In this document: positions 1-64,000 of the stretch, piece after piece
Position numbering within the stretch: position 1 is the stretch's first letter
How the letters are laid out: each line of letters begins with the position of its first letter
Assembly: GCF_000758665.1 (NCBI RefSeq)
Contig: NZ_CP009285.1
Location: 2,294,001 to 2,358,000 of the forward strand
Direction of reading: 5' to 3'
DNA: 64,000 nucleotides
From: Paenibacillus borealis
GTDB taxonomy: Bacteria > Bacillota > Bacilli > Paenibacillales > Paenibacillaceae
The notes under the pieces: generated by a model
The model's database searches: none
What the model was told of the DNA's origin: nothing
The model's input: only the letters and a program-made list of their open reading frames with translations
Translations under genes and position numbers: made by a program

Positions 1-1203
1 CTTGTAGATGTCGTCAGCGAAGGCGCTGAATGCCAGGTTATTCTTGCAACGACTCCGTTCTACGCTGAGAGCGGCGGTCAAGTCAGCGACACCGGACTGT
101 TGACCGGCGGCGCTGTGACTGCCAAGGTTACCGGACTCTTCAAAGCTCCGCACGGCCAGCATGTGCACCTTGTTACTGTCGAGGCCGGAGACCTGAAGGT
201 TGGAGATACAGTCCGTGCCGAAGTGAACCGTGCACAGCGTGAAGATATCGTGAAGAACCATACGGCAACCCACCTGCTGCACAAAGCATTGAAGGAAGTG
301 CTTGGCGGCCATGTCAATCAGGCAGGCTCGTTAGTAGAAGGCTCGCGCCTGCGCTTTGACTTCTCGCATTTCGGAGCTATCACGCCGGAGGAGCTTAGCG
401 ACATTGAGCAGCGCGTGAACGCCCAGATCTGGCGCGGCCTGGACGTAGTCATTGAGAACAAGCCGATTGATGAAGCCAAAGCTATGGGAGCGATGGCACT
501 CTTCGGAGAGAAATACGGCAATATCGTCCGTGTCGTGCAGGTCGGCGACTACAGCCTTGAGCTGTGCGGCGGATGCCATGTAGCCAATACATCGCAGATC
601 GGAATCTTCAAGCTGCTCAGCGAGAGCGGCATCGGTTCCGGTGTGCGCCGGATCGAAGCGGTTACCGGCCGCTATGCCTACCAGTTCACAGAGAGCCAGC
701 TGGACTTGCTGAAGCAATCGGCAGCACTGCTGAAGTCCTCGCTTACGGATGTGCCTAAGCGGATCGAAGCCCTGCATGCCCAGGTTCGTGAGCTGGGCCG
801 CGAGAATGAATCCCTGCAGTCTAAGCTGAGCGCGACCTTTGCAGCTGAGCTGACCAGCAGTGTGATTACAGTAGGCGGCGGTACGCAGCTGCTGGCGGTA
901 TCCGTCCAAGCCGGCAATATCGATGCACTGCGCTCGACCGCAGATGAACTGAAATCCAAGCTTCCGGATGCCGTACTGGTACTCGGTGCAGTGATGGATG
1001 ACAAAGTGAACTTTGTGGTTGCTGTGCCGCAGGACCTGGTGAAGAAAGGCTTCCACGCCGGCAAGCTGGTTAAAGAAATCGCTGCTGTCTGCGGCGGCGG
1101 CGGCGGCGGACGTCCGGACATGGCACAGGCTGGCGGCAAGGATGCCTCCAAGCTGGGCGAAGCACTGAAGAAGGCCGAAGAGCTTGTAGCTGCATTGGCT
1201 TAA
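1..1203 (+). CDS. alaS: Alanyl-tRNA synthetase, C-terminal part (5' end outside window)
   Basis: The reading frame is open from base 1, so the gene starts left of the window; about 400 residues are visible. It charges tRNA-Ala with alanine in the cytoplasm. Visible signatures are [13 protein letters not shown] at the start of the editing region, the [11 protein letters not shown] zinc-binding HxxxH of the editing domain, the [13 protein letters not shown] cysteine/histidine motif, a coiled stretch, and the glycine-rich [16 protein letters not shown] end of the C-Ala domain. The catalytic domain itself lies outside the window. It is followed by a hairpin terminator and then by the ireB-ruvX cluster, the same order as in Bacillales. 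Identity is secure. Confidence 0.97.
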
Positions 1204-1245
1204 GGGAATGCCTGAAATAGCTTAGAAACCACCCGGATGAAGATA

Positions 1246-1287
1246 CAGCGGTACTGAGGGCAACATATCAGTGCCGCTGCTTTATTC
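1246..1287 (+). terminator. Probable terminator after alaS
   Basis: An imperfect stem pairs AGCGGTACTGA with TCAGTGCCGCT around a short loop, followed by CTTTATT. The T tract is modest, so some read-through into the downstream cluster is possible. Confidence 0.6.
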
Positions 1288-1385
1288 ACAAAATGTATAA
1301 TTTTTTGGGTTATTCATTATTGACCCGGGGCTTGCAATAGCTTAAAAACCAAAAAAACATCTATATTTGTAGATAAAATGCCAAA

Positions 1386-1397
1386 AAAAGCGCTTTT
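1386..1397. promoter_or_regulatory. Palindrome AAAAGCGCTTTT in the alaS-ireB gap
   Basis: A perfect 12-bp palindrome centred on GCGC lies about 125 bases before ireB. Its core resembles LacI/CcpA-family operators, but the outer bases do not fully match a cre site. A TATGAT hexamer at 1435-1440 could be the -10 of the ireB promoter. The 319-base gap otherwise shows nothing recognisable. Confidence 0.25.
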
Positions 1398-1522
1398 ACA
1401 GTGGCAGGATTTCCTCGTTGGGCCATGAATATGTTATGATGAAGGCAGCAAGTAAGCTGTACAGCAGCAACTTTGCGAAGCCGCCCGAATAGGGGTGATT
1501 TTGCAGAAGGAAGGTGTCACAA

Positions 1523-1798
1523 ATGGACTCCATGGACAAAACGGTCAAATTCAATGTGAAGGGCGACGAAAAGGAAGCTTCTCCCCAGGAAATTTTACTC
1601 GCCGTGTACGACGCGCTGGTGGAGAAGGAATATCATCCGATCAACCAGATCGTAGGGTATCTTCTTTCCGGAGATCCGGCTTACATTCCGCGCCACAACA
1701 ATGCGAGAAGTTTGGTCCGGAGAAAAGAACGTGATGAGCTGATTGAGGAACTGGTCCGTTTCTATCTGGCCAATCATCGGGTGGATCAGCCGAAATGA
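1523..1798 (+). CDS. IreB family regulatory phosphoprotein (UPF0297)
   Basis: A 91-residue protein of the IreB/YrzL family, small cytoplasmic proteins known in enterococci as substrates of the PASTA kinase IreK and linked to cell-envelope stress. The sequence has the family's hallmark central block ([20 protein letters not shown]) and the basic tail [18 protein letters not shown] chose ATG 1523 because the AAGGAAGG ribosome binding site at 1507-1514 is well spaced for it; the GTG at 1514 would sit inside that site. It overlaps ruvX by four bases (ATGA), indicating one transcript. Role in this organism is inferred from family only. Confidence 0.9.
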
Positions 1799-2214
1799 TG
1801 AAGAAGCTGGGACTGGATTACGGCGACCGCAGAATCGGTGTTGCCACAAGCGATATTTTCGGATGGACAGCGCAGGCTCTGGAGACGATTGAGCGGCGCG
1901 GAAACGGCAACGAATTCGACCGTATCCGTGAACTGGTCAAGGAGTACGAAATCGGTGAGATTGTCGTTGGACTGCCGAAGAATATGAACGGCTCAGTAGG
2001 ACCCCGTGGCGAAATATGCATCGAATTCGCAGACCAGCTGCGGGAGCAACTTGATTTACCCGTACACCTTTGGGATGAGCGTCTGACGACGGTATCCGCT
2101 GAGCGGGTGCTGATTGATGGGGACGTCAGTCGGAAGAAACGCAAAGGGATTGTGGACAAAATGGCCGCAGCCCTGATTTTGCAAAATTTTTTGGATGCTA
2201 ACAGTAAAAGGTGA
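1795..2214 (+). CDS. ruvX: Putative Holliday junction resolvase / pre-16S rRNA nuclease
   Basis: A 139-residue YqgF/RuvX family protein with an RNase H-like fold. The start [16 protein letters not shown] carries the first catalytic aspartate motif, [16 protein letters not shown] and [13 protein letters not shown] supply the second strand and conserved Glu/Arg region, and [16 protein letters not shown] closes the fold with the last conserved aspartate. Members process the 5' end of 16S rRNA precursors and have been assigned as Holliday resolvases. The ATG at 1795 overlaps the ireB stop by four bases; ATG 1798 is an alternative one codon later. Length is typical for the family. Confidence 0.93.
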
Positions 2215-2227
2215 GGGGTGTGCGGAT

Positions 2228-2536
2228 ATGACAAACGAGCAGATCGGCCAAGAAGAAGAACCGGAAATTATCTATATCCCTGATGAGGAAGGTAATGAAG
2301 AGGAATTTGAGGTCATCATGAAGTTTGAAGTCGACGGATCGGATGCGAAGTATATGATGGTGGTTCCACTCGATTCCGAGGATGAAGAGACCGATGAGGT
2401 CTATGCGTTCCGTTACGAAGAAGACGGCGATGACTTGCAGCTCTTCATGATCGAGAATGACGAGGAATGGGCTATTGTAGAAGAAACCTTCAATACTTTG
2501 GTAGATGAGCTGGATGGAGGAGCGGAGAATGACTGA
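2228..2536 (+). CDS. DUF1292 acidic protein, first copy (YrzB-like)
   Basis: A 102-residue strongly acidic protein of the DUF1292 family, whose function is unknown. ATG 2228 follows GTGAGGGGTG. The fold-defining pattern is visible: a beta-rich middle (EVIMKFEVDGSDAKYMMVVP) and the C-terminal NDEEWAIVEETFNTLVDEL helix. It lies between ruvX and a second DUF1292 gene that begins inside its last codons (8-base overlap). Such genes sit in this cluster throughout Bacillales. Nothing in the sequence points to catalysis. Confidence 0.88.
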   Translation: MTNEQIGQEEEPEIIYIPDEEGNEEEFEVIMKFEVDGSDAKYMMVVPLDSEDEETDEVYAFRYEEDGDDLQLFMIENDEEWAIVEETFNTLVDELDGGAEND

Positions 2537-2837
2537 TTTTTCCGCTGATCAAGCGGTATGGACTTCGAAGCTCAAAGAGGTATACGGAGAAACAGTAGAA
2601 CTGGAAGATGAGCAGGGGAAGTCTTCCGTTTACGATATTATTGCTGAATTTGCTGTCGGTGACCGTGCTTATGCTGTTTTGGCCGGTTCAGGAAGAGCTG
2701 CGGAGCAGGAAATTCTGCGGATCGTGGTTTCCCCTGACGGGCTTCCTGAGCTGGAGAGCATTATGGACGATGAAGAGTGGGAGGATGTTTCCGAGCTGTA
2801 TGATGAGCTCACCTTCCCTGCTGAAGACACCGAATAA
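2529..2837 (+). CDS. DUF1292 acidic protein, second copy
   Basis: Also 102 residues and acidic. It shares the architecture of the preceding gene: a YAVL strand, a middle segment ending EILRIVVSPDGLPELE, and a DDEEWEDVSELYDEL C-terminal helix matching the DEEWAIVEETFNTL helix of copy one. ATG 2529 is preceded by TGGAGGAG at 2514-2521, well spaced; it overlaps the upstream stop by eight bases, suggesting translational coupling. The two look like ancient tandem paralogs. Function unknown. Confidence 0.85.
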   Translation: MTDFSADQAVWTSKLKEVYGETVELEDEQGKSSVYDIIAEFAVGDRAYAVLAGSGRAAEQEILRIVVSPDGLPELESIMDDEEWEDVSELYDELTFPAEDTE

Positions 2838-2857
2838 TACCATAGCACTAGCACGGA

Positions 2858-2888
2858 AGAGGGCGGATTTTTTTCCGCGCTCTTTTTG
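2858..2888 (+). terminator. Rho-independent terminator after the DUF1292 pair
   Basis: AGAGGGCGGA and TCCGCGCTCT pair around six T residues, followed by TTTTT. It ends the ireB-ruvX-DUF1292 transcript, so mltG probably has its own promoter. Confidence 0.8.
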
Positions 2889-2971
2889 CTTGGAATGCAG
2901 GAAATAAAAAAAGTGTTGAATTTAAACCAATACAATTTTATACTTTATAGTCGGAAAGTGAGGCGTAACAT

Positions 2972-4018
2972 TTGAAAGCCGTGATCCGCACTGTGCTCAT
3001 CTTAATTCTTGTCCTGGCAGCTGCCGCAGGGGGAGGAGCATGGTACATCTGGAATGGAATGCAGCCGGTAGAGCCCGCAGGGCCGGCCGTAACGGTTACG
3101 ATAGAGAAGGGTATGGGAAGCTCGCAAATTGCCGACCTGCTCGAAGAAAAGGGAATTATCAAGAACGGATTATTTTTTAAAGGGTATCTGAAATGGGTCC
3201 AGGAGGGCTCCAGCTTCAAGGCAGGAACCTATAACGTGAGTCCGGGCGACTCATATGATACCCTGATCAGCCGGATGAACGAAGGGGATGTTGTGAAGGA
3301 AGAGACTGTTGTATTCACGATCCCTGAAGGGTACACGGCGGTTCAGGTGGCAGATAAGCTGGCTGAAGCGTGGGGTCAGAAGGCTGAGGTTTTCCTGCAG
3401 TTGATAGATTCAGGTGCTGGGCTTGAGGCAGTAGGAACTTTAGGGATTCCGGAGAATAAGGAGCTGCGGCACCGTCTTGAAGGGTATCTGTTCCCGGAAA
3501 CCTATGAGCTGGCCAAGGACAGCACTCCTCAGCAGGTCATCGAGGCTATGCTGGAGCAGCTGGTGAAGAAGCTGGATACGATTCCTGAGTGGAAGGCGAA
3601 GCTGGCAAACCGCGGACTTACATTGCATGAGCTCATGACTGTTGCTTCGCTCGTAGAGCGTGAGGTTGTAGTGAACGAGGAACGTCCACTGGTCGCCGGA
3701 ATCATCTATAACAGACTGGACAAGGGGCAGAAGCTGGAGATTGACGCTACGGTCCAGTATTTGCTGGACAAGCAGAAGGAACGGCTCTACGAGAAGGATC
3801 TGAAGGTGGAGAGCCCTTATAATACGTACAAGCAGGAGGGACTTCCGCCTGGACCGATCAGCAGCCCGGGGCTTGCCTCCATTGAAGCCGCGATGACTCC
3901 GGAAATATCGGAATATTTCTTCTATGTGACCAAGAAGGATGGTTCCCAGGGGCATTTATTCGCCAAGACCTATAAGGAACATTTAGCCAATATCGAAAAA
4001 AGCAAACAAAATCAGTAG
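2972..4018 (+). CDS. mltG: Endolytic murein transglycosylase
   Basis: A 348-residue MltG/YceG family enzyme that cuts nascent glycan strands at the membrane and helps end peptidoglycan chains. One N-terminal membrane anchor spans residues ~4-27, a LysM-like region follows (~38-125), and the catalytic domain contains SLVEREVVVNEERPLVAGI with the expected catalytic Glu at residue 229 and NRLDKGQKLEIDATVQYLL. PYNTYKQEGLPPGPISSPG is the family C-terminal signature. The start is TTG 2972 after GTGAGG; no ATG lies upstream in frame. In B. subtilis the homologue YrrL occupies the same place in the alaS cluster. Confidence 0.95.
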   Translation: MKAVIRTVLILILVLAAAAGGGAWYIWNGMQPVEPAGPAVTVTIEKGMGSSQIADLLEEKGIIKNGLFFKGYLKWVQEGSSFKAGTYNVSPGDSYDTLISRMNEGDVVKEETVVFTIPEGYTAVQVADKLAEAWGQKAEVFLQLIDSGAGLEAVGTLGIPENKELRHRLEGYLFPETYELAKDSTPQQVIEAMLEQLVKKLDTIPEWKAKLANRGLTLHELMTVASLVEREVVVNEERPLVAGIIYNRLDKGQKLEIDATVQYLLDKQKERLYEKDLKVESPYNTYKQEGLPPGPISSPGLASIEAAMTPEISEYFFYVTKKDGSQGHLFAKTYKEHLANIEKSKQNQ

Positions 4019-4065
4019 GAACGAGCTACAATAGTATGGATGCGATAGGCACAGGAGGTAACACA

Positions 4066-4998
4066 ATGAATAACAAACCGGAGCTGCTGGCGACAGCAGC
4101 CTCGCTGGAAGAAGCGGCGGCTTTGCTTGAGGCAGGCGCAACTGCGCTGCTGATCGGAGATGACCGTTTCGGTATGCGGCTCGCCGGGCATTTCTCGCTT
4201 GAAGATACTGCAGCGGCTGTAGCGCTTGCTCATGATAAAGGCGCCAAGGTGTACGTAAGCATAAACGGGCTGATCTCCAATAAGATGCTGGAGGAGCTGC
4301 CGGCTTATGTGAAGGCAATCGGCGAACTGGGTGTAGACGGGGTTGATTTCGGAGACCCGGCTGTCCTGGCAGCCGTGAAGGCAGAAGCGCCAGGACTTAA
4401 GCTGCACTGGAATGCAGAGATGACTTCTACCAATTATGCCACAGCTAACTATTGGGGCAGCAAGGGAGCTTCGCGGGTCGTTCTGGCACGTGAGCTGAAT
4501 ATGGATGAAATGACCGAAATGGTGCCCCATCTGCAAGTTGAGGCCCAGGTGCAGGTGCATGGCATGACGAATATTTATCATTCCAAGCGTAAGCTGGTAG
4601 CCAGCTATATGTCCCATCAGGGGCGTCCGGGTGATGGCGGAAGTCTTGGCAGAGAGCGCGGACTCTTCCTGATCGAAGCGGAACGTCCGAACGAGAAATT
4701 CCCGATTTATGAGGATGAGAACGGAACGCATATCATGAGCTCGGACGATATTTGTATCCTTGAGGATCTGCATTTCCTGCTGAAGGCCGGCGTGCACAGC
4801 CTGAAGATTGAAGGGCTGCTGAAGCCGGTGTCGTACAATGTTGCTGTGGTTAAGGCGTATCGCCATGCCATTGACATGTTTATTGCAGATCCGGCTGAAT
4901 ATGCTTACGATGAGGCTTGGATGGATGAGATCCGGGCGCTGCAGGACCCTGAGCGTGAACTGTCGTTCGGCTTCTTCTACAAAGAACAGGTATATTAA
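4066..4998 (+). CDS. U32 family protein, TrhP1/YrrN-like tRNA hydroxylation factor
   Basis: A 310-residue U32 'peptidase' family protein. In B. subtilis the co-located pair YrrN/YrrO (TrhP1/TrhP2) is needed to hydroxylate wobble uridine-34 in a group of tRNAs. Visible family features are LLATAASLEEAAALLEAGA, the barrel strands VYVSINGLISNK and GVDGVDFGDPAVL, and the SLKIEGLLKPVSYNVAVVKAYR signature. It lacks the cysteine cluster present in its partner downstream, as expected for the YrrN type. ATG 4066 follows CAGGAGGTAAC; an in-frame ATG at 4036 has no ribosome site. Only 47 bases separate it from mltG. Confidence 0.85.
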   Translation: MNNKPELLATAASLEEAAALLEAGATALLIGDDRFGMRLAGHFSLEDTAAAVALAHDKGAKVYVSINGLISNKMLEELPAYVKAIGELGVDGVDFGDPAVLAAVKAEAPGLKLHWNAEMTSTNYATANYWGSKGASRVVLARELNMDEMTEMVPHLQVEAQVQVHGMTNIYHSKRKLVASYMSHQGRPGDGGSLGRERGLFLIEAERPNEKFPIYEDENGTHIMSSDDICILEDLHFLLKAGVHSLKIEGLLKPVSYNVAVVKAYRHAIDMFIADPAEYAYDEAWMDEIRALQDPERELSFGFFYKEQVY

Positions 4999-5074
4999 AA
5001 TATAAAATATTTAATTTGCTGTTTTAAATTGGACTTAAAGCTTAACCTTAAAGATGAAGTAACGGAGGGGATTT

Positions 5075-5137
5075 TTGAAACTGGAGGAGCGGCAGCGTCC
5101 GCCTTTGTCTCCGGATGTTATCCGCAAAGCGGTATAA
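5075..5137 (+). CDS. Possible 20-residue ORF between the U32 genes
   Basis: A TTG codon at 5075 preceded by AACGGAGGGG at 5061-5070 could start a 20-residue basic peptide (MKLEERQRPPLSPDVIRKAV). The site is as strong as those of the neighbours, but the ORF is too short to judge by composition and could be a chance. The rest of the 258-base gap between the U32 genes shows no other signal I can name. Confidence 0.25.
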   Translation: MKLEERQRPPLSPDVIRKAV

Positions 5138-5256
5138 TCAAAAACATCTGGAGACAACAGCGGCCGGAAGTTCAAACAATTCCCGCAGTTACGTTCCATC
5201 TAAAAGGGAAGTTTTTAGGTCGGTTTTGACAGCAAAGATTAGGAGGGAGAACAGGA

Positions 5257-6579
5257 ATGGGAACCATGACCAAGCCCCAATTCAAGGGCAAACGTTACCG
5301 TCTGGACAAACCGGAGCTCCTGGCTCCGGCAGGAAACTTAGAGAAATTGAAATTCGCCGTGCATTATGGTGCGGATGCAGTATATATCGGAGGACAGAAA
5401 TACGGCCTGCGCTCGGGGGCGGATAATTTCACTTTTGAGGAAATGCGCGAAGGTGTTGAATTTGCCAAGAAGTATGGCGCCAAAGTATTCGTAGCGACTA
5501 ATATCTATGCTCACAATGAAGACATCGCCGGGATTGAAGAATACCTGCGTAACTTATATGAAGCCGGCATTGCTGCCATTATTGTAGCTGATCCGGTGAT
5601 TGTGGATACCGCGCTTCGCCTGGTACCGGGACTTGAGGTGCATCTCAGTACCCAGCAGTCCACGCTTAACTGGCAGGCAGTATCTTTCTGGAAGCAGGAA
5701 GGGCTGCCGCGGGTCGTGCTTGGCCGGGAGACCAGCCTGGAGGAGATTGCCGAGATCAAGCAGCATGTGGATATTGAGATCGAGAGCTTCATCCACGGGG
5801 CGATGTGCTCCTCATATTCCGGACGTTGTGTATTGTCCAACCATTTCACAGACCGTGACTCCAACCGCGGGGGCTGCTGCCAGTCCTGCCGCTGGAAATA
5901 TGATCTGTTCGAAGATGCCCGCCCGGAAGGAACGTGGGTATCTGAAGAGGATCAGGCTGAGGCGCCTCAGGCATTGCAGCCTGGTGTGACCCAGCTGCCG
6001 CTGCACCAGCCTGAGGATAATCAGTTCTCGATGGGTTCGAAGGATCTGTGCATGCTGGAGAGCATTCCTGATCTGATCGAAGCCGGCATTGACAGCTTCA
6101 AGATCGAAGGCCGGATGAAGTCGATTCACTACGTTGCAACTGTGGTCAATGCCTACCGCAAAGCGATTGATGCTTATATGGAGGACCCGGAAGGTTATGT
6201 CCTGAAGCCGGAATGGCTGGAGGAGCTGCAGAAGGCTGCTAACCGTCCGCTGAATACAGGCTTCTTCTACGATACGCCGGATCATGAGGATCATATCTAT
6301 GAGCCGGAAGAGAAAGCAGCCCCGTATGATTTCGCCGGCCTAGTGCTTGAGTATGATGCGGAGAGCGGCATGGCTCTCGTTCAGCAGCGCAACAACTTCA
6401 AGCCGGGCCAGGAAGTGGAATTCTTCGGACCGGACGATACCTTCTTCAAGCAGACCGTCGGCGAGCTGTGGGACGAGGCGGGAAATCCGCTCGATGTTGC
6501 CCGTCATCCGCTGCAGCGGGTGCGCATGAAGGTGGATCAGCCTGTAGCTTATTTTGACATGATGCGTAAAAGAAAATAG
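5257..6579 (+). CDS. U32 family protein, TrhP2/YrrO-like tRNA hydroxylation factor
   Basis: A 440-residue U32 protein, the larger partner of the preceding gene. The N-terminal barrel starts KPELLAPAGNLEKLKFAVHYGADAVY in the family style. A four-cysteine cluster is seen at C184, C191, C207/C208 and C211 (GAMCSSYSGRC ... GGCCQSC), typical of the Fe-S-containing YegQ/YrrO branch. SFKIEGRMKSIHYVATVVNAYR follows, and a C-terminal beta domain (PYDFAGLVLEYDAESGMALV) is present. ATG 5257 has GGAGGGAGAACAGG upstream. Expected role: prephenate-dependent formation of 5-hydroxyuridine at tRNA position 34 together with the upstream protein (known for homologues, inferred here). Confidence 0.88.
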   Translation: MGTMTKPQFKGKRYRLDKPELLAPAGNLEKLKFAVHYGADAVYIGGQKYGLRSGADNFTFEEMREGVEFAKKYGAKVFVATNIYAHNEDIAGIEEYLRNLYEAGIAAIIVADPVIVDTALRLVPGLEVHLSTQQSTLNWQAVSFWKQEGLPRVVLGRETSLEEIAEIKQHVDIEIESFIHGAMCSSYSGRCVLSNHFTDRDSNRGGCCQSCRWKYDLFEDARPEGTWVSEEDQAEAPQALQPGVTQLPLHQPEDNQFSMGSKDLCMLESIPDLIEAGIDSFKIEGRMKSIHYVATVVNAYRKAIDAYMEDPEGYVLKPEWLEELQKAANRPLNTGFFYDTPDHEDHIYEPEEKAAPYDFAGLVLEYDAESGMALVQQRNNFKPGQEVEFFGPDDTFFKQTVGELWDEAGNPLDVARHPLQRVRMKVDQPVAYFDMMRKRK

Positions 6580-6595
6580 AGCCATCAGATTTAAA

Positions 6596-6628
6596 GGGAC
6601 GTCCTTCTTCCAGAAGGGCGTCCTTTTT
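6596..6628 (+). terminator. Rho-independent terminator after the U32 gene
   Basis: GGACGTCCTTCT pairs with AGAAGGGCGTCC around TCC (one G-T wobble), followed by TTTTT. It ends the mltG-U32-U32 unit, so the udk and greA genes that follow in B. subtilis are not part of this operon. Confidence 0.88.
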
Positions 6629-6639
6629 GGCGTATATCC

Positions 6640-6785
6640 CCCTGAATCCGCCGGAAGTGGGCTGAGAATCCGTTATATTGTTCTTTTGAGCCTAAAATGA
6701 GTTGATTCAGAACAATTAACGGAATCTCAGTCCGATAGTCGCGGGATTTCGCCAGATTTGGCCGAATAGCGGAATCTCAGTCCTC
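6640..6785. repeat. Degenerate intergenic repeat with ~50-base spacing
   Basis: Starts with CTGAATCCGCCGGAAGTGGGC, a single relic of the 51-bp unit that forms the array at 36-38 kb. Next, an imperfect inverted repeat pairs 6663-6684 (TGAGAATCCGTTATATTG...) with 6709-6729 (AGAACAATTAACGGAATCTC...). CGGAATCTCAGTCC recurs 50 bases later at 6770-6783. No ORF crosses it. The remaining gap to the chemoreceptor gene holds only the promoter described separately. Confidence 0.6.
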
Positions 6786-6970
6786 CTCGCAAGCTGATGT
6801 GTCATGAGGAGTCAACCAAGTTTCACCAAGTTACAAATGGAAAATGTTTCACCGATAAGCTGCTTGAGTTCCGTTTTGATTCACACGCAGGGGGGAGGTT
6901 TGTTCTAGACCAAAATACTTATGCAGTTCGACAAAAATATAAAAAATCTGAAGTGTTTTCTATAAAATAC

Positions 6971-6998
6971 TAAGAAAAATGAGCCTTTGTGCCGATAT
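6971..6998 (+). promoter_or_regulatory. Sigma-D (FliA-type) promoter of the first chemoreceptor
   Basis: TAAG at 6971-6974, a 16-base spacer, then GCCGATAT at 6991-6998. The Bacillus sigma-D consensus is TAAA-N15-GCCGATAA, so this is a close match and is the promoter class expected for motility and chemotaxis genes. It ends 54 bases before the chosen ATG. Confidence 0.65.
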
Positions 6999-7005
6999 AT
7001 ATCAC

Positions 7006-7019
7006 AGGTAACGCTTACA
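7006..7019. promoter_or_regulatory. cre/LacI-type operator candidate downstream of the sigma-D promoter
   Basis: AGGTAACGCTTACA (reverse TGTAAGCGTTACCT) resembles the CcpA/LacI-family consensus TGWAANCGNTNWCA, differing at the end. It lies a few bases past the predicted -10, where a bound repressor would block transcription. A LacI-family gene lies just downstream of the chemoreceptor. Confidence 0.4.
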
Positions 7020-7052
7020 TACGTCTTCTAATCTAATTGGCAGGTGATTGTA

Positions 7053-9308
7053 ATGGGGGCTCCAAATCCGGAGAGCGACAGAGACAAACCGAAAGAGAGA
7101 AGGATTAAAGTGGGAAAGAACAGTAAAAAGCCTAAAGTTGTACAAAAGGCTGAGACAAGCCAAACAGGTGATACCCAGACAGCAAGTAAAGCGGCAGTTC
7201 AAAAACTAACTTTAAAAAATGTGCTGAATGGTTCAGTACGCCAGGTAAAGAGAGTTAACCCGCTCAAGTCAGTTGGTGTTAAGCTTTTCCTGATATTCTT
7301 ATCTTCTATTGTGATTGTTGTGCTGTTCCTGGGGATTATGTCTTACAACAAAGCCAAGAATACCATTAAGGACAATGTTTCCGAAGCCAACCGGCAGACG
7401 ATTATTCAGACTTCCGAGAAGCTTGATATTACCTTGAAGCAGTATGAAAATTTGGCGCTTCAGTTGTATTTCGATACGCAAATGCAATCGAATCTGACTG
7501 AGCTTGCCGCTGCTGCGAGCAGTTATGATAAATTTGTGGCTACAGACGCTATCAGCAAGAAGCTCTCCAGCCAGACTACAACAGATTCGAATATCGTAGC
7601 GATCTCGCTGATTCCAGAGGATCCGGCGATGACGATCATTTCGAGCGGGAGCTCCGGTCTTACCATGGACGGCTTAAGAGACCAGGAATGGTACAAAACT
7701 GCTGTCAAAAATTCAACTTCGTATGAGCCTTATTATTCCTCGGAAGCGAAGTCCGCACAGAACTACTGGTTCCCGACTTCCGTTGAAGGTGATGGCGGCA
7801 AGAATATCGCTATGGTCAGATCGCTCAAGAATCTGGGTTCGAATGCAGGTTATGTTGTTTTGCTTGAGCTTAAGAGCACTCTGCTTGAAGAAGCCTTCGA
7901 GAGTGTGAAGCTTGGAGACGGTTCGCGGATTCAGCTGGTTTCACCGGAAGGAACGGTTGTTGCCTCTTCCGTACCGGCAGAGGACGGCAAGGTATCGGAG
8001 CTTAACTTTATTATGGAGAGCAAGAAGAACAGCGAGAGCCAGGAAGCTAAGGATGCGAATGGCAAAGATGTTCTGGCTGTGTACAACCCGATGGAGAAGG
8101 CGGACTGGAAGCTCGCCGGAGTCGTTCCCACCGGCGAGCTGGTTAAAGCCGCAACTCCGATTTTGTTCACAACATTTATAGCGGCTGGAGCTGCAGCTCT
8201 GCTTGCTATTCTAGTCGGCTTTTGGATGGTGCAGATGATTGCCAAGCCGCTGGCACGTCTGAAGGATCTTATGGTTCAGGGGGCTAAGGGTGACCTTAGC
8301 GTCCGTACAGAGTACGTCTCGAAGGATGAGATTGGCCAGCTGTCTGCCTCTTTCAATCTGATGATGGCGCGGATCACCGAACTGGTTGCCCAGACCACGG
8401 ATACTGCGCGTGAGGTGCTTGAAACAGCAAATGAGCTGGGTGATGCTTCCCGCAAGACGGCAATTTCTGCCAAAGAGATTGCTGCTGCTACAGAAGAGAT
8501 TGCCGGCGGAGCCGGAAGTCTGGCGCAGGAGGCGGAACGCGGCAATGAACTGACGGATCTGATTGCTACCCAGATGCAGAGTGTTATTGCTGCTAATGCC
8601 GAGATGGATCAGGCTGCCCGCGGAGTAGGGGAAGCCAGCGGACACGGTGCCAGCCAGCTCGAAGAGCTGCTGGAACAGACGGGCCGCACTGGTGAAATGA
8701 CAAGTGCGCTGGTTAACAGGGTCAACAACCTGAAGGAAACGGTGTATTCCGTGATTAAGGTGCTGGATGTAATGAAGAATATTACACAGCAGACGAATAT
8801 CCTGTCGCTGAATGCGACGATTGAAGCGGCAAGAGCGGGTGAAGCGGGCAGAGGCTTCATGGTCGTAGCTGGTGAAGTCCGGCAGCTCGCTGACCAGTCC
8901 AAGCAGTCTATCGCCTTGGTTGCCGGCATCACAGACAAGATTATGGCTGAAATGGATGAGACCGTAGCAGTGCTGTCAGAAGTGGCCCCGCTGTTCAAGG
9001 AACAGATGAGTTCAGTCAAGAGTACCAGCGATATCTTCGTATCGGTGAAGGGACAAATGGAAGACTTCATTACCAGCCTGGAATCGGTCACCGGTGCGAT
9101 CGACAGCCTGAATCATTCCCAAGGCGTGTTGTCTGATGCCATGAGCAATGTAAGTGCGGTTGCGCAGCAGTCTTCGGCCACTTCTGAAGAAGTTGCTTCC
9201 CTCAGCAATGAGCAGCAGAATGTCAGTGATCAGCTCGTATCGCTGTCCGGCAAGCTGCAGAGTGCTTCGACCCAGCTGGAGAGCAAGCTGTCGCTGTTTA
9301 AGATTTAA
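7053..9308 (+). CDS. Methyl-accepting chemotaxis protein with extracellular sensor (paralog 1)
   Basis: About 751 residues. A charged cytoplasmic N-terminus (~70 residues) precedes the first membrane helix ([21 protein letters not shown], ~80-100), then a ~265-residue extracellular dCache-like sensor, a second membrane helix (~375-398, [20 protein letters not shown]), HAMP, and the signalling domain with the hairpin-tip motif [12 protein letters not shown]. It would report ligand binding to CheA/CheW. ATG 7053 is favoured over GTG 7044, because CAGGTG at 7041-7046 can then serve as ribosome site. It has a sigma-D-like promoter. A paralog with the same layout lies at 16942-19011. The ligand is unknown; a sugar is a guess from context. 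Confidence 0.93.
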
Positions 9309-9392
9309 GCAGGCGGTAACATACAATAACAAATTAAACCGTTCCGAGCATATATCCGGGCATATATCCGGGCATATAAATGCTACATTCCA

Positions 9393-9428
9393 CCGCTTCT
9401 TTCCTTTAGGGAAGAAGCGGTTTCTTTA
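9393..9428 (+). terminator. Rho-independent terminator after chemoreceptor 1
   Basis: CCGCTTCTTTCC pairs with GGGAAGAAGCGG around TTTA, followed by TTTCTTT. Just upstream at 9349-9379 is a small direct repeat, CATATATCCGGG in two copies plus a partial third. Confidence 0.9.
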
Positions 9429-9558
9429 TGCTTGTACAACAGTTCACGACCCCGTATAATTATTTTGTTAGCTAAATGTTATGATTTCTTAAAAAGTTAG
9501 CAACACTGAATAAAGACTCGCTATGTTAATCCGTGAATAGTATCTGGAGGTCTTATAA

Positions 9559-10623
9559 ATGGCTAAGAAAGTCACCATGCAAAAAATCGCCGACCATCTC
9601 GGTGTCTCCAAATTTGTCGTGTCCAAATCCCTGTCCGGCAAAGGCGGTGTCAACGAAACTACCCGGGAGCGGGTCATTCAGGCCGCTTCGCAATTAGGCT
9701 ATTTCACTCAGAAGAATGCCTATGTTCAGAGTATCAAACGCCCGTTGCAGCCTGCGGACAGTGACCGGAACAAACAGTCTGTCCTGGTTCTGATGCCTAA
9801 TATCCGTTCACAAACCCAGGATTCCCTGTATTGGGGGAAGATTGTAGACGGTATTGCACTTGCACTGGACCAGGAAGGTCTGGGCATGGTCATAGTGTCT
9901 GAGCACCGGACGGATAATTTCATCAATATCCTCAACCCTAACGGACTGCTCGGGCTGATTGGCGTGGGCCAGATCTCTACCTCACTGCTGCTGGAGGTGC
10001 ACCGCATCGGCCTGCCGATGGTGCTGATTGACCATGAAGATCCGCTTATTCCAAGTGATACGGTATTCGCCAATAACACGGATTCCATGACCCGGCTCAG
10101 CAATCACCTGATGGGCACGGGACATACAGAGCTGCATTTTATCGGAAATATCCGCTACTCCCGCAGCTTCCGAGACCGTTGGATCGGCTTCCGCAGTGCC
10201 CTGGAAGAGAATGCAATGAAGACGCCTGCCGGAGATGATGAAATGCTCCAGCTGGAGGGAATGGATGATGGAACTTTTGATGAGAGCTTTAAGCAATGGA
10301 TGCAGAGACGTAAGAAAGCCAAAAGTCTGCCAACCGCACTAGTCTGTGCCAATGACTTCATTGCGCTCACCATCAGTGATGTGCTCAAGGCAGAAGGCTT
10401 TACGATTCCGGGTGAAGTTTCGGTAACCGGCTTTGATAATATTGAGGATGCTACGCGGGGTGTTCCTCCACTCACTACTGTGCATGTTCCTAAGGAGGCC
10501 ATGGGCCGGGCGGCGGTAGAGAAGCTGCTGAACCGTATCCATAATCCTTCCGCACCGCTGGAGAAGATCCTGATTGCTGCCGACATTGTCCACCGGGATT
10601 CGGTGGCCGGACCAAGAGGATAA
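9559..10623 (+). CDS. LacI family transcriptional regulator
   Basis: A 354-residue LacI-type repressor. The N-terminal helix-turn-helix reads VTMQKIADHLGVSKFVVSKS with the hinge helix region after it, and a periplasmic-binding-protein-like effector domain follows (residues ~65-345; VLVLMPNI, ALVCANDFIALTISDVLKAEG, VSVTGFDNIEDATRGVPPLT). ATG 9559 follows CTGGAGG. Upstream, GTTAGCTAA (9469) and GTTAGCAAC (9498) form a direct repeat that might be autoregulatory. It sits between a chemoreceptor and the mannan genes, so either could be its target. The effector cannot be told from sequence. Confidence 0.93.
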   Translation: MAKKVTMQKIADHLGVSKFVVSKSLSGKGGVNETTRERVIQAASQLGYFTQKNAYVQSIKRPLQPADSDRNKQSVLVLMPNIRSQTQDSLYWGKIVDGIALALDQEGLGMVIVSEHRTDNFINILNPNGLLGLIGVGQISTSLLLEVHRIGLPMVLIDHEDPLIPSDTVFANNTDSMTRLSNHLMGTGHTELHFIGNIRYSRSFRDRWIGFRSALEENAMKTPAGDDEMLQLEGMDDGTFDESFKQWMQRRKKAKSLPTALVCANDFIALTISDVLKAEGFTIPGEVSVTGFDNIEDATRGVPPLTTVHVPKEAMGRAAVEKLLNRIHNPSAPLEKILIAADIVHRDSVAGPRG

Positions 10624-10749
10624 CAGGAATTATTAATTTGGCTGAGCTGGTGGGTCCGCTATCCGCGCGCTAAATGCTGCTGTGATGTCAATTCCCCGCA
10701 ATTGATTCGTTGCCCGCATAAGGTACTCTTAGGTAAGCGGCGTAGGCGA

Positions 10750-10926
10750 CAATGTTGTACATTGTGCAGCATTGACTCCCGGATAACCAGGTGTGGAGGA
10801 GGATTGTTGTATGAAATACAAGAATTGTTCTGCTAAGCATTTTGGAGGAGGAAAATGTTGTCTTTTATACAACAATTGTGAAATATGGCCGAGATTATGA
10901 TGGAGATGTTGTATTACGTGCAGGAT
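10750..10926 (+). repeat. 177-bp multi-core intergenic element, copy 1
   Basis: One of three copies in the window (others at 23961-24137 and 53985-54161, both on the opposite strand). It carries four ~23-bp near-palindromic cores starting at 10751, 10803, 10854 and 10905, spaced 52, 51 and 51 bases. The best core reads AATGTTGTAC-ATT-GTGCAGCATT. A Shine-Dalgarno GGAGGAGG at 10795-10802 sits 8 bases before an ATG (10811) starting MKYKN; here that frame ends after 29 codons, apparently because one base is missing compared with the other copies. The rest of the 414-base gap (10624-11038) shows nothing recognisable. Confidence 0.75.
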
Positions 10927-11038
10927 TTCAAATAATCTGCTTTTAAAATAGGAAATGGCATGGTTATAGTTTCTCTTTTTGCCCTACGCACATGCCTATA
11001 TAATTTGGACATAAGTTCAGGGAAGGGTGTGACGTTAC

Positions 11039-11989
11039 ATGGCCGCGATTCCGCAGAACGAGCAGACTCTGCACCGGTTCATTTCAGTCCTTTGTTCACC
11101 GCTGTCCATTGTTCAATATGTCCTTACGAAGCGTGATGCTCTAATATACAAGCCTCCGGGAGAACTGATTCCTGTGCAGGATGCCTGCCTTCATGCCCAT
11201 GTCATGGGGAAGGGAGAGCACACCGTAATTCTGGAAGCGGGTATGGGGGGATCATCGCTGGACTGGGCGCTGGTGCAGCCGGAGCTGTCACTGTATGCCA
11301 AGGTGGTCTCGTATGACCGCGCAGGCCTGGGCTGGAGCGGGAGCAGCAGCCAGCCGGAAAGCGCAACCTGCAGGAAATACGTCAGGGAGCTCAGAGAACT
11401 GCTGAAGGCAATGGACTGCAAGCCTCCATATATTCTGGTGGGCCATTCCTATGGAGGTATGATTGTGAGATGCTTTGCGGGGGAATATCCGGATGAAGTG
11501 GAGGGGCTGCTGCTGGTTGATGCTGTACATGAGAGCCGTTATCTTACGGATGAAATGAGCAACCGCCGGAAACAGCAGCGGGAGGCGAACAGGCGGCAAT
11601 ATAAGCTGGGTTATCTGTTGGCGCCTGCGGGGATTCCCCGCTTGCTTAGGAGGCCTGTAGGAGGACGGAGACTCCCGGCAGCTATCCAAAAAAACGCCTC
11701 GAGTCTGGGATACCGCAAGAGTGCATACCGGGCCGCATATGCCGAGCTGCTCTGCGCGGAAGAGAGTGCCCTGCAGCTGAAGAAGGCAGAGCCGCTTAGC
11801 AGTAAGCTGCCTATTACGGTGCTTAGTGCCGGCAATCCGGACGAAGAATGGCAGCAGGGGCAGCAGCGCTTAGCCAGGTTGACCCCAAACGTACAGCATA
11901 TTACCGAAGAAGACCCCCGGCACTCCATCCCCATACACAAGCCGGAGACTGTCGTTAAATATGTCACGGAATTATTGAACACATTATAG
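11039..11989 (+). CDS. Alpha/beta hydrolase
   Basis: A 316-residue alpha/beta hydrolase fold protein. The oxyanion region HTVILEAGMGGSSLDWALVQP, the VVSYDRAGLGWSG strand, and the nucleophile elbow GHSYGGM are visible; the late acid (VLSAGNPDEEW region) and a histidine (DPRHSIPIHKPE) complete a plausible Ser-Asp-His triad. There is no clear signal peptide, though residues ~14-28 are fairly hydrophobic. ATG 11039 follows GGGAAGGGTGTGACGTTAC. Substrate unknown; the family covers esterases, peptidases and haloperoxidase-like enzymes. It is a single-gene unit ending in a strong hairpin. Confidence 0.85.
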   Translation: MAAIPQNEQTLHRFISVLCSPLSIVQYVLTKRDALIYKPPGELIPVQDACLHAHVMGKGEHTVILEAGMGGSSLDWALVQPELSLYAKVVSYDRAGLGWSGSSSQPESATCRKYVRELRELLKAMDCKPPYILVGHSYGGMIVRCFAGEYPDEVEGLLLVDAVHESRYLTDEMSNRRKQQREANRRQYKLGYLLAPAGIPRLLRRPVGGRRLPAAIQKNASSLGYRKSAYRAAYAELLCAEESALQLKKAEPLSSKLPITVLSAGNPDEEWQQGQQRLARLTPNVQHITEEDPRHSIPIHKPETVVKYVTELLNTL

Positions 11990-12009
11990 CCAGCGGATCA
12001 GACGAATAA

Positions 12010-12050
12010 AAGGCAGTACCCGCAGAACATTCTGCAGGTACTGCCTTTTT
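12010..12050. terminator. Bidirectional terminator between hydrolase and GH130 genes
   Basis: AAGGCAGTACC pairs with GGTACTGCCTT around a CGCAGAACATTCTGCA loop that is itself self-complementary. TTTTT follows on the plus side and AAAA precedes, so it can serve the convergent mannan operon as well. Confidence 0.88.
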
Positions 12051-12088
12051 GCTGGTACAGCCGGCTTGCACAACCTGTACACAGACTG

Positions 12089-13264
12089 CTATTGCAGCTG
12101 GAGATTCCGGTCGATCAAGGTAATGCGCTGCTGGACACAGGCATAAGAGCGGAGCGGATCTTCAGGAGTATTCAGCACATAATCAAGCATTTGATCCACA
12201 GTAGTGGTGACCACATGAATCCGGGTGTCGGAGGAAGCGTAGTAGATGTAGATGTCCCCGTTGTCCCGGGCGATTACGCCGTTGCAGAAGACAACGTTGG
12301 ATACATCGCCGACGCGTTCTTCGCCGTCCGGAGCGATGAAGTGTCCGCCGGGGGCATGGGTAACCTTGTTAGGCTCATCCAGATCGGATAAGAACGCATA
12401 CAGTACATAGCGCAGTCCGGCAGCAGTGTTGCGTACCCCATGGGCGATATGCAGCCAGCCCTGAGGTGTTCTGACCGGTGCAGGGCCCTGGCCGTTCTTC
12501 ACTTCCTTGATCGTATGATAGTAACGCTGATCCATAATGGTTTCGCTGGTAATTACAGCATTCTCAATGGTATCGGACAGTCCCCAGCCGATGCCGCCGC
12601 CGGAGCCTGCATCAATGAACCCGTCCTGCGGGCGGGTGTAGAAGGCATATTTGCCGTCTACGAATTCAGGATGCAGCACCACATTACGCTGCTGGGCTGA
12701 GCCGGTCTTGAGATCGGCCAGGCGTTCCCAGGTCTTCAGGTCCCTGGTGCGGGTGATGCCGCACTGGGCAACTGCGCTGGACAGATCACCGTGAAGGGCA
12801 GCGGGATCTTTGCGCTCGGTGCAGAACAGGCCGTAGATCCAGCCGTCGGCATGTTTCACCAGACGCATATCATAGACGTTGATATCCGGATCTTCAGTTT
12901 CCGGCAGGACAACCGGATGATCCCAGAAGCGGAAGCCGTCTACACCGCTGTCGCTCTCGGCTACAGCGAAGAAGGATTTACGGTCATTCCCCTCAACACG
13001 GGCAATAATGTAGAACTTGCCGTCCAGCTCAATGGCCCCTGGATTGAAGATGCCGTTCACACCGATCCGTTCAGCGAAATAAGGATTGGTTGCGGGGTTG
13101 AAGTCATAACGCCAGATCAGCGGCGCATGCTCTGCTGTGAGCAGCGGGTATTGATAACGGTCATAAGTGCCGTTGCCAAAGGATACCTTCTCATTTTTGC
13201 GGGCAATCAGTGATTCATATCGTTCCGTCAACTGCGCCTTGCGTTCTGTGAATAATGTGCTCAT
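12089..13264 (-). CDS. GH130 phosphorylase, 4-O-beta-mannosyl-glucose phosphorylase type
   Basis: A 391-residue glycoside hydrolase family 130 protein with the five-bladed propeller motifs [39 protein letters not shown] and the catalytic DMRLVKH segment. Length and N-terminal [15 protein letters not shown] match subfamily 1, whose members phosphorolyse beta-1,4-mannosyl-glucose to mannose 1-phosphate plus glucose. No signal peptide, so cytoplasmic. It is the last gene of a minus-strand operon, overlapping the epimerase stop by one base (TAATG). An epimerase next door that makes its substrate strongly supports the assignment. Confidence 0.9.
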
Positions 13265-14478
13265 TATTTAGTCTCCTTTGAGGTTGCTGTCAGTCTTCCG
13301 ATCATTTCAAAGCAGGCTCTGCTGTTATGATAAGGGCATTTCCAGGCACTGACCTTGGAAGCATGCGCAAGCGGCTGCAGTGACTCATCAACAGCCCAGA
13401 ACCACTCGCCTAGCTTATGATCGACCATGTAACTGTTAGTGAACGTCCAGGCGGCCTCGGCAGCATCACGGAACCGCGCATCTCCGGATAGCTGATAAGC
13501 ATTATAGAAGCCGACAATGGCTTCAGCCTGCGGCCACCAGTCTTTATTCTTATCCAGCAGCCCGTTATGATCGGCTTCATTCCAGATGCCGCCGTCAGCG
13601 TCAATGCCTTCAGCTAATGTAGCTTCGGCCATGGACAGTGCAACTGCCCGCACCCGGTGCAGCAGCTCTTCATCCCCAAGCACTTCAGCCGCTTCGACCA
13701 GCAGCCAGCTGCCTTCGATATCATGGCCATAGGAGATATGGTCTGACTTGATATTCCACTCTTCATCCAGGAACAGATGGAAATGCTTGCCTTCCTTATC
13801 AATGATGTGGAGGAGCATGACCTCAATCAGCTCAGCCAGCCGGACCCGAAGTTCCTCGGATTTCCACACGCGGTACAGGCCGGTGTAGCCTTCGAGCACA
13901 TGCAGATGGGTGTTCATCGATTTCTTTTCGTTCATATCCTTGCTGCTCAGACTTAAGTTTTCTGTCATCTGCCACTGCTCAGAGAGGGCTTCGATATAAC
14001 CTTTATATAGCGGATCATAGCCATATTGCTCAACCAGACGGAACAGTGCCACAGCCTGATCAAGCGCATCCTGGCGTCCGGTAGCATGATGGAACTCTGC
14101 CAGGGCATAGATGGCGAAAGCCTGCCCGTAGATCTGTTTTTTACGTTCGGAAGGAGCACCCAGCGCATCTACCATCCAGTAATAGCCGCCATATTCGCTG
14201 TCGGTGAAATATTGAGTCAAATAGGCGTGGGCCCGTTCCGCCATAGTCAGGTATTCAGCGTCGCCATATATGCGGTAAGCGCTCGCAAAGGTCCACAGAA
14301 TCCGTGCGTTCAGCACCAGACTTTTTCCGGCCTCCGGATTGATATTCATCTGGTTGTCAATTTCTCCTACAAATCCGCCATGCTCTTCGTCCAGGGTATG
14401 CTTCATCCAAAAGCTGAGGATATTGTCTTTCAGCTCTGCTTCCATTTCATTCCGCCAAATCAGGGGCGATTTCGTCAT
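13264..14478 (-). CDS. AGE family epimerase, cellobiose/mannobiose 2-epimerase-like
   Basis: About 404 residues with the (alpha/alpha)6-barrel pattern of N-acylglucosamine/cellobiose 2-epimerases. Seen are [70 protein letters not shown], and [20 protein letters not shown], matching the histidines and tryptophans that line the active site. It would turn beta-1,4-mannobiose into mannosyl-glucose for the GH130 enzyme. ATG 14478 is chosen because GGAG lies 11 bases upstream; a GTG at 14490 would touch the ribosome site. It lies 45 bases after the GH113 gene in the same operon. Confidence 0.9.
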
Positions 14479-14523
14479 ATGGTGGTTCACTCCTATAAAG
14501 TAATGATAGATATTGAAAACCGT

Positions 14524-15486
14524 CTACAAGGAAGGCGAAGATTTCGTCTTGTAGCTGTAATACGCTTCTATAATGCCTGCCGCCGGTTTGCCGTACATGC
14601 AGTAATCATCGTTGTCTGCTGCTTCGTCCAGCGCATAGAGCTTGGCCGGCCAATCCCACAGCATGAAGCCCTGTACCCAGTCACGCTTCCGGCAGGCGCC
14701 GAACATGGCAAGGTAGAACCGGCTTTGCTCTTCAGGATCCGGGCCGCTCTTGAGACTCCAGTCATTCGGAATGGCGGCACTTCCGGTCCGGCTGGGGCAT
14801 CCCGCTTCCATGAAGAAGAAGGGCTTGCCATGGCTTGTGACCACCGCTTCAATCCGGTCCAGCTGCATTTCCCAGTCCTGCTCGGGGTAATAGCCGCTGG
14901 AAGAGATTACATCAAGGGCATCCCACCAGCTCACGTTATCCTCCTGATACTTATCGCAGTTATAGGTGATTACACCGCTGTACACTTTGCGGACCTCGGC
15001 AATCAGGACGCGCCATTCTGCGGCCCGCCGGTCCGCCTGCACCAGCTCACAGCCGACACAGAACATCTCGCAACCGCTTTCTTCGGCAAGCACAGCATAA
15101 TGGAGGATAAAAGCAGTATAGGAACGGAACCACTCCGACCATTTCGGCTCGCAGGGAACATCCTTGTCGAAGAAGTTGATATGAGCCCGCCACGTGCCGT
15201 CTGCACAATTCACAATCGGCTTCAGGCAGACCTTCAGATCAAGTGACTTTGCTTTGCGGATGGCCCAGCATACCTCTTCATCGCTGACCGTAGGTTCCGC
15301 CCAATAGGGAATCTCTGTGGATTGCGGGGTAGCTTGAAGCGCGCTGAACGCAATGGCGGTCCAGTTGGCACCGGTAGCTGATTTCATCAGCTCCATGGAA
15401 GATTCCGCTGCTTCATTAGCCCAGGTTCCCCGTCTGCCCATGAACCCCCAGGTTACGCCTCCGACATACTCGTCTAGCAGTGACAT
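14524..15486 (-). CDS. GH113 beta-mannanase/mannosidase-like, intracellular
   Basis: A 320-residue protein matching the GH113 (clan A) beta-mannanase pattern: YVGGVTWGFMGRRGTW at the N-terminus, MFCVGCELVQ with the likely acid/base Glu147, and KPFFFMEAGCPSR with the likely nucleophile Glu227, plus FMLWDWPAK near the end. There is no signal peptide, so it probably trims mannooligosaccharides after uptake. It is first in the operon with the epimerase and GH130 genes. The family is small and some members act mainly as exo-enzymes; exact specificity is not readable from sequence. Confidence 0.85.
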   Translation of the reverse strand: MSLLDEYVGGVTWGFMGRRGTWANEAAESSMELMKSATGANWTAIAFSALQATPQSTEIPYWAEPTVSDEEVCWAIRKAKSLDLKVCLKPIVNCADGTWRAHINFFDKDVPCEPKWSEWFRSYTAFILHYAVLAEESGCEMFCVGCELVQADRRAAEWRVLIAEVRKVYSGVITYNCDKYQEDNVSWWDALDVISSSGYYPEQDWEMQLDRIEAVVTSHGKPFFFMEAGCPSRTGSAAIPNDWSLKSGPDPEEQSRFYLAMFGACRKRDWVQGFMLWDWPAKLYALDEAADNDDYCMYGKPAAGIIEAYYSYKTKSSPSL

Positions 15487-15551
15487 GCGGTTACCTCGCT
15501 TTACAATGGAATGAATAAATATAATGCAAAAACAAAAATAATAATTTATTT

Positions 15552-15596
15552 GTATTTTGTTATTATGTTATTGTTATTTAAAGATAACAAGAATAC
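15552..15596. promoter_or_regulatory. Operator-like inverted repeat between the divergent mannan units
   Basis: GTATTTTGTTAT (15552-15563) and ATAACAAGAATAC (15584-15596) form a near-perfect dyad across ~20 AT-rich bases in the 262-base region shared by the GH113 operon and the divergent GH130 gene. A GCGTTATAA stretch at 15603-15614 also has cre-like character. Either could coordinate both units. Confidence 0.35.
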
Positions 15597-15748
15597 AATT
15601 AAGTTATAACGCTTTTTATGAATGTTTTCAAGGGGGAATTGAGCTGGAAGCCTGAAACGGCCTCTATGTATGTCCATTCCGCGGAATGGTTGGAATCATC
15701 TATCCACTGCAGCCTGCGCTGCGCAAACCTGAAGGGAGACTTATTGAT

Positions 15749-16771
15749 ATGAAGGAAATTCAACTGATTGGAGCTAACATTCCTAATATGCCTTGGCAGG
15801 ACAGACCCGAGGGGAACGAGAACCCGGTATGGAGACACAGTGACAATCCGGTGATCAAACGCAATCCTGCCAAAGGGGTTGCACGTATTTTCAATAGTGC
15901 GGTAATTGCCTATGAAGGAAGCTTCCTCGGCGTATTCCGCGTTGAGGATAATACAACCCGCCCGCATCTGCGGATGGGCCATAGCCAAGACGGACTGGAC
16001 TGGAAAATTGAAGACGCTCCCATTCCGTTCATTGATGAACAAGGCAATTCCTATATGCCGAGATATGCCTACGATCCGCGTCTGGTTAAGGTTGAAGATA
16101 CGTACTACATCATCTGGTGTACGGATTTCTACGGTGCCGCTATCGGTGTTGCCAGAACACAGGACTTCAAGACCTTCATCAGCCTGGAAAATCCATTCCT
16201 GCCGTTCAACCGCAACGGCGTGCTGTTCCCTAAGAAAATTAACGGTAACTTCGTGATGCTCTCCCGTCCAAGCGACAGCGGTCATACCCCGTTTGGCGAT
16301 GTATTCCTGAGTGAGAGTCCTGACTTCGTCTACTGGGGCAAACACCGCCATGTGATGAGCAGAGGCGGTCAGGGCTGGTGGCAGAGCACCAAGATTGGCG
16401 GCGGCCCGGCCCCGATTGAAACCTCCGAAGGCTGGCTCATGTTCTACCATGGTGTAACTGGAACCTGCAACGGGCTGGTGTATAGCATGGGTGCGGTTAT
16501 TCTGGATAAAGACGAACCGTCGAGAGTCAAATACCGCTCCCGGAACTTCGTGCTTACACCGGAAGAATGGTATGAGGAGAGAGGTTTCGTGAACAATGTG
16601 CTCTTCCCGTGCGCAACCTTAAATGATGCAGAAACGGGCCGCATTGCCATCTACTACGGGGCGGCTGACACTTATGTAGGTGTTGCATATACAACGGTGC
16701 AGGAAATCGTCAACTACGTGATCGACACCCATGAAGAGGTTGGCGATGATGCGGATTTGGGTAAAATCTAG
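15749..16771 (+). CDS. GH130 phosphorylase, mannooligosaccharide phosphorylase type
   Basis: A 340-residue GH130 protein distinct from the 391-residue one: shorter, without the long N-terminal helix. Motifs include NPVIKRNPAKGVARIFNSAV, GVFRVEDNTTRPHLRMGHS, and YAYDPRLVKVEDTYY with the expected catalytic aspartate in DPR. These resemble subfamily 2, which contains beta-1,4-mannooligosaccharide phosphorylases that release mannose 1-phosphate. ATG 15749 follows GAAGGGAG; an in-frame upstream codon at 15686 lacks a site. It is divergent from the GH113 operon. Together the four enzymes make a complete cytoplasmic route, but no transporter is encoded nearby. Confidence 0.88.
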   Translation: MKEIQLIGANIPNMPWQDRPEGNENPVWRHSDNPVIKRNPAKGVARIFNSAVIAYEGSFLGVFRVEDNTTRPHLRMGHSQDGLDWKIEDAPIPFIDEQGNSYMPRYAYDPRLVKVEDTYYIIWCTDFYGAAIGVARTQDFKTFISLENPFLPFNRNGVLFPKKINGNFVMLSRPSDSGHTPFGDVFLSESPDFVYWGKHRHVMSRGGQGWWQSTKIGGGPAPIETSEGWLMFYHGVTGTCNGLVYSMGAVILDKDEPSRVKYRSRNFVLTPEEWYEERGFVNNVLFPCATLNDAETGRIAIYYGAADTYVGVAYTTVQEIVNYVIDTHEEVGDDADLGKI

Positions 16772-16941
16772 GTCGGACACGGCAGCATTTGCCTTTTGAC
16801 CTGATACCGTTAGTCTGCTTTTGACACGATTCGTCTCGTACAACAAAATCACAGCGTTACAAGATCTGATGGTATATTATTAATACTGGCCTTGTGCGGA
16901 TTCATTCCCTGCAAGAATACAGCAGATCCGGCGGTGATTTT

Positions 16942-19011
16942 TTGAGCAAGTCAACAGTTCGCAATAAAAGTATTCTTACTCGGCTGCATCCCTCCAAGTC
17001 GCTGGGGGTGCGGCTCTTTCTCGTGTTTTTCGTTGCGACGATGGGAATCGTTCTGTCTTTGGGCTATACATCCTATTCTGTTGCCAAACAAACTATCGAG
17101 AACAATGCGCTGTCCGCTAACCAGCAGACAGTCGAGCAAACCGCAGAGAAGCTTGATGTAACTCTGCTGCGCTTTGAAGATAATCTGGGCCAGCTGTTCT
17201 ACAACAAGGATATTCAGCAGGCAGTCTCACAAGGGAGTGCTGCTGCCGCAGGTACTGCGAACCGCACGGAACAGGCCGGTCTGATCAGCGCTGAATTGAA
17301 GCACTGGCTCTCAGCGGTTTCAAATGTGCAAGCGGTTTATCTGATTCCGCTGAATGAAGCACTGCCTGCCGCGTCAGCGGGAGCTGTGGACAATGAATTC
17401 CTGGCGGGTATCCGCGGAGCTGCATGGTATAAGCAGCTGCAGGAGAAGCCGCAGAGCTTATGGATTACCGAGGCTCTGAAGCAAGGTGAAGCAGAAGGCG
17501 TGGTCCATTTCGCCAAATCAGTAGCGGGGGATGCCGGAAGCTTAGGGTACATAGCGGTCTGTGACATTAAGACAACGGAGCTGGCCAGCCAGCTCAGCAA
17601 AGTCGATCTAGGGATGGACTCTTATATCCAGCTGCTGACTACCAAAGATGAGATGATTGCCTCTTCCCAGCATCAGGAGACAGACACTTACTTACGCCTG
17701 GGCGGCACCCTGTTCAAGGGGCTCAGCGAGAGTTCGGGTTCGCTGCCGACCAAGGATGAGCAGGGCAAATCCATTCTTGCTGTATATGGTACGCTGGAAA
17801 GCTCGGGCTGGAGACTGCTTGGTGTTGTCCCTTCCGAGAATCTGATCAAGGATGCGGGAAGTATCCTTAATACGACTTACATTGCAGTGGCTGCCGCTGC
17901 CGTTGTCGCCATTCTCATTGGCCTCTGGATGGTACGGATGGTCTCCCGGCCGCTGTCGCGCCTGCGGGACCTCATGTTTAAGGGTGCAGAAGGTGACCTG
18001 CGTGTACGGACGAAGGTAGTCTCGCATGATGAAATTGGCCAGCTGTCCGGTTCCTTCAATATGATGATGGAACGGATCACAGAACTGGTTGTACATACTA
18101 ACGAGACCGCCCGTGAAGTACTGGAGACAGCAGATGCCCTGGGCAATGCATCCCGTGAGACGGCTGTGGCCGCACAGGATATCGCTGCAGCAACTGAACA
18201 GATTGCCGGCGGGGCAGGAAATCTGGCGCTGGAGGCAGACCGCGGAAATGAAATGACCGCCCAGATCTCCGAGCGGATGGATGCGGTAATTGCTGCCGCC
18301 CAGGAGATTGGCGGGACCGCACATAGCGTGGAGCAGTCCAGCAGGGAAGGTGTCGTCAAGCTGCAGGAGCTGCTGGGCAGAACGCATGAGACCGGTGATA
18401 TGACGGGTAAGCTCGTGATTAAGGTCAATGAACTCAAGGATACCACCTCGTCTGTCATCCGGGTGCTGGAGGTCATGCAGAACATTACCCAGCAGACCAA
18501 TATTTTATCGCTTAATGCTACTATCGAAGCAGCACGGGCTGGCGAAGCAGGCAAAGGCTTCACCGTGGTCGCTGATGAAATCCGTCAGCTGGCTGAACAG
18601 TCCAAGCGTTCCATTGCAGTAGTGGCCGGGATTACCGATAGAATCATGAATGACATGCATGAGACCGTAGCCGCATTATCTGAGGTGGCTCCGTTATTTG
18701 GAGAACAGATGACGTATGTTCAGAACACCAGCGAGATCTTCGTCAGTGTACAGGGTCAAATGAATCATCTGATCACCCGGCTGGATTCCGTGTCAACATC
18801 CATTGACGGACTGAACCATTCGCAGAGAGTGCTGTCGGAGACGATAGGTAATGTCAGCTCATTCGCGGAAGAATCCTCCGCCGCCTCCGAGGAGGTTGCA
18901 TCCCTCACCGGCGAGCAGGAGAGTGTGAGCGAATATCTGGTCAATCTCTCCGCCAAACTGGAGAACGCCTCGTCCAAGCTTAATGAACGATTGTCTAAAT
19001 TTAGCGTGTAG
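16942..19011 (+). CDS. Methyl-accepting chemotaxis protein (paralog 2)
   Basis: About 689 residues, same plan as the chemoreceptor at 7053-9308: first membrane helix ([21 protein letters not shown]), dCache-like sensor, second helix ([20 protein letters not shown]), HAMP, and signalling domain with [12 protein letters not shown]. The cytoplasmic parts are very similar to paralog 1 while the sensor domains diverge, so the ligands probably differ. I prefer TTG 16942, preceded by GGCGGTG, over GTG 16894 which has no ribosome site. I see no clear sigma-D promoter here, although TTGACA lies near 16822. Both copies face the same way and enclose the mannan genes. Confidence 0.92.
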
Positions 19012-19063
19012 CACGCTTCTGTGCTGCTCCTGCCGGGAATGTAGAGGCAGAACAGCCATTTTA

Positions 19064-19095
19064 ACCGCTTTTCCTCCATGGAAAGGCGGTTTTTT
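19064..19095 (+). terminator. Rho-independent terminator after chemoreceptor 2
   Basis: AACCGCTTTTCC pairs with GGAAAGGCGGTT around a short TCCAT loop and is followed by TTTT. Confidence 0.85.
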
Positions 19096-19158
19096 GCCTT
19101 TTCGGTTGGGCATAATATAACCCAGAGTTCCGTAGCCCACTTGATGGAGGAATAACAC

Positions 19159-20964
19159 TTGCAGAAGCTGATTCATAAACGTATATTTTGGAGTCTGCTG
19201 ATTCTGTCTGTGCTCGTTGCAGGCTTGATCATCAGACTGGCCTGGGTTCAGCTGCTGCAGAAGAATCAGGCGGTAAGCGGAACAAGGTATACGATGGCAC
19301 AAATGGCCGAAATTCAGAGTGAGCGGGAGACCGTGCTGGACAGCGGGCGGGGCCGGCTGTATGACAAGAACGGAGAACCGCTGGCCGGAGAGACTGTATG
19401 GACAGCGGTACTGTTTCCGCTGGAAGAGTCACTCCCGCTGCATACGGTTACCGGAGAGCCTGCCGGAGATAAGCAATTGCACCGTCTGGCAGAAATTCTA
19501 GGTGTCAGCTATGGCCAGCTGCAGGCGAAACGCACAGGACTTAAGGAACCGCTGCTCTGGCCCTCCGGCAAAGGGAACATTCCGCTGGCATTGTCGTTGT
19601 CACAGGCCCGGGAAGTGGAAGAGCTGGGGATTGAGGGGGTTAAAGCACTGCCCTTTGCCCGCAGATATGATGGCTCCGCTTCAGGACGGCAATGGCTCGG
19701 CTACTTGTCTGAAGCTTCGGGTGAAGCTCTCCGGCAATCACCGACAGGTCTGCGGATTCCACGGACAGGTACAGACGGGCTGGAGAAGACACTGGAGCCG
19801 CTGCTGCAGGGAGTGGGGCATACGGAGGCGGTTGCCCAGGTGGATGCCCGCGGCAACCGTGTTCCAGGCAGTCCGATTATAGTCAAGGCACCGGGTAATC
19901 CGTATTACCCGCTGTCGTTATATACCACGATTGATAAGAAGCTTCAGGAGCGCATTGAGCAGCTGGCGGCTGAAGCGGGGGTGAAGGAAGGCGCGGTTGT
20001 AGTCCTGGACAGCCAGAGCGGTGATATCGCCGCAATGGTATCCTTGCCATTCTACAATCCGGAGCAGGTCTCGCCTCAAGGGGGAGAATGGAACAACCGG
20101 GCGCTGCAGGCTGCGGTACCCGGATCCATCTTCAAGATTGTCACCGCAGCTGCTGCCCTGGAAGCCGGATTAACTTCACCGGAGGAACCGTTCTACTGTA
20201 AAGGGGAATACGGGAAGTACGGATTAACCTGCCTGAACGGCAAAGGACACGGCGCCCTTACGATGGCGCAAGGGTTCGCCGTGTCCTGTAATACCGTGTT
20301 CGCCACGCTTGCCGAGCGGCTTAGTGGAGCACAGCTTAATGCTGCTGCTCTGGCACTGGGCCTTGGCCGGGATATCGGCTGGCAGGCGGAGAATACGCTG
20401 GGTCTGCCGCTGCTCCGGCCGCTCTCCGGGGAGCAGACGGGGACGATCTTCACCACGCTGCTGCCGGATGATGGCGGGGCCAGGGTGCAGACCGCGATCG
20501 GCCAGCGCGATGTGCGGATTACGCCGCTGCAGGCGGCGAATCTCGTAGTCACGCTGCTGCATGGCGGCGAGGTTAGAGCGCCGCGTATTCTGCAGCGGGT
20601 TGCTTTTGCCAACGGGCAGACGCTTAAGGAGCTCCCGGGACATCTGGCCCCTGCCCCGCAGGGCAGAATATCCAAGGCAACCGCCCGCATGCTGCTGTCC
20701 ATGATGCGTAAAGTGGTGACAGAAGGAACAGGCAAGACGCTGCAGGGCCTTGAATGGCCGGTTGCCGGCAAATCAGGTACAGCGCAGACGCTCGTCAAAG
20801 GCGTGGCCCGCAACAATCAATGGTTCATCGGCTATGGCCCGGCAGACCATCCAAGGTATGCTGTGTCCGTTGCTGTTGAGAACGTGGCTCCAAGCAGTCC
20901 GCAGGCAGCTGCCAAGTTATTCGGTCAAGTATTCGAGCTGTTGTCCGGGTCAGCGGGGGCCTGA
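19159..20964 (+). CDS. Class B penicillin-binding protein (transpeptidase)
   Basis: A 601-residue class B PBP. One N-terminal anchor (~residues 8-30), a PBP dimerisation domain (~50-230, RGRLYDKNGEPLAG), then the transpeptidase domain: S323-x-x-K326 in PGSIFK, S376-C-N378 in AVSCNTVF, and K538-S-G in AGKSGTAQT. KSG instead of KTG is a known variant in class B enzymes. It cross-links peptidoglycan outside the membrane; which machinery (division, elongation or sporulation) is not clear. The start is TTG 19159 after TGGAGGA. The last 40 bases overlap the convergent AI-2E-type gene. Confidence 0.9.
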   Translation: MQKLIHKRIFWSLLILSVLVAGLIIRLAWVQLLQKNQAVSGTRYTMAQMAEIQSERETVLDSGRGRLYDKNGEPLAGETVWTAVLFPLEESLPLHTVTGEPAGDKQLHRLAEILGVSYGQLQAKRTGLKEPLLWPSGKGNIPLALSLSQAREVEELGIEGVKALPFARRYDGSASGRQWLGYLSEASGEALRQSPTGLRIPRTGTDGLEKTLEPLLQGVGHTEAVAQVDARGNRVPGSPIIVKAPGNPYYPLSLYTTIDKKLQERIEQLAAEAGVKEGAVVVLDSQSGDIAAMVSLPFYNPEQVSPQGGEWNNRALQAAVPGSIFKIVTAAAALEAGLTSPEEPFYCKGEYGKYGLTCLNGKGHGALTMAQGFAVSCNTVFATLAERLSGAQLNAAALALGLGRDIGWQAENTLGLPLLRPLSGEQTGTIFTTLLPDDGGARVQTAIGQRDVRITPLQAANLVVTLLHGGEVRAPRILQRVAFANGQTLKELPGHLAPAPQGRISKATARMLLSMMRKVVTEGTGKTLQGLEWPVAGKSGTAQTLVKGVARNNQWFIGYGPADHPRYAVSVAVENVAPSSPQAAAKLFGQVFELLSGSAGA

Positions 20965-22136
20965 GTCACTTCACTGTCTGCTGTACCAGCAGTATCACCC
21001 GAAACGGTACCTCCTGCTGTGGAGGGTCCGGAAGCGGCAAACGGAGACACGATGAACTCCTCCTGCGGCAGATAGATCCAGCGCTGCAGATACCCCTGCT
21101 GGATCAGCTCCTTGAGCAGGATCAGCAGGATCGGCGACAGAATAAGTCCGGCGATGCCAAATACGGAGGAAGACAGAATCACGAACGAGAGCATCAGGAA
21201 GGCGGAGGAGACGCCGATTGAATTTCCGGTGATTTTGGGCTCCAGCAGCTGTCTGATCACCATTACCACTGCCAGCAGAATGATTAGACCAATGGCAAGT
21301 GAGGTATTGCCGACAATGAACAAATAAATAATCCAGGGAATCAGAATTGCCGGTACTCCAAGAAGCGGCAGCAGGTCGAACAAGGCGCAGATCAGAGCCA
21401 GGGTAATGACATTTCCAGTCTGCAGGATCAGCAGTCCGGCGAGAACGATCACGAAGGTAATGCTGATCAGAATCAGCTGGGCTTTTAGATAAGAACCGAT
21501 AGCCTTGAACACATTCCCCTGCAGGAAAGCGTAAGCCGTCTTAAAGGTCTTGGGCAGCTTGTCATGGGCGATCCGGCGCCAGTCCTTAATCTCCATACTG
21601 AGGAAAAAGGCCAGGATAATCGCAATGCCGAAATTAGCCATAAAGGAAGAGAAGGAGCCAAGCACACCGATCATATATTTAAAGAAGGTGACCATCCACG
21701 TCGAGAGAACATTAGTCGCATCAGTGAAATAACCGTTCAGTTTATCTGTGAGATCGGGCGGGAGCGCATCGATTTTTTGCTGGAGATAGGTGGTAGCCTC
21801 AGTAAAATGCTGCTGGACTATGTATGTATATCTGGGCAGATTTTCCTGGAATTGAATGACCTGAGTCGTAATCAGCAGTCCGGCAGCAAATAATGCGCCA
21901 AGCAGGATCACTAAGAAGAGTACCACGGAGATAGCGGAGGCGAAAGGCTTAGCCATTCCCTTGCGGTTCAGGAACCGGGCCAGCGGCTCAATCAGCAGGA
22001 AAACAAAAAAGGACAGGAACACAGGAGCGGCCAGCTGATACAGCTTACTGAATCCCAGCATCACGAGATATAGCGTCAGAATAACCAATCCGATGTCGAA
22101 AAAAGTGCGCCAATATTTTTTGTACAGCGGCAGCAT
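20925..22136 (-). CDS. AI-2E family transporter-like membrane protein
   Basis: A 403-residue membrane protein of PF01594 type with about seven or eight hydrophobic segments (for example FFDIGLVILTLYLVMLGFSKL, ISVVLFLVILLGALFAAGLL, and the conserved PLLGVPAILIPWIIYLF) and the RQLLEPKITGNSIGVSSAFL signature. Bacillales members include YtvI-type sporulation proteins and sodium/proton-exchange relatives; the substrate here is unknown. The C-terminal ~40 residues are acidic, Ala/Thr/Gly-rich and probably disordered, and their coding region overlaps the PBP gene tail to tail. ATG 22136 follows AAAAGGAG. Confidence 0.88.
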   Translation of the reverse strand: MLPLYKKYWRTFFDIGLVILTLYLVMLGFSKLYQLAAPVFLSFFVFLLIEPLARFLNRKGMAKPFASAISVVLFLVILLGALFAAGLLITTQVIQFQENLPRYTYIVQQHFTEATTYLQQKIDALPPDLTDKLNGYFTDATNVLSTWMVTFFKYMIGVLGSFSSFMANFGIAIILAFFLSMEIKDWRRIAHDKLPKTFKTAYAFLQGNVFKAIGSYLKAQLILISITFVIVLAGLLILQTGNVITLALICALFDLLPLLGVPAILIPWIIYLFIVGNTSLAIGLIILLAVVMVIRQLLEPKITGNSIGVSSAFLMLSFVILSSSVFGIAGLILSPILLILLKELIQQGYLQRWIYLPQEEFIVSPFAASGPSTAGGTVSGDTAGTADSEVTQAPADPDNSSNT

Positions 22137-22389
22137 AGAGATAAACGACTCCTTTTCTAGATAAATTTACAATATTCACTTCAATTCATTGTACACGATT
22201 TTAATAAAAAAGCGTCTATTTCTTTGGCAGCTGTGTTAAAATAGGGGGTAACGTTTTTTTTGAATGTACTACTTGTTGCCACAACGGTTATTGTCCTCTT
22301 GCAGGACAGCAGACGCTTCTACTTACTCTACTTGGCCGTATCACACGTAAGACGAGCCAAAGTCAACTCTGGAAAAGCGGGGAATTTAC

Positions 22390-23775
22390 ATGCAGACTTT
22401 GCTGCTCTGGCTATTTTACATCTCGACCTTTTATGCTTTTATTCCCGGAATGATCAGCCGTATATTTGGTTATCGCGTCTTTCGCAAAGGAATCGGGCGT
22501 ACGGATTATGGCCTGACCTTCGATGATGGACCTGACCCGCATTATACACCGTTATTGCTGGATCTGCTTAAGCGTTATGGAGCTAAGGCGACATTCTTCG
22601 TGGTCGGTGCCCACGCTGAAGCGCATCCGGAGATTATTAAGCGTATGCACGATGAAGGGCATCTTATCGGAATTCACAATTATGTGCACAAGACGAATTG
22701 GCTGATGCGTCCGGCAACGGTGAGGAAGCAGATTCAGCGGACCGATGATATTATCTTCAAAATAACCGGCGAGCGCAGCACCTACTACCGTCCGCCGTGG
22801 GGAATTGTGAACCTGTTTGACTTCTCCAAGCGCCGTCAGGTGCAGATTGTACTATGGTCGGCCATGTTCGGCGACTGGAAGGAGAAGCTTGGAGCGGAAC
22901 GCCTGACCGACAAGCTGATCTCCAAGCTGGATCCGGGTGAAGTCATGCTGTTGCATGACTGCGGTACAACGCTCGGTGCCGATCCGCATGCCCCTGAGCA
23001 TATGCTGATTGCCCTGGAGCGGATGCTGCAGGAAGCGGATAGACGGGGGCTGCGAAGTATCCGGATTGATGAGATGATCAAGGCGGTGCAGAGCTCACCG
23101 ATCACAAGGCTGTCTTTCGGCAAACGGTTGGTTGTCGGCTTATGGCTGGCCTGGGAACAGGTATTCCAGCTAATGTTCCAGATCAAGACGATCTCTCCGG
23201 CCGATCCGTTCCTGCATTACAGGCTGCGTAAATATCAGGGGAATCCCGTGCAGATGGATAACGGTGAGACATTAAGCAAAGGCGACAAGATCATTGAGCT
23301 GCATATCGACAACAGGCAGCTGTTCGAGCTGGGCATTCATTCCCGTTCGTCGGCACAGCTCGCGATCCGCATGATCCGCCGCATGGAGAAGGATCTGCCG
23401 GTGCTGGCGGAGCGGATTGCCGGTGATGTGGATCTGGCTGAAGCCAAGGCACTCTATGGTGTAAGCCTGCTGAACCGTGGGCCCGAGAAATTCGGGTTCA
23501 TGGTTCTGGATCTGCCAAGCGGCCTGTTCGCAAGCTCTACCAAATTCTATCTCAGTATTCTGCTCAGCGTTATTCATCCGTCAGGCGGAGCGAGGCTTAA
23601 AGTCCGCAGTGAGCTGCTGGTACCCAAAATGATGCTGATGCCCGTGTCGCAGCTGCTTGATCAGATGAATCAGCAGCGGCCGCAGAAGCCGGTGAAGCAA
23701 CGGGAACGTGTGCGGGAAGAGGAACGGTCGATTGAAGCTGAACTAGAACTGCCCGGAGCAACGGTTGTTCATTGA
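22390..23775 (+). CDS. Polysaccharide deacetylase with C-terminal extension
   Basis: 461 residues. An N-terminal membrane helix (~1-20) is followed by a NodB deacetylase domain (~38-225): TFDDGPD (D45, D46), HNYVH metal ligands (H96, H100), YYRPPWG, and VMLLHDCG. The enzyme would remove N- or O-acetyl groups from a cell-wall or secreted glycan on the outer face of the membrane. Residues ~240-440 form an extra domain that I do not recognise (FELGIHSRSSAQLAIRMIRR), ending in a charged tail. ATG 22390 follows AAGCGGGGAATTTAC. The gene stands alone with its own terminator. Confidence 0.9.
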   Translation: MQTLLLWLFYISTFYAFIPGMISRIFGYRVFRKGIGRTDYGLTFDDGPDPHYTPLLLDLLKRYGAKATFFVVGAHAEAHPEIIKRMHDEGHLIGIHNYVHKTNWLMRPATVRKQIQRTDDIIFKITGERSTYYRPPWGIVNLFDFSKRRQVQIVLWSAMFGDWKEKLGAERLTDKLISKLDPGEVMLLHDCGTTLGADPHAPEHMLIALERMLQEADRRGLRSIRIDEMIKAVQSSPITRLSFGKRLVVGLWLAWEQVFQLMFQIKTISPADPFLHYRLRKYQGNPVQMDNGETLSKGDKIIELHIDNRQLFELGIHSRSSAQLAIRMIRRMEKDLPVLAERIAGDVDLAEAKALYGVSLLNRGPEKFGFMVLDLPSGLFASSTKFYLSILLSVIHPSGGARLKVRSELLVPKMMLMPVSQLLDQMNQQRPQKPVKQRERVREEERSIEAELELPGATVVH

Positions 23776-23843
23776 ATTGCAGCAGGCTATTTAGCACTTA
23801 TAAGTTGACATTTATCCGGATTGTAACCGAAGCTGTTTCCTAT

Positions 23844-23879
23844 GCTCCGCTGGCCTGAATGGCTGGCGGGGCTTTTTAT
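23844..23879 (+). terminator. Rho-independent terminator after the deacetylase
   Basis: GCTCCGCTGGCC pairs with GGCTGGCGGGGC (wobbles allowed) around TGAAT, followed by TTTTTAT. Confidence 0.85.
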
Positions 23880-23960
23880 ATATCCGGCAGCTATTCCCGC
23901 CGATATGTCCACTGCCTGCGGCGGAGATCCCAGATACCGTGACCGCTGTCAGATTCAAAT

Positions 23961-24137
23961 TCCTGCACTAAATACAACATTCTGCTCATCAAAACCGCCA
24001 TAATCCGGAATTGTTGTACAAAAGGCAGCATTTCGCCTTCTTTCGGCGGCTTAGCAGGAAGATTATTGTATTTCATACAACAATCCTTCTGAACAACCCT
24101 TTATCGGTGAATCAAAGTTGCAGAGCGTACAACATTT
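23961..24137 (-). repeat. 177-bp multi-core intergenic element, copy 2
   Basis: Aligns over its full length with copies at 10750-10926 and 53985-54161. Read on the minus strand, cores begin at 24136, 24084, 24032 and 23981 (spacing 52, 52, 51). The third core is inverted relative to the others. A minus-strand frame starting at ATG 24076, with AGAAGG exactly 8 bases upstream, runs 61 codons (MKYNNLPAKPPKEGE..., then LPFVQQF and MLYLVQEF) to 23891. It could be a small gene or a chance frame. The flanking gap sequence (23776-23960, 24138-24213) holds only terminators. Confidence 0.75.
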
Positions 24138-24213
24138 CCTAGCGACCAGCTACAGAGACCATTTGTGTGATCTCTGCTATCTGCGCCACCTGCATTAACG
24201 GGCCCTAATATGC

Positions 24214-24257
24214 AAAAAAAGAGCAGTCCCGCCGCATCTGCGGACGTGACTGCTCTT
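24214..24257 (-). terminator. Rho-independent terminator of ilvD
   Basis: On the minus strand GAGCAGTC pairs with GACTGCTC, with an inner CCGCAGATGCGG hairpin, followed by TTTTTTT. Confidence 0.92.
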
Positions 24258-24302
24258 CCAGTTCATTCTTTATATCTCAGGCTGCGGCAGCCGGATCAGT
24301 GA

Positions 24303-25988
24303 TTAGATCTTCAGCACGCCGCCCTTGCTTGCATTGGTAACCAGCTTGGAGTAACGGGCCAGGTAACCGGTCTTCACCTTCGGCTCGAAATCTTTCCAGC
24401 CGCTGCGGCGGACAGCCAGGACTTCTTCTTCAACCAGCAGCTCGATCTTGCGGTTGATCAGATCCAGTTCGATGATGTCGCCATCCTCGACAAAAGCAAT
24501 CGGTCCGCCCTCAGCCGCTTCCGGCGAGATGTGGCCGATACTGATTCCGCGGGAAGCTCCGGAGAACCGTCCGTCGGTGATCAGGCCGACCTTGGCGCCA
24601 AGACCCATACCGACGATCTGCGAAGTCGGTGCCAGCATTTCCGGCATACCCGGTCCGCCCTTCGGACCTTCATACCGGATAACAACGACATGGCCTTCTT
24701 TGACCTTGCCGTTCGCGATCCCTTCCAGCGCCTGCTCCTGGGAGTCGAAGCAGATGGCAGGTCCTTTGTGGTAGCCGCCAACGGAAGCATCTACGGCACC
24801 AACCTTGATGATGGAGCCTTCCGGAGCCAGGTTGCCGTAGAGTACAGCCAATCCGCCTACTGGGGAATAAGGGTTGTCTATTGTATGAATAACTGACGTA
24901 TCCTGAATCTCATGACCGGTGACATTCTCGGCCAAAGTCTTGCCGGTTACGGTCATGCAGTCGCCGAAGATGGCGCCCGGCTTCTTCAGCAGCTCGTTCA
25001 GCACAGCGCTGACGCCGCCCGCCCGGTCCACATCTTCGATGAAGATATCGGAGGCAGGAGCCAGCTTGGCCAGGTAAGGTACGCGGTTGGCTACTTCATT
25101 GATGCGCTCCAGCGGATAGTCGATTTCAGCTTCCTGAGCCAGTGCCAGGGTATGCAACACAGTGTTGGTGGAGCCGCCCATCGCCATATCCAGCGCAAAG
25201 GCATTGTCCAGTGATTCATGGGTTACGATATCACGCGGTTTCAGATCCAGCTTGATCAGCTCCATGAGTTGGGTAGCTGATTTGCGGACGAAATCTCTGC
25301 GTTCTTCCGCAACTGCCAGAATGGTGCCGTTGCCCGGGAGAGCAAGGCCCATAGCTTCAGCCAGACAGTTCATGGAATTGGCTGTGAACATACCCGAACA
25401 TGATCCGCAGGTTGGACAGCCGAATTGTTCCAGTTCAAGCAGCTCAGCGTCATTGATCTTGCCGACCTGATGGGCGCCAACGCCTTCAAACACGGAAGTC
25501 AGAGATAGCTTCTTGCCTTTGCTGTCTACGCCGGCCTTCATCGGTCCGCCGCTGACGAAGATCGTCGGGATGTTGACGCGCAGTGCGCCCATCATCATAC
25601 CCGGGGTGATTTTATCACAATTGGGAATGCAGACCATTCCATCGAACCAGTGAGCGGAAACCATCGTTTCCACAGAATCGGCTATGATCTCGCGGCTTGG
25701 CAATGAATAACGCATTCCGATATGTCCCATGGCAATGCCGTCATCTACGCCGATGGTATTGAATTCGAACGGAACCCCGCCGGCTTCACGGATGGCTTCC
25801 TTTACAATCTTGCCGAATTCCTGCAGATGCACATGACCCGGTACAATGTCGAGATAGGAATTGCAGACTGCGATAAACGGCTTGCCGAAATCCTCTTCCT
25901 TAACGCCGGCAGCACGCAGAAGACTGCGGTGTGGTGCGCGGTCAAAGCCCTTTTTGATCATGTCTGAACGCATTTTTTTGTTTGCCAT
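24303..25988 (-). CDS. ilvD: Dihydroxy-acid dehydratase
   Basis: A 561-residue IlvD/Edd family enzyme, third step of valine, leucine and isoleucine synthesis (2,3-dihydroxy acids to 2-keto acids). It shows [16 protein letters not shown], the Fe-S cysteine segments [10 protein letters not shown] and [32 protein letters not shown], and [20 protein letters not shown] near the end. ATG 25988 with GGGGGAAAT upstream is chosen over farther in-frame codons, and matches the usual MANKKMRSD beginning. It is a single gene here, away from other ilv/leu genes. I found no T-box in the leader. Confidence 0.96.
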
Positions 25989-26304
25989 GATGACATTTCC
26001 CCCTAAAAGTATTGTGAGCCTAACCTCTTGGAACGGTGAGAACAAATATAGTGCCGCATTAACGCATTGCAATCCCAAAAGCTGCGTGTCTGCGGTTTAT
26101 AGAAGGAACAAGGTCCAGCTTCTTGCAGTAAACAGAAGTAGGGCGGAGCCGTTTCTATAAAAAACAAGCGGATTGGATACGAACGTTAATAGAGAGTCTA
26201 TCACAAAAAACCTCATTTTTCTACCGGGCAATGTGAAGTTTGTCGCAGTCATCTCCCGGCAGACAGGTGGAAACGGCTACATCGATCATTAAAGGAAATT
26301 ATAC
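25989..26304. other. Leader/promoter region of ilvD, nothing further recognised
   Basis: 316 bases without a credible gene. On the minus strand an AT-rich stretch (TTTTTTGTGATAGACTCTCTATTAACG) near 26185-26215 could contain the promoter. I looked for T-box hallmarks and a leader peptide and did not see them. Confidence 0.4.
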
Positions 26305-26335
26305 CAAAAAGCCTATCCCGGACAGGACAGGCTTC
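26305..26335 (-). terminator. Rho-independent terminator of the acyltransferase gene
   Basis: On the minus strand AAGCCTGTCC pairs with GGGATAGGCTT around TGTCC, followed by TTTT. Confidence 0.85.
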
Positions 26336-26377
26336 TACATATTAATAAGTGAAGAGGCTGTTTCAATAGCAATGATG

Positions 26378-27418
26378 CTAAAGTGAGCGTCTGATGGCAG
26401 CGCGCCGCAGCGAAATCACCCAGTCTACAGACGGCTCAACCAGCGGATTCAGCACGCGTTTGACCGCAGGCTGGGCCAGCAACAACGTGCAGGATACAGC
26501 GCAGACCAGAAGAACAGCGGCACCGGCAGCATTTCCGATATAGGCATACACGCCGGAGACGGCTGCCGCCCGGACAATGAAGCCGTGAAGCAGGAAGACG
26601 TACAGTGTGCGGCGTCCCAGGTCTGTCATCCGGCTTAACCCGTATGGAACCAGGCCAAGAAATGCCAGCGATGCGGCAAATTGCAAGCCATAGACAGCCA
26701 GCCTGAACACACCTGCATACCATTCATGAGCGCCAAGCTGCATATAGGTCATGCTTCCGTACAGCCAGCCGAGCGGGAGATAATGTCCGAGCACTCCCAT
26801 TCCAACGAGCAGCAGGAGTGAAGCAGCGGCGGCAGCGGTTTTGACATATTGCTGGTACAGCTTGACGAAAGCTCCGAATGAGAAATGATACCCGATAACG
26901 AAAAATGGCAGATATACAAAGGTGCGGCTGATGCTGAACCAGATTCCATCCAGCTGCAGATAACCTACAGCCACACCTGCGGCAATGGCGAAGGCAAACT
27001 GGGCGCTCTTGCTCCAGCGGCTCATGCCCAGCATCAGCAGACGCCAGAAGGCGTGGCTGGCCAGGAACCACAGCAGCAGGTAAGGAGCGAAGAAGGAATA
27101 ATGTATGTTGTTTACATGGAATACAGAAACGTCCAATGCTGAGTATAAGCTTTGAAAAATAATATATTGCAGTCCGATTTGCAGCAGCACCTTACGGCCG
27201 GCAGCGCCATTTAAGCTTTTACGGGCAAAGTAACCGGTCACGAGCACAAACAGCGGCATATGAAAACTGAAGATCCACTGGTACAGGGTGTGGAGTCCGC
27301 TCATTTCAAGAATCAGGGGTTCGATCGCATTGGCCACAAAGACAGTTACAATAAGCATGAAGCGCAAGTTAAGAAAAAAAGTTTCTCCACGCGTTTCGAG
27401 CGAGCTTTCCCGGGTCAT
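26378..27418 (-). CDS. Membrane acyltransferase (acyltransferase 3 / fucose 4-O-acetylase-like)
   Basis: About 346 residues with roughly ten membrane helices. The N-terminal FFLNLRFMLIVTVFVANAIE and WIFSFHMPLFVLVTGYFARK correspond to the first helices of the acyltransferase-3 family, with the conserved FHMPLF motif. The closest type is the fucose-4-O-acetylase-like branch, which O-acetylates cell-surface glycans. ATG 27418 with GGAGGTAACGTC upstream is preferred to codons farther out. Single gene with its own terminator. The substrate is unknown. Confidence 0.85.
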   Translation of the reverse strand: MTRESSLETRGETFFLNLRFMLIVTVFVANAIEPLILEMSGLHTLYQWIFSFHMPLFVLVTGYFARKSLNGAAGRKVLLQIGLQYIIFQSLYSALDVSVFHVNNIHYSFFAPYLLLWFLASHAFWRLLMLGMSRWSKSAQFAFAIAAGVAVGYLQLDGIWFSISRTFVYLPFFVIGYHFSFGAFVKLYQQYVKTAAAAASLLLLVGMGVLGHYLPLGWLYGSMTYMQLGAHEWYAGVFRLAVYGLQFAASLAFLGLVPYGLSRMTDLGRRTLYVFLLHGFIVRAAAVSGVYAYIGNAAGAAVLLVCAVSCTLLLAQPAVKRVLNPLVEPSVDWVISLRRAAIRRSL

Positions 27419-27558
27419 GACGTTACCTCCAATAAATGCGGTTTGCGTGCGGTTTAATACTTTAATTTTAAAATACATGATTTCCGGTAAATAAATTGTG
27501 AAATACATCACAATGGTAAGCGCTCTCACGACAGGCAGATGTGGCGAAGTCTTGAAGG

Positions 27559-27587
27559 TTGTTTGATTTCAATGATTACACTATAAT
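27559..27587 (+). promoter_or_regulatory. Sigma-A promoter for the 27620 hydrolase gene
   Basis: TTGTTT at 27559-27564, a 17-base spacer and a perfect TATAAT at 27582-27587, 32 bases before the start codon. A TAAGCGCT core at 27517-27524 upstream resembles a LacI/CcpA half-site, but the match is partial. Confidence 0.65.
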
Positions 27588-27619
27588 TTTCTGTATGCAG
27601 TACTCGGGAGTGAACTCTA

Positions 27620-28369
27620 TTGAGAAGAAGGAATACCAAACGCTATGTGCTTATAGGAATTGTATTGATTCTGCTGGTGGCAGGGTTGTTTATATGGAAG
27701 TATCTGACTCCGTATAAGCCTGCTGAAAGAGCTGAATCGGCGCTTGTCTCTGCCGGGGGAGTTACCGTAGAGCAGAATGACAATTGGATCTCGTTTGAAC
27801 CTTCGGTTGTGCTCGGCACCGGCGTAATCTTTTATCCCGGTGCATTGGTCGAGGCAGAAGCTTATGCTCCGCTTGCCAGAAAAATTGCAGCAGCCGGCCA
27901 CCCGTTTTATATCGCCAGAATGCCGCTCAATCTGGCCGTGATCAAGGGAGATGCAGCTGAAGAGATTATCCGCGTGCATCCGAAGCAATCCTTTGTGCTT
28001 GGCGGGCACTCGCTTGGCGGGGTAATGGCCTCGCGCTTCGCCGCAGATCATGCCGACCAGCTGGAAGGCGTTTTTTTTCTGGCTTCCTATCCGGATGAGA
28101 AAGGCAGCCTGAAGGATACGACGCTGTCCGTATTGTCGGTGCTGGGTACGGAGGACAAGGTGGTTGATCAGGAGAGCTATAACGAAGGCCGGGCCTATCT
28201 TCCTGGCAACACTGTATATACGCCGGTCAACGGCGGCAATCATGCCCAGTTCGGCAGCTACGGCCCGCAAAAGGGTGACGGGACAGCCACTATCACAGAG
28301 GAAGAACAGCAGACACGCACTGCGCGGGCTATGCTGGATTGGATAGGCAATCTGCGCCAGAGCAAGTGA
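27620..28369 (+). CDS. Membrane-anchored alpha/beta hydrolase
   Basis: 249 residues. An N-terminal hydrophobic segment (YVLIGIVLILLVAGLFIW, ~9-26) after basic residues suggests a membrane anchor or signal. The hydrolase fold shows GVIFYPGALVEAEAYAPLA, the nucleophile elbow GGHSLGG, and NGGNHAQFGSYGPQ with the likely catalytic histidine. It belongs to the PF12695-type alpha/beta hydrolases of unknown substrate. The start is TTG 27620 after GGGAGTG. It is followed at 45 bases by the HAD gene, so the two may be co-transcribed. Confidence 0.82.
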   Translation: MRRRNTKRYVLIGIVLILLVAGLFIWKYLTPYKPAERAESALVSAGGVTVEQNDNWISFEPSVVLGTGVIFYPGALVEAEAYAPLARKIAAAGHPFYIARMPLNLAVIKGDAAEEIIRVHPKQSFVLGGHSLGGVMASRFAADHADQLEGVFFLASYPDEKGSLKDTTLSVLSVLGTEDKVVDQESYNEGRAYLPGNTVYTPVNGGNHAQFGSYGPQKGDGTATITEEEQQTRTARAMLDWIGNLRQSK

Positions 28370-28414
28370 GGCCGGAATCACGAAGTAACGCCGCTGGCGG
28401 AGAGGAGAGTCTGA

Positions 28415-29185
28415 ATGCCTGAATTGCATATTAATGAGCTTTCCGTTCCCTGCAGGGGCATCTTGTTCGACAAGGATGGAACGCTGCTGGATCTGCTTGC
28501 GACCTGGGGAAGCTGGGCCGATCTGATTCTCGAAGGGCTGGGCAGCCAACTGGCATTAATCGGCAACGGTCCGGGTTCAGGGACGGATCTTGCCGCAGTG
28601 TTGGGAACGGTTCATGATGCAAGCGGCAAGGTGACCGGGTATGATCCCGCCGGACCACTCTCCATGGCGACCGCCGAAGAAACGACCGGGATTCTGGCCT
28701 GGCAGCTGTATGCTGCCGGCGTTCCCTGGAATGAAGCGGTAACGGTGGTGAATGCGGTCTCCAAGGAAGCTATGAAAGAGCTGTGCCGGCGGAGGACGGC
28801 GGTAGCGATGCCCGGGCTGCATGCTTTTCTGGAGCAGTGTGCGGCCGCTTCCCTGAAACTCGGTGTAGTGACCTCAGACAATGCGGCCACTACCCGTGAG
28901 CAGTTGGAGTGGCTTGGGTTATCCGGGTATTTTCACTCCGTTGTCACCAGAGACAGAGTGAAGCACGGCAAGCCATCGCCAGAGATGGCTGAAACAGCCT
29001 GCCGGGAACTGGGACTGCTGCCTGGAGAAACGGTCATTATCGGTGACAGTAATGCGGATATGCAGCTGGGCAAAGGCGCAGGCCTGCGCCTCGCTGTGGG
29101 TCTGTCTCCAGACGGGGCCGCAGCCCACTTGCTGGATGCGGATATCGTTGTTTCCGGGTATGCGCAGCTCCGGTTAACTATCTGA
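28415..29185 (+). CDS. HAD superfamily hydrolase (phosphoglycolate phosphatase-like)
   Basis: 256 residues. HAD motif I is FDKDGTLLD (residues ~18-26), motif II LGVVTSDNAATT, a lysine in KHGKPSPEMAE (motif III), and motif IV ETVIIGDSNADMQLGKGAG. A helical cap lies between motifs I and II, as in the phosphoglycolate phosphatase/beta-phosphoglucomutase group. It is a cytoplasmic phosphatase or mutase; the substrate is not readable. ATG 28415 has GAGAGGAGAG upstream. Confidence 0.88.
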   Translation: MPELHINELSVPCRGILFDKDGTLLDLLATWGSWADLILEGLGSQLALIGNGPGSGTDLAAVLGTVHDASGKVTGYDPAGPLSMATAEETTGILAWQLYAAGVPWNEAVTVVNAVSKEAMKELCRRRTAVAMPGLHAFLEQCAAASLKLGVVTSDNAATTREQLEWLGLSGYFHSVVTRDRVKHGKPSPEMAETACRELGLLPGETVIIGDSNADMQLGKGAGLRLAVGLSPDGAAAHLLDADIVVSGYAQLRLTI

Positions 29186-29211
29186 TTTCATTACGCACAG
29201 AGAGGAAACGT

Positions 29212-29961
29212 GTGGAGACTATGGATCAATTACAGCTACTGGCTTCCTGGATCAAAGAGAGCGGAAATATTGTTTTTTTCGGCGGAGCCGGAACATCAAC
29301 AGAAAGCGGCATACCGGATTTCCGTTCGGCTGCCGGTCTTTACCAGACTCAGCACAACTCTCCTTATCCACCCGAAGTCATGCTGAGCCGCAGCTTTTTC
29401 ATGTCCTCGCCGGACATTTTTTTTGATTTCTACCGCAGCAAGATGATTCATCCGGAGGCGAAGCCGAACGGGGCACATAAGCTGCTGGCTGACCTTGAAG
29501 CGAAAGGCAAGCTGAAGGCGGTTATAACACAGAATATCGATGGTCTGCACCAACTGGCGGGAAGCCGCAGGGTGCTGGAGCTGCACGGCTCGATTCACCG
29601 CAATCACTGCATGGACTGCAATACCTATTACGGTCTGGAGCAGATACTGGAGCAGACGGGTGCTGTGCCGGCCTGCCCGGAGTGCGGAGGCATCATCAAA
29701 CCGGATGTGGTGCTCTATGAGGAAGCGCTTGATCACGATGTACTGGTCGAAGCAGTGGCGGCGATTGCGGCGGCGGATCTGCTGATTATTGGCGGCACTT
29801 CACTTACCGTACAACCGGCGGCGAGTCTGATCACCTATTTCCGCGGAAGGCATACGGTACTGCTTAACGGCGATCCGACCCCTTATGACCACCAGGCAGA
29901 TCTGATTATTACGGACCGGATCGGCGATGTGATGGGCAGAATACAAGGGCTGCTCGGATGA
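29212..29961 (+). CDS. NAD-dependent protein deacylase (sirtuin)
   Basis: A 249-residue SIR2 family protein that removes acyl groups from lysines using NAD. It shows FFGGAGTSTESGIPDFRS for NAD binding, TQNIDGLHQLAG, the catalytic His125 in LELHGSIH, a zinc site of C133/C136 and C155/C158, and the GGTSLTVQPAA motif. GTG 29212 lies at good distance from AGAGGA; the ATG three codons later is too far. In Bacillales such enzymes act on acetyl-CoA synthetase and other metabolic proteins. It is third in a loose run of plus-strand genes. Confidence 0.94.
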   Translation: METMDQLQLLASWIKESGNIVFFGGAGTSTESGIPDFRSAAGLYQTQHNSPYPPEVMLSRSFFMSSPDIFFDFYRSKMIHPEAKPNGAHKLLADLEAKGKLKAVITQNIDGLHQLAGSRRVLELHGSIHRNHCMDCNTYYGLEQILEQTGAVPACPECGGIIKPDVVLYEEALDHDVLVEAVAAIAAADLLIIGGTSLTVQPAASLITYFRGRHTVLLNGDPTPYDHQADLIITDRIGDVMGRIQGLLG

Positions 29962-30058
29962 GGATTCAAGCTTTTTCTCGTGAGAAGATTACAAAGTCTG
30001 TCCGGAGTTTAAATTAGGGTAATGCATTAACTGAGGAAACGAGAGGCAGGGATAAGCA

Positions 30059-31063
30059 ATGGTATATGTGGCTAGCGATAAACGGTATGAAGTCATGCGT
30101 TACAACCGCACCGGCAGGTCGGGCCTCAAGCTTCCGGCAATTTCACTGGGCCTCTGGCATAATTTCGGCGGCATCGACACCTATGAGAATGGCCGCGAGA
30201 TGATAACCCGCGCTTTCGATCTCGGTATTACCCATTTCGATCTGGCTAACAACTATGGCCCTCCGGCAGGCTCGGCAGAGGAACTGTTCGGCAAGGTTCT
30301 TGCCCGTGATCTGGCTCCGTACCGTGACGAGATGGTAATCTCCACCAAGGCGGGATATTATATGTGGCCCGGCCCTTACGGGGACTGGGGTTCACGCAAA
30401 TATATACTGTCCAGCCTGGATCAGAGCCTGAAACGGCTGGGACTGGATTATGTGGATATTTTCTATTCCCACCGTCCGGACCCGGAAACACCGATGGAAG
30501 AAACCATGGGTGCACTGGATTATGCCGTACGTTCAGGCAAAGCGCTCTACATCGGCTTGTCCAACTATACCGCTGAGCAGACCGAACAGGCAATTGCAAT
30601 CCTGAAGAAGCTCGGTACACCGCTTCTGATTCATCAGCCGCGGTATTCCATGCTCGACCGCTGGATTGAAGGAGGGCTGCAGGATGTGCTGGAGGAGCAT
30701 GGCATCGGCAGTATCGCCTTTACCCCGCTGGCCCAGGGTCTCTTGACCAATAAATACCTGAACGGTATTCCCGGCGATTCACGGGCCGCCGGACCCTCCG
30801 CGTTCCTGAACGAGAGCCGGATTACGCCGGAGGTGCTGCGCAAGATCCACGCGCTCAACCAGATGGCGGTAGCCCGCGGCCAGAGCCTGGCCCAGTTCGC
30901 ACTCCTATGGACGCTGCGCGGCGGCAAGGTGACCTCGGCGCTGATCGGTGCAAGCCGGGTAAGCCAAATTGAGGAGAATATCGCCGCTCTGACTCATGGC
31001 GAATTCACGCAGGAAGAGCTGGAACGGATTGAGACGATCCTTGGAACAGAGGATGAAGCCTGA
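30059..31063 (+). CDS. Aldo/keto reductase, L-glyceraldehyde 3-phosphate reductase type
   Basis: A 334-residue AKR of the YghZ/Gpr group, NADPH-dependent cytoplasmic reductases known to act on L-glyceraldehyde 3-phosphate and methylglyoxal. The N-terminal RYNRTGRSGLKLPAISLGLW and HNFGG are typical. The catalytic tetrad is seen as D in THFDLANNYG with Y nearby, K in STKAGY, and H in YSHRPDP. ATG 30059 (MVYVASDKRYE) agrees with family starts and follows GAGGCAGGGATAAGC. It is probably a detoxification or housekeeping gene. Confidence 0.9.
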   Translation: MVYVASDKRYEVMRYNRTGRSGLKLPAISLGLWHNFGGIDTYENGREMITRAFDLGITHFDLANNYGPPAGSAEELFGKVLARDLAPYRDEMVISTKAGYYMWPGPYGDWGSRKYILSSLDQSLKRLGLDYVDIFYSHRPDPETPMEETMGALDYAVRSGKALYIGLSNYTAEQTEQAIAILKKLGTPLLIHQPRYSMLDRWIEGGLQDVLEEHGIGSIAFTPLAQGLLTNKYLNGIPGDSRAAGPSAFLNESRITPEVLRKIHALNQMAVARGQSLAQFALLWTLRGGKVTSALIGASRVSQIEENIAALTHGEFTQEELERIETILGTEDEA

Positions 31064-31084
31064 GTAATTTATAGAATTGAGATG

Positions 31085-31118
31085 AACAGCCCGCTTCCTG
31101 AACAGGAGACGGGCTGTT
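31085..31118. terminator. Hairpin between convergent aldo/keto reductase and AraC genes
   Basis: AACAGCCCG pairs with CGGGCTGTT around a 16-base loop. Neither side has a convincing T tract, so it may be a weak bidirectional terminator. Confidence 0.5.
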
Positions 31119-31162
31119 GGCTTAAGCAGAGTTCTGGTAGAACGCCGGATGTTCTCCTGAGC

Positions 31163-32020
31163 CTATTTCGGCCCGGGATTCGCAGTCGCCTGCCGGTATG
31201 TGCTGGGTGATTGTGCACAGAAGCGTTTGAACTGCCGGGAGAAATAGAGGGCATCGGTCAGGCCGACGGAGGCTGCGACCTGCTCTACCGACAGCTCCGG
31301 GCGTTCGCGCAGCAGCTGGCGGGACTTCTCGATGCGCAGCTTCAGCAGATAGGTCACCGGCGAGAGGCCGGTCTCCTGCTTGAAGATGCGCGACAAATAA
31401 GCGCGGTTATAGCCCAGGCTGCCGCACATTTGTTCAATAGAGACCGGATGGGCATATTGGGAAGCCATATAGTTGATCATTTGCTTCACTGTACGTTTGA
31501 CCTGGGACTCTGCCCCGGGCAACCTTGAGGAGGAGATCAGCAGGCCGGATGCTTCGCCTATGATCAGGTAAAGATATCCGAGCGAGGTCAGATGCGCGCT
31601 CTCCTTGCCCGCATAGAAGGCGGACATCATCCCGGCGAGTGCCCCCGGAATCAAACTGCCTTCAGCCGTGGTCAGGACCGGCTTCTCCGGAGTGAATCCG
31701 GCCTGCATGGCGAGCTGCTCCGCCTCCGTTCCGGTGAAGGCAGCCCAGCGGTAACGCCAGGGCTGCTGCTGATCCGAGATATAGCTGACCAGCTGGGCCG
31801 GGTGGATCAGGAAGCAGTCTCCAGCCCCCAGTTCATATTTGCGCTGCTCGGTCCGGAAAACACCGGAGCCGGACTCAATGTAGTGAAGCAGATAATAATC
31901 GTAGATTTTGGGACCGGCCTGATGCAGCGGAAGCGTCTGGCTCTCCCCGGCGAACAGCACATGCAGAGGCTGCTGATCGAAATACACAGGATTTGATCCT
32001 ACGGAATAGGTATGTTCCAA
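31163..32020 (-). CDS. AraC family transcriptional regulator
   Basis: About 285 residues. An N-terminal cupin-like ligand domain (YYLLHYIESGSGVFR ... YELGAGDCFLIHPAQLVSYI) is followed by two C-terminal helix-turn-helix motifs (VSIEQMCGSLGYNRAYLSRI and VEQVAASVGLTDALYFSRQF). TTG 32020 with AAAGGCGG upstream is preferred; an ATG at 32065 has no ribosome site. It is divergent from galK with a 229-base shared control region, so control of the gal genes by a galactoside is likely but inferred. Confidence 0.9.
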   Translation of the reverse strand: MEHTYSVGSNPVYFDQQPLHVLFAGESQTLPLHQAGPKIYDYYLLHYIESGSGVFRTEQRKYELGAGDCFLIHPAQLVSYISDQQQPWRYRWAAFTGTEAEQLAMQAGFTPEKPVLTTAEGSLIPGALAGMMSAFYAGKESAHLTSLGYLYLIIGEASGLLISSSRLPGAESQVKRTVKQMINYMASQYAHPVSIEQMCGSLGYNRAYLSRIFKQETGLSPVTYLLKLRIEKSRQLLRERPELSVEQVAASVGLTDALYFSRQFKRFCAQSPSTYRQATANPGPK

Positions 32021-32156
32021 CGGGCATCCGCCTTTCTTGAATATAACGCTATCATAGCTTAACATGCGGGAAAGCGCAGAATTGAATCATTATCTCCAGT
32101 ATATCTTCCCGGTAGCTGGAAGTCACATTTGTCCATACATTGCACACATGATTGCA

Positions 32157-32186
32157 TTATCAGGGCAAGTCTGATTTTATTATAAT
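32157..32186 (+). promoter_or_regulatory. galK promoter
   Basis: TTATCA at 32157-32162, an 18-base spacer and a perfect TATAAT at 32181-32186. The weak -35 box fits a promoter that needs an activator such as the divergent AraC-type protein. Confidence 0.55.
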
Positions 32187-32249
32187 GTAAGCATGAAGGA
32201 AGCAAGTTGCAAGCCCAAGCACAAGCAGCGAAAGGATGGAGTGGCAATA

Positions 32250-33428
32250 ATGAGCGTACAGGAACTTAACAGTAAATTTATCGAGAAATATGGGGAGAGC
32301 AGCGAAGAGGCGCGGGTATTCTACGCACCGGGCCGTGTGAATCTCATCGGAGAGCATCTGGACTACAACGGCGGTTACGTGTTCCCGGCAGCACTGGACT
32401 TCGGAACCACACTTATCGTGCGTCCGCGTTCGGACGGCAAGGTTCAATTCGCATCGACGAATTTCCCTTATGAAGCCTCTATCGACTACAGCGAAATCGG
32501 CAAAGCCAAAACCGGCGAGTGGGTTGACTATCCGGTTGGTGTAATGGTGGAGCTGGCTAAGAAGGATCTTCCGGTATCCGGAGGTTACGACCTCTTGTTC
32601 CACGGTGAGATTCCGAACGGTTCGGGCTTGTCTTCTTCCGCTTCCATCGAAGTAGTAACAGGTTATGCCTTCCTGACACTGCTTGGCGGCGACACGGATA
32701 CTGTAGAGATCGCTCTGCTGTCCCAGCGCGCGGAGAACCAGTATGTCGGCGTAAACTCCGGCATCATGGACCAGTTCGCTGTCGCCAACGGCAAACGCGA
32801 TCAGGCGATCCTGCTGATGTGTGACACACTGGAATACAGCCTGGTACCTTTTGTGACCGGTTCTTATAAGCTGGTTATCGGCAATACGAACAAGAAACGC
32901 GGCCTGGTGGATTCCAAGTACAATGAGCGCCGCAGCCAATGCGAAGAGGCTCTGGCTATTTTGAAGCAAGAGGTGCCGACCTTGTCTTACCTGGCCGAGC
33001 TTAAACCTGAACAATTCGAGCTTCATCAGGATAAAATTACAGACGAAACCGTCAGACGCCGGGCCCGCCATGTGGTGGAAGAGAACCAGCGTGTGCTTGA
33101 CTCGGTTGAAGTGCTCAAGAACAATGACCTGAAGCAATTCGGACTCTATATGAACGACTCCCATGTCTCCCTGCGTGACCTGTACGAAGTCAGCTGCGAA
33201 GAGCTGGACATCATGGTCGAAGAAGCACAGCGTATTCCGGGAACACTCGGCTCGCGGATGACAGGCGCCGGTTTCGGCGGCTGCACAGTATCTCTGGTGC
33301 ATGAGGATGATGTGGAACGGTTCATTGCTGAAGTCGGCGAAGCTTACAAGAAGAGATCCGGCCTGACGGGCGAGTTCTATGTATGCACGATCGGCAACGG
33401 CGTGGAAGAACTGAAAGGAGTGAAATAA
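32250..33428 (+). CDS. galK: Galactokinase
   Basis: A 392-residue GHMP kinase that phosphorylates galactose at C1 with ATP. The galactokinase signature GRVNLIGEHLDYNGGYVFP, the ATP loop PNGSGLSSSAS, the NSGIMDQFAV segment with the catalytic Asp, and the C-terminal TGAGFGGCT are all present. ATG 32250 with AAAGGATGGAG upstream is used; an in-frame ATG at 32193 lies next to the -10 box and is unlikely. It is the first gene of galK-galE-galT, one base before galE. Confidence 0.97.
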   Translation: MSVQELNSKFIEKYGESSEEARVFYAPGRVNLIGEHLDYNGGYVFPAALDFGTTLIVRPRSDGKVQFASTNFPYEASIDYSEIGKAKTGEWVDYPVGVMVELAKKDLPVSGGYDLLFHGEIPNGSGLSSSASIEVVTGYAFLTLLGGDTDTVEIALLSQRAENQYVGVNSGIMDQFAVANGKRDQAILLMCDTLEYSLVPFVTGSYKLVIGNTNKKRGLVDSKYNERRSQCEEALAILKQEVPTLSYLAELKPEQFELHQDKITDETVRRRARHVVEENQRVLDSVEVLKNNDLKQFGLYMNDSHVSLRDLYEVSCEELDIMVEEAQRIPGTLGSRMTGAGFGGCTVSLVHEDDVERFIAEVGEAYKKRSGLTGEFYVCTIGNGVEELKGVK

Positions 33429-33429
33429 G

Positions 33430-34416
33430 ATGGCGATTCTGGTAACGGGCGGAGCAGGATATATCGGTTCCCACACAGTGGCGGAGCTGCTGGACCGGGG
33501 CGAAGAGGTTGTAGTTATCGATAATCTGCTGACAGGGCACCGTGAGGCGCTGCTTGGCGGTAAGCTGTATGAGGGAGACCTGCGCGACAAGGCACTGCTG
33601 GCCAAGCTTTTCTCCGAGAACAAGATTGAAGCGGTAATCCATTTCGCAGCCAGCTCCCTGGTGGGCGAGAGCATGAAGGATCCGGTGAAATATTACGACA
33701 ACAACGTGTACGGAACACAATGTCTTCTGGAAGCGATGCAGCATGCGGGAGTCGACAAAATCGTCTTTTCCTCCACCGCCGCAACCTACGGCGAACCGGA
33801 AAAGGTGCCGATCGAAGAAACCGACCGCACTGAACCTGCGAATGTCTACGGCGAAACCAAGCTGACCATGGAACGCATGATGGCCTGGTTCGACAAGGTG
33901 CTTGGCATCAAATATGTAGCGCTGCGCTACTTCAATGCTGCAGGTGCACATGCCAGCGGCAAGATCGGTGAAGACCACCGTCCGGAGAGCCACCTGATTC
34001 CGCTGGTACTTCAGGCTGCACTTAAGCAGCGGGAGAACATCGCGGTCTTCGGTGAAGACTACCCGACAGAAGACGGAACCTGCGTACGCGACTACATCCA
34101 TGTCAGCGATCTGGCGGATGCGCATGTCCGTGCCGTAACCTACCTGCGCAGCGGCAGTGCAAGCAATATCTTCAACCTTGGCAACGGCCTGGGCTTCTCC
34201 GTGAAGCAGGTAATTGAGACTGCGAAGAAGGTAACCGGCCTGGACATCCCGGTTGTAATCCAGGAACGCCGCGCCGGCGATCCGGCAGTACTGGTCGCTT
34301 CTTCCGCCAAAGCCCGGACGATTCTGGGCTGGGACCCGCAGCATGCTGATCTGGAAGGCATCATCCAAAGCGCCTGGAACTGGCATTCCGCGAATCCGGA
34401 AGGATACGGCGGCTAA
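33430..34416 (+). CDS. galE: UDP-glucose 4-epimerase
   Basis: A 328-residue extended SDR epimerase interconverting UDP-galactose and UDP-glucose. It shows the NAD loop TGGAGYIGSHT, SSTAATYGEP, the catalytic YGETK (Y-x-x-x-K), RYFNAAGAHASGKIGEDH and DYIHVSDLADAH. ATG 33430 follows AAGGAGTGAAATA, which overlaps the end of galK, suggesting coupled translation. Standard length. Confidence 0.97.
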   Translation: MAILVTGGAGYIGSHTVAELLDRGEEVVVIDNLLTGHREALLGGKLYEGDLRDKALLAKLFSENKIEAVIHFAASSLVGESMKDPVKYYDNNVYGTQCLLEAMQHAGVDKIVFSSTAATYGEPEKVPIEETDRTEPANVYGETKLTMERMMAWFDKVLGIKYVALRYFNAAGAHASGKIGEDHRPESHLIPLVLQAALKQRENIAVFGEDYPTEDGTCVRDYIHVSDLADAHVRAVTYLRSGSASNIFNLGNGLGFSVKQVIETAKKVTGLDIPVVIQERRAGDPAVLVASSAKARTILGWDPQHADLEGIIQSAWNWHSANPEGYGG

Positions 34417-34509
34417 GCCTAGCTCGCAATTGATGATATTGTGGACGGATGAAAGGCAATTGGAATTGAAATAAAGCAATTTAGGTTGCAGCACATAAGG
34501 AGAATTGAA

Positions 34510-36093
34510 ATGCAGAACGATAATATTACGGCTGGGGCCGGGGAGAAGGCGTTGTATGCGATTGAACAGCTGGTCCTGTTCGCGCAGCACAAGGAGCTGA
34601 TTCAGCCCGCTGACGTTGATTACAGCCGCAATGAACTGCTTGACCAGTTCGGCTTCAGCGAGCCGTATGCCGGTGAGTTCACCGAAGACCCGCTTGAAAG
34701 TCCGCAGGCACCGCTCGATCAACTGATCGACTACGGGGTAGAGATCGGGCTGATCCCGGAGAATACGGATACGTACCGCGATCTGCTGGATGCCAAGATC
34801 ATGGGCCTTCTGATGGCCCGTCCGTCCGAGGTGAATGCTGAATTCGCCGCGATTCAGGCGGAGCAGGGAATTCAGGCGGCTACCGACCGCTTTTATAAGC
34901 TCAGTATTGATTCCAACTATATCCGTATGGACCGTGTAGCCAAGAATGTATATTGGCTTCAGGAGTCGCCTTACGGGAATATTGAGATGACGATCAATCT
35001 CTCTAAGCCGGAGAAAAGCCCGAAGGAAATCGCCATGGCCCGGCTGCTTCCGCCGCCGGTCTATCCGAAATGCCAGCTCTGCCGCGAGAATGTCGGCTAT
35101 GCCGGACGGGTCAATCACCCGCCGCGCCAGAACCTGCGCGTAATTCCTCTTGCGATGAACAATGAGAAATGGTTCTTCCAGTACTCGCCGTATGTGTACT
35201 ATAACGAGCATTGTATCGTGTTCCACCATGATCATGTGCCGATGAAGCTGACGAAGGATACGCTGAAGCGTCTGCTCAGCTTTGTTGAATCCTTCCCGCA
35301 TTATTTCATCGGCTCGAATGCAGATCTGCCGATTGTCGGCGGCTCAATTCTGACCCATGACCACTTCCAGGGCGGACGCCACACCTTCCCGATCCAGAAG
35401 GCGCCCAAGGAGGATAGCTTCACCCATGCTGCATATCCAGGCGTTAGCCTAAGCACTGTGAAATGGCCGATGTCTGTGCTGCGCATGCAAGGGGGAGATC
35501 CTGCCGTGCTGCTGGAAGCCGGCAACAGTATCTATGAAGCCTGGAAGACTTACAGCGATCCGGAGGCCGATGTGCTGGCTTTCAGTGAAGAGGCCGGGGA
35601 GAGCGTGCCGCATAACACGGTTACACCAATTGTCCGCCGGGCAGAAGACGGCGGCTATGAGATGGATCTGGTGCTGCGCAACAACCGGACCAGCGAAGAA
35701 TATCCGGAAGGGATTTTTCACCCGCACCGGGAAATGCACCACATCAAGAAGGAGAACATCGGCCTGATTGAGGTTATGGGCCTGGCGATTCTGCCGGGAC
35801 GCCTCAAGGAAGAGCTCGATGCTGTCGCTGGCGTTCTGGCCGGTGACACTGCGCTGCTCGAGGCCGTCCAGAGCCAGGGCGCTGATCATCCGCTCGCGCT
35901 TCATGCTGCCTGGATTGCGGAGCTGGCCGGCCGTTTCGGCACCTCCCTGAGCCGCGAGGAAGCGGTGAAGACGGTGCAGAACGAGGTAGGCACCAAGTTC
36001 ACGCATATTCTGGAGCATGCGGGAGTATACAAACGCACACCGGAAGGCCAGGCGGCATTCCGCCGGTTCGTGAACAGCAGCGGGTTTAACTAA
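34510..36093 (+). CDS. galT: UTP/UDP-glucose hexose-1-phosphate uridylyltransferase (Firmicutes type)
   Basis: A 527-residue type 2 GalT, the long form found in Firmicutes, which transfers UMP between UDP-glucose and galactose 1-phosphate. The segment CQLCRENVGYAGRVNHPPRQ, VFHHDHVPMKLTKDTL and GGSILTHDHFQGGRHTFP supply the metal and active-site histidines. ATG 34510 with ATAAGGAG upstream; 34486 is an in-frame alternative without a site. It lies 93 bases after galE and completes the Leloir set. Confidence 0.95.
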   Translation: MQNDNITAGAGEKALYAIEQLVLFAQHKELIQPADVDYSRNELLDQFGFSEPYAGEFTEDPLESPQAPLDQLIDYGVEIGLIPENTDTYRDLLDAKIMGLLMARPSEVNAEFAAIQAEQGIQAATDRFYKLSIDSNYIRMDRVAKNVYWLQESPYGNIEMTINLSKPEKSPKEIAMARLLPPPVYPKCQLCRENVGYAGRVNHPPRQNLRVIPLAMNNEKWFFQYSPYVYYNEHCIVFHHDHVPMKLTKDTLKRLLSFVESFPHYFIGSNADLPIVGGSILTHDHFQGGRHTFPIQKAPKEDSFTHAAYPGVSLSTVKWPMSVLRMQGGDPAVLLEAGNSIYEAWKTYSDPEADVLAFSEEAGESVPHNTVTPIVRRAEDGGYEMDLVLRNNRTSEEYPEGIFHPHREMHHIKKENIGLIEVMGLAILPGRLKEELDAVAGVLAGDTALLEAVQSQGADHPLALHAAWIAELAGRFGTSLSREEAVKTVQNEVGTKFTHILEHAGVYKRTPEGQAAFRRFVNSSGFN

Positions 36094-36117
36094 GACTGCT
36101 GTGTCTTGTAAATGAGA

Positions 36118-36153
36118 TGTCCCTGCCGGAGTGTCGGCGGGGGCATTTTTTTA
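36118..36153 (+). terminator. Terminator of the gal operon
   Basis: TGTCCCTGCCG pairs with CGGCGGGGGCA around GAGTGT, followed by TTTTTTT. Confidence 0.88.
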
Positions 36154-36184
36154 TTGAGCGGTAAACTACGATGCAATGATGTGT

Positions 36185-36479
36185 CCGCCGGAAGTGGGCG
36201 GCAGGAGGGAATAAGGGGCAGAAGTGCCCCTGATTTCGCTGAAAGTGGGCGACGGGAGGAAATGAGGGGCAGAAGTGCCCCAGATTCCGCCGAAATCGGG
36301 CGATGGGAGGAAATGAAGGGCAGAAGTGCCCCTGATTCCGCCGAAAGTGGGCGTTATGGGGAAATTAAAGTGATAAATCCCTCTGATTCCGCCGAAAGTG
36401 GACGGCATGGGGAAAATAAAGGGATAAATCCCTCTGATTCCGCCGAAAGTGGGCAGCATGGGGGAAATTAAAGGGATAA
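36185..36479. repeat. 51-bp tandem array, left half (six units)
   Basis: Units begin at 36185, 36236, 36287, 36338, 36389 and 36440, an exact 51-base period; the last is cut at 36479 by the IS element. Each unit has CCGCC-GAAAGTG-GGCGG or a variant, then a purine-rich stretch and a second palindrome. In units 1-3 the second hairpin is GGGGCA-GAAG-TGCCCC or a near variant; later units have AGGGAT-AA-ATCCCT. The paired change supports a real stem. All frames are largely open, so predicted proteins here are artefacts. Confidence 0.9.
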
Positions 36480-36549
36480 TGCTGTTAGTATTAATCGTGG
36501 ACACCCGTTAAGAGAATAGGGATAATGAAATTAACGAGGAGGTGCCCAC

Positions 36550-36972
36550 ATGAGTGGAACACGGAGAAGCTACAATGAAGAATATAAAAAACAGACCGTA
36601 AAGTATATTCAGGAGCAAACCAAGACGGTGGCGGAACTCGCCCTGGAACTGGACATCCCCGCCAAAACCCTGCACCAATGGCTGGGGAAGTACCGGTCGT
36701 TTCAGAGTGAGCCCATAGCCACCCCAGACAAAGTCAGAGAGTTGGAACGTCAACTGAAGGAACGCGACCAACAGGTGGCAGACCTGACGGAGGAAATGGC
36801 CATCCTAAAAAAAGCAGTGCACATCTTCAGCAACCCAGTTTATAGAAGATCATCGCTCCGAGTTCCCAGTGGAGAAGATGTGCAACGTCTTTCAGGTATC
36901 ACGGAGCGGTTATTACAAATGGAGAACAGCGAAGCCCAGCCCCCAAGCCGCCCGCAAAGCGTTACTGCTTAA
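36550..36972 (+). CDS. IS3-family transposase OrfA
   Basis: 140 residues. The N-terminus (RRSYNEEYKKQTVKYIQEQ) begins a helix-turn-helix with AELALELDIPAKTLHQWLGK, followed by a leucine-zipper-like coiled coil (RELERQLKERDQQVADLTEE) and EMAILKKAVHIFS, where OrfA proteins usually end. Here the frame runs ~37 codons past that point, overlapping orfB. An A7 run at 36807-36813 is where -1 slippage normally occurs in this family. ATG 36550 has GAGGAGGTGCCCAC upstream. Confidence 0.88.
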   Translation: MSGTRRSYNEEYKKQTVKYIQEQTKTVAELALELDIPAKTLHQWLGKYRSFQSEPIATPDKVRELERQLKERDQQVADLTEEMAILKKAVHIFSNPVYRRSSLRVPSGEDVQRLSGITERLLQMENSEAQPPSRPQSVTA

Positions 36973-37699
36973 GCGGATTACCTATCATTTTCACGACTCG
37001 CATGGTCGTTACGGTAGCCCCAAAATTAAGGTTCTCTTGAAGCGTGAGGGGTACAAGGTAAGCGAACGCACAGTAGGAAAGTACATGAGAGAACTGGGCC
37101 TGCGCTCCTGTGTCGCGAAGAGGTTTCGCGTACACACGACCGACTCTAACCATCCTTTGCCCATTGCCCCTAACTTGCTGAACCAGCAATTCCAAACCGA
37201 AAAGCCAAACCAGGCGTGGGTGGCAGATATTACTTACATTCCCTGTCGGGAAGGGCGGATGTACTTGGCGAGCGTGCTGGACCTATGCACCCGGGAGATC
37301 GTAGGCTGGCGGCTGGGCGACCGGATGACCACAGACCTCGTACAGGGCGCTCTAGACGATGCCTACCAAGCGAAACGCCCCGGGAAGGGCTTGATTCACC
37401 ATTCGGATCGAGGCTCGCAGTATGCCTCTGCAGACTACCGGGGACGCCTGGAGAAGTACCAGATGACTGCAAGTATGAGCCGCAAAGGGAACTGTTATGA
37501 TAACGCCTGTATCGAATCTTTTCACAGCCTCTTGAAAAAAGAGTTTGTGTACTGGACTCGATTTAAAACAAAGAAGCAGGCCTATGATTCCATCTACCAA
37601 TACATTGAATTTTTCTACAACTGTAAACGAATCCATGGGGCACTGGGTTACGTATCTCCGGTTCAGTTTGCAGCAACATTTAAGCGGAAAACCGCTTAG
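36869..37699 (+). CDS. IS3-family transposase OrfB (DDE integrase core)
   Basis: 276 residues from ATG 36869; the same frame is open back to 36809 and encodes FIEDHRSEFPVEKMC, the usual start of the OrfB part. The rve integrase core shows the first Asp in WVADITYIP, the second in GLIHHSDRGSQYAS, and the Glu in NACIESFHSLLKKE, with the preceding HTH_21 segment YGSPKIKVLLKREG. All catalytic residues are intact. The frame lies +1 to OrfA, whereas -1 is usual, so a fused OrfAB could not be made by simple -1 slippage. Confidence 0.9.
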   Translation: MEKMCNVFQVSRSGYYKWRTAKPSPQAARKALLLKRITYHFHDSHGRYGSPKIKVLLKREGYKVSERTVGKYMRELGLRSCVAKRFRVHTTDSNHPLPIAPNLLNQQFQTEKPNQAWVADITYIPCREGRMYLASVLDLCTREIVGWRLGDRMTTDLVQGALDDAYQAKRPGKGLIHHSDRGSQYASADYRGRLEKYQMTASMSRKGNCYDNACIESFHSLLKKEFVYWTRFKTKKQAYDSIYQYIEFFYNCKRIHGALGYVSPVQFAATFKRKTA

Positions 37700-37729
37700 G
37701 TTCACGTCTACTTTCTTGACAGAGGTCCA

Positions 37730-38051
37730 TAAATCCCTCTGATCCCGCCGAAAGTGGGCGGAATGGGGAAATCAAAGGGATAAATCCCTCTGATCCCGCC
37801 GAAAGTGGGCGGTACGGGGAAAATAAAGGGATAAATCCCTCTGATTCCGCCGAAAGTGGACGACATGAGGAAAATAAAGGGATAAATCCCTCTGATTCCG
37901 CCGAAAGCGGGCGGCATGGGGAAATCAAAGGGATAAATCCCTCTGATTCCGCCGAAAGTGGACAGCATGGGGGAAATTAAAGGGATAAATCCCTCTGATT
38001 CCGCCGAAAGTGGGCGGTACGGGGAAAATAAAGGGATAAATCCCTTTGAAT
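37730..38051. repeat. 51-bp tandem array, right half (six units)
   Basis: It continues the array after the IS: the remainder of the split unit, then units at 37745, 37796, 37847, 37898, 37949 and 38001. All spacings are 51 except one of 52 caused by an extra G. All units here have the AGGGAT-AA-ATCCCT type second palindrome. The last unit ends at CCCTTTGAATTT near 38050, followed by non-repeated sequence before the alcohol dehydrogenase promoter. Confidence 0.9.
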
Positions 38052-38128
38052 TTGTGCTAGGCAGGCGTTAAGGGAACGCCGTGTCTTTTAAACACGATAC
38101 CGACCTTTTGCCCCTTCTTCGCAGCCAT

Positions 38129-38157
38129 TTGAATGCGGCAAGCCGGAGGTCTATAAT
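38129..38157 (+). promoter_or_regulatory. Sigma-A promoter of the alcohol dehydrogenase gene
   Basis: TTGAAT at 38129-38134, a 17-base spacer and TATAAT at 38152-38157, 43 bases before the ATG. Confidence 0.7.
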
Positions 38158-38200
38158 ATACAAGTGCGTCACATTCATATACTCATGGAGGTTTACCCAT

Positions 38201-39364
38201 ATGCGTAAGTTTGAGTTTTACAACCCTACCAAGCTGATTTTTGGACAAGGGACATTGCAGGCACTCCGCACCGAAGTGCCGAAATACGGCAAGAACGTGC
38301 TGCTGATGTACGGCGGCGGCAGCATCAAGCGTAGCGGCCTGTACGACAACGTAATTGCTGAGCTGAATGCCATCGGCGCTGTAGTTACTGAACTGGCCGG
38401 AGTTGAGCCTAACCCGCGTCTGTCCACCGTACATAAAGGCGTGGATTTATGCCGCGAGAACGGGATCGAACTGATCCTCGCCGTCGGCGGCGGCAGTGTG
38501 CTGGATTGTGCCAAGGCTGTAGCTGTCGGTGCGAAATATGATGGAGATATGTGGGACTTCGTGGAGCGCAAAGCGGCACCGCAAGGAGCGCTTCCGCTTG
38601 GTACAGTGCTGACTATGGCCGCTACCGGTTCGGAGATGAACAACGGCTCGGTAATTACGAATGAAGTGACCAAGGAAAAAATGGGCTGGGGCAGCGTGCA
38701 TGCCTATCCGGCCTTCTCGATTCTTGATCCTGAGAACACCTTCTCCCTGCCGCGTGACCAGACGGTCTACGGCATGGTGGACATCATGTCCCATACGCTG
38801 GAGCATTATTTTCACACAGACGGCAATACGCTGGTACAGGACGGCTTCTGCGAGACTCTGCTTCGTACAGTGATTGAGACTGCGCCGAAGCTGATCGAAG
38901 ATTTGAACAACTATGAATTGCGCGAGACTATTATGTACTGCGGCACCATGGCACTGAACGGTATGGTCAGCATGGGCTTTGCCGGAGACTGGGCGACGCA
39001 CAATATTGAGCATGCCGTATCCGCAGTGTACGATATTCCGCATGGCGGCGGATTGGCCATTCTGTTCCCGCAATGGATGAAATACAATCTTAGCGCGAAT
39101 CCTGCCCGTTTCCGCCAATTGGCGGTGAACGTATTCGGGATTGATCCGGCTGGCAGAACCGATGAAGAAGTCGGCCTTGAAGGCATCGAAGCGCTTCGCA
39201 GCTTCTGGGATTCCATCGGAGCTCCGAAGACGCTCGGCGATTATGACATCGATGACAGCGAAATCGGCAATATGGCTGACAAGGCCGTGCGTTTCGGCCC
39301 GTTCGGCAACTTCCGCAAGCTGCAGCGTGAGGATGTTGTAGAAATCTACAAGCTGGCGCTGTAA
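38201..39364 (+). CDS. Iron-containing alcohol dehydrogenase (YugJ/BdhA-like)
   Basis: A 387-residue group III alcohol dehydrogenase, probably NAD(P)H-dependent butanol dehydrogenase or aldehyde reductase. [20 protein letters not shown] and the nucleotide-binding [15 protein letters not shown] are typical. Metal ligands are D and H in [12 protein letters not shown] and H in [24 protein letters not shown] 38201 has TGGAGGTTTACCC upstream and gives the usual family length; upstream in-frame codons would run into the promoter. Cytoplasmic; single gene. Confidence 0.93.
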
Positions 39365-39424
39365 GCCAGCCAGCCGCGTATAACGTACCAGCAGCGTATA
39401 ACACGTTTGCTGCACAAATTATTC

Positions 39425-39456
39425 AGCCGCTCCCGTTCGCAGGGGCGGCTTTTTCA
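39425..39456 (+). terminator. Terminator after the alcohol dehydrogenase
   Basis: AGCCGCTCCC pairs with AGGGGCGGCT around GTTCGC, followed by TTTTC. Confidence 0.88.
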
Positions 39457-39518
39457 TTTGAACAGCTGCTAAAAAATTCTCTCCAGTGATACAATAATGA
39501 GATTAATACCCAAGTTTG

Positions 39519-39545
39519 TGAAACCAAGGACATGGTTTCTGCGTT
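39519..39545 (+). promoter_or_regulatory. Sigma-W-like ECF promoter of the flotillin operon
   Basis: TGAAACC at 39519-39525, a 16-base spacer, then CGTT at 39542-39545. The B. subtilis sigma-W consensus is TGAAAC-N16-CGTA, and its yuaF-floT operon is a sigma-W target. This suggests the same envelope-stress control here. Confidence 0.6.
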
Positions 39546-39590
39546 TATACTAGTATGACAGTCCGGAAGTAAAGACGGGAGGAGACAAAC

Positions 39591-40127
39591 ATGCAAACGC
39601 TGTATTTGGGCTGTTTGGCGCTGGGTATTATCTTTGCCGTGGTCAGCGTACTTGTAGGCGACCTGATCGGAGGCGCTCTGCACGGGGTTTTTGACTTCGT
39701 ATCCTTTGATTTCCTCAATCCTGCCATATTGGCAGGAGGTGTGACGGTGTTCGGCGGAGCGGGGGTGCTGCTCAGCCGCTACAGCGGACTGGAAGATGGC
39801 GCAATTCTTGCCTTGTCCCTGCTGATTGCGGCGTTTATGGGTGTGGTGCTGCATCTTGTTGTAGTGAAGCCGATGAAGAACAGCGAAATGTCGAACGGGT
39901 TCTCCATGAACGATCTGCCGGGAAGAATCGGCGAGGTTATGGTTCCGGTTCCAGCAGCAGGCTATGGTGAGATTATGGTGAAATTCGGTGCAGGCAACAG
40001 TCTGCATACCGCAGCCAGCTTCGAACAGCATCCGCTGCCGGCCGGTATTAAAGTTGTGGTGGTAGAGGTCAGGGAGGGCGTAGCCCTTGTGTCAGAATTC
40101 GAAGACAGAAGAGGAGTGGATTCTTAA
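39591..40127 (+). CDS. NfeD-like membrane protein (YuaF-type flotillin partner)
   Basis: 178 residues. About three N-terminal membrane segments (LYLGCLALGIIFAVVSVLVG, AILAGGVTVFGGAGVLL, ILALSLLIAAFMGVVLHLVVV) are followed by a small beta-barrel (OB-fold) domain, GRIGEVMVPVPAAGYGEIMVKFG to GIKVVVVEVREGVALVSEF. It matches YuaF, encoded with flotillin in Bacillus and thought to affect membrane fluidity and flotillin microdomains. ATG 39591 follows GGGAGGAG; the stop overlaps the flotillin ATG (TAATG). Confidence 0.85.
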   Translation: MQTLYLGCLALGIIFAVVSVLVGDLIGGALHGVFDFVSFDFLNPAILAGGVTVFGGAGVLLSRYSGLEDGAILALSLLIAAFMGVVLHLVVVKPMKNSEMSNGFSMNDLPGRIGEVMVPVPAAGYGEIMVKFGAGNSLHTAASFEQHPLPAGIKVVVVEVREGVALVSEFEDRRGVDS

Positions 40128-41701
40128 TGTTCGGTATTCCTGATTTTTTGTTTATTCCCGCAGTCGTTGTGGCTGTATTATTTGTACTGGGGATTGCATT
40201 CTGGGCCCGTTACAAAACGGTAGGGCCTGATGAAGGCATGATCGTCACCGGTTCCTTCCTGGGAAGTAATCACATCTCAGATGACGGCTCCGGCCGCAAA
40301 ATCAAAATCGTCCGCGGCGGCGGTGCCTTCATCCTGCCGGTCTTCCAGAAGGCAGAATTCATGTCCCTGCTCTCTCACAAGCTAGACGTGACGACCCCTG
40401 AGGTCTACACCGAGCAGGGGGTTCCGGTTATTGCCGATGGAGTGGCGATCATCAAGGTAGGGAGTTCCACCGAGGATGTGGCGACGGCAGCCGAGCAGTT
40501 CATGGGCAAGCCGATTGAGGCACTGAAGAGCGAGGCCCAGGAAGTGCTCGAAGGCCATCTGCGGGCGATTCTCGGCTCGATGACTGTTGAAGAGGTCTAC
40601 CGTAACCGGGACCGCTTCGCTCAGGAGGTTCAGGGCGTGGCGGCCCGTGATTTGAAGAAAATGGGGCTGCAGATCGTCTCGTTCACCATTAAGGATGTAC
40701 GTGATAAGCACGGCTATCTGGAAGCTCTCGGTAAACCGCGGATTGCCGCAGTGAAGCGGGATGCAGAGATTGCCGAAGCCGAAGCTGTGCGTGACGCGCG
40801 GATTCAGAAGGCCAATGCCGAAGAGCAGGGGCAGAAGGCGGAGCTGCTGCGTGATACCAACATCGCCGAAGCCTCGAAGGAGAACCAGCTGAAGGTAGCT
40901 GCCTTCAAACGCGATCAGGATACCGCCAAAGCGGAAGCTGACCAGGCGTACCATATCCAGGAGGCGCGTGCCAAGCAGACAGTGGTTGAAGAGCAGATGA
41001 AGGTTGAACTGGTCCGAAAGGAACGTGAAATTGACCTCCAGGCCAAGGAGATCCAGGTGCGCGAGAAGCAGTATGACGCTGAAGTGAAGAAGAAAGCGGA
41101 AGCTGACCGTTACGCGGTAGAGCAGGCGGCGGAAGCCGACAAGGCCAAGCGGATGCGTGAAGCAGATGCGCTGCAGTACAGTATTGAGACTCAGGCTAAA
41201 GCAACCTCCGAGCAGAAACGTCTGGAAGGGCAAGCGGTTGCCGATGCCGAGCTGGCCAAAGGTAAAGCGGAAGCGGAAGTTATCCGCCTGCGCGGTCTGG
41301 CCGAAGCGGAAGCCAAGGAGAAGCTGGCGGAAGCGTTCCAGAAATTCGGCGAAGCGGCGGTGCTCGATATTATCGTCAAAATGCTGCCGGAGCTGGCCGG
41401 AAAGATCGCCGAGCCGCTGGCTTCTATCGACAAGCTGACTGTAGTGGATACCGGCAACGGTGAAGGTGCGGCCCGGGTCAGCAATTATGTGACCCAGCTG
41501 ATGGCGACAGCCCCTGAGATGCTGAAAAGCGTGTCCGGCATTGATGTCGAGGCACTTATCAAAGGACTGACCAAGACCAAAGGCAAGCCGGAGCTGTCAG
41601 CAGCTGCCGAGTATACCGGAACGCCAGTAACCGCGCTCCCGGGCAAACCGAAACCGGCCGTAATACCACCGGCCGCCCCGGTTGAACAGCCAGAGGAATA
41701 A
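40127..41701 (+). CDS. floT: Flotillin
   Basis: A 524-residue flotillin that scaffolds ordered membrane microdomains. One N-terminal membrane hairpin (FLFIPAVVVAVLFVLGIAFW) is followed by an SPFH/PHB domain (~35-200, ending LQIVSFTIKDVRDKHGYLEALGKPR), then a long Ala/Glu-rich coiled coil (~205-400, repeated EAEA pattern), a C-terminal region (AVLDIIVKMLPELAGKIAEPL) and a Pro/Ala-rich tail. Length and pairing with the NfeD-like gene match YuaG. It starts one base into the upstream stop codon, so the two are co-translated. Confidence 0.93.
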   Translation: MFGIPDFLFIPAVVVAVLFVLGIAFWARYKTVGPDEGMIVTGSFLGSNHISDDGSGRKIKIVRGGGAFILPVFQKAEFMSLLSHKLDVTTPEVYTEQGVPVIADGVAIIKVGSSTEDVATAAEQFMGKPIEALKSEAQEVLEGHLRAILGSMTVEEVYRNRDRFAQEVQGVAARDLKKMGLQIVSFTIKDVRDKHGYLEALGKPRIAAVKRDAEIAEAEAVRDARIQKANAEEQGQKAELLRDTNIAEASKENQLKVAAFKRDQDTAKAEADQAYHIQEARAKQTVVEEQMKVELVRKEREIDLQAKEIQVREKQYDAEVKKKAEADRYAVEQAAEADKAKRMREADALQYSIETQAKATSEQKRLEGQAVADAELAKGKAEAEVIRLRGLAEAEAKEKLAEAFQKFGEAAVLDIIVKMLPELAGKIAEPLASIDKLTVVDTGNGEGAARVSNYVTQLMATAPEMLKSVSGIDVEALIKGLTKTKGKPELSAAAEYTGTPVTALPGKPKPAVIPPAAPVEQPEE

Positions 41702-41714
41702 TAGCGAATTACCG

Positions 41715-41756
41715 AGGTATGGCCGGCACGTTTAACCGCCTGTCATACCTTTTTTA
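41715..41756 (+). terminator. Terminator after floT
   Basis: AGGTATG pairs with CATACCT at the base of a longer imperfect hairpin, followed by TTTTTTAT. Confidence 0.8.
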
Positions 41757-41790
41757 TAGATTTACCCCAATAGGAAATGGAGGTGCAGGC

Positions 41791-42498
41791 ATGGAGCTCA
41801 TTCTGGATAATATACGCAAGAGCTTTGACGGTAAGGAAGTGCTGAAAGGAATTGATTTCACCTTCGAGCAAGGTAAGATCTATGGGCTTCTGGGCCGCAA
41901 CGGCGCCGGCAAAACCTCACTTTTCAACTGCCTGAGCGGTGAGATACGCATGGACAGCGGCGGGGCTTTTCTGCGGCGGGAGGAAGTGAGTCTTCCGCTC
42001 CGCGAAGAGGAGATCGGCTACGTCTTTTCTTTGCCGATTCTGCCGGATTTCTTAACCGGCTATGAGTTTGTGAAGTTCTACATGGATATCAATAGGGATA
42101 AGATCGAGCAGGGCCGGAGTATCGAAGATTATTTTGATATCATCCGCTTTGAGGAGGAGGACCGCCACCGCCTGATCAAAGGCTACTCCCACGGGATGAA
42201 GAACAAAATCCAGATGCTCTGCTTCATCATTTCCCGCCCGCCGCTGATTCTGCTGGATGAGCCGCTGACCTCCTTCGATGTAGTGGTGGCGCTGGAGATC
42301 AAGAAGCTGCTGCGTGAGATGAAGCAGAATCACATTATTATTTTCTCCACTCATATTCTGCAGCTGGCCGCCGACCTCTGTGATGAGCTGGTGATTCTGA
42401 ATAACGGCTCGCTCCGTGAGATTCCCGCTGAAACACTGCATAGTCCGGAATTCGAGGAGCAGATTATCGCGCTGCTGAAGGATGAGGATCATGTTTAG
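41791..42498 (+). CDS. ABC transporter ATP-binding protein
   Basis: 235 residues. Walker A GLLGRNGAGKTSLFN, a degenerate signature YSHGMKNKIQM where LSGGQ is usual, Walker B LILLDEPLTSFD, and the H-loop STHILQLAADL. The degenerate signature is common in ABC-2 or bacteriocin-type exporters. ATG 41791 has AATGGAGGTGCAGGC upstream. It overlaps the following membrane gene by eight bases, so the two form one transporter. Substrate unknown. Confidence 0.9.
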   Translation: MELILDNIRKSFDGKEVLKGIDFTFEQGKIYGLLGRNGAGKTSLFNCLSGEIRMDSGGAFLRREEVSLPLREEEIGYVFSLPILPDFLTGYEFVKFYMDINRDKIEQGRSIEDYFDIIRFEEEDRHRLIKGYSHGMKNKIQMLCFIISRPPLILLDEPLTSFDVVVALEIKKLLREMKQNHIIIFSTHILQLAADLCDELVILNNGSLREIPAETLHSPEFEEQIIALLKDEDHV

Positions 42499-44110
42499 CA
42501 CGCTGAAGGCGATCATGGAGATTCGCGGGATGTCCGGCGCCAACCGGCTTATGTTCTATTACAGAAAAATTCCTGTTATAGGCAAGCTGGTACCGGCCTC
42601 AGTCTATGCTGAGACGGCGCTTAAGCAGACTTTATCGGTAATCGTCTATATCCTCAAAGCCATCTGGGCCTTCTTGTCCAAGTTTGCCTATTTGGGGCTT
42701 ATGGTCTTTTTGCCGGTGAAGCTTGCTGGCAGTGAGTTAAACTTAACCCTTTCTGTACAGTACCAGCTATATCTGCAGATACTGCTCTGTTTAAGTTTTC
42801 TGGCTGCTGCAGTTTCGAGTGCGGTTATTCTTGAGCCTAAACGGGACAAATACATATTTGTGAAGCTGATGAGGCTGCCTGCGGAGAAATATATGCGTAC
42901 AACGCTGGCGCTTCGCGGGATAAGCTTCGCGGTTACTTTTGTCCCGGCGATGATGGTCTTCGGGAGTCTTCTGGGTGCACCTCTATGGCAGGGGGGCGTT
43001 CTTGCTCTGCTGCTGACGTTCTGGCGGATTGCCTGCGAGGCTTTGCATTTATGGATTTTTGCTAAATATGACATTGTGGTTGTCAAAAAAACAGGCTGGG
43101 TCTGGACCGCCATTGGGGCAGGTTTTCTGCTGGCTTATGTACCTGTGCTTCGGGGATTTGCGGTGGTGGATAGTCAAACGGTGTTTACTATGCCTCTGGT
43201 GCTTGCTGTGCTTGTGCTGGGAGCCCTTTGTGCGGTCTATATCGCCCGTTACCCGGATTACCGCAATGCAGTGGATGCCGTTACCAAGATTGATGATCCG
43301 CTGCTGGATATGGGACGCATGATGAAGGAGGCACGGGTGAAGGACGTTGCAACCCGGGAGCAGCAATACACGGCGGAGCAGCTGGACCACGGACAATTCG
43401 CCGGCAAAAGCGGATACGCTTATCTCAACGCGATTTTCTTCTCGCGCCACCGGCGGCTGCTCATTCATCCAGTACAGCGTCGTCTGGTAATTATTGGGGC
43501 ACTCTTCGCAGCCGCTTTGCTGACAATGCTGTTCTCGCAAGCGGCTTTTACCAGGCTGGCCCATTATCTGATCAGCGCCTTGCCTACCTTCCTGATCCTT
43601 ATGAATTACACTTCCATCGGCGAACGTGTATGTAAGGCTATGTTCTACAATTGTGATCTCAGTCTGCTGCGTTACGGGTTCTACCGCGAACAGTCAGCCA
43701 TTCTGAGCAACTTCCGGATCCGGCTGCTGCGCATCAGCCTGCTTAATCTGATTCCGGCTGCAGCAATCTGCCTGGGAGTGAATCTGCTGATTCTGCTGTC
43801 GGATCAGAGCTGGGGCGCGGCGGATGCGGTTATCTTTTGCGTCACAATTCTGGCACTGTCCCTGTTCTTCTCGGTGCATCATTTGTTCATGTATTATATC
43901 TTCCAGCCTTACAGTACCGAGCTGAATGTGAAGAATCCGTTCTTTACCATTGTGAATAGTATCGTGCTGGCAGCCGGTTTTATAGCAATGCAGTTCAATA
44001 GCGAACCCGGAATTTTTGCTCTAGTCGTAGTACTCTCTGCCGTTGTCTACATGCTGACCGCCCTCATATTGGTATACAGGTTCTCGGGCCGGACTTTCCG
44101 GGTGAAATGA
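42491..44110 (+). CDS. ABC transporter membrane protein
   Basis: About 539 residues with roughly 10-12 hydrophobic helices (for example LVIIGALFAAALLTMLF, LISALPTFLILMNYT, LLNLIPAAAICLGVNLLILL, IVNSIVLAAGFIAMQF). I do not recognise a named family beyond ABC permease; the N-terminal ~50 residues are cytoplasmic and basic. ATG 42491 (MFSTLKAIMEIRG) is used; ATG 42482 is an alternative. Coupling with the ATPase gene supports the role. It is the last gene of the pair, with no obvious terminator before glcT. Confidence 0.8.
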   Translation: MFSTLKAIMEIRGMSGANRLMFYYRKIPVIGKLVPASVYAETALKQTLSVIVYILKAIWAFLSKFAYLGLMVFLPVKLAGSELNLTLSVQYQLYLQILLCLSFLAAAVSSAVILEPKRDKYIFVKLMRLPAEKYMRTTLALRGISFAVTFVPAMMVFGSLLGAPLWQGGVLALLLTFWRIACEALHLWIFAKYDIVVVKKTGWVWTAIGAGFLLAYVPVLRGFAVVDSQTVFTMPLVLAVLVLGALCAVYIARYPDYRNAVDAVTKIDDPLLDMGRMMKEARVKDVATREQQYTAEQLDHGQFAGKSGYAYLNAIFFSRHRRLLIHPVQRRLVIIGALFAAALLTMLFSQAAFTRLAHYLISALPTFLILMNYTSIGERVCKAMFYNCDLSLLRYGFYREQSAILSNFRIRLLRISLLNLIPAAAICLGVNLLILLSDQSWGAADAVIFCVTILALSLFFSVHHLFMYYIFQPYSTELNVKNPFFTIVNSIVLAAGFIAMQFNSEPGIFALVVVLSAVVYMLTALILVYRFSGRTFRVK

Positions 44111-44253
44111 CCCGCGTTGTCCCTCTGCGCCGCACACTTCTAATTTGAGATTCTTGATGTTATGATAGTAGCTCAAGGTTAATCTTCACATGCTGATACG
44201 TGTATCGTGCTGCCAAATAGATCGGGTATTCAGAATTAAAAGAGGTGTCGCAA

Positions 44254-45132
44254 GTGAGCAGCAGCATAACAGTGGCCAAGGTACTCAATAATAACGTGAT
44301 CATTGCCGAGCATCCCCAGTATGCCGAGGTAGTGGTCATTGGCAAGGGTATAGGCTTCAACCGTAAGACACGGGACCGGATCAACCTCTCTTCTGTAGAG
44401 AAAATGTTCATCCTGCGGAGCCAGGAGGAGCAGGAGCAGTATAAGCAGCTGGTGCCCCAGGTGGACGAGAAGCTGATTGAGGTTGTCCAGGAGATAGTAC
44501 TGCATATTATGCAGAGCAGCCGGCAGGCGCTTAATGAACATATTCATATCGCGCTCACAGACCATATTTCCTTTGCCATCCGCAGAAGCGAGCAGCATAT
44601 AGCCATACATAACCCCTTTCTGTACGAGACCCGGGAGATTTATCCGGAGGAATACAGTCTGGCGGAATATGCTGTGGACCGGATTAACGAAGCTATGGAG
44701 GTATCGCTGCCACCGGATGAGATCGGTTTCGTGGCGCTTCATATTGTCAGTGCGCTCAGCAACCGGCATATCTCAGAGGTCAAGCAGCATTCCCAGCTGA
44801 TCGGGGATATGGTCGGACTGGTGGAGGATAATCTCGAATACCGCATTCCGCGTGATTCCCTGGACTATTCACGTCTGGTGACTCATCTGCGGTTTGTGCT
44901 GGAGAGGCTGCGCCGGGGGGAGACTGTACGTGAGACTTCGTCGCTCGACGGGCTGATGAAGCGTGAATATCCCGAGATGTACATGCTTGCCTGGAAGCTG
45001 ACCAAGGTCATAGAACAGCGCGTGCATATTCCCGTATATCCTGCCGAGGTAAGCTATCTGACCATTCATCTGCAGCGTCTTGCCCAGAAGAAGGAAGATG
45101 AATCCGGTATGGAACAGCAGGACAGCATTTAG
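44254..45132 (+). CDS. glcT: PtsGHI operon antiterminator (BglG family)
   Basis: About 292 residues: an N-terminal RNA-binding CAT domain (VAKVLNNNVIIAEHPQYAEVVVIGKGIGF), then PRD1 (~70-170, with HIALTDHISFAI and VALHIVSAL histidines) and PRD2 (~175-285, THLRFVLERL and YLTIHLQRLA). GlcT binds a leader RNA and prevents termination when glucose is present; PtsG phosphorylates it to switch it off. The matching RNA site lies before ptsG, the next gene. GTG 44254 has AAAGAGGTG upstream at good spacing; GTG 44245 would overlap it. Confidence 0.93.
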   Translation: MSSSITVAKVLNNNVIIAEHPQYAEVVVIGKGIGFNRKTRDRINLSSVEKMFILRSQEEQEQYKQLVPQVDEKLIEVVQEIVLHIMQSSRQALNEHIHIALTDHISFAIRRSEQHIAIHNPFLYETREIYPEEYSLAEYAVDRINEAMEVSLPPDEIGFVALHIVSALSNRHISEVKQHSQLIGDMVGLVEDNLEYRIPRDSLDYSRLVTHLRFVLERLRRGETVRETSSLDGLMKREYPEMYMLAWKLTKVIEQRVHIPVYPAEVSYLTIHLQRLAQKKEDESGMEQQDSI

Positions 45133-45196
45133 GTCATAATTAAAAATATAAGAATTTGTGTCCTCTGCGCTATAAATTATCCTTATATTTCTCGCT

Positions 45197-45236
45197 GAAA
45201 CGGTACCGTCCCTTAAAAGGACGGCAAAGCCGTTTC
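45197..45236 (+). terminator. Hairpin after glcT
   Basis: GAAACGG...CCGTCC pairs with GGACGG...CCGTTTC with a CTTAAAA loop. There is only a weak T tract, so its strength as a terminator is doubtful. Confidence 0.5.
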
Positions 45237-45245
45237 AACTTGTGC

Positions 45246-45274
45246 TTGCAACTTCAAATCATCGGTGCTACAAT
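45246..45274 (+). promoter_or_regulatory. ptsG promoter
   Basis: TTGCAA at 45246-45251, a 17-base spacer and TACAAT at 45269-45274. Transcription would start about 30 bases before the RAT sequence. Confidence 0.75.
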
Positions 45275-45304
45275 GATCCCTGTTATTAACAAAACAGAAT
45301 ACAA

Positions 45305-45428
45305 ACGTGTAACTGATACGATCAGGCATGAGTGATTTACAGTATTATGGTTGTCTTGCCCCATCTCGGGGTACTCTAACGTTAGCGTTAGACGACAATC
45401 TGTGTGCTGTATTGCTCATGCCTTTTTT
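45305..45428 (+). promoter_or_regulatory. GlcT RNA antiterminator (RAT) and overlapping ptsG leader terminator
   Basis: GTGTAACTGATACGATCAGG at 45308-45327 resembles the RAT that GlcT binds in Bacillus. It overlaps the left arm of a long terminator: GGCATGAG (45325-45332) pairs with CTCATGCC (45415-45422), with inner pairing of ACAG/CTGT and TTGTC/GACGA regions, followed by TTTTTT. Binding of GlcT would hold the RAT hairpin and free ptsG transcription. The inner loop also contains a CTAACGTTAGCGTTAG palindrome. Confidence 0.85.
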
Positions 45429-45471
45429 GGCTTCTGTTTTGAATGAAATTTAGGATTAGGAAGTGACCTCA

Positions 45472-47529
45472 ATGTTCAAAAAGTTGTTTGGCGTTTTGCA
45501 GAGAGTCGGTAAAGCGCTTATGCTGCCCGTTGCCATTCTGCCTGCAGCAGGGCTGCTGCTCGGTATCGGGAACATGCTCGTTAATCCGGATTTCCTGCAG
45601 TATGTGCCTGCACTGGAAAATCATGTAGTTCAAGCTATTGCTACCGTATTGATGAATTCGGGGCAAATTGTATTTGATAATCTCTCCTTGCTGTTCGCAG
45701 TCGGCGTAGCCATCGGGCTGGCCGGAGGCGAAGGTGTAGCGGGTCTCGCGGCTATCATCGGATTCCTGGTTATGAACGTAACCATGGGAACGGTTGTCGG
45801 CGTTAACGCGTACGTGCTGACCTGGAAAGATTTCGCCTACTCCAGCGTGCTGGGGATCCCTACGTTGCAGACAGGGGTGTTCGGTGGTATCCTGGTGGGG
45901 ATATTGGCCGCTTCCATGTACAAAAGGTTCTTCCGTATCGAACTGCCGTCATATCTCGGCTTCTTCGCGGGTAAACGTTTCGTACCGATCATGACTGCGG
46001 TAACTTCCCTGATTCTCGGTCTTGCGCTCACACTGGTATGGCCGCCGATCCAACACGGTCTGAACTATGTATCGCAGAGTATGATCAACACCAACCTTAC
46101 GCTGTCGGCCTTCATCTTCGGGGTCATTGAGCGTTCCCTGATTCCATTCGGCCTGCACCATATCTTCTATTCGCCGTTCTGGTATGAATTCGGAAGTTAT
46201 GTGGATAAGGCAGGAGATCTGGTCCGTGGTGACCAGCGGATCTTCATGCAGCAGCTTCGTGACGGTGTGGATTTCACAGCCGGTACATTTACCACCGGTA
46301 AATATCCGTTTATGATGTTCGGACTTCCGGCAGCCGCGCTTGCGATCTACCATGAGTCCAAACCTGAGAACAGACGGGTTGTCGGAAGCTTGATGATTTC
46401 CGCAGCGCTGACTTCGTTCCTGACAGGTATTACTGAGCCTCTGGAATTCTCATTCCTGTTCGTGGCTCCGCTGCTGTTCGCTGTACATGCTGTATTTGCA
46501 GGCCTTTCCTTCATGACCATGCACATCCTTAATGTCAAAATCGGTATGACGTTCTCCGGCGGTTTCATTGACTACGTGCTGTTCGGCGTTATTCCAAACC
46601 GTACAGCCTGGTGGCTGGTCATCCCGGTAGGTCTGGTGCTCGCGGTGATTTACTACTTCGGATTCCGCTTCGTTATCCGCAAGTTTAACCTGAAGACTCC
46701 AGGCCGTGAAGATGCAACTGACGACGAGGAAGAAGTAAGCACAGAAAGTGTATCCAAGACCGGCGACGATCTGCCGCGCAACATTCTGTCCGCCCTGGGC
46801 GGTAAAGAGAATATCACGCATCTGGATGCCTGCATCACCCGTCTTCGTGTTGAAGTCAAGGATAAAGCAGGTGTTGATAAGAACCGGCTGAAGAAGCTGG
46901 GTGCTTCTGGAGTTCTGGAAGTGGGTAACAACGTACAGGCGATCTTCGGAACCCGTTCGGACACCATCAAATCGCAGATTCAGGATGTCATGAACGGCAG
47001 AACACCAACTGCTGCTCCTGTAGCGCCAAAGCCTGAGCTTGAGAAGCAGGCCGGCGAGCAGGGTGAGGCTATTATCGCTGAGGATATCGTATCCCCGGTA
47101 AACGGTGAGCTGATGGATATTACACTGGTTCCTGATGCGGTCTTCTCGCAAAAAATGACCGGTGACGGTTTCGCCTTCCTGTCGGATGACGGCAAGATTG
47201 CTTCGCCTGTATACGGCAAGGTGTTCAATGTCTTCCCGAGCAAACATGCGATCGGCATTATGTCCGACGGCGGCAAGGAAGTGCTCGTGCATATCGGTGT
47301 CAATACCGTTAAGCTTAAGGGCCAGGGCTTCACGGTTCTGGTAGAAGAAGGCGATCTGGTAGCTGCCGGACAGCCGATTATGGAAGTGGATCTGGAGTAT
47401 GTGAAGGCCAATGCACCTTCGGTAATCTCTCCGGTCATCTTCTCCAACTTGCCTGAAGGTTCTTCCGTCACACTGAAGAAGCCGGGCAAAGTAACCATCG
47501 GTGATAAGGATATCATCACCATTCAGTAA
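45472..47529 (+). CDS. ptsG: PTS glucose transporter EIICBA
   Basis: About 685 residues. The IIC domain (~1-405, about ten helices, [15 protein letters not shown] signature) moves glucose. The IIB domain (~435-510) has the phospho-cysteine in [10 protein letters not shown], and the IIA domain (~555-680) the phospho-histidine in [12 protein letters not shown], plus [11 protein letters not shown] 45472 is used; a GTG at 45463 would sit against the TTAGGA ribosome site. It is controlled by the leader terminator upstream and followed by ptsH and ptsI, the B. subtilis order. Confidence 0.96.
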
Positions 47530-47537
47530 AATGTGCA

Positions 47538-47580
47538 AAGGCGAAGCGCTTCCATTATAATCAAAGGGAGCGCGGCCTTC
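47538..47580 (+). promoter_or_regulatory. Hairpin with internal TATAAT between ptsG and ptsH
   Basis: AAGGCGAAGCGCTTCC pairs imperfectly with GGGAGCGCGGCCTT. The loop contains TTATAATC, which could be the -10 of a separate ptsHI promoter, or the hairpin may lower or protect transcripts in between. No T tract follows. Confidence 0.4.
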
Positions 47581-47627
47581 ACCATAAGCAACTATCCTAA
47601 TTAATAGAAAGCGAGTTGGATATTATT

Positions 47628-47903
47628 ATGCAAACAACTTTCAGAATCATTGACGAAGATGGAATTCACGCACGCCCGGCAACAGCGCTGGTAAATACAG
47701 CTACAAAATTCAAAGGCACTGAGGCTTTCGCGGAAGCCAAAGGCAAAAAAGTAACTCTTAAATCCATCTTGGGCGTTCTGTCCCTGGGCCTTGAAGCAGG
47801 AGATACCCTGACCCTTATTACTGAAGGCAGTGAAGAAGCTGAAGCACTGAGCGCACTGCAGGAGATTATGGTTAAAGAAGGGCTGGGAGAAGTTCATGAG
47901 TAA
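47628..47903 (+). CDS. ptsH: Phosphocarrier protein HPr
   Basis: 91 residues. The PEP-dependent phosphorylation site is His14 in [11 protein letters not shown], and the regulatory HPr kinase site is Ser46 in [10 protein letters not shown], so the protein can act in sugar transport and in CcpA-dependent catabolite repression. ATG 47628 is used; an in-frame TTG at 47616 would extend it by four residues. It overlaps ptsI by eight bases. Confidence 0.97.
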
Positions 47904-49608
47904 AATTTCAGGAATCGCGGCTTCCGCAGGTATTGCAGTAGCCCGTGCCTTTATCCTGGAACATCCGGACTACACCATTACCAAAACAGCAGTCACTGAT
48001 GTAGACGCTGAGCTTGCGAAGCTGAATGACGCCCTGGATAAATCCAGAGGCGAACTGCAGAGCATCAAAGAGCGTACCCTGGCTGAGCTTGGTGAGAAGA
48101 AAGCGGAGATCTTCGAATCCCATCTGCTGATTCTTGATGATCCCGAGCTGATCACGCCTGTAATGGATAAAATCCGTGAGGAATCGGTTAATGCGGACTA
48201 TGCACTAAATGAAGTGGCTAACCAGTTTGTAGAAATGTTCCAGAACATGAAGAGCGCGTACCTGCAGGAACGTGCTGCGGATATGCGTGACGTAACCAAA
48301 CGCGTACTGAACCACCTGCTTGGCATTCACTACGTGAGCCCGGCAGAGATCAGTGAAGAGGTTATCGTAATTGCACTGGATCTGACGCCTTCGGACACCG
48401 CTCAGCTTAACCGTAATTTCGTTAAGGGCTTCACGACTAACATCGGCGGACGTACCTCCCACTCGGCGATTATGGCCCGTTCCCTGGAGATTCCGGCTGT
48501 AGTTGGAACCAAGAATGTATTGTCCCTGGTGAAAGCCGGCGATCTGATTATTGTAGACGGCCTGAACGGTGATGTGCTGATCAACCCGACGGAAGCGGAG
48601 GTAGCAGAATACACCGCGAAGCAGGAAGCTTATAACCTGCAGATTGCCGAGTGGAAGAAGCTGCGTGATGAACCCACCGTATCCGCTGACGGCAAGCATG
48701 TTGAGCTGGCTGCGAATATCGGTACACCAAATGATGTAACGGGTGTTATCGAGAACGGCGGAGAAGGCGTAGGTCTGTACCGTACTGAATTCCTGTATAT
48801 GGGCCGCGACAAGCTGCCTTCCGAAGAAATTCAGTACAATGCCTACCGTACCGTGCTTGAGAACATGCAAGGCAAGCCGGTAGTTGTGCGTACACTGGAT
48901 ATCGGCGGCGACAAAGAGCTGCCTTATCTGGATCTGCCGAAGGAAATGAACCCGTTCCTCGGCTTCCGTGCCATCCGTCTGTGTCTGGACCGTCAGGATA
49001 TCTTCCGCACCCAGCTGCGGGCCTTGCTCAGAGCCAGTGCCCACGGCGATCTGCGTATTATGTTCCCGATGATCGCTACGCTTGGTGAATTCCGTGCAGC
49101 CCGTGATTTGCTGCTGGAAGAGAAGGCCAAGCTGCGTGAAGAAGGCAAGGAAGTATCCGATAACATCCAGCTGGGCATCATGGTTGAGATTCCTTCGACA
49201 GCTGTGCTGGCTGACCAGTTCGCCAAAGAAGTAGATTTCTTCAGTATCGGTACCAATGACCTTATTCAATATACAATGGCTGCGGACCGTATGAATGAAC
49301 GGGTATCCTACCTGTATCAGCCATATAACCCGGCGATTCTGCGTCTGGTCAAAATCGTCATCGATGCTGCACACGCCGAAGGTAAATGGACCGGCATGTG
49401 CGGTGAAATGGCCGGAGATTCAACGGCTATTCCTCTGCTGCTGGGTCTTGGCCTGGATGAATTCAGTATGAGTGCAACCTCCATTCTGCCGGCACGCAGC
49501 CAGATTTCCAAGCTTTCTGCTGCTGACATGAAGGAAATGGCTGGCCAGGCGCTGCAGCTCGGCACTGCCGAGGAAGTAGCAGCACTTGTGCAGAGCCGTG
49601 TGAATTAA
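47896..49608 (+). CDS. ptsI: PTS enzyme I (phosphoenolpyruvate-protein phosphotransferase)
   Basis: A 570-residue enzyme I that passes phosphate from PEP to HPr. The active His189 lies in [13 protein letters not shown]; the HPr-binding helical domain precedes it, and the PEP-binding barrel has [39 protein letters not shown] and the catalytic Cys in [12 protein letters not shown] 47896 overlaps ptsH by eight bases. Terminated at 49662-49694. Confidence 0.98.
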
Positions 49609-49661
49609 TTCGTTTAGGGGTTTAATCTGTTTGAGGCAATTCCACTTTTCCAACTACTTTA

Positions 49662-49694
49662 GCCGGTCTCCGATATAGGGGGCCGGTTTTTTTG
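49662..49694 (+). terminator. Terminator after ptsI
   Basis: GCCGGTCTCC and GGGGGCCGGT pair around GATATA (with a small mismatch), followed by TTTTTTT. Confidence 0.85.
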
Positions 49695-49790
49695 ATGTAT
49701 AAGAACAAATGTACTTCAGCAAGAACGGAACCGCCTTTTCTTGCAGCATTTTATATAATGAGGCCATTACTTCCGAAGGGCGGAACCATT

Positions 49791-51032
49791 TTGCAGAAGT
49801 TCAGTGCCTCACAGCTTTATTTGTTTATGGTTTTTATGATGTCTTTAGCAGGCAGCATTATATTTACAACGTATAGTATTTATTATGTTACCAAGCTTGG
49901 ACTAAGCCCGTTTCAGCTGGTACTGGCTGGAACGGTTCTGGAGATAACAGTGTTGGTGTCCGAAGGAATTACAGGTGTTGTTGCGGATACATATAGCCGT
50001 AAGCTGTCGGTTATTATCGGAATGTTCGTACTGGGAAGTGCTTTTGTGCTGGAAGGATGTATTGTCTGGATGATGCATCCGGCCTCCATGCTGCCTGCAT
50101 TTGCCTGGCTGATTATGTCCCAGATGCTGTATGGTATCGGCTGGACGTTTGTCAGCGGGGCGGACACGGCCTGGATTGTTGACGAACTGGATGAGGAGCA
50201 GACGGGTGGACTTTTTATGCGTTCCAAAATATTTGCGCTAACTGCGTCTCTGCTGGGCATCGTTGTCAGTGTAGGATTATCACTGCTTGCGCCTAATATG
50301 CCGTTTCTGGCAGGAGGCGCTGTCTATTTTATACTTGGGCTGGTATTGATCCGTTATATGAAGGAAACGGGCTTTATCCGGCGTGAGCGTGAGCCGCACA
50401 CCTCACCAATCCGTGAACTGGGCAAGACCTGGGTAAGCGGCGTATCCGTACTCAGACATCACCCGCTGCTTCTGCTGCTGACCGTTGTAACATTATTTAA
50501 CGGGGCTGCGTCTGAAGGGTATGACCGCCTGTGGCAAATCCACCTGATTGATGAAATCGGCTTCCCGGAAGCCTCCGTGTCAATGGCGGTATGGTTCGGC
50601 CTGATCAGCGCAGCGGCTACAATTTTGGGGATGCTGGCCGTGCGTTTTGCCGGGAAAAGAATGGACCTGCTCCTGGAACGAAAGGTCTCTGCCACTTTGT
50701 TCATACTGACCTGTATCCGCATGGGCTGCATCCTGCTGCTTGCGCTTGCGCCGAATTTCACGGCCGCGATCTTTGCGGTGCTTCTCCTGGGGGTGGCCGG
50801 CTCCGTGAGCGATCCTATCTACACTACCTGGCTGAACTCGAAGCTTCCAAGCCGGAACCGGGCCACAGTCCTGTCCATGATCAGTCAATCGGATGCACTT
50901 GGCCAGTCCGCAGGCGGTCCGGTTGTAGGTTATATAGGCAGCCGGTTCTCCATCAGAGCCTCACTTTTGGCTGCAGGCTTCCTGCTGCTACCAGTTATGG
51001 CGTTGTTCGGAAAGGTCATGCGTAAGCGCTAA
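49791..51032 (+). CDS. MFS transporter
   Basis: About 413 residues with 12 predicted membrane helices (YLFMVFMMSLAGSIIFTTYSI, LVLAGTVLEITVLVSEGITGV, and so on) and the MFS loop VVADTYSRKLSVIIG. The second half has SDPIYTTWLNSKLPSRNRATVLS, seen in multidrug-type exporters. TTG 49791 after GAAGGGCGG is preferred: an in-frame start at 49692 would lie inside the ptsI terminator, and a TATAAT at 49754-49759 fits transcription starting between them. The substrate is unknown. Single gene. Confidence 0.85.
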   Translation: MQKFSASQLYLFMVFMMSLAGSIIFTTYSIYYVTKLGLSPFQLVLAGTVLEITVLVSEGITGVVADTYSRKLSVIIGMFVLGSAFVLEGCIVWMMHPASMLPAFAWLIMSQMLYGIGWTFVSGADTAWIVDELDEEQTGGLFMRSKIFALTASLLGIVVSVGLSLLAPNMPFLAGGAVYFILGLVLIRYMKETGFIRREREPHTSPIRELGKTWVSGVSVLRHHPLLLLLTVVTLFNGAASEGYDRLWQIHLIDEIGFPEASVSMAVWFGLISAAATILGMLAVRFAGKRMDLLLERKVSATLFILTCIRMGCILLLALAPNFTAAIFAVLLLGVAGSVSDPIYTTWLNSKLPSRNRATVLSMISQSDALGQSAGGPVVGYIGSRFSIRASLLAAGFLLLPVMALFGKVMRKR

Positions 51033-51360
51033 AGGAAGCAAAACAACATTTAACAGTTGTTATTTGGCAGCAGGACAAGTATACTTCCGGGTAGATTCGC
51101 AGCTGTCACCTCATGGGCTTAAATACCCGGGACTTCATGCCGATATAGGATATAGCAAGCAGATGCAATTCTACCCCGTAACCCAAACCTGTGAACATAA
51201 TGTTACATATTATAAGATGAACCGTGAGTAAGAATTCTCAGCAATACCCGCTTGCAGAGCTGTGCAAGTATTAGATTGGTGATATGTGGAAATAGCTTGG
51301 TTGTAATAGAGTGATCAGTTTTCGGCCGGATGGCAGAGAGCATTAGGATGGTGAATATGA
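51033..51360. other. 328-base upstream region of the pullulanase gene
   Basis: No gene seen. It holds AACAACATTTAACAGTTGTT near 51044 (a dyad), and AT-rich sequence (TGTTACATATTATAAG) around 51203 that may be a promoter. No terminator for the MFS gene is obvious. Confidence 0.35.
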
Positions 51361-53760
51361 ATGAGCAGCAATTATATAAATGCAGAGTCAGTAATGGAGA
51401 CCTATGAAGGCAAAGACCTCGGCTTAACGTATTCAGCGGAGTACAGTATGTTTAAAGTCTGGGCGCCGACTGCGTTCGCAGTGTCGCTGGTGCTGTATAC
51501 TACCGGCGGCAATGGCATATCCGCCGGTCATACCGGAGATTACAGGGACAGCGGCCGGATTATCAATATGCAGCGCTCAGACGGCGGGATCTGGGGAGTC
51601 CGGGTTTCCGGTGATCTTAAGGGTAAGTACTATATGTACCGGACTGTATTTGCGGACGGAAGCATTAATGAAGCTGCAGATCCTTATGCAATGGCCGTAT
51701 CTGCTAATGGACTGCGGACGGCGATAATCGATTTGCAGGATACCCATCCGGCTGGTTGGGATCAGGATACTTCTCCTGTTCTGCCGCATCCGGCCGATGC
51801 TGTAATCTATGAGCTGCATGTACGTGATTTCTCGGCTCATGAAAGCTCGGGTCTTACCCATAAGGGGAAATTCAAGGCGTTCACTGAGATAGGACTGCGG
51901 GATTCTGCAGGTCATGCGCTGGGCATTGACCATCTGGCTGAGCTGGGGATTACTCATGTGCATCTGCTGCCGGTATTCGACTTCCAGACGGTGGATGAGC
52001 TGAAGGTTCCCGGTGAAGCACCGCGGTCTCCACTATTCACAGACTACAATTGGGGCTATGACCCCCAGCACTATAATGTGCCTGAAGGCTCATACAGCAC
52101 AGACCCGGCCAGTCCGCCTGTCCGGATCCGTGAATTCAAGGAGATGGTGCAGGCACTGCACAGCCGCGGGATCTCTGTCATTATGGATGTGGTCTACAAT
52201 CATACGTATTCTATTGAACAAGGCCCCTTCCAGCCGCTTGTGCCGGATTATTTCTACCGCCACGACTATAGCGGCCGGCTCTCCAACGGCTCGGGTGTCG
52301 GCAATGAACTGGCTACCGAGCAGCCGATGGTACGCAAATATATCAAAGACTCTTTGTCTTACTGGGCTTCGGAATATCATATCGACGGTTTCCGCTTTGA
52401 TCTGATGGGATTGATGGACAGTGTGACCATGCGCGAGATCACGGAAGAGCTGCGGCTGGAGATCAATCCGGCCCTGCTGCTCTACGGTGAGCCCTGGACG
52501 GGCGGAGACTCTCCGCTTGCCACTAAGACGCTCAAGGGTGTGCAGCGCGGCAAAGGGTATGCCGTCTTCAACGATAACTTCCGCTCTGCCATCAAGGGAG
52601 ACAGTGACGGCTGGGGCAAGGGATTCGCTACCGGAGAATACGGTAAAGAAGGCGCGGTTGCTTCCGGGATCAAGGGAGCGATACATGAGTTCACTGATTC
52701 GCCTGTAGAGACAGTAAACTATGTAACGGCGCATGATAATCTGAATCTGTGGGACAAAATTCTCGCCACTCAGGGATTGCGCAAGGAAGCGCGTTTGCTG
52801 GAGCTTGAGAATGGTAAGCTGCGGGGCGGCGGGGATCTGGAAACCGCCGTGGAGCAGGCTGACCCGTATTTCGCGATTGATACCTTGGATGTGCTGGAGA
52901 ATGAGACCGTACGGCGTTCTCTGCTGGCTAACGGGATCATCCTGACCTCGCAGGGAATACCATTCCTGCACGCCGGGGATGAGCTGCTGCGCAGCAAATA
53001 CGGGGACCATAACAGCTACCGAAGTCCTGACTGCATCAATGCCATCCGCTGGGAGAACAAGAAGAAGTTCATTCCCGTGTTTCAATATTACAAAGGTCTG
53101 ATTGAGCTGCGGCGGGGACATCCGGCTTTCCGGCTGCATGGACGCCAGGAGATTGAGCGCAGTCTTGAGTTCCTGCGCTGTGAGGACGGAGTGGTTGCCT
53201 ATGTGCTGAAGAATCATGCCGGCGGCGATGTATGGAATAATATTGTTGTGATCTTCAATGCTAATATGGGACCGGTAACCCAGTGTCTCCCTGAATCCTC
53301 AGGCTGCTGGAATATCGTCGTTGATCATACCCATGCAGGACCGGAGGCCTTCCGGCAGACAGAGAACGGCAGTATCGAAGTTGCCGGGTTGTCGATGATG
53401 GTGCTCTACGATAAATACGGCGAACCCGAACCGAGATCGAAGGTAGTGGAGGTTCATTATGAACGGCCGGACGGCGATTACCGGGGCTGGAATCTCTGGG
53501 TATGGGGTACAGGCATTCAGGATGGACAACGGGACTTCCAGCACATGGAGGACGGTCACGCAGTAGCGCGGATCGAGGTGCTGCCAGGCACAGCGTCTAT
53601 CGGATATATCCTGCGGCTGAATGACTGGGAAGAAAAAGACAGCATGGGTGACCGCTTCATCGACTGCTCCGGCAGCGCGGATCCGGTTAAGGTAAGGGTC
53701 AGTGACCGCCGGCACGAGCATGAGGGAGATACAGAAGGACCACTTCAACGGAGTAGTTAA
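51361..53760 (+). CDS. pulA: Type I pullulanase, cytoplasmic, with C-terminal carbohydrate-binding-like domain
   Basis: 799 residues. A CBM48-type N domain (~15-120, YSMFKVWAPTAFAVSLVLY) precedes a GH13 catalytic barrel with the pullulanase motif YNWGYDP, DVVYNHTY, nucleophile D347 in GFRFDLMG, acid/base E377 in LYGEPW, and transition-state D459 in VTAHDN. A C-terminal all-beta segment (~700-790; VEVHYERPDGDYRGWNLWVW) looks like CBM41, which normally sits at the N-terminus. There is no signal peptide, so it probably debranches glycogen or imported maltodextrins at alpha-1,6 links. ATG 51361 has TAGGATGGTG upstream. Confidence 0.93.
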   Translation: MSSNYINAESVMETYEGKDLGLTYSAEYSMFKVWAPTAFAVSLVLYTTGGNGISAGHTGDYRDSGRIINMQRSDGGIWGVRVSGDLKGKYYMYRTVFADGSINEAADPYAMAVSANGLRTAIIDLQDTHPAGWDQDTSPVLPHPADAVIYELHVRDFSAHESSGLTHKGKFKAFTEIGLRDSAGHALGIDHLAELGITHVHLLPVFDFQTVDELKVPGEAPRSPLFTDYNWGYDPQHYNVPEGSYSTDPASPPVRIREFKEMVQALHSRGISVIMDVVYNHTYSIEQGPFQPLVPDYFYRHDYSGRLSNGSGVGNELATEQPMVRKYIKDSLSYWASEYHIDGFRFDLMGLMDSVTMREITEELRLEINPALLLYGEPWTGGDSPLATKTLKGVQRGKGYAVFNDNFRSAIKGDSDGWGKGFATGEYGKEGAVASGIKGAIHEFTDSPVETVNYVTAHDNLNLWDKILATQGLRKEARLLELENGKLRGGGDLETAVEQADPYFAIDTLDVLENETVRRSLLANGIILTSQGIPFLHAGDELLRSKYGDHNSYRSPDCINAIRWENKKKFIPVFQYYKGLIELRRGHPAFRLHGRQEIERSLEFLRCEDGVVAYVLKNHAGGDVWNNIVVIFNANMGPVTQCLPESSGCWNIVVDHTHAGPEAFRQTENGSIEVAGLSMMVLYDKYGEPEPRSKVVEVHYERPDGDYRGWNLWVWGTGIQDGQRDFQHMEDGHAVARIEVLPGTASIGYILRLNDWEEKDSMGDRFIDCSGSADPVKVRVSDRRHEHEGDTEGPLQRSS

Positions 53761-53772
53761 GCAATAAATTAA

Positions 53773-53823
53773 GAGCTGTCCTGCATATCTCCCCTTAGTG
53801 GGAGTCGCAGGATAGCTTCTTTA
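53773..53823 (+). terminator. Terminator after the pullulanase
   Basis: AGCTGTCCTGC pairs with GCAGGATAGCT (one bulge) around a loop containing CTCCCCTTAGTGGGAG, followed by TCTTT. Confidence 0.8.
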
Positions 53824-53984
53824 TGCTCCGACTCTTGTTTTCGCTTTTATTGAACTTAAGATTTTAACATAAAACCAATCTTTCACCCAATGTATATTTG
53901 GACTTCCGGGCGGCTGCTGTTGTCGCAGGAATTCCTTGATTCATTCGGCTTTCTGTGGCAGAGATCTGGTAACTTTTTATATAA

Positions 53985-54161
53985 TCCTGCCCATAATACA
54001 ACATTTCCGCCATCATTCCGGCCCAAATCCAAAATTGTTGTATAAAAGGCAGGATTTTATCTTGATCAAGCGGCTTAGCAGGATTAATCTTGTATTTTAT
54101 ACAACAATCTTTCCGAACGCCCGGTTACCATTGAATCTAAGTTGCAAAATGTACAACATTT
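53985..54161 (-). repeat. 177-bp multi-core intergenic element, copy 3
   Basis: Same length as copy 2 and collinear with it and copy 1. Cores on the minus strand begin at 54160, 54108, 54056 and 54005 (spacing 52, 52, 51); the third (AATCCTGCC-N5-ATACAACAATT) is inverted. The frame that begins MKYxN in copies 1 and 2 starts with ATA instead of ATG at 54100, but the ribosome-site-like GGAAAG keeps its 8-base spacing and much of the peptide pattern is retained (PAKP, LPFIQQF, MLY). The rest of the 504-base gap contains the terminator above and no gene. Confidence 0.75.
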
Positions 54162-54264
54162 ATGTCTATTGTACCTCCTAAGTAGCCTTCATATCTTAGA
54201 GTTAAAGCAAAGCGGACTTTCATTACAACAAATAAAATCATAATAAGTAACAGGGAGGAAGGAA

Positions 54265-54855
54265 ATGAAAAAAAATAAGCTCTCCAAACTTTTTACTATT
54301 GCCGCATTATTATTAGTTGTTGGCGGTTCGCTTGCTTTTGCAGCTGTTACTACTGCTTGGGCTTCCGGCGCTGCTAAATGGTATAGCAATAGTGAAACTG
54401 CCGAGCCTAATTCAGTAAATTCTTCTAGCGAAAAAACAATTCATTTGCATCCTAACTGGGCAGTTTACTATAAGGATGACAATGAGTTGGCTGATGCTGC
54501 AGATCTAGTGGTTCAAGGGATCGTTAAGGAGGATCTGGGAAGTAACATTGACAATAAGGGAGCCTACTATTCTTATTACACAGATGTTAGCTTGGAAGTC
54601 ACCAAGGTAATCAAAGGTGATCCAGCTGAGGATCAAAAAGCCATTAGAGTATCTCAAATGGGAGGTTCTGACGGAAGTGTGAATGTCGTTGCAGAGGGTT
54701 CTACCAAGTTATTAAAGGATCAAGAGGTGACATTATTCTTAAAAAGGCTTAATGATGAACGTTATATTCCTATAAATGAAGATGAGAGTATATTCGTTAA
54801 TGCAGGGGGAGAGTTTCTTAATACTGCTAATGGTGGTTCCTTGAGTATACAATAA
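54265..54855 (+). CDS. Secreted protein of unknown function
   Basis: 196 residues. A clear signal peptide (MKKNKLSKLFTIAALLLVVG to about residue 33, cleavage near TAWASG) is followed by a ~160-residue domain with alternating strands (ADAADLVVQGIVKED, DVSLEVTKVIKGD, KAIRVSQMGG, DQEVTLFLKRL). The pattern is like small extracellular beta-proteins, but I do not recognise a named family. Its codons and bases are clearly more AT-rich than the neighbours, suggesting transfer or low expression. ATG 54265 follows CAGGGAGGAAGG. It has its own strong terminator. Confidence 0.75.
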   Translation: MKKNKLSKLFTIAALLLVVGGSLAFAAVTTAWASGAAKWYSNSETAEPNSVNSSSEKTIHLHPNWAVYYKDDNELADAADLVVQGIVKEDLGSNIDNKGAYYSYYTDVSLEVTKVIKGDPAEDQKAIRVSQMGGSDGSVNVVAEGSTKLLKDQEVTLFLKRLNDERYIPINEDESIFVNAGGEFLNTANGGSLSIQ

Positions 54856-54877
54856 CCTTAACTATAATCATAACTAT

Positions 54878-54934
54878 AAAAAGCCCGCATTTGTGGATGA
54901 TCCAAGTTGGTCATACCAGTGCGGGCTTTTTGTA
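54878..54934 (+). terminator. Terminator after the secreted protein gene
   Basis: AAAAAGCCCGCA pairs with TGCGGGCTTTTT around a 31-base loop. The flanking A and T runs let it work in both directions, so it may also serve the convergent merR gene. Confidence 0.9.
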
Positions 54935-54992
54935 GTTTGTAGATTATCCTTAACTGCTTTTCTTATTCCACCAGTTAGATCAGCTCTTTTCA

Positions 54993-55370
54993 TTAGGGGA
55001 GTCTGTTTAGTTTGTTTTCCTGGGCATCGATTAAGGCGAGCTTGTAATTGATTTTTTCCAGCATTTTTAACATTCTTGTTAATTGTTCCTCTACCTTGCT
55101 TTTTTGGGTGAACAGCATCAATTTTCTTAGGTGCAGTGTAGGAGCTCCACGCTTGTACAACTCAACGTATTGTTTGATTTCTGACAGAGGCAGCCCTGTC
55201 GAACGAAGAGCCTGAACCGTCTCCACGCACTCGATGTAGTGATCGTTGAATTGCCGGACCCCGTTTGCATCCCGTTCAACCGTCGGCAATACGCCTTCCT
55301 TCTCATAATAACGCAATGTATATGCGGTAATGCCCGTTCTCTCAACGATATCCCTAATCGTATAAGCCAT
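54993..55370 (-). CDS. MerR family transcriptional regulator
   Basis: About 125 residues. The N-terminal winged helix YTIRDIVERTGITAYTLRYY and EKEGVLPTVERDANGVRQF are typical MerR, followed by the TVQALRSTGLPLSEIKQYVEL helix and a dimerisation coiled coil ending near the C-terminus. There is no cysteine-rich metal site, so it is likely of the AdhR/NmlR-like group responding to aldehydes or electrophiles (inference). ATG 55370 with GGCGGTG upstream is preferred over GTG 55382. It is divergent from the SDR gene it probably controls. Confidence 0.88.
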   Translation of the reverse strand: MAYTIRDIVERTGITAYTLRYYEKEGVLPTVERDANGVRQFNDHYIECVETVQALRSTGLPLSEIKQYVELYKRGAPTLHLRKLMLFTQKSKVEEQLTRMLKMLEKINYKLALIDAQENKLNRLP

Positions 55371-55478
55371 AAGATGTTTCACCGCCTATTGAATGTTAGA
55401 GTGACTCTAGTATATTCTACAATCCAGAGTTGCCTCCAGTCCATAAGATCCCTATATAAAAGGCTTGAATTGATAGAT

Positions 55479-55509
55479 TTGACTTAGAGCCGCTTCAATC
55501 CGGTAAGCT
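55479..55509 (+). promoter_or_regulatory. MerR-type promoter of the SDR-esterase genes
   Basis: TTGACT at 55479-55484, a 19-base spacer, then TAAGCT at 55504-55509. A 19-base spacer is the hallmark of MerR-activated promoters. The spacer starts with TAGAG, as in known MerR-family sites, although the dyad (CTTAGAG/...) is imperfect. Confidence 0.55.
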
Positions 55510-55541
55510 GTGAGAACAGCAAATAATAAGGAGGATGTTCA

Positions 55542-56396
55542 ATGACTCAAACAGTGTTAATCACCGGGAGTTCGACCGGACTGGGAAATACAACTGCGAA
55601 GAAGTTTGCGAAGGAAGGATGGAATGTGGTTGCGACGATGCGCAAACCGGACCAGAGCTTGACGGAGGACAATCCCGAACGGATTTTCGTAACAGAACTT
55701 GATGTTACTAAGCCCGCTTCCATCGAAGCGGCTATAGCTGCAGGCATCAGCAGATTCGGCCGGATCGACGCCGTCGTGAACAACGCCGGAATTAGTATCC
55801 TCTCGATATTTGAAGCAACACCCATGGACGTTACGCGCGCGATCTTCGAGACTAATGTCTTCGGTGTCATGAACGTCATTCAGGCAATCACCCCTTATTT
55901 CCGAATGCAAGGCGGCGGCACTATCATCAATATCACTTCAAACGTTGGTTTTGCCTCCAATCCTCTTCTGGCCGTATATGTCTCAACCAAGCATGCCATC
56001 GAGGGGCTGTCCGAATCTCTTGCGTACGAGCTGGAATCGCAAAATATCTCCGTTAAGCTTGTGGAACCCGGAGCCATGATTACAACGAATTTCTCGTCAA
56101 ACACCATGGCCGCAACTCAAAACCTGTCCGTTCCGCAAGCGTACCAGCCTTACTTTGAACATATGATGAACTGCATGCTGGACTATCCGTTTGAGAGTTC
56201 AGATGAGAATCAGGCTGCAGATCAGGTGTATGCCGCGGCATGCGATCCGTCTGACCGGCTGCGCTATCTGGCAGGTCCGGACGCAGAAGAAACAGCCAAA
56301 CTGAGATGGTCCCAGTCAGAAGAGAAGTACATGAGTACCATGCGGGAGCTGTTGGGGCAAACGGCGTGGCGAAATAGACAAGCCGGCATTCAATAA
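55542..56396 (+). CDS. Short-chain dehydrogenase/reductase
   Basis: A 284-residue classical SDR. The NAD(P) loop is TGSSTGLGNTTAKKF, NNAGIS follows, the catalytic serine lies in ITSNVGF, and Y-x-x-x-K is in YVSTKHAIEGLS. ATG 55542 has AAGGAGGATGTTC upstream. The substrate is unknown. Its promoter region is shared with the divergent merR gene, and an esterase gene follows after 37 bases, which suggests a small MerR-induced detoxification unit. Confidence 0.9.
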   Translation: MTQTVLITGSSTGLGNTTAKKFAKEGWNVVATMRKPDQSLTEDNPERIFVTELDVTKPASIEAAIAAGISRFGRIDAVVNNAGISILSIFEATPMDVTRAIFETNVFGVMNVIQAITPYFRMQGGGTIINITSNVGFASNPLLAVYVSTKHAIEGLSESLAYELESQNISVKLVEPGAMITTNFSSNTMAATQNLSVPQAYQPYFEHMMNCMLDYPFESSDENQAADQVYAAACDPSDRLRYLAGPDAEETAKLRWSQSEEKYMSTMRELLGQTAWRNRQAGIQ

Positions 56397-56433
56397 AGAA
56401 TAATAATTCTGCTTCACAAAGGATGGTTGGACA

Positions 56434-57378
56434 ATGGAGGAAAAAGTACATCCGGAACTTAAAAATATGTTTGCTGCCCTGCCAAAGGTTGTATATACCC
56501 GAGAGAATTTGGCAGACCAAAGGAAAGAGATGTATGAATTTGCTGCCGGAATGGCCGCAGCGCTGCCCCTTAATGATGAAGTCCTGATCTCAGAAAGAAC
56601 TGTTCCGGGGGCAGAAGGAGATCCGGATGTCCGCATCAAAATATATGAGCCTAGAGTGAAGAATCATACTCTACCTGGGCTCTTATATATTCACGGCGGA
56701 GGATATATTCTGGGCTCCGCTGATATGATGGATTATACCCTGCAGGAACTGGTATCGGAACTCGAATGTGTTATCGTTTCTGTGGATTACCGGTTGGCCC
56801 CTGAGCATCCGTTTCCAGCTCCTCTCGAAGATTGCTACGCTGCACTCACCTGGTTCTCCGGAAACGCAGAGAAACTGGGAAGCGATTCATCCAGAATCGC
56901 AGTCTTCGGCCCAAGCGCCGGCGGCGGATTAACGGCAGCTGTCTCCTTGCTGGCCAGAGATAGGAATGGCCCACCGATTATGTTTCAAATGCCCCTCTAT
57001 CCGATGCTTGATGATCAGCTCCTTACAAAGTCCAGTAATGAAATAACGGATGACCGAGTATGGAACAAAGCCAAATCCCAATTGGGTTGGGAAATGTATT
57101 TAGGAGAAAAAGGCCAGGAATCCCCTTATGCTGCTCCGGCCCGGGCAGCTGATTTGTCAGGGCTTCCGCCCACATACACATGCGTTGGTGATTTAGATCC
57201 GTTTCGCGATGAAACCATTAATTATGTATCAAGGCTTACGCAGGCAGGTGTGCCGACAGAATTTCATTTGTATCCCGGATGTTTTCATGGTTTCGAAGAA
57301 TACTTTCCTTCTGCGGAGGTCAGCCAAAGAGTGGTGAAAGAATATCAAACAGCTTTAAAACGGGCCTTATACAAATAA
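56434..57378 (+). CDS. Alpha/beta hydrolase (hormone-sensitive-lipase-type esterase)
   Basis: 314 residues of the alpha/beta hydrolase-3 family. The oxyanion motif HGGGYILGS, the nucleophile in FGPSAGGGLT, an Asp in VGDLDPFRDE and a His in PGCFHGFEEYFP form the catalytic set. No signal peptide. It follows the SDR gene closely and ends at a perfect 20-bp inverted repeat. It probably hydrolyses short-chain esters; the natural substrate is unknown. Confidence 0.9.
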   Translation: MEEKVHPELKNMFAALPKVVYTRENLADQRKEMYEFAAGMAAALPLNDEVLISERTVPGAEGDPDVRIKIYEPRVKNHTLPGLLYIHGGGYILGSADMMDYTLQELVSELECVIVSVDYRLAPEHPFPAPLEDCYAALTWFSGNAEKLGSDSSRIAVFGPSAGGGLTAAVSLLARDRNGPPIMFQMPLYPMLDDQLLTKSSNEITDDRVWNKAKSQLGWEMYLGEKGQESPYAAPARAADLSGLPPTYTCVGDLDPFRDETINYVSRLTQAGVPTEFHLYPGCFHGFEEYFPSAEVSQRVVKEYQTALKRALYK

Positions 57379-57392
57379 ACGGCTGATTTCTT

Positions 57393-57446
57393 CAGCAAAA
57401 CAGATAGAGGGCGCGCATTCGCTAAGGAATGCGCGCCCTCTATCTG
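57393..57446. terminator. Perfect 20-bp inverted repeat between convergent genes
   Basis: CAGATAGAGGGCGCGCATTC and its exact complement flank GCTAAG (57401-57446). Read on the minus strand it is followed by TTTTGC (57393-57400), so it ends the GGDEF gene; on the plus strand there is no T tract. Confidence 0.8.
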
Positions 57447-57457
57447 CAGGCCTTGCG

Positions 57458-59068
57458 TTATTTCGGTTGGCGGGTGTATTTTTCATCCACATTTTCGCTG
57501 TACAGATTGGCTTCATTGCCGCCATGATTCTTAGAACGGTACATGGCCAGATCGGCTGCGCGGAGCAGATCATTGATGCTGCTTCCATGCTGCGGATAAA
57601 GGGCTACACCAATGCTGGCAGAGGTATGGAAGCTGGAGCCTTTGTTGACCGACCAGGACTTATTGAACAGCTGGAGCAGACGTGCCAGCATTTCATCGAG
57701 CATCTCCGGACTTGTGAACCGGTGCAGCACAACCGCGAATTCATCGCCGCCGATACGGAATGCCTGGCCTGAGCCCTTGACGGTCTGCTGCAGCTCCCGT
57801 GAGAGCAATTGCAGAAATTCATCCCCGGCCAGATGGCCCAGAGTATCATTAAGCTGTTTGAACCGGTCGCAATCGAGCAGAGCCACGGCAATCTCCTGCC
57901 GGCGTTCCTCCGGCTGATTGATCAGATTCTCCATATACATTTTGAAATGAGCCCGGTTGGGAATGGCGGTTAAATGATCATAGAAGGCCAGCTTGTGCAG
58001 CCTTTCCTCATACTGCTTGCGCTGGGTAATCTCGCGGGATACCAGCATGAATTGCGCAGGGAACGCTCTGCTTCCGGGAATCGGTGTTACTTTGGTCTCC
58101 AGCCATACCCAGTGGCCTTCTGCCGAACGCATACGCAGCTCGGAAATCCGCGGTGAAGCCTGAACTACACTCTTCAGCTTAGCCCAGGAGATCTCGGCTT
58201 CACGGATATAGTTGGAGAGGGGTACTCCCTTGCTTGGAACATAACCAAGCACACTGGAATGTGAAGGGGAGGCGTAGAGGATCAGGCCGTTATGATCGGT
58301 CAATATAATGAAATCCGACATGGTTTCACCGATCAGCTGGTACAGTGATTTCTCTTCCAGCATTTCATTCTGCAATGAGATGAGTCTGCGGCAGAGATAA
58401 ATAATAACCAGGACCAGCAGGAACAGGAATACTGAATAGACAGCGAACAGCGAGCTTTTCAAGTTCCGGAACTCGAGAATAACCTGCCGGGCATAGCTGT
58501 CGATCAGATCCTCCGCGGTATCCAGCGTCCCCCTTACCTGGTTGAGCTGGGTATGAACCGCCAGCGGGGAGTAGACCGCGGGGTTCCAGTTATTCTGTAC
58601 CCGCTGTGAGATCAGTTCCCTTCCGTTATCCTTCCAGAGCTCAACTGAGGTCTCGAACTGCTCCAGCTCGCTTCTGAGCTCACCCAGCAGCAGTTCGCTC
58701 TGCTTCATTCCATTGTATGGGCTGTCTACAGAATCCAGATTGTAGCGGGCGGTACTCACCCGCTGCTGCGCCTGGGCATTATTGTCCTCGAACTCTTGCG
58801 AGAACGCGCTGCGCTGCGCATCGGTTATATTGCCGCCCAGGGAAGTCTGAAGCGCAATGGCCGCCTGATGCAGATCACGGTCGGCATTCAGCACGAGCTC
58901 GGAGTTCTGGTATACATCGTTGTATAGGGAGTCCGACAGTTTATTCATCGTATGATTCAGATACAACAGGGAGGCAACGCTGACGCCAACCAGAAGAACG
59001 GAGATGGAGGTGAATAATAGGATTAATCTGCGTGTGTTTGTGATTTCGGAAAAAACTGCCACTGTCAT
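57458..59068 (-). CDS. Membrane diguanylate cyclase (PAS-GGDEF)
   Basis: About 536 residues. Two membrane helices (LILLFTSISVLLVGVSVASLLYL and LFAVYSVFLFLLVLVIIYLC) bracket a ~190-residue external helical sensor. A PAS domain (~240-365, ending in the PAC-like VSREITQRKQY) and a GGDEF domain (~370-530) follow, with an intact catalytic RIGGDEFAVV and the PNRAHFKMYM start. It makes cyclic di-GMP in response to an external signal. ATG 59068 is used; GTG 59062 gives better spacing to the GGGGAGAGG site, so the exact start is uncertain. Far-upstream in-frame codons lack a site. Confidence 0.9.
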   Translation of the reverse strand: MTVAVFSEITNTRRLILLFTSISVLLVGVSVASLLYLNHTMNKLSDSLYNDVYQNSELVLNADRDLHQAAIALQTSLGGNITDAQRSAFSQEFEDNNAQAQQRVSTARYNLDSVDSPYNGMKQSELLLGELRSELEQFETSVELWKDNGRELISQRVQNNWNPAVYSPLAVHTQLNQVRGTLDTAEDLIDSYARQVILEFRNLKSSLFAVYSVFLFLLVLVIIYLCRRLISLQNEMLEEKSLYQLIGETMSDFIILTDHNGLILYASPSHSSVLGYVPSKGVPLSNYIREAEISWAKLKSVVQASPRISELRMRSAEGHWVWLETKVTPIPGSRAFPAQFMLVSREITQRKQYEERLHKLAFYDHLTAIPNRAHFKMYMENLINQPEERRQEIAVALLDCDRFKQLNDTLGHLAGDEFLQLLSRELQQTVKGSGQAFRIGGDEFAVVLHRFTSPEMLDEMLARLLQLFNKSWSVNKGSSFHTSASIGVALYPQHGSSINDLLRAADLAMYRSKNHGGNEANLYSENVDEKYTRQPK

Positions 59069-59540
59069 CCTCTCCCCGCATAGAACTTTACGAATCTCAT
59101 TGGTGTACCTTGGGTGCATGCGGATCTTATCCTTATGCGGCAAATGGCTGTTTGCTGGCATGATAAAGAGAGTATGTAAGCGGGTCCTATAAGTTGGGGA
59201 AGAGGGAGGTAAATGAAAGAAAAACTCCCGGTTAACCGCAGTTTCTTTTCACCAGTATATAGGACATCCTTCATGCAGAGCAATTGCTGAAATAAATAAT
59301 AAGCCTCATCTTCTCCTGCTGCCGGGTTTACGGGTCGTCAAGCGAACCAGGACCGGGAAGGAGAGTACCTGAGACGTATCACTTTGCTGCTTATTACGAA
59401 GAATTATGTATAACCTACTATTATAAGTATTCTACCCTGTGAGACCTATTACCCACATTTAAAGCAAACGATACTCCCCCGGCATCATTTAAAAGGTAAT
59501 TTGCTGCAACTGCTCCGGGAAACATGGAAAAGATGGATGG
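59069..59540. other. Intergenic region upstream of the GGDEF gene, with hairpin at 59214-59251
   Basis: About 470 bases without a credible gene. A hairpin pairs GAAAGAAAAACT with AGTTTCTTTTC around CCCGGTTAACCGC; its T-rich arms could terminate in either direction. Around 59300-59390 there is GC-rich sequence that may fold (CCGGGTTTACGGG, CCAGGACCGGG). I compared it by eye with cyclic di-GMP and other riboswitch patterns and saw no match. Confidence 0.4.
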
Positions 59541-59585
59541 AACAAGAAAATCCGCCAGCCTCAAGCAAATCTGAGACGGACGGAT
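59541..59585 (-). terminator. Terminator of the MacAB-like operon
   Basis: On the minus strand ATCCGTCCGTCTCA pairs with TGAGGCTGGCGGAT around GATTTGCT, followed by TTTCTTG. Confidence 0.75.
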
Positions 59586-59624
59586 AGAGTAAACAAAGTG
59601 TGAATCTACGGGTATACAAGAATG

Positions 59625-60797
59625 TTAATCGTTACGGAGCGCGTAGATAGGCCGCATTCTGGCTGCCTTGTTTGCCGGGATCATTCCGAATACAACCCCG
59701 ATGATCAAGGAGAACGTGAAGGAGATCAGGACCATATTCCAGGATGTCGCCACATTCATGGTCGTGTATTTCCCCACGGCCCAGCTGGCGCCAAGTCCCA
59801 GCCCGACTCCGATCAGGCCCCCTGTTCCACTTAAGACTACAGACTCAATCATGAACTGCATCATGATGTTGATTTTTTTGGCCCCGATAGCTTTGCGGAT
59901 CCCGATCTCCCGTGTCCGCTCGTTAACGGAGACAATCATAATATTCATGATGCCTATGCCGCCGACGAATAGTGAAATGCCGGCAATGCCGCCCAGCGCC
60001 ATAGAGAGAGTAGCGCTGGTCTCATTCACTGTTTCCAGCATCTCCTGGGAATCGAATACAGAGTAGGAGTTCTCGGCACCGCTGAATTTGGCATCAAGTG
60101 TAGACTCCAGCTCGGTTTTTACATCCTCTACATTGTCATTCGAAGTGGTTGTGATGGTAATCGAGCGGACCCCCTTACTCTGCAGGAACCGTTCAGCGGT
60201 TGAAATAGGAATCAGAATCTTCTCATCGCTGGACCCGCCGCTGGTTGAACCCTTGCTCTCCAGAAGCCCGACGATCTTAAAGCTGCTTCCGTTAAGCTGA
60301 ACTTTTTGGCCTACAGGATTATCCGTGCCGAACAGATCCTCTGCCGTATCTGATCCGATCAAAGCCACCTTTTGCCGGTATTCTGTATCAATCTCCAGCA
60401 GAAACCGTCCGGACTGCACATGGAAATCCTGGACTTCCTCATAGGCAGGTGTTATTCCTTCTACGGATACTGAAACGTTCTCGGTGCCATTCTTGGCGGT
60501 AACATTCCCTGTAATTACGGGAGACACATTCTCTACACCTTCAATTTCTCCAAGTGCCAGAGCTTCCTCATAGGTTAAAGAAGTCGTCGCCCCGCGTCCC
60601 ATAATGTTAACCGTCAGCTGGTTGGTTCCGAGGGAGCTTAAGGACTCCGTAATCTGTGAAGTCGTTCCCTGCCCTACCGAGACGAGTGCGATAACGGAGG
60701 ATACACCGATAATAATGCCCAGCATCGTCAGGAAAGCTCTGATTTTGCTGCTGAGAATACTTTTAAAAGCCATTTTCATACTCTGATACAGCATCAT
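59625..60797 (-). CDS. MacB-type ABC transporter permease
   Basis: A 390-residue FtsX/MacB-family permease. One N-terminal helix (FLTMLGIIIGVSSVIALVSVG) precedes a large extracellular MacB periplasmic-core-like domain (~45-250), and three C-terminal helices (LGGIAGISLFVGGIGIMNIMIVSV, VVLSGTGGLIGVGLGLGASW, LISFTFSLIIGVVFGMIPA) follow. The motif ERTREIGIRKAIGA is the family signature. It overlaps the ATPase stop by four bases. With its two upstream partners it forms a tripartite-like exporter; in Gram-positives these export peptides or confer resistance. Confidence 0.92.
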   Translation of the reverse strand: MMLYQSMKMAFKSILSSKIRAFLTMLGIIIGVSSVIALVSVGQGTTSQITESLSSLGTNQLTVNIMGRGATTSLTYEEALALGEIEGVENVSPVITGNVTAKNGTENVSVSVEGITPAYEEVQDFHVQSGRFLLEIDTEYRQKVALIGSDTAEDLFGTDNPVGQKVQLNGSSFKIVGLLESKGSTSGGSSDEKILIPISTAERFLQSKGVRSITITTTSNDNVEDVKTELESTLDAKFSGAENSYSVFDSQEMLETVNETSATLSMALGGIAGISLFVGGIGIMNIMIVSVNERTREIGIRKAIGAKKINIMMQFMIESVVLSGTGGLIGVGLGLGASWAVGKYTTMNVATSWNMVLISFTFSLIIGVVFGMIPANKAARMRPIYALRND

Positions 60798-61495
60798 GAT
60801 TGCGACACCTTCCGATCCTCAACGAGATCCCCGTCCTGAATCCGGATAATCCGTTTGGCCTGCTCGGCGATTTCGAGGTCATGCGTGATTAATATAATGG
60901 TATGCCCCTGTTGATTCAGCTCCTTGATCATCTCCAGAACTTCCTTGCCTGTCTTGGAATCAAGCGCGCCGGTCGGTTCATCGGCAAGGAGAATCGGAGG
61001 GGTGCCGGCAAGCGCGCGGGCGATAGCCACACGCTGCTGCTGACCTCCTGACAGCTCAGACGGACGATGATCAATCCTGCTCTCAAGACCTACCCTGACC
61101 AGAGCGTTGCGGGCAACTTCTCTGCGCTCCCGGTGAGACATTCCCCGGTAAATTAGCGGCAGCTCGACATTCTCTACTGCCGATAATTTCGGCAGCAGAT
61201 TGAAGTTCTGAAAGATAAAGCCGATTTTCTCGTTGCGGATCTGGGCCAGCTTGTTGTCTGACAGCTTGCGGATTTCCTGGCCGTCCAGGAAATAATCGCC
61301 TTCATTCGCTACATCAAGGCATCCCAGCATGTTCATCAGGGTCGACTTGCCCGAACCGGAGGGGCCGATAATCGCAACAAACTCGCCGTAATCAATGTTG
61401 AAGGTCAGGCCCTTGAGAATCGACATCGATTCTCCGGCCATCGTATAGCTGTGCTGCATATTCTGAACCCGGATTAATGGTTCGGAGGCACTCAT
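60794..61495 (-). CDS. MacB/LolD-type ABC transporter ATPase
   Basis: A 233-residue ATPase with Walker A IGPSGSGKSTLMNMLGCLD, Q-loop FIFQNFNLLPKLSAVENVELP, signature LSGGQQQRVAIARAL, Walker B ILLADEPTGALD, and H-loop ILITHD. It energises the MacB-type permease downstream. Four-base ATGA overlaps link it to the genes on both sides. Confidence 0.96.
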   Translation of the reverse strand: MSASEPLIRVQNMQHSYTMAGESMSILKGLTFNIDYGEFVAIIGPSGSGKSTLMNMLGCLDVANEGDYFLDGQEIRKLSDNKLAQIRNEKIGFIFQNFNLLPKLSAVENVELPLIYRGMSHRERREVARNALVRVGLESRIDHRPSELSGGQQQRVAIARALAGTPPILLADEPTGALDSKTGKEVLEMIKELNQQGHTIILITHDLEIAEQAKRIIRIQDGDLVEDRKVSQS

Positions 61496-63015
61496 CGTCC
61501 GCCACCGCCTCCGGAGAAGCCGCCACCGCCACCACCGCCGCCGGTAAATCCACCGCCGGTACTGCCGCCTGTGAACCCGCCGCCGGTAAATCCGCCGCCC
61601 ATGCCGCCCATACCGCCTTGCTGCATGGTCTGCTGGGAGGAGCTGCTGCCGCTGGAGATCACGGTTGGGATGACCACTTCATCACCTTCATTTAAGCCGC
61701 TCACGATTTCGATGCTGCTCTCATTGTGGATGCCGACCTCTACGGCCACCCGTTTCATGCCGGATGCTGAACTTGCTGCATTTCTACCGCCGGATGCGCC
61801 GCCCGGGAATTCACCGCCGCCGTAACCACCGCCGCCGTAACCACCGCCGCCGTAACCGCCGCTGCGCATGCCCCGGCCGCCTGTCTGACCTTCTCCGCCC
61901 TGCCATTCACCGCTAGGAGGGCCGCCCGCCGCATCGCCGCTCGGAATCTGGCCGCCCGCCGCGTCACCGCTCGGAGCTTGCCCGCCTGCCGCGTCACCGC
62001 TCGGAGCCTGGCCACCCGCCGCGTCACCGCTCGGAGCTTGCCCGCCTGCCGCACCGATATCAGTTGCCGCAGATTCCCCGCCTTCGGTCACAGGCACATT
62101 CACGTAATATTTGCCGTTCACTTCGGATACCGCCTCGATCGGCACGGTCAGAATATCATTTTTCTCTTCAATGGTAATCGCCACTTCTGCGGACATGCCG
62201 ACCAGCACCCCCTCAGAGTCATTTAAGCCTACAGTAACATTGAACAGGGAGACGCCGTTAGAAGAGGTTCCTTCCTTGGCGATATCTATAACCTTACCGG
62301 CGAACTCTTTATCCTCAAGCGCATCAAGAGTAATGGTTGATGCCTGATCGAGCTTAATCTGGGGAATATCAAGTTCATCCACCTGTACCGTTACGCTCAG
62401 GTTGACGTAGTCAGTCATGGTAAACAGCTCTGTACCATTCTGAGCCTGTTCGCCGTCTGTAATATTTACAGCTGTAATCGTTCCGTCTATAGGAGCGGTT
62501 AACGGATCTGGGGGAACCATATCCTCATGGATGGCAGCAATGGAATCCTGTTGATCGGCAATATCGCTTTTGGCTTTATCAATGGCTGTTTTTGCCGACT
62601 CCAGCTCTTCATCTGTAGCATTATTCATCGCGATCGTTTTGTAGTTTTCCTGCTTGTTTGTAAGCTCGGTTTTGAGGTTCTCCAGCGATTTGTTGGCTTC
62701 TTTCAGCTTGTCATCGAAATCGCCCGCCACAAAGGTGATCAGCACATCGCCTTTTTTGACGACATCACCTTTTTTAACCATGACTGTATCCACTTCGCCG
62801 GCTTCTTTAGTGCGGATGCTCTCACTGTTGATTGCCGAAACTGAACCGGAGCCTGAGACACCAACGAGGATATTTCCCTTGGTCACAACAGACGTGTTCA
62901 TTGGAGCGGCATTAATCTGCCGGTTCTGCTCCGGCCACAATACATAGCTCAAAATACCTGCAATAGCAACGACAACAACCGCTGAGGCGATAATAATTTT
63001 CTTCTTCTTTTTCAT
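61492..63015 (-). CDS. MacA/HlyD-type efflux adaptor with low-complexity inserts
   Basis: 507 residues. An N-terminal membrane anchor (IIIASAVVVVAIAGILSYVLW) precedes a biotinyl-lipoyl-like half (VSGSGSVSAINSESIRTKEAGEV, VKKGDVLITF), a coiled coil (~105-165), the second half and beta barrel (PIDGTITAVNITDGEQAQNG, LTVPIEAVSEVNGKYYV). Then comes an unusual insert: four 10-residue repeats of the type GGQAPSGDAA followed by Gly/Tyr-rich sequence, a short conserved stretch (VAVEVGIHNESSIEIVSGLNEGDEV), and a Gly/Phe/Thr-rich C-terminus. Typical MacA-like proteins are ~120 residues shorter. ATG 63015 has GGAGGATCGG upstream. Confidence 0.9.
   Translation of the reverse strand: MKKKKKIIIASAVVVVAIAGILSYVLWPEQNRQINAAPMNTSVVTKGNILVGVSGSGSVSAINSESIRTKEAGEVDTVMVKKGDVVKKGDVLITFVAGDFDDKLKEANKSLENLKTELTNKQENYKTIAMNNATDEELESAKTAIDKAKSDIADQQDSIAAIHEDMVPPDPLTAPIDGTITAVNITDGEQAQNGTELFTMTDYVNLSVTVQVDELDIPQIKLDQASTITLDALEDKEFAGKVIDIAKEGTSSNGVSLFNVTVGLNDSEGVLVGMSAEVAITIEEKNDILTVPIEAVSEVNGKYYVNVPVTEGGESAATDIGAAGGQAPSGDAAGGQAPSGDAAGGQAPSGDAAGGQIPSGDAAGGPPSGEWQGGEGQTGGRGMRSGGYGGGGYGGGGYGGGEFPGGASGGRNAASSASGMKRVAVEVGIHNESSIEIVSGLNEGDEVVIPTVISSGSSSSQQTMQQGGMGGMGGGFTGGGFTGGSTGGGFTGGGGGGGGFSGGGGGR
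61931..62050 (-). repeat. Four 30-bp tandem repeats inside the adaptor gene
   Basis: Units at 61931, 61961, 61991 and 62021, exactly 30 bases each, encode decapeptides containing SGDAAGGQ. They are in frame, so copy-number change would alter protein length without a shift. A second run of ~15-base repeats encoding GGYGG lies at about 61812-61860. Confidence 0.9.
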
Positions 63016-63077
63016 TCCGATCCTCCATCTTACTCAAATGATATAAGGGGTTAAGTGTACCTAAGAATCTCAGGAGC

Positions 63078-64000
63078 TTAAGAACCGCTTTCTTCGGTGC
63101 TGCCCGTGGCTGCGGCCGCTGCAGTGCCGGTATCCGCAGTTGAAGCTGCTTTGGTCACAACATCGATGGAGTAGACTTGTCCGCCAAGCTCTGTCCGCTG
63201 GCCTTGGAATTCATCGTACAGGGTAAGCTTGTAAGTGCCTCCGCTTAAGTTCTTGAACAGTGTATTGGTAATGGTTGTGGTGTAGGAGCTATAATTCCCT
63301 ACCGCCAAATCAGTCCCGAGTGACAGGGTTTTCTCGAAATATTGTCCGTACGGGTCAGTGATGTGCAGAATCAGCTTATGGTCGAATGCCCCCATCTGGT
63401 AAGTCGTATCCCGTGTAAGATTATAATTAAACGCCAATACAAGACTGGTGGTGCCTGATGTAATTGTGCCTGTGGAATTTGAAATGGCCAGTGTGTAAGG
63501 ATACAGGGTCACAGAAGTCAGGTTAGCAGCAGGTGTAGGCACCGTAGGAGCCAGAGTCAATGCTGAGGTATTCACATAGGCTGTAGCCGCAGTTCCGGCT
63601 GAAGTCAGCTTGCCGCCGGCAATCTCTTGGCTGACATACAGCTGAAGGCCGCTTGTGTCCACGGCAGCCGGTGTATTAGCCCAGAAGGCGACCAGGGTCT
63701 TGCCTGCCGGACTGGTGGAACTCTCCGACTGGACTGCGGTTGCCTCGAAATACTGTCCGTCGGCGGTTTTGAATTGTCCATATAGACGGGCCAGGTCAGT
63801 CTGCCGGGTTTCTTCACTGTTCATTTCGACTTCACTATAGACGAGGTTATTGCTGGTTCCGCTATACACAAGGGTTGAGCGTTCCTTCACGCTGGCTTTT
63901 TTGCCGGTCGAGGTAATCTTGAACGATTCACCCACAGCCAGAGGCGTAATACCGCTGCTAAGCCCGTCCGTTGTGCCAAGGGAGAGGAATTGGGTAGTGC
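63078..64000 (-). CDS. Unknown, probably secreted beta-rich protein (start outside window)
   Basis: The frame is open to the right edge, so the gene begins beyond 64000; 307 residues are visible. Composition is rich in Thr, Ser, Gly and Ala, with many short alternating strands (LVYSGTSNNLVYSEVEM, KLILHITDPYGQYFEKTLSL, GTYKLTLYDEFQGQRTELGG), suggesting an extracellular or surface beta-sandwich protein. The last ~20 residues are low complexity. I do not recognise the family. It is 62 bases upstream of the MacA-like gene on the same strand, so it is probably in the exporter operon, possibly as a partner or cargo-related factor. Confidence 0.7.
   Translation of the reverse strand, partial: TTQFLSLGTTDGLSSGITPLAVGESFKITSTGKKASVKERSTLVYSGTSNNLVYSEVEMNSEETRQTDLARLYGQFKTADGQYFEATAVQSESSTSPAGKTLVAFWANTPAAVDTSGLQLYVSQEIAGGKLTSAGTAATAYVNTSALTLAPTVPTPAANLTSVTLYPYTLAISNSTGTITSGTTSLVLAFNYNLTRDTTYQMGAFDHKLILHITDPYGQYFEKTLSLGTDLAVGNYSSYTTTITNTLFKNLSGGTYKLTLYDEFQGQRTELGGQVYSIDVVTKAASTADTGTAAAAATGSTEESGS

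Follow-up and report, generated by a model that had tools for sequence, protein, structure and literature searches.

Helically phased palindrome arrays dispersed in Paenibacillus borealis and a candidate nuclease-like/winged-helix protein that may read them

Dispersed bacterial repeats are often regarded as junk or as hairpins. The REP/RAYT systems (REPtrons, REPINs), as presented in two studies, combine high-copy palindromic extragenic repeats with a cognate gene that is flanked by its own repeats; the gene and the repeat coevolve, and the presence of the gene goes with repeat abundance (PMC2817692, PMC3116915). The arrays that we describe in Paenibacillus borealis resemble these systems in being high-copy extragenic palindromes, here with 136 full copies, and in having a cognate gene beside the repeats, here at 45 of 50 loci, but the array protein itself is no RAYT; it appears to combine a nuclease-like domain with a winged helix and is not an HUH transposase. 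The repeats differ as well. REPs are palindromes of 20 to 40 bp that are recognized as single-stranded hairpins, whereas the array unit is about 177 bp long and carries four odd-centered palindromes at five-turn spacing, and the evidence, read from sequence, points to double-stranded binding rather than hairpin recognition. Searches for Y1 HUH transposases (PF01797) gave no matches in the P. borealis genome or in two other array-bearing genomes (G119 and G110); the family was present in 8 of the 12 genomes searched, including array-bearing G083, G094, G086, and G113. We rejected a link to RAYT or IS200 elements because the P. borealis genome has no Y1 transposase.

BOX, RUP, and bcr1-type repeats of Firmicutes are dispersed, intergenic, and about 100 to 200 bp long, and they are modular or RNA-structured. 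The arrays share the dispersed and intergenic placement of these families as they are generally described; we know of no description of them that includes operators arrayed in helical phase or a cognate gene for a nuclease/winged-helix protein. Winged-helix regulators include the BlaI/MecI/CopY repressors, whose operators have the geometry TACANNTGTA. The array geometry differs from this general description, the candidate protein has an extra N-terminal PD-(D/E)XK-like domain, and the Pfam BlaI family had no match in the P. borealis candidate. The candidate resembles the DUF559/MTES_1575 (Vsr-like) PD-(D/E)XK nucleases in giving weak Pfam matches and in conserving D, E-x-D, and H residues, but unlike members of those families it scores under the curated cutoffs. 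A literature search, with most subscription papers outside its reach, found no publication tying DUF559/MTES_1575 nucleases to dispersed phased arrays and none on these repeats or on the candidate protein.

The window, a stretch of 64,000 nucleotides, corresponds to bases 2,294,001 to 2,358,000 of the one-contig, 8,156,808-bp P. borealis genome. The initial annotation described three copies of a 177-bp element there, and whole-length alignment bears out their positions and strands, with 84% mean column identity. Copy 1, a four-palindrome array (10750..10926, plus strand), lies between genes for a LacI-type regulator (9559-10623, plus) and an alpha/beta-hydrolase (11039-11989, plus). Its cores are at 10755..10769 (TTGTACATTGTGCAG), 10807..10821 (TTGTATGAAATACAA), 10858..10872 (the variant TTGTCTTTTATACAA), and 10909..10923 (TTGTATTACGTGCAG), all on the plus strand. 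Copy 2 (23961..24137, minus) sits between convergent genes for a polysaccharide deacetylase (22390-23775, plus) and an IlvD/Edd dehydratase (24303-26078, minus). On the minus strand, it has core 1 at 24118..24132 (TTGTACGCTCTGCAA), core 2 at 24066..24080 (TTGTATGAAATACAA, identical to core 2 of copy 1), core 3 at 24014..24028 (a variant with a CTGCC half-site, placed by alignment 52 bases from core 2), and core 4 at 23963..23977 (TTGTATTTAGTGCAG). Copy 3 (53985..54161, minus) is antisense to both of its neighbors, a pullulanase gene (51361-53760, plus) and an unassigned open reading frame (54265-54855, plus). Its cores, also on the minus strand, are at 54142..54156 (TTGTACATTTTGCAA), 54090..54104 (TTGTATAAAATACAA), 54038..54052 (a variant with a CTGCC half-site, placed by alignment 52 bases from core 2), and 53987..54001 (a variant with a GGCAG right half-site, placed by alignment 51 bases from core 3).

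The measured centers reproduce the core-to-core spacings first reported (52/51/51, 52/52/51, and 52/52/51). The cores had been called mostly near-palindromic, which is correct: the strict pattern YTGYA-N5-TRCAR is matched by 3, 3, and 2 of the 4 cores in copies 1, 2, and 3, and the remaining cores (core 3 in every copy and core 4 in copy 3) are one-letter variants of it. A core-2 18-mer with up to 3 mismatches had 4 matches in the window compared with a mean of 0.01 in shuffled sequences. The window also contains a 51-bp tandem repeat, which was scored as chains of 3 and 6 in 2 of 17 pieces under a strict generic palindrome rule; this rule was put aside, few gene loci having scored under it.

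An nhmmer search of the places retrieved from the 8.16-Mb genome identified at least 136 distinct full-length copies, far above the three in the window (143 full-length matches, 7 of which were opposite-strand readings of the same places). With the best 150 candidates scored, at least 152 genome matches to the sequence profile were found. The core-2 17-mer with up to 2 mismatches matched the genome 203 times, compared with once for a reversed control, and all of the best 40 of 186 BLAST candidates retrieved with copy 2 were array copies. Copy length is very uniform, with no net insertion or deletion relative to the 191-position model in 104 of the 136 copies and a difference within 1 base in 133. 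Four strict cores occur in 62 of the 136 copies, three in 48, two in 25, and one in a single copy. All eight half-sites retain the T and G of YTGYA in 134 or more of the 136 copies. Six of the eight retain the A in 135 or more, and it is weaker in the left half-site of core 3 (74/136) and the right half-site of core 4 (111/136); the Y positions are mainly C or T. Conservation of the linkers across genome copies is moderate. Self-palindromy is weaker in cores 3 and 4 than in the first two cores, and the outer half-sites of the element are imperfectly inverted. Along the chromosome, the 150 places listed use both strands about equally and are spaced as at random (coefficient of variation, 0.98), and neither strand bias nor replichore bias was found among them. 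Given the random spacing and equal strands, we rejected a replichore-polar or origin-linked function.

Gene contexts, assigned with a home-made gene caller, could be classified for 135 copies: 48 were convergent, 38 tandem sense, 41 tandem antisense, and 8 divergent. At the same loci, copy-free intergenic gaps of at least 190 bp were 6 convergent, 39 tandem, and 26 divergent. An overlap of over 20 bp with a called gene was seen in only one of the 135 copies. These counts indicate that the copies avoid promoter regions, favor the 3' ends of genes, and are indifferent to orientation. Terminator-like signals were found in only 11 and 13 of the 136 copies on the two strands, too few for a reading of the arrays as intrinsic terminators, which we rejected; 54 of the 175 3' sides already have such a signal in the stretch separating the gene from the array.

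Palindromes at gene ends could also be hairpins in a transcript, which would make the array a structured RNA such as a 3' untranslated region stabilizer, a terminator, or a small RNA family. Pieces of the three window copies on the element's plus strand fold better than shuffled sequences (z scores of -3.4 to -4.8; -2.0, -2.4, and -5.1 on the opposite strand), and RNAalifold on 32 copies predicted a hairpin at each of cores 1 and 2 and paired cores 3 and 4 with each other in a long one; one-sided G-U changes were numerous. Attractive on those 32 copies, the RNA hairpin reading was unsupported on all 136. T.G oppositions are indeed more numerous than C.A in cores 1 and 2, but the inner pairs do not covary (n = 136; in core 1, TA 62, TG 61, CA 6, CG 6, and TC 1; in core 2, TA 118, TG 11, and CA 7), and nonpairing C.A oppositions occupy core 3 in 103 and 116 of the 136 copies. 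Two-sided change was seen in only 1 of 30 alifold pairs among the 32 copies. The lack of orientation bias relative to genes (38 sense and 41 antisense), the scarcity of terminator-like signals, and the arrays of other genera, in which phasing is retained while linkers are unrelated, also speak against a transcript structure, and Rfam at its gathering score had no matches in the window. Symmetrical half-sites read by a protein would explain the same pairing data, and we consider the RNA reading very improbable.

Selection on the half-sites can be seen at orthologous positions. Matching flanks placed 22 array elements at orthologous sites in Paenibacillus phytohabitans (G083); these were kept from 39 flank matches after removal of elements counted twice because their loci overlap, of matches that were one-sided or paralogous, and of one element truncated at a contig end. 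Mean element identity was about 0.89, and 18 of the 22 elements were nearer to their orthologue than to any other P. phytohabitans copy compared (4 were not). Half-site positions differed at 26 of 875 comparisons (3.0%) and linker positions at 310 of 1,884 (16.5%), while the T/G/A positions differed at only 7 of 525; half-sites thus change about 5 times, and the T/G/A positions about 12 times, more slowly than the linkers of the same element. Because the P. phytohabitans loci (L031 to L053) had been picked by an exact core-2 word, the comparison was repeated with cores 1, 3, and 4 alone, where half-sites differed at 23 of 655 positions. The half-site rate was below the linker rate in 22 of 22 pairs. 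Slower change of half-sites than of linkers at orthologous sites indicates that the sites are under selection in place. The alignment of cores against linkers proposed in the initial annotation therefore found the cores more conserved, and what would have spoken against the arrays, three copies only and no excess of core conservation, is not what the genome holds, an outcome that clearly favors the array finding.

The same comparison bears on whether the arrays are ordinary MITE-like elements that have no host role and owe their conservation to recent spread. The many dispersed intergenic copies, the lineage-specific linkers, the patchy distribution among sister species, and sites at which P. 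borealis and P. phytohabitans differ in the presence of the element all fit such elements. Recency, however, does not account for half-sites that are slow within the same element at the 22 orthologous sites. We also examined 5 sites that have an element in P. phytohabitans and seemingly lack one in P. borealis; none of them was the clean empty site that would be wanted for a mobile element: at one (L052), about 95 bp between cores have been deleted inside the element in the window genome, and at the other four a segment could not be aligned or had been replaced, or just one flank matched. Array loss occurs, clean insertion was not seen at these 5 species-specific sites, and spreading is for that reason unproven. 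Five partial profile matches proved to be full copies that an IS110-family insertion, not a parent element, interrupts in core 3, and an autonomous transposon parent was accordingly rejected. A further copy (L088) is split near the same point by another insert, and other partial copies occur at L089, L090, L092, L093, L156, and L171. Spread and use in place are compatible, and part of the MITE reading may be true; as a full account, we think it unlikely.

Arrays are found in other members of the family as well. Profile matches at E ≤ 0.001 occurred in at least 35 of 100 genomes of the genus with the best 25 candidates per genome scored, and a wider search at 1e-5 with the best 6 candidates per genome gave at least 43 of 394 genomes and 7 of 19 genera of the family. 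For Paenibacillus vortex, 184 "global repeats" have been reported (PMC3012674). In distant members the linkers are unrelated, while the palindromes mostly recur at 51 to 53 bp, some genera having one gap of 62 to 63 bp. An ungapped single-core search gave up to 264 matches in one genome (G303) compared with 6 for the reversed motif. Among 393 listed single-core matches from seven genomes (G177, G182, G340, G343, G345, G200, and G303; a few from G192 were left out), all 118 adjacent distances of up to 75 bp were either 50 to 53 bp (104) or 62 to 63 bp (14). These distances correspond to five and six helix turns, as binding on the same face requires; the earlier reading of the 51- to 52-bp spacing as placing all cores on one helix face is thereby upheld, with phasing kept across genera and shifted by one turn in some. 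The distribution is patchy, with only one of the seven g26 genomes motif-rich and the others at background, and such patchiness among sister species argues against a universal nucleoid protein; a nucleoid-organizing factor, the alternative named in the initial annotation, is conceivable.

Comparison of the open reading frames near arrays of different genomes revealed one recurring protein family. The P. borealis gene is at G000:C1:2659718-2660386, outside the window, and an array starts about 170 bp downstream of it. The encoded protein of about 223 amino acids has weak matches to the MTES_1575 and DUF559 nuclease profiles (20.8 bits against a curated cutoff of 38.2 and 17 to 18 against 20.6), spanning about residues 66 to 132, together with a helix-turn-helix. 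The catalytic-type residues D71, E84, D86, and H91 are invariant in 36 sequences. A structure model compared with PDB folds indicated a winged helix-turn-helix fold at residues 151 to 223; residues 61 to 110 of the nuclease-like domain were modeled largely at low confidence. The fold comparison listed no nuclease structure, but its rows are confined to residues 151 to 223 and are therefore uninformative on the N-terminal half. Searches of the PDB by sequence and of known defense and NCBIfam families gave no convincing match to the protein. We view the candidate as having an N-terminal domain that is probably PD-(D/E)XK-nuclease-like and a C-terminal winged helix. Homologues at 1e-30 occur in 239 of 394 family genomes. 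A plasmid or phage origin was rejected: one distant homologue (37%) is on a 2.7-Mb Paenibacillus replicon and none is in phages, and a core 23-mer is absent from viral contigs. When the neighborhoods of the long G182 array and of the G177 arrays were inspected by eye for a regulator, only chaperonin/tatC-region and sugar genes were seen.

Gene and array are closely linked. A phased array lay within 800 bp of the gene in 45 of 50 family loci, while none was scored at 12 unrelated-gene loci or in 141 overlapping 1.6-kb pieces of the window control; in P. phytohabitans, a phased pair occurred in 7 of 141 pieces, of which some may contain elements dropped as duplicates (L225, L227, and L236). The five loci without an array by this rule were those of G181 and G192, both near contig ends, the paralogue of the window genome itself (L302), and two loci in G374 and G363 (L316 and L318), where spaced palindromes appear under a relaxed look only. 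The best 30 gene loci came from genomes with dispersed arrays or enriched cores in 29 cases (the exception being G350), and a strict YTGYA array adjoined the gene in 26 of them; G122, G121, G177, and G182 have 22, 10, 12, and 8 sites next to it, respectively. Another twenty loci, half of them paralogues from array-bearing genomes and half homologues from genomes that are mostly array-poor, have the same array geometry with partly different half-sites. Arrays are mostly downstream of the gene (35 of 40 NTGYA sides) and mostly on one side only; the mainly downstream position is unlike plain autoregulation. Across genomes, homologues at E ≤ 1e-70 were present in 37 of 41 motif-rich genomes compared with 105 of 394 overall (Fisher 1e-19), where this cutoff and the motif-rich threshold of 12 hits were chosen after the data had been seen and the genome lists were read by hand.

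Half-site sequence and protein sequence vary together. The residue before FRT is D in 7 of 7 TTGGA loci and N or S in 37 of 39 NTGYA loci, counts that are not phylogenetically independent and rest on half-site classes set by hand (seven loci, L284, L304, L306, L307, L311, L317, and L321, fit NTGYA only if any first base is allowed, and L318 was counted as TTGGA despite an array that fails the phasing rule). The exceptions are G018 and G012, which combine NTGYA sites with a D at this position. The TTGGA and NTGYA classes fall in separate clades of the protein tree. Half-site type thus tracks one residue at the predicted recognition helix.

These data also weigh on the idea that the array is the operator of a different nucleoid or regulatory protein and that the nuclease-like gene is merely a frequent neighbor. 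Four motif-rich genomes (G010, G017, G173, and G340) that have no homologue at E ≤ 1e-70, G010 not being among the genomes with a homologue at 1e-30 either, and the array-free paralogue of the window genome would be expected if another protein were the reader. Against a mere neighbor stand the adjoining phased arrays at 45 of 50 gene loci and 0 of 12 unrelated-gene loci, and half-sites that change together with a recognition-helix residue, the classes lying in separate clades. We consider a different reader improbable and the link between the nuclease-like/winged-helix protein and the array very likely.

The initial annotation proposed that the cores are operators in helical phase for a dimeric DNA-binding protein. 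This proposal has strong support, first from the single palindrome geometry in all four cores and further from cross-genus phasing, in-place conservation of half-sites, the adjoining gene family, and the tracking of the recognition helix. As a whole, the evidence is probably best explained by phased arrays of dimer sites and a nuclease-like/winged-helix binder that spread in the manner of REP/RAYT. The array would act as double-stranded DNA, usually with four dimer-binding palindromes on one helix face at intervals of five or sometimes six turns. The product of the gene at G000:C1:2659718-2660386, with its orthologues, is the most likely binder; its C-terminal winged helix would read the half-site, and the protein may bind each palindrome as a dimer, with neighboring dimers on the same face cooperating. 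We propose that the gene and its adjoining array are the founding or source unit, from which arrays with the same half-site may have spread in some species to dozens or more than 100 intergenic sites, for the most part near the 3' ends of genes. The nuclease-like domain may act in this spreading or in cleavage. The dispersed arrays are kept by selection, presumably as binding sites. Bound arrays would form local nucleoprotein blocks at gene ends that could insulate transcription units or shape the chromosome. The unit would work like a REP/RAYT pair in which sequence-specific double-stranded binding and phasing replace single-stranded hairpins and the HUH transposase. We hold these functional steps with far less confidence than the protein-array link and offer them as a doubtful but conceivable course of events.

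The array repeat is defined by two properties conserved across genera, a dimer half-site and five- or six-turn spacing, and what is new is the link between such a dispersed phased repeat and a previously unconnected protein family, its probable reader. The question of what the repeat does thereby becomes one for biochemistry: there is a single small protein and a single DNA code to test, both come in natural variants, and dispersed copies are present in some species and absent from others. A broader possibility, which we find attractive if somewhat short of probable, is that Paenibacillaceae have a double-stranded counterpart of REP/RAYT, in which nuclease/winged-helix proteins, each with its own half-site code and an adjoining four-dimer array, seed copies that mark or partition the genome at gene ends. 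If this is true, the protein-specific codes (NTGYA, TTGGA, and perhaps AGGGA) would represent a family of parallel, self-propagating chromosome-marking systems.

The window contains a 51-bp tandem repeat in two blocks, 5.7 copies at positions 36184-36475 and 6.3 copies at 37729-38049, separated by an insertion sequence (IS) with open reading frames at 36550-36972 and 36869-37699 that appears, by eye, to be IS3-like. The repeat units carry palindromes such as AGGGATAAATCCCT and CCGCC..GGGCGG, and the repeat is another 51-bp phased palindrome array. No further phased AGGGA-type array was found in the 794 kb of P. borealis DNA examined.

An array of palindromes about 1 kb long, with a 52.1-bp period, lies in G182 (C18:1160939-1161895), flanked by groEL-like and tatC-like genes, both named by eye. 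The variant palindrome TGTTGGATTTTATCCAAC has ten matches at ten places on contig C2 of G124 (genus g18), and these are perhaps dispersed TTGGA-type arrays. In G001, a tandem block at 2201-3657 of locus L315, directly 3' of a family gene, is made up of four units, each about 300 bp long and carrying array motifs, at steps of 371 to 395 bp. The gene for a second P. borealis homologue of the protein (C1:3544795-3545436) is adjoined only by a tandem repeat with a 9-bp unit, and none of the known types of phased array lies beside it.

In a subset of P. borealis copies (e.g., L003, L025, L028, and W3, the third window copy), homology between the copies extends into both flanks, to about 100 bp per side, which suggests a longer version of the element.

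Core 3 is split by an IS110-family element in at least five P. borealis copies, located on C1 at about 4.110 (L084), 6.358 (L085), 2.490 (L086), 3.771 (L087), and 4.766 Mb (L091). Four of these inserts are identical, and one is at 96%. A different insert splits the L088 copy close to the IS110 insertion point. REPs are targets of IS110-type elements in other systems, and ISPpu9 is reportedly located in REPs. By analogy with such targeting, the phased-array repeat may be a target of the IS110-family element.
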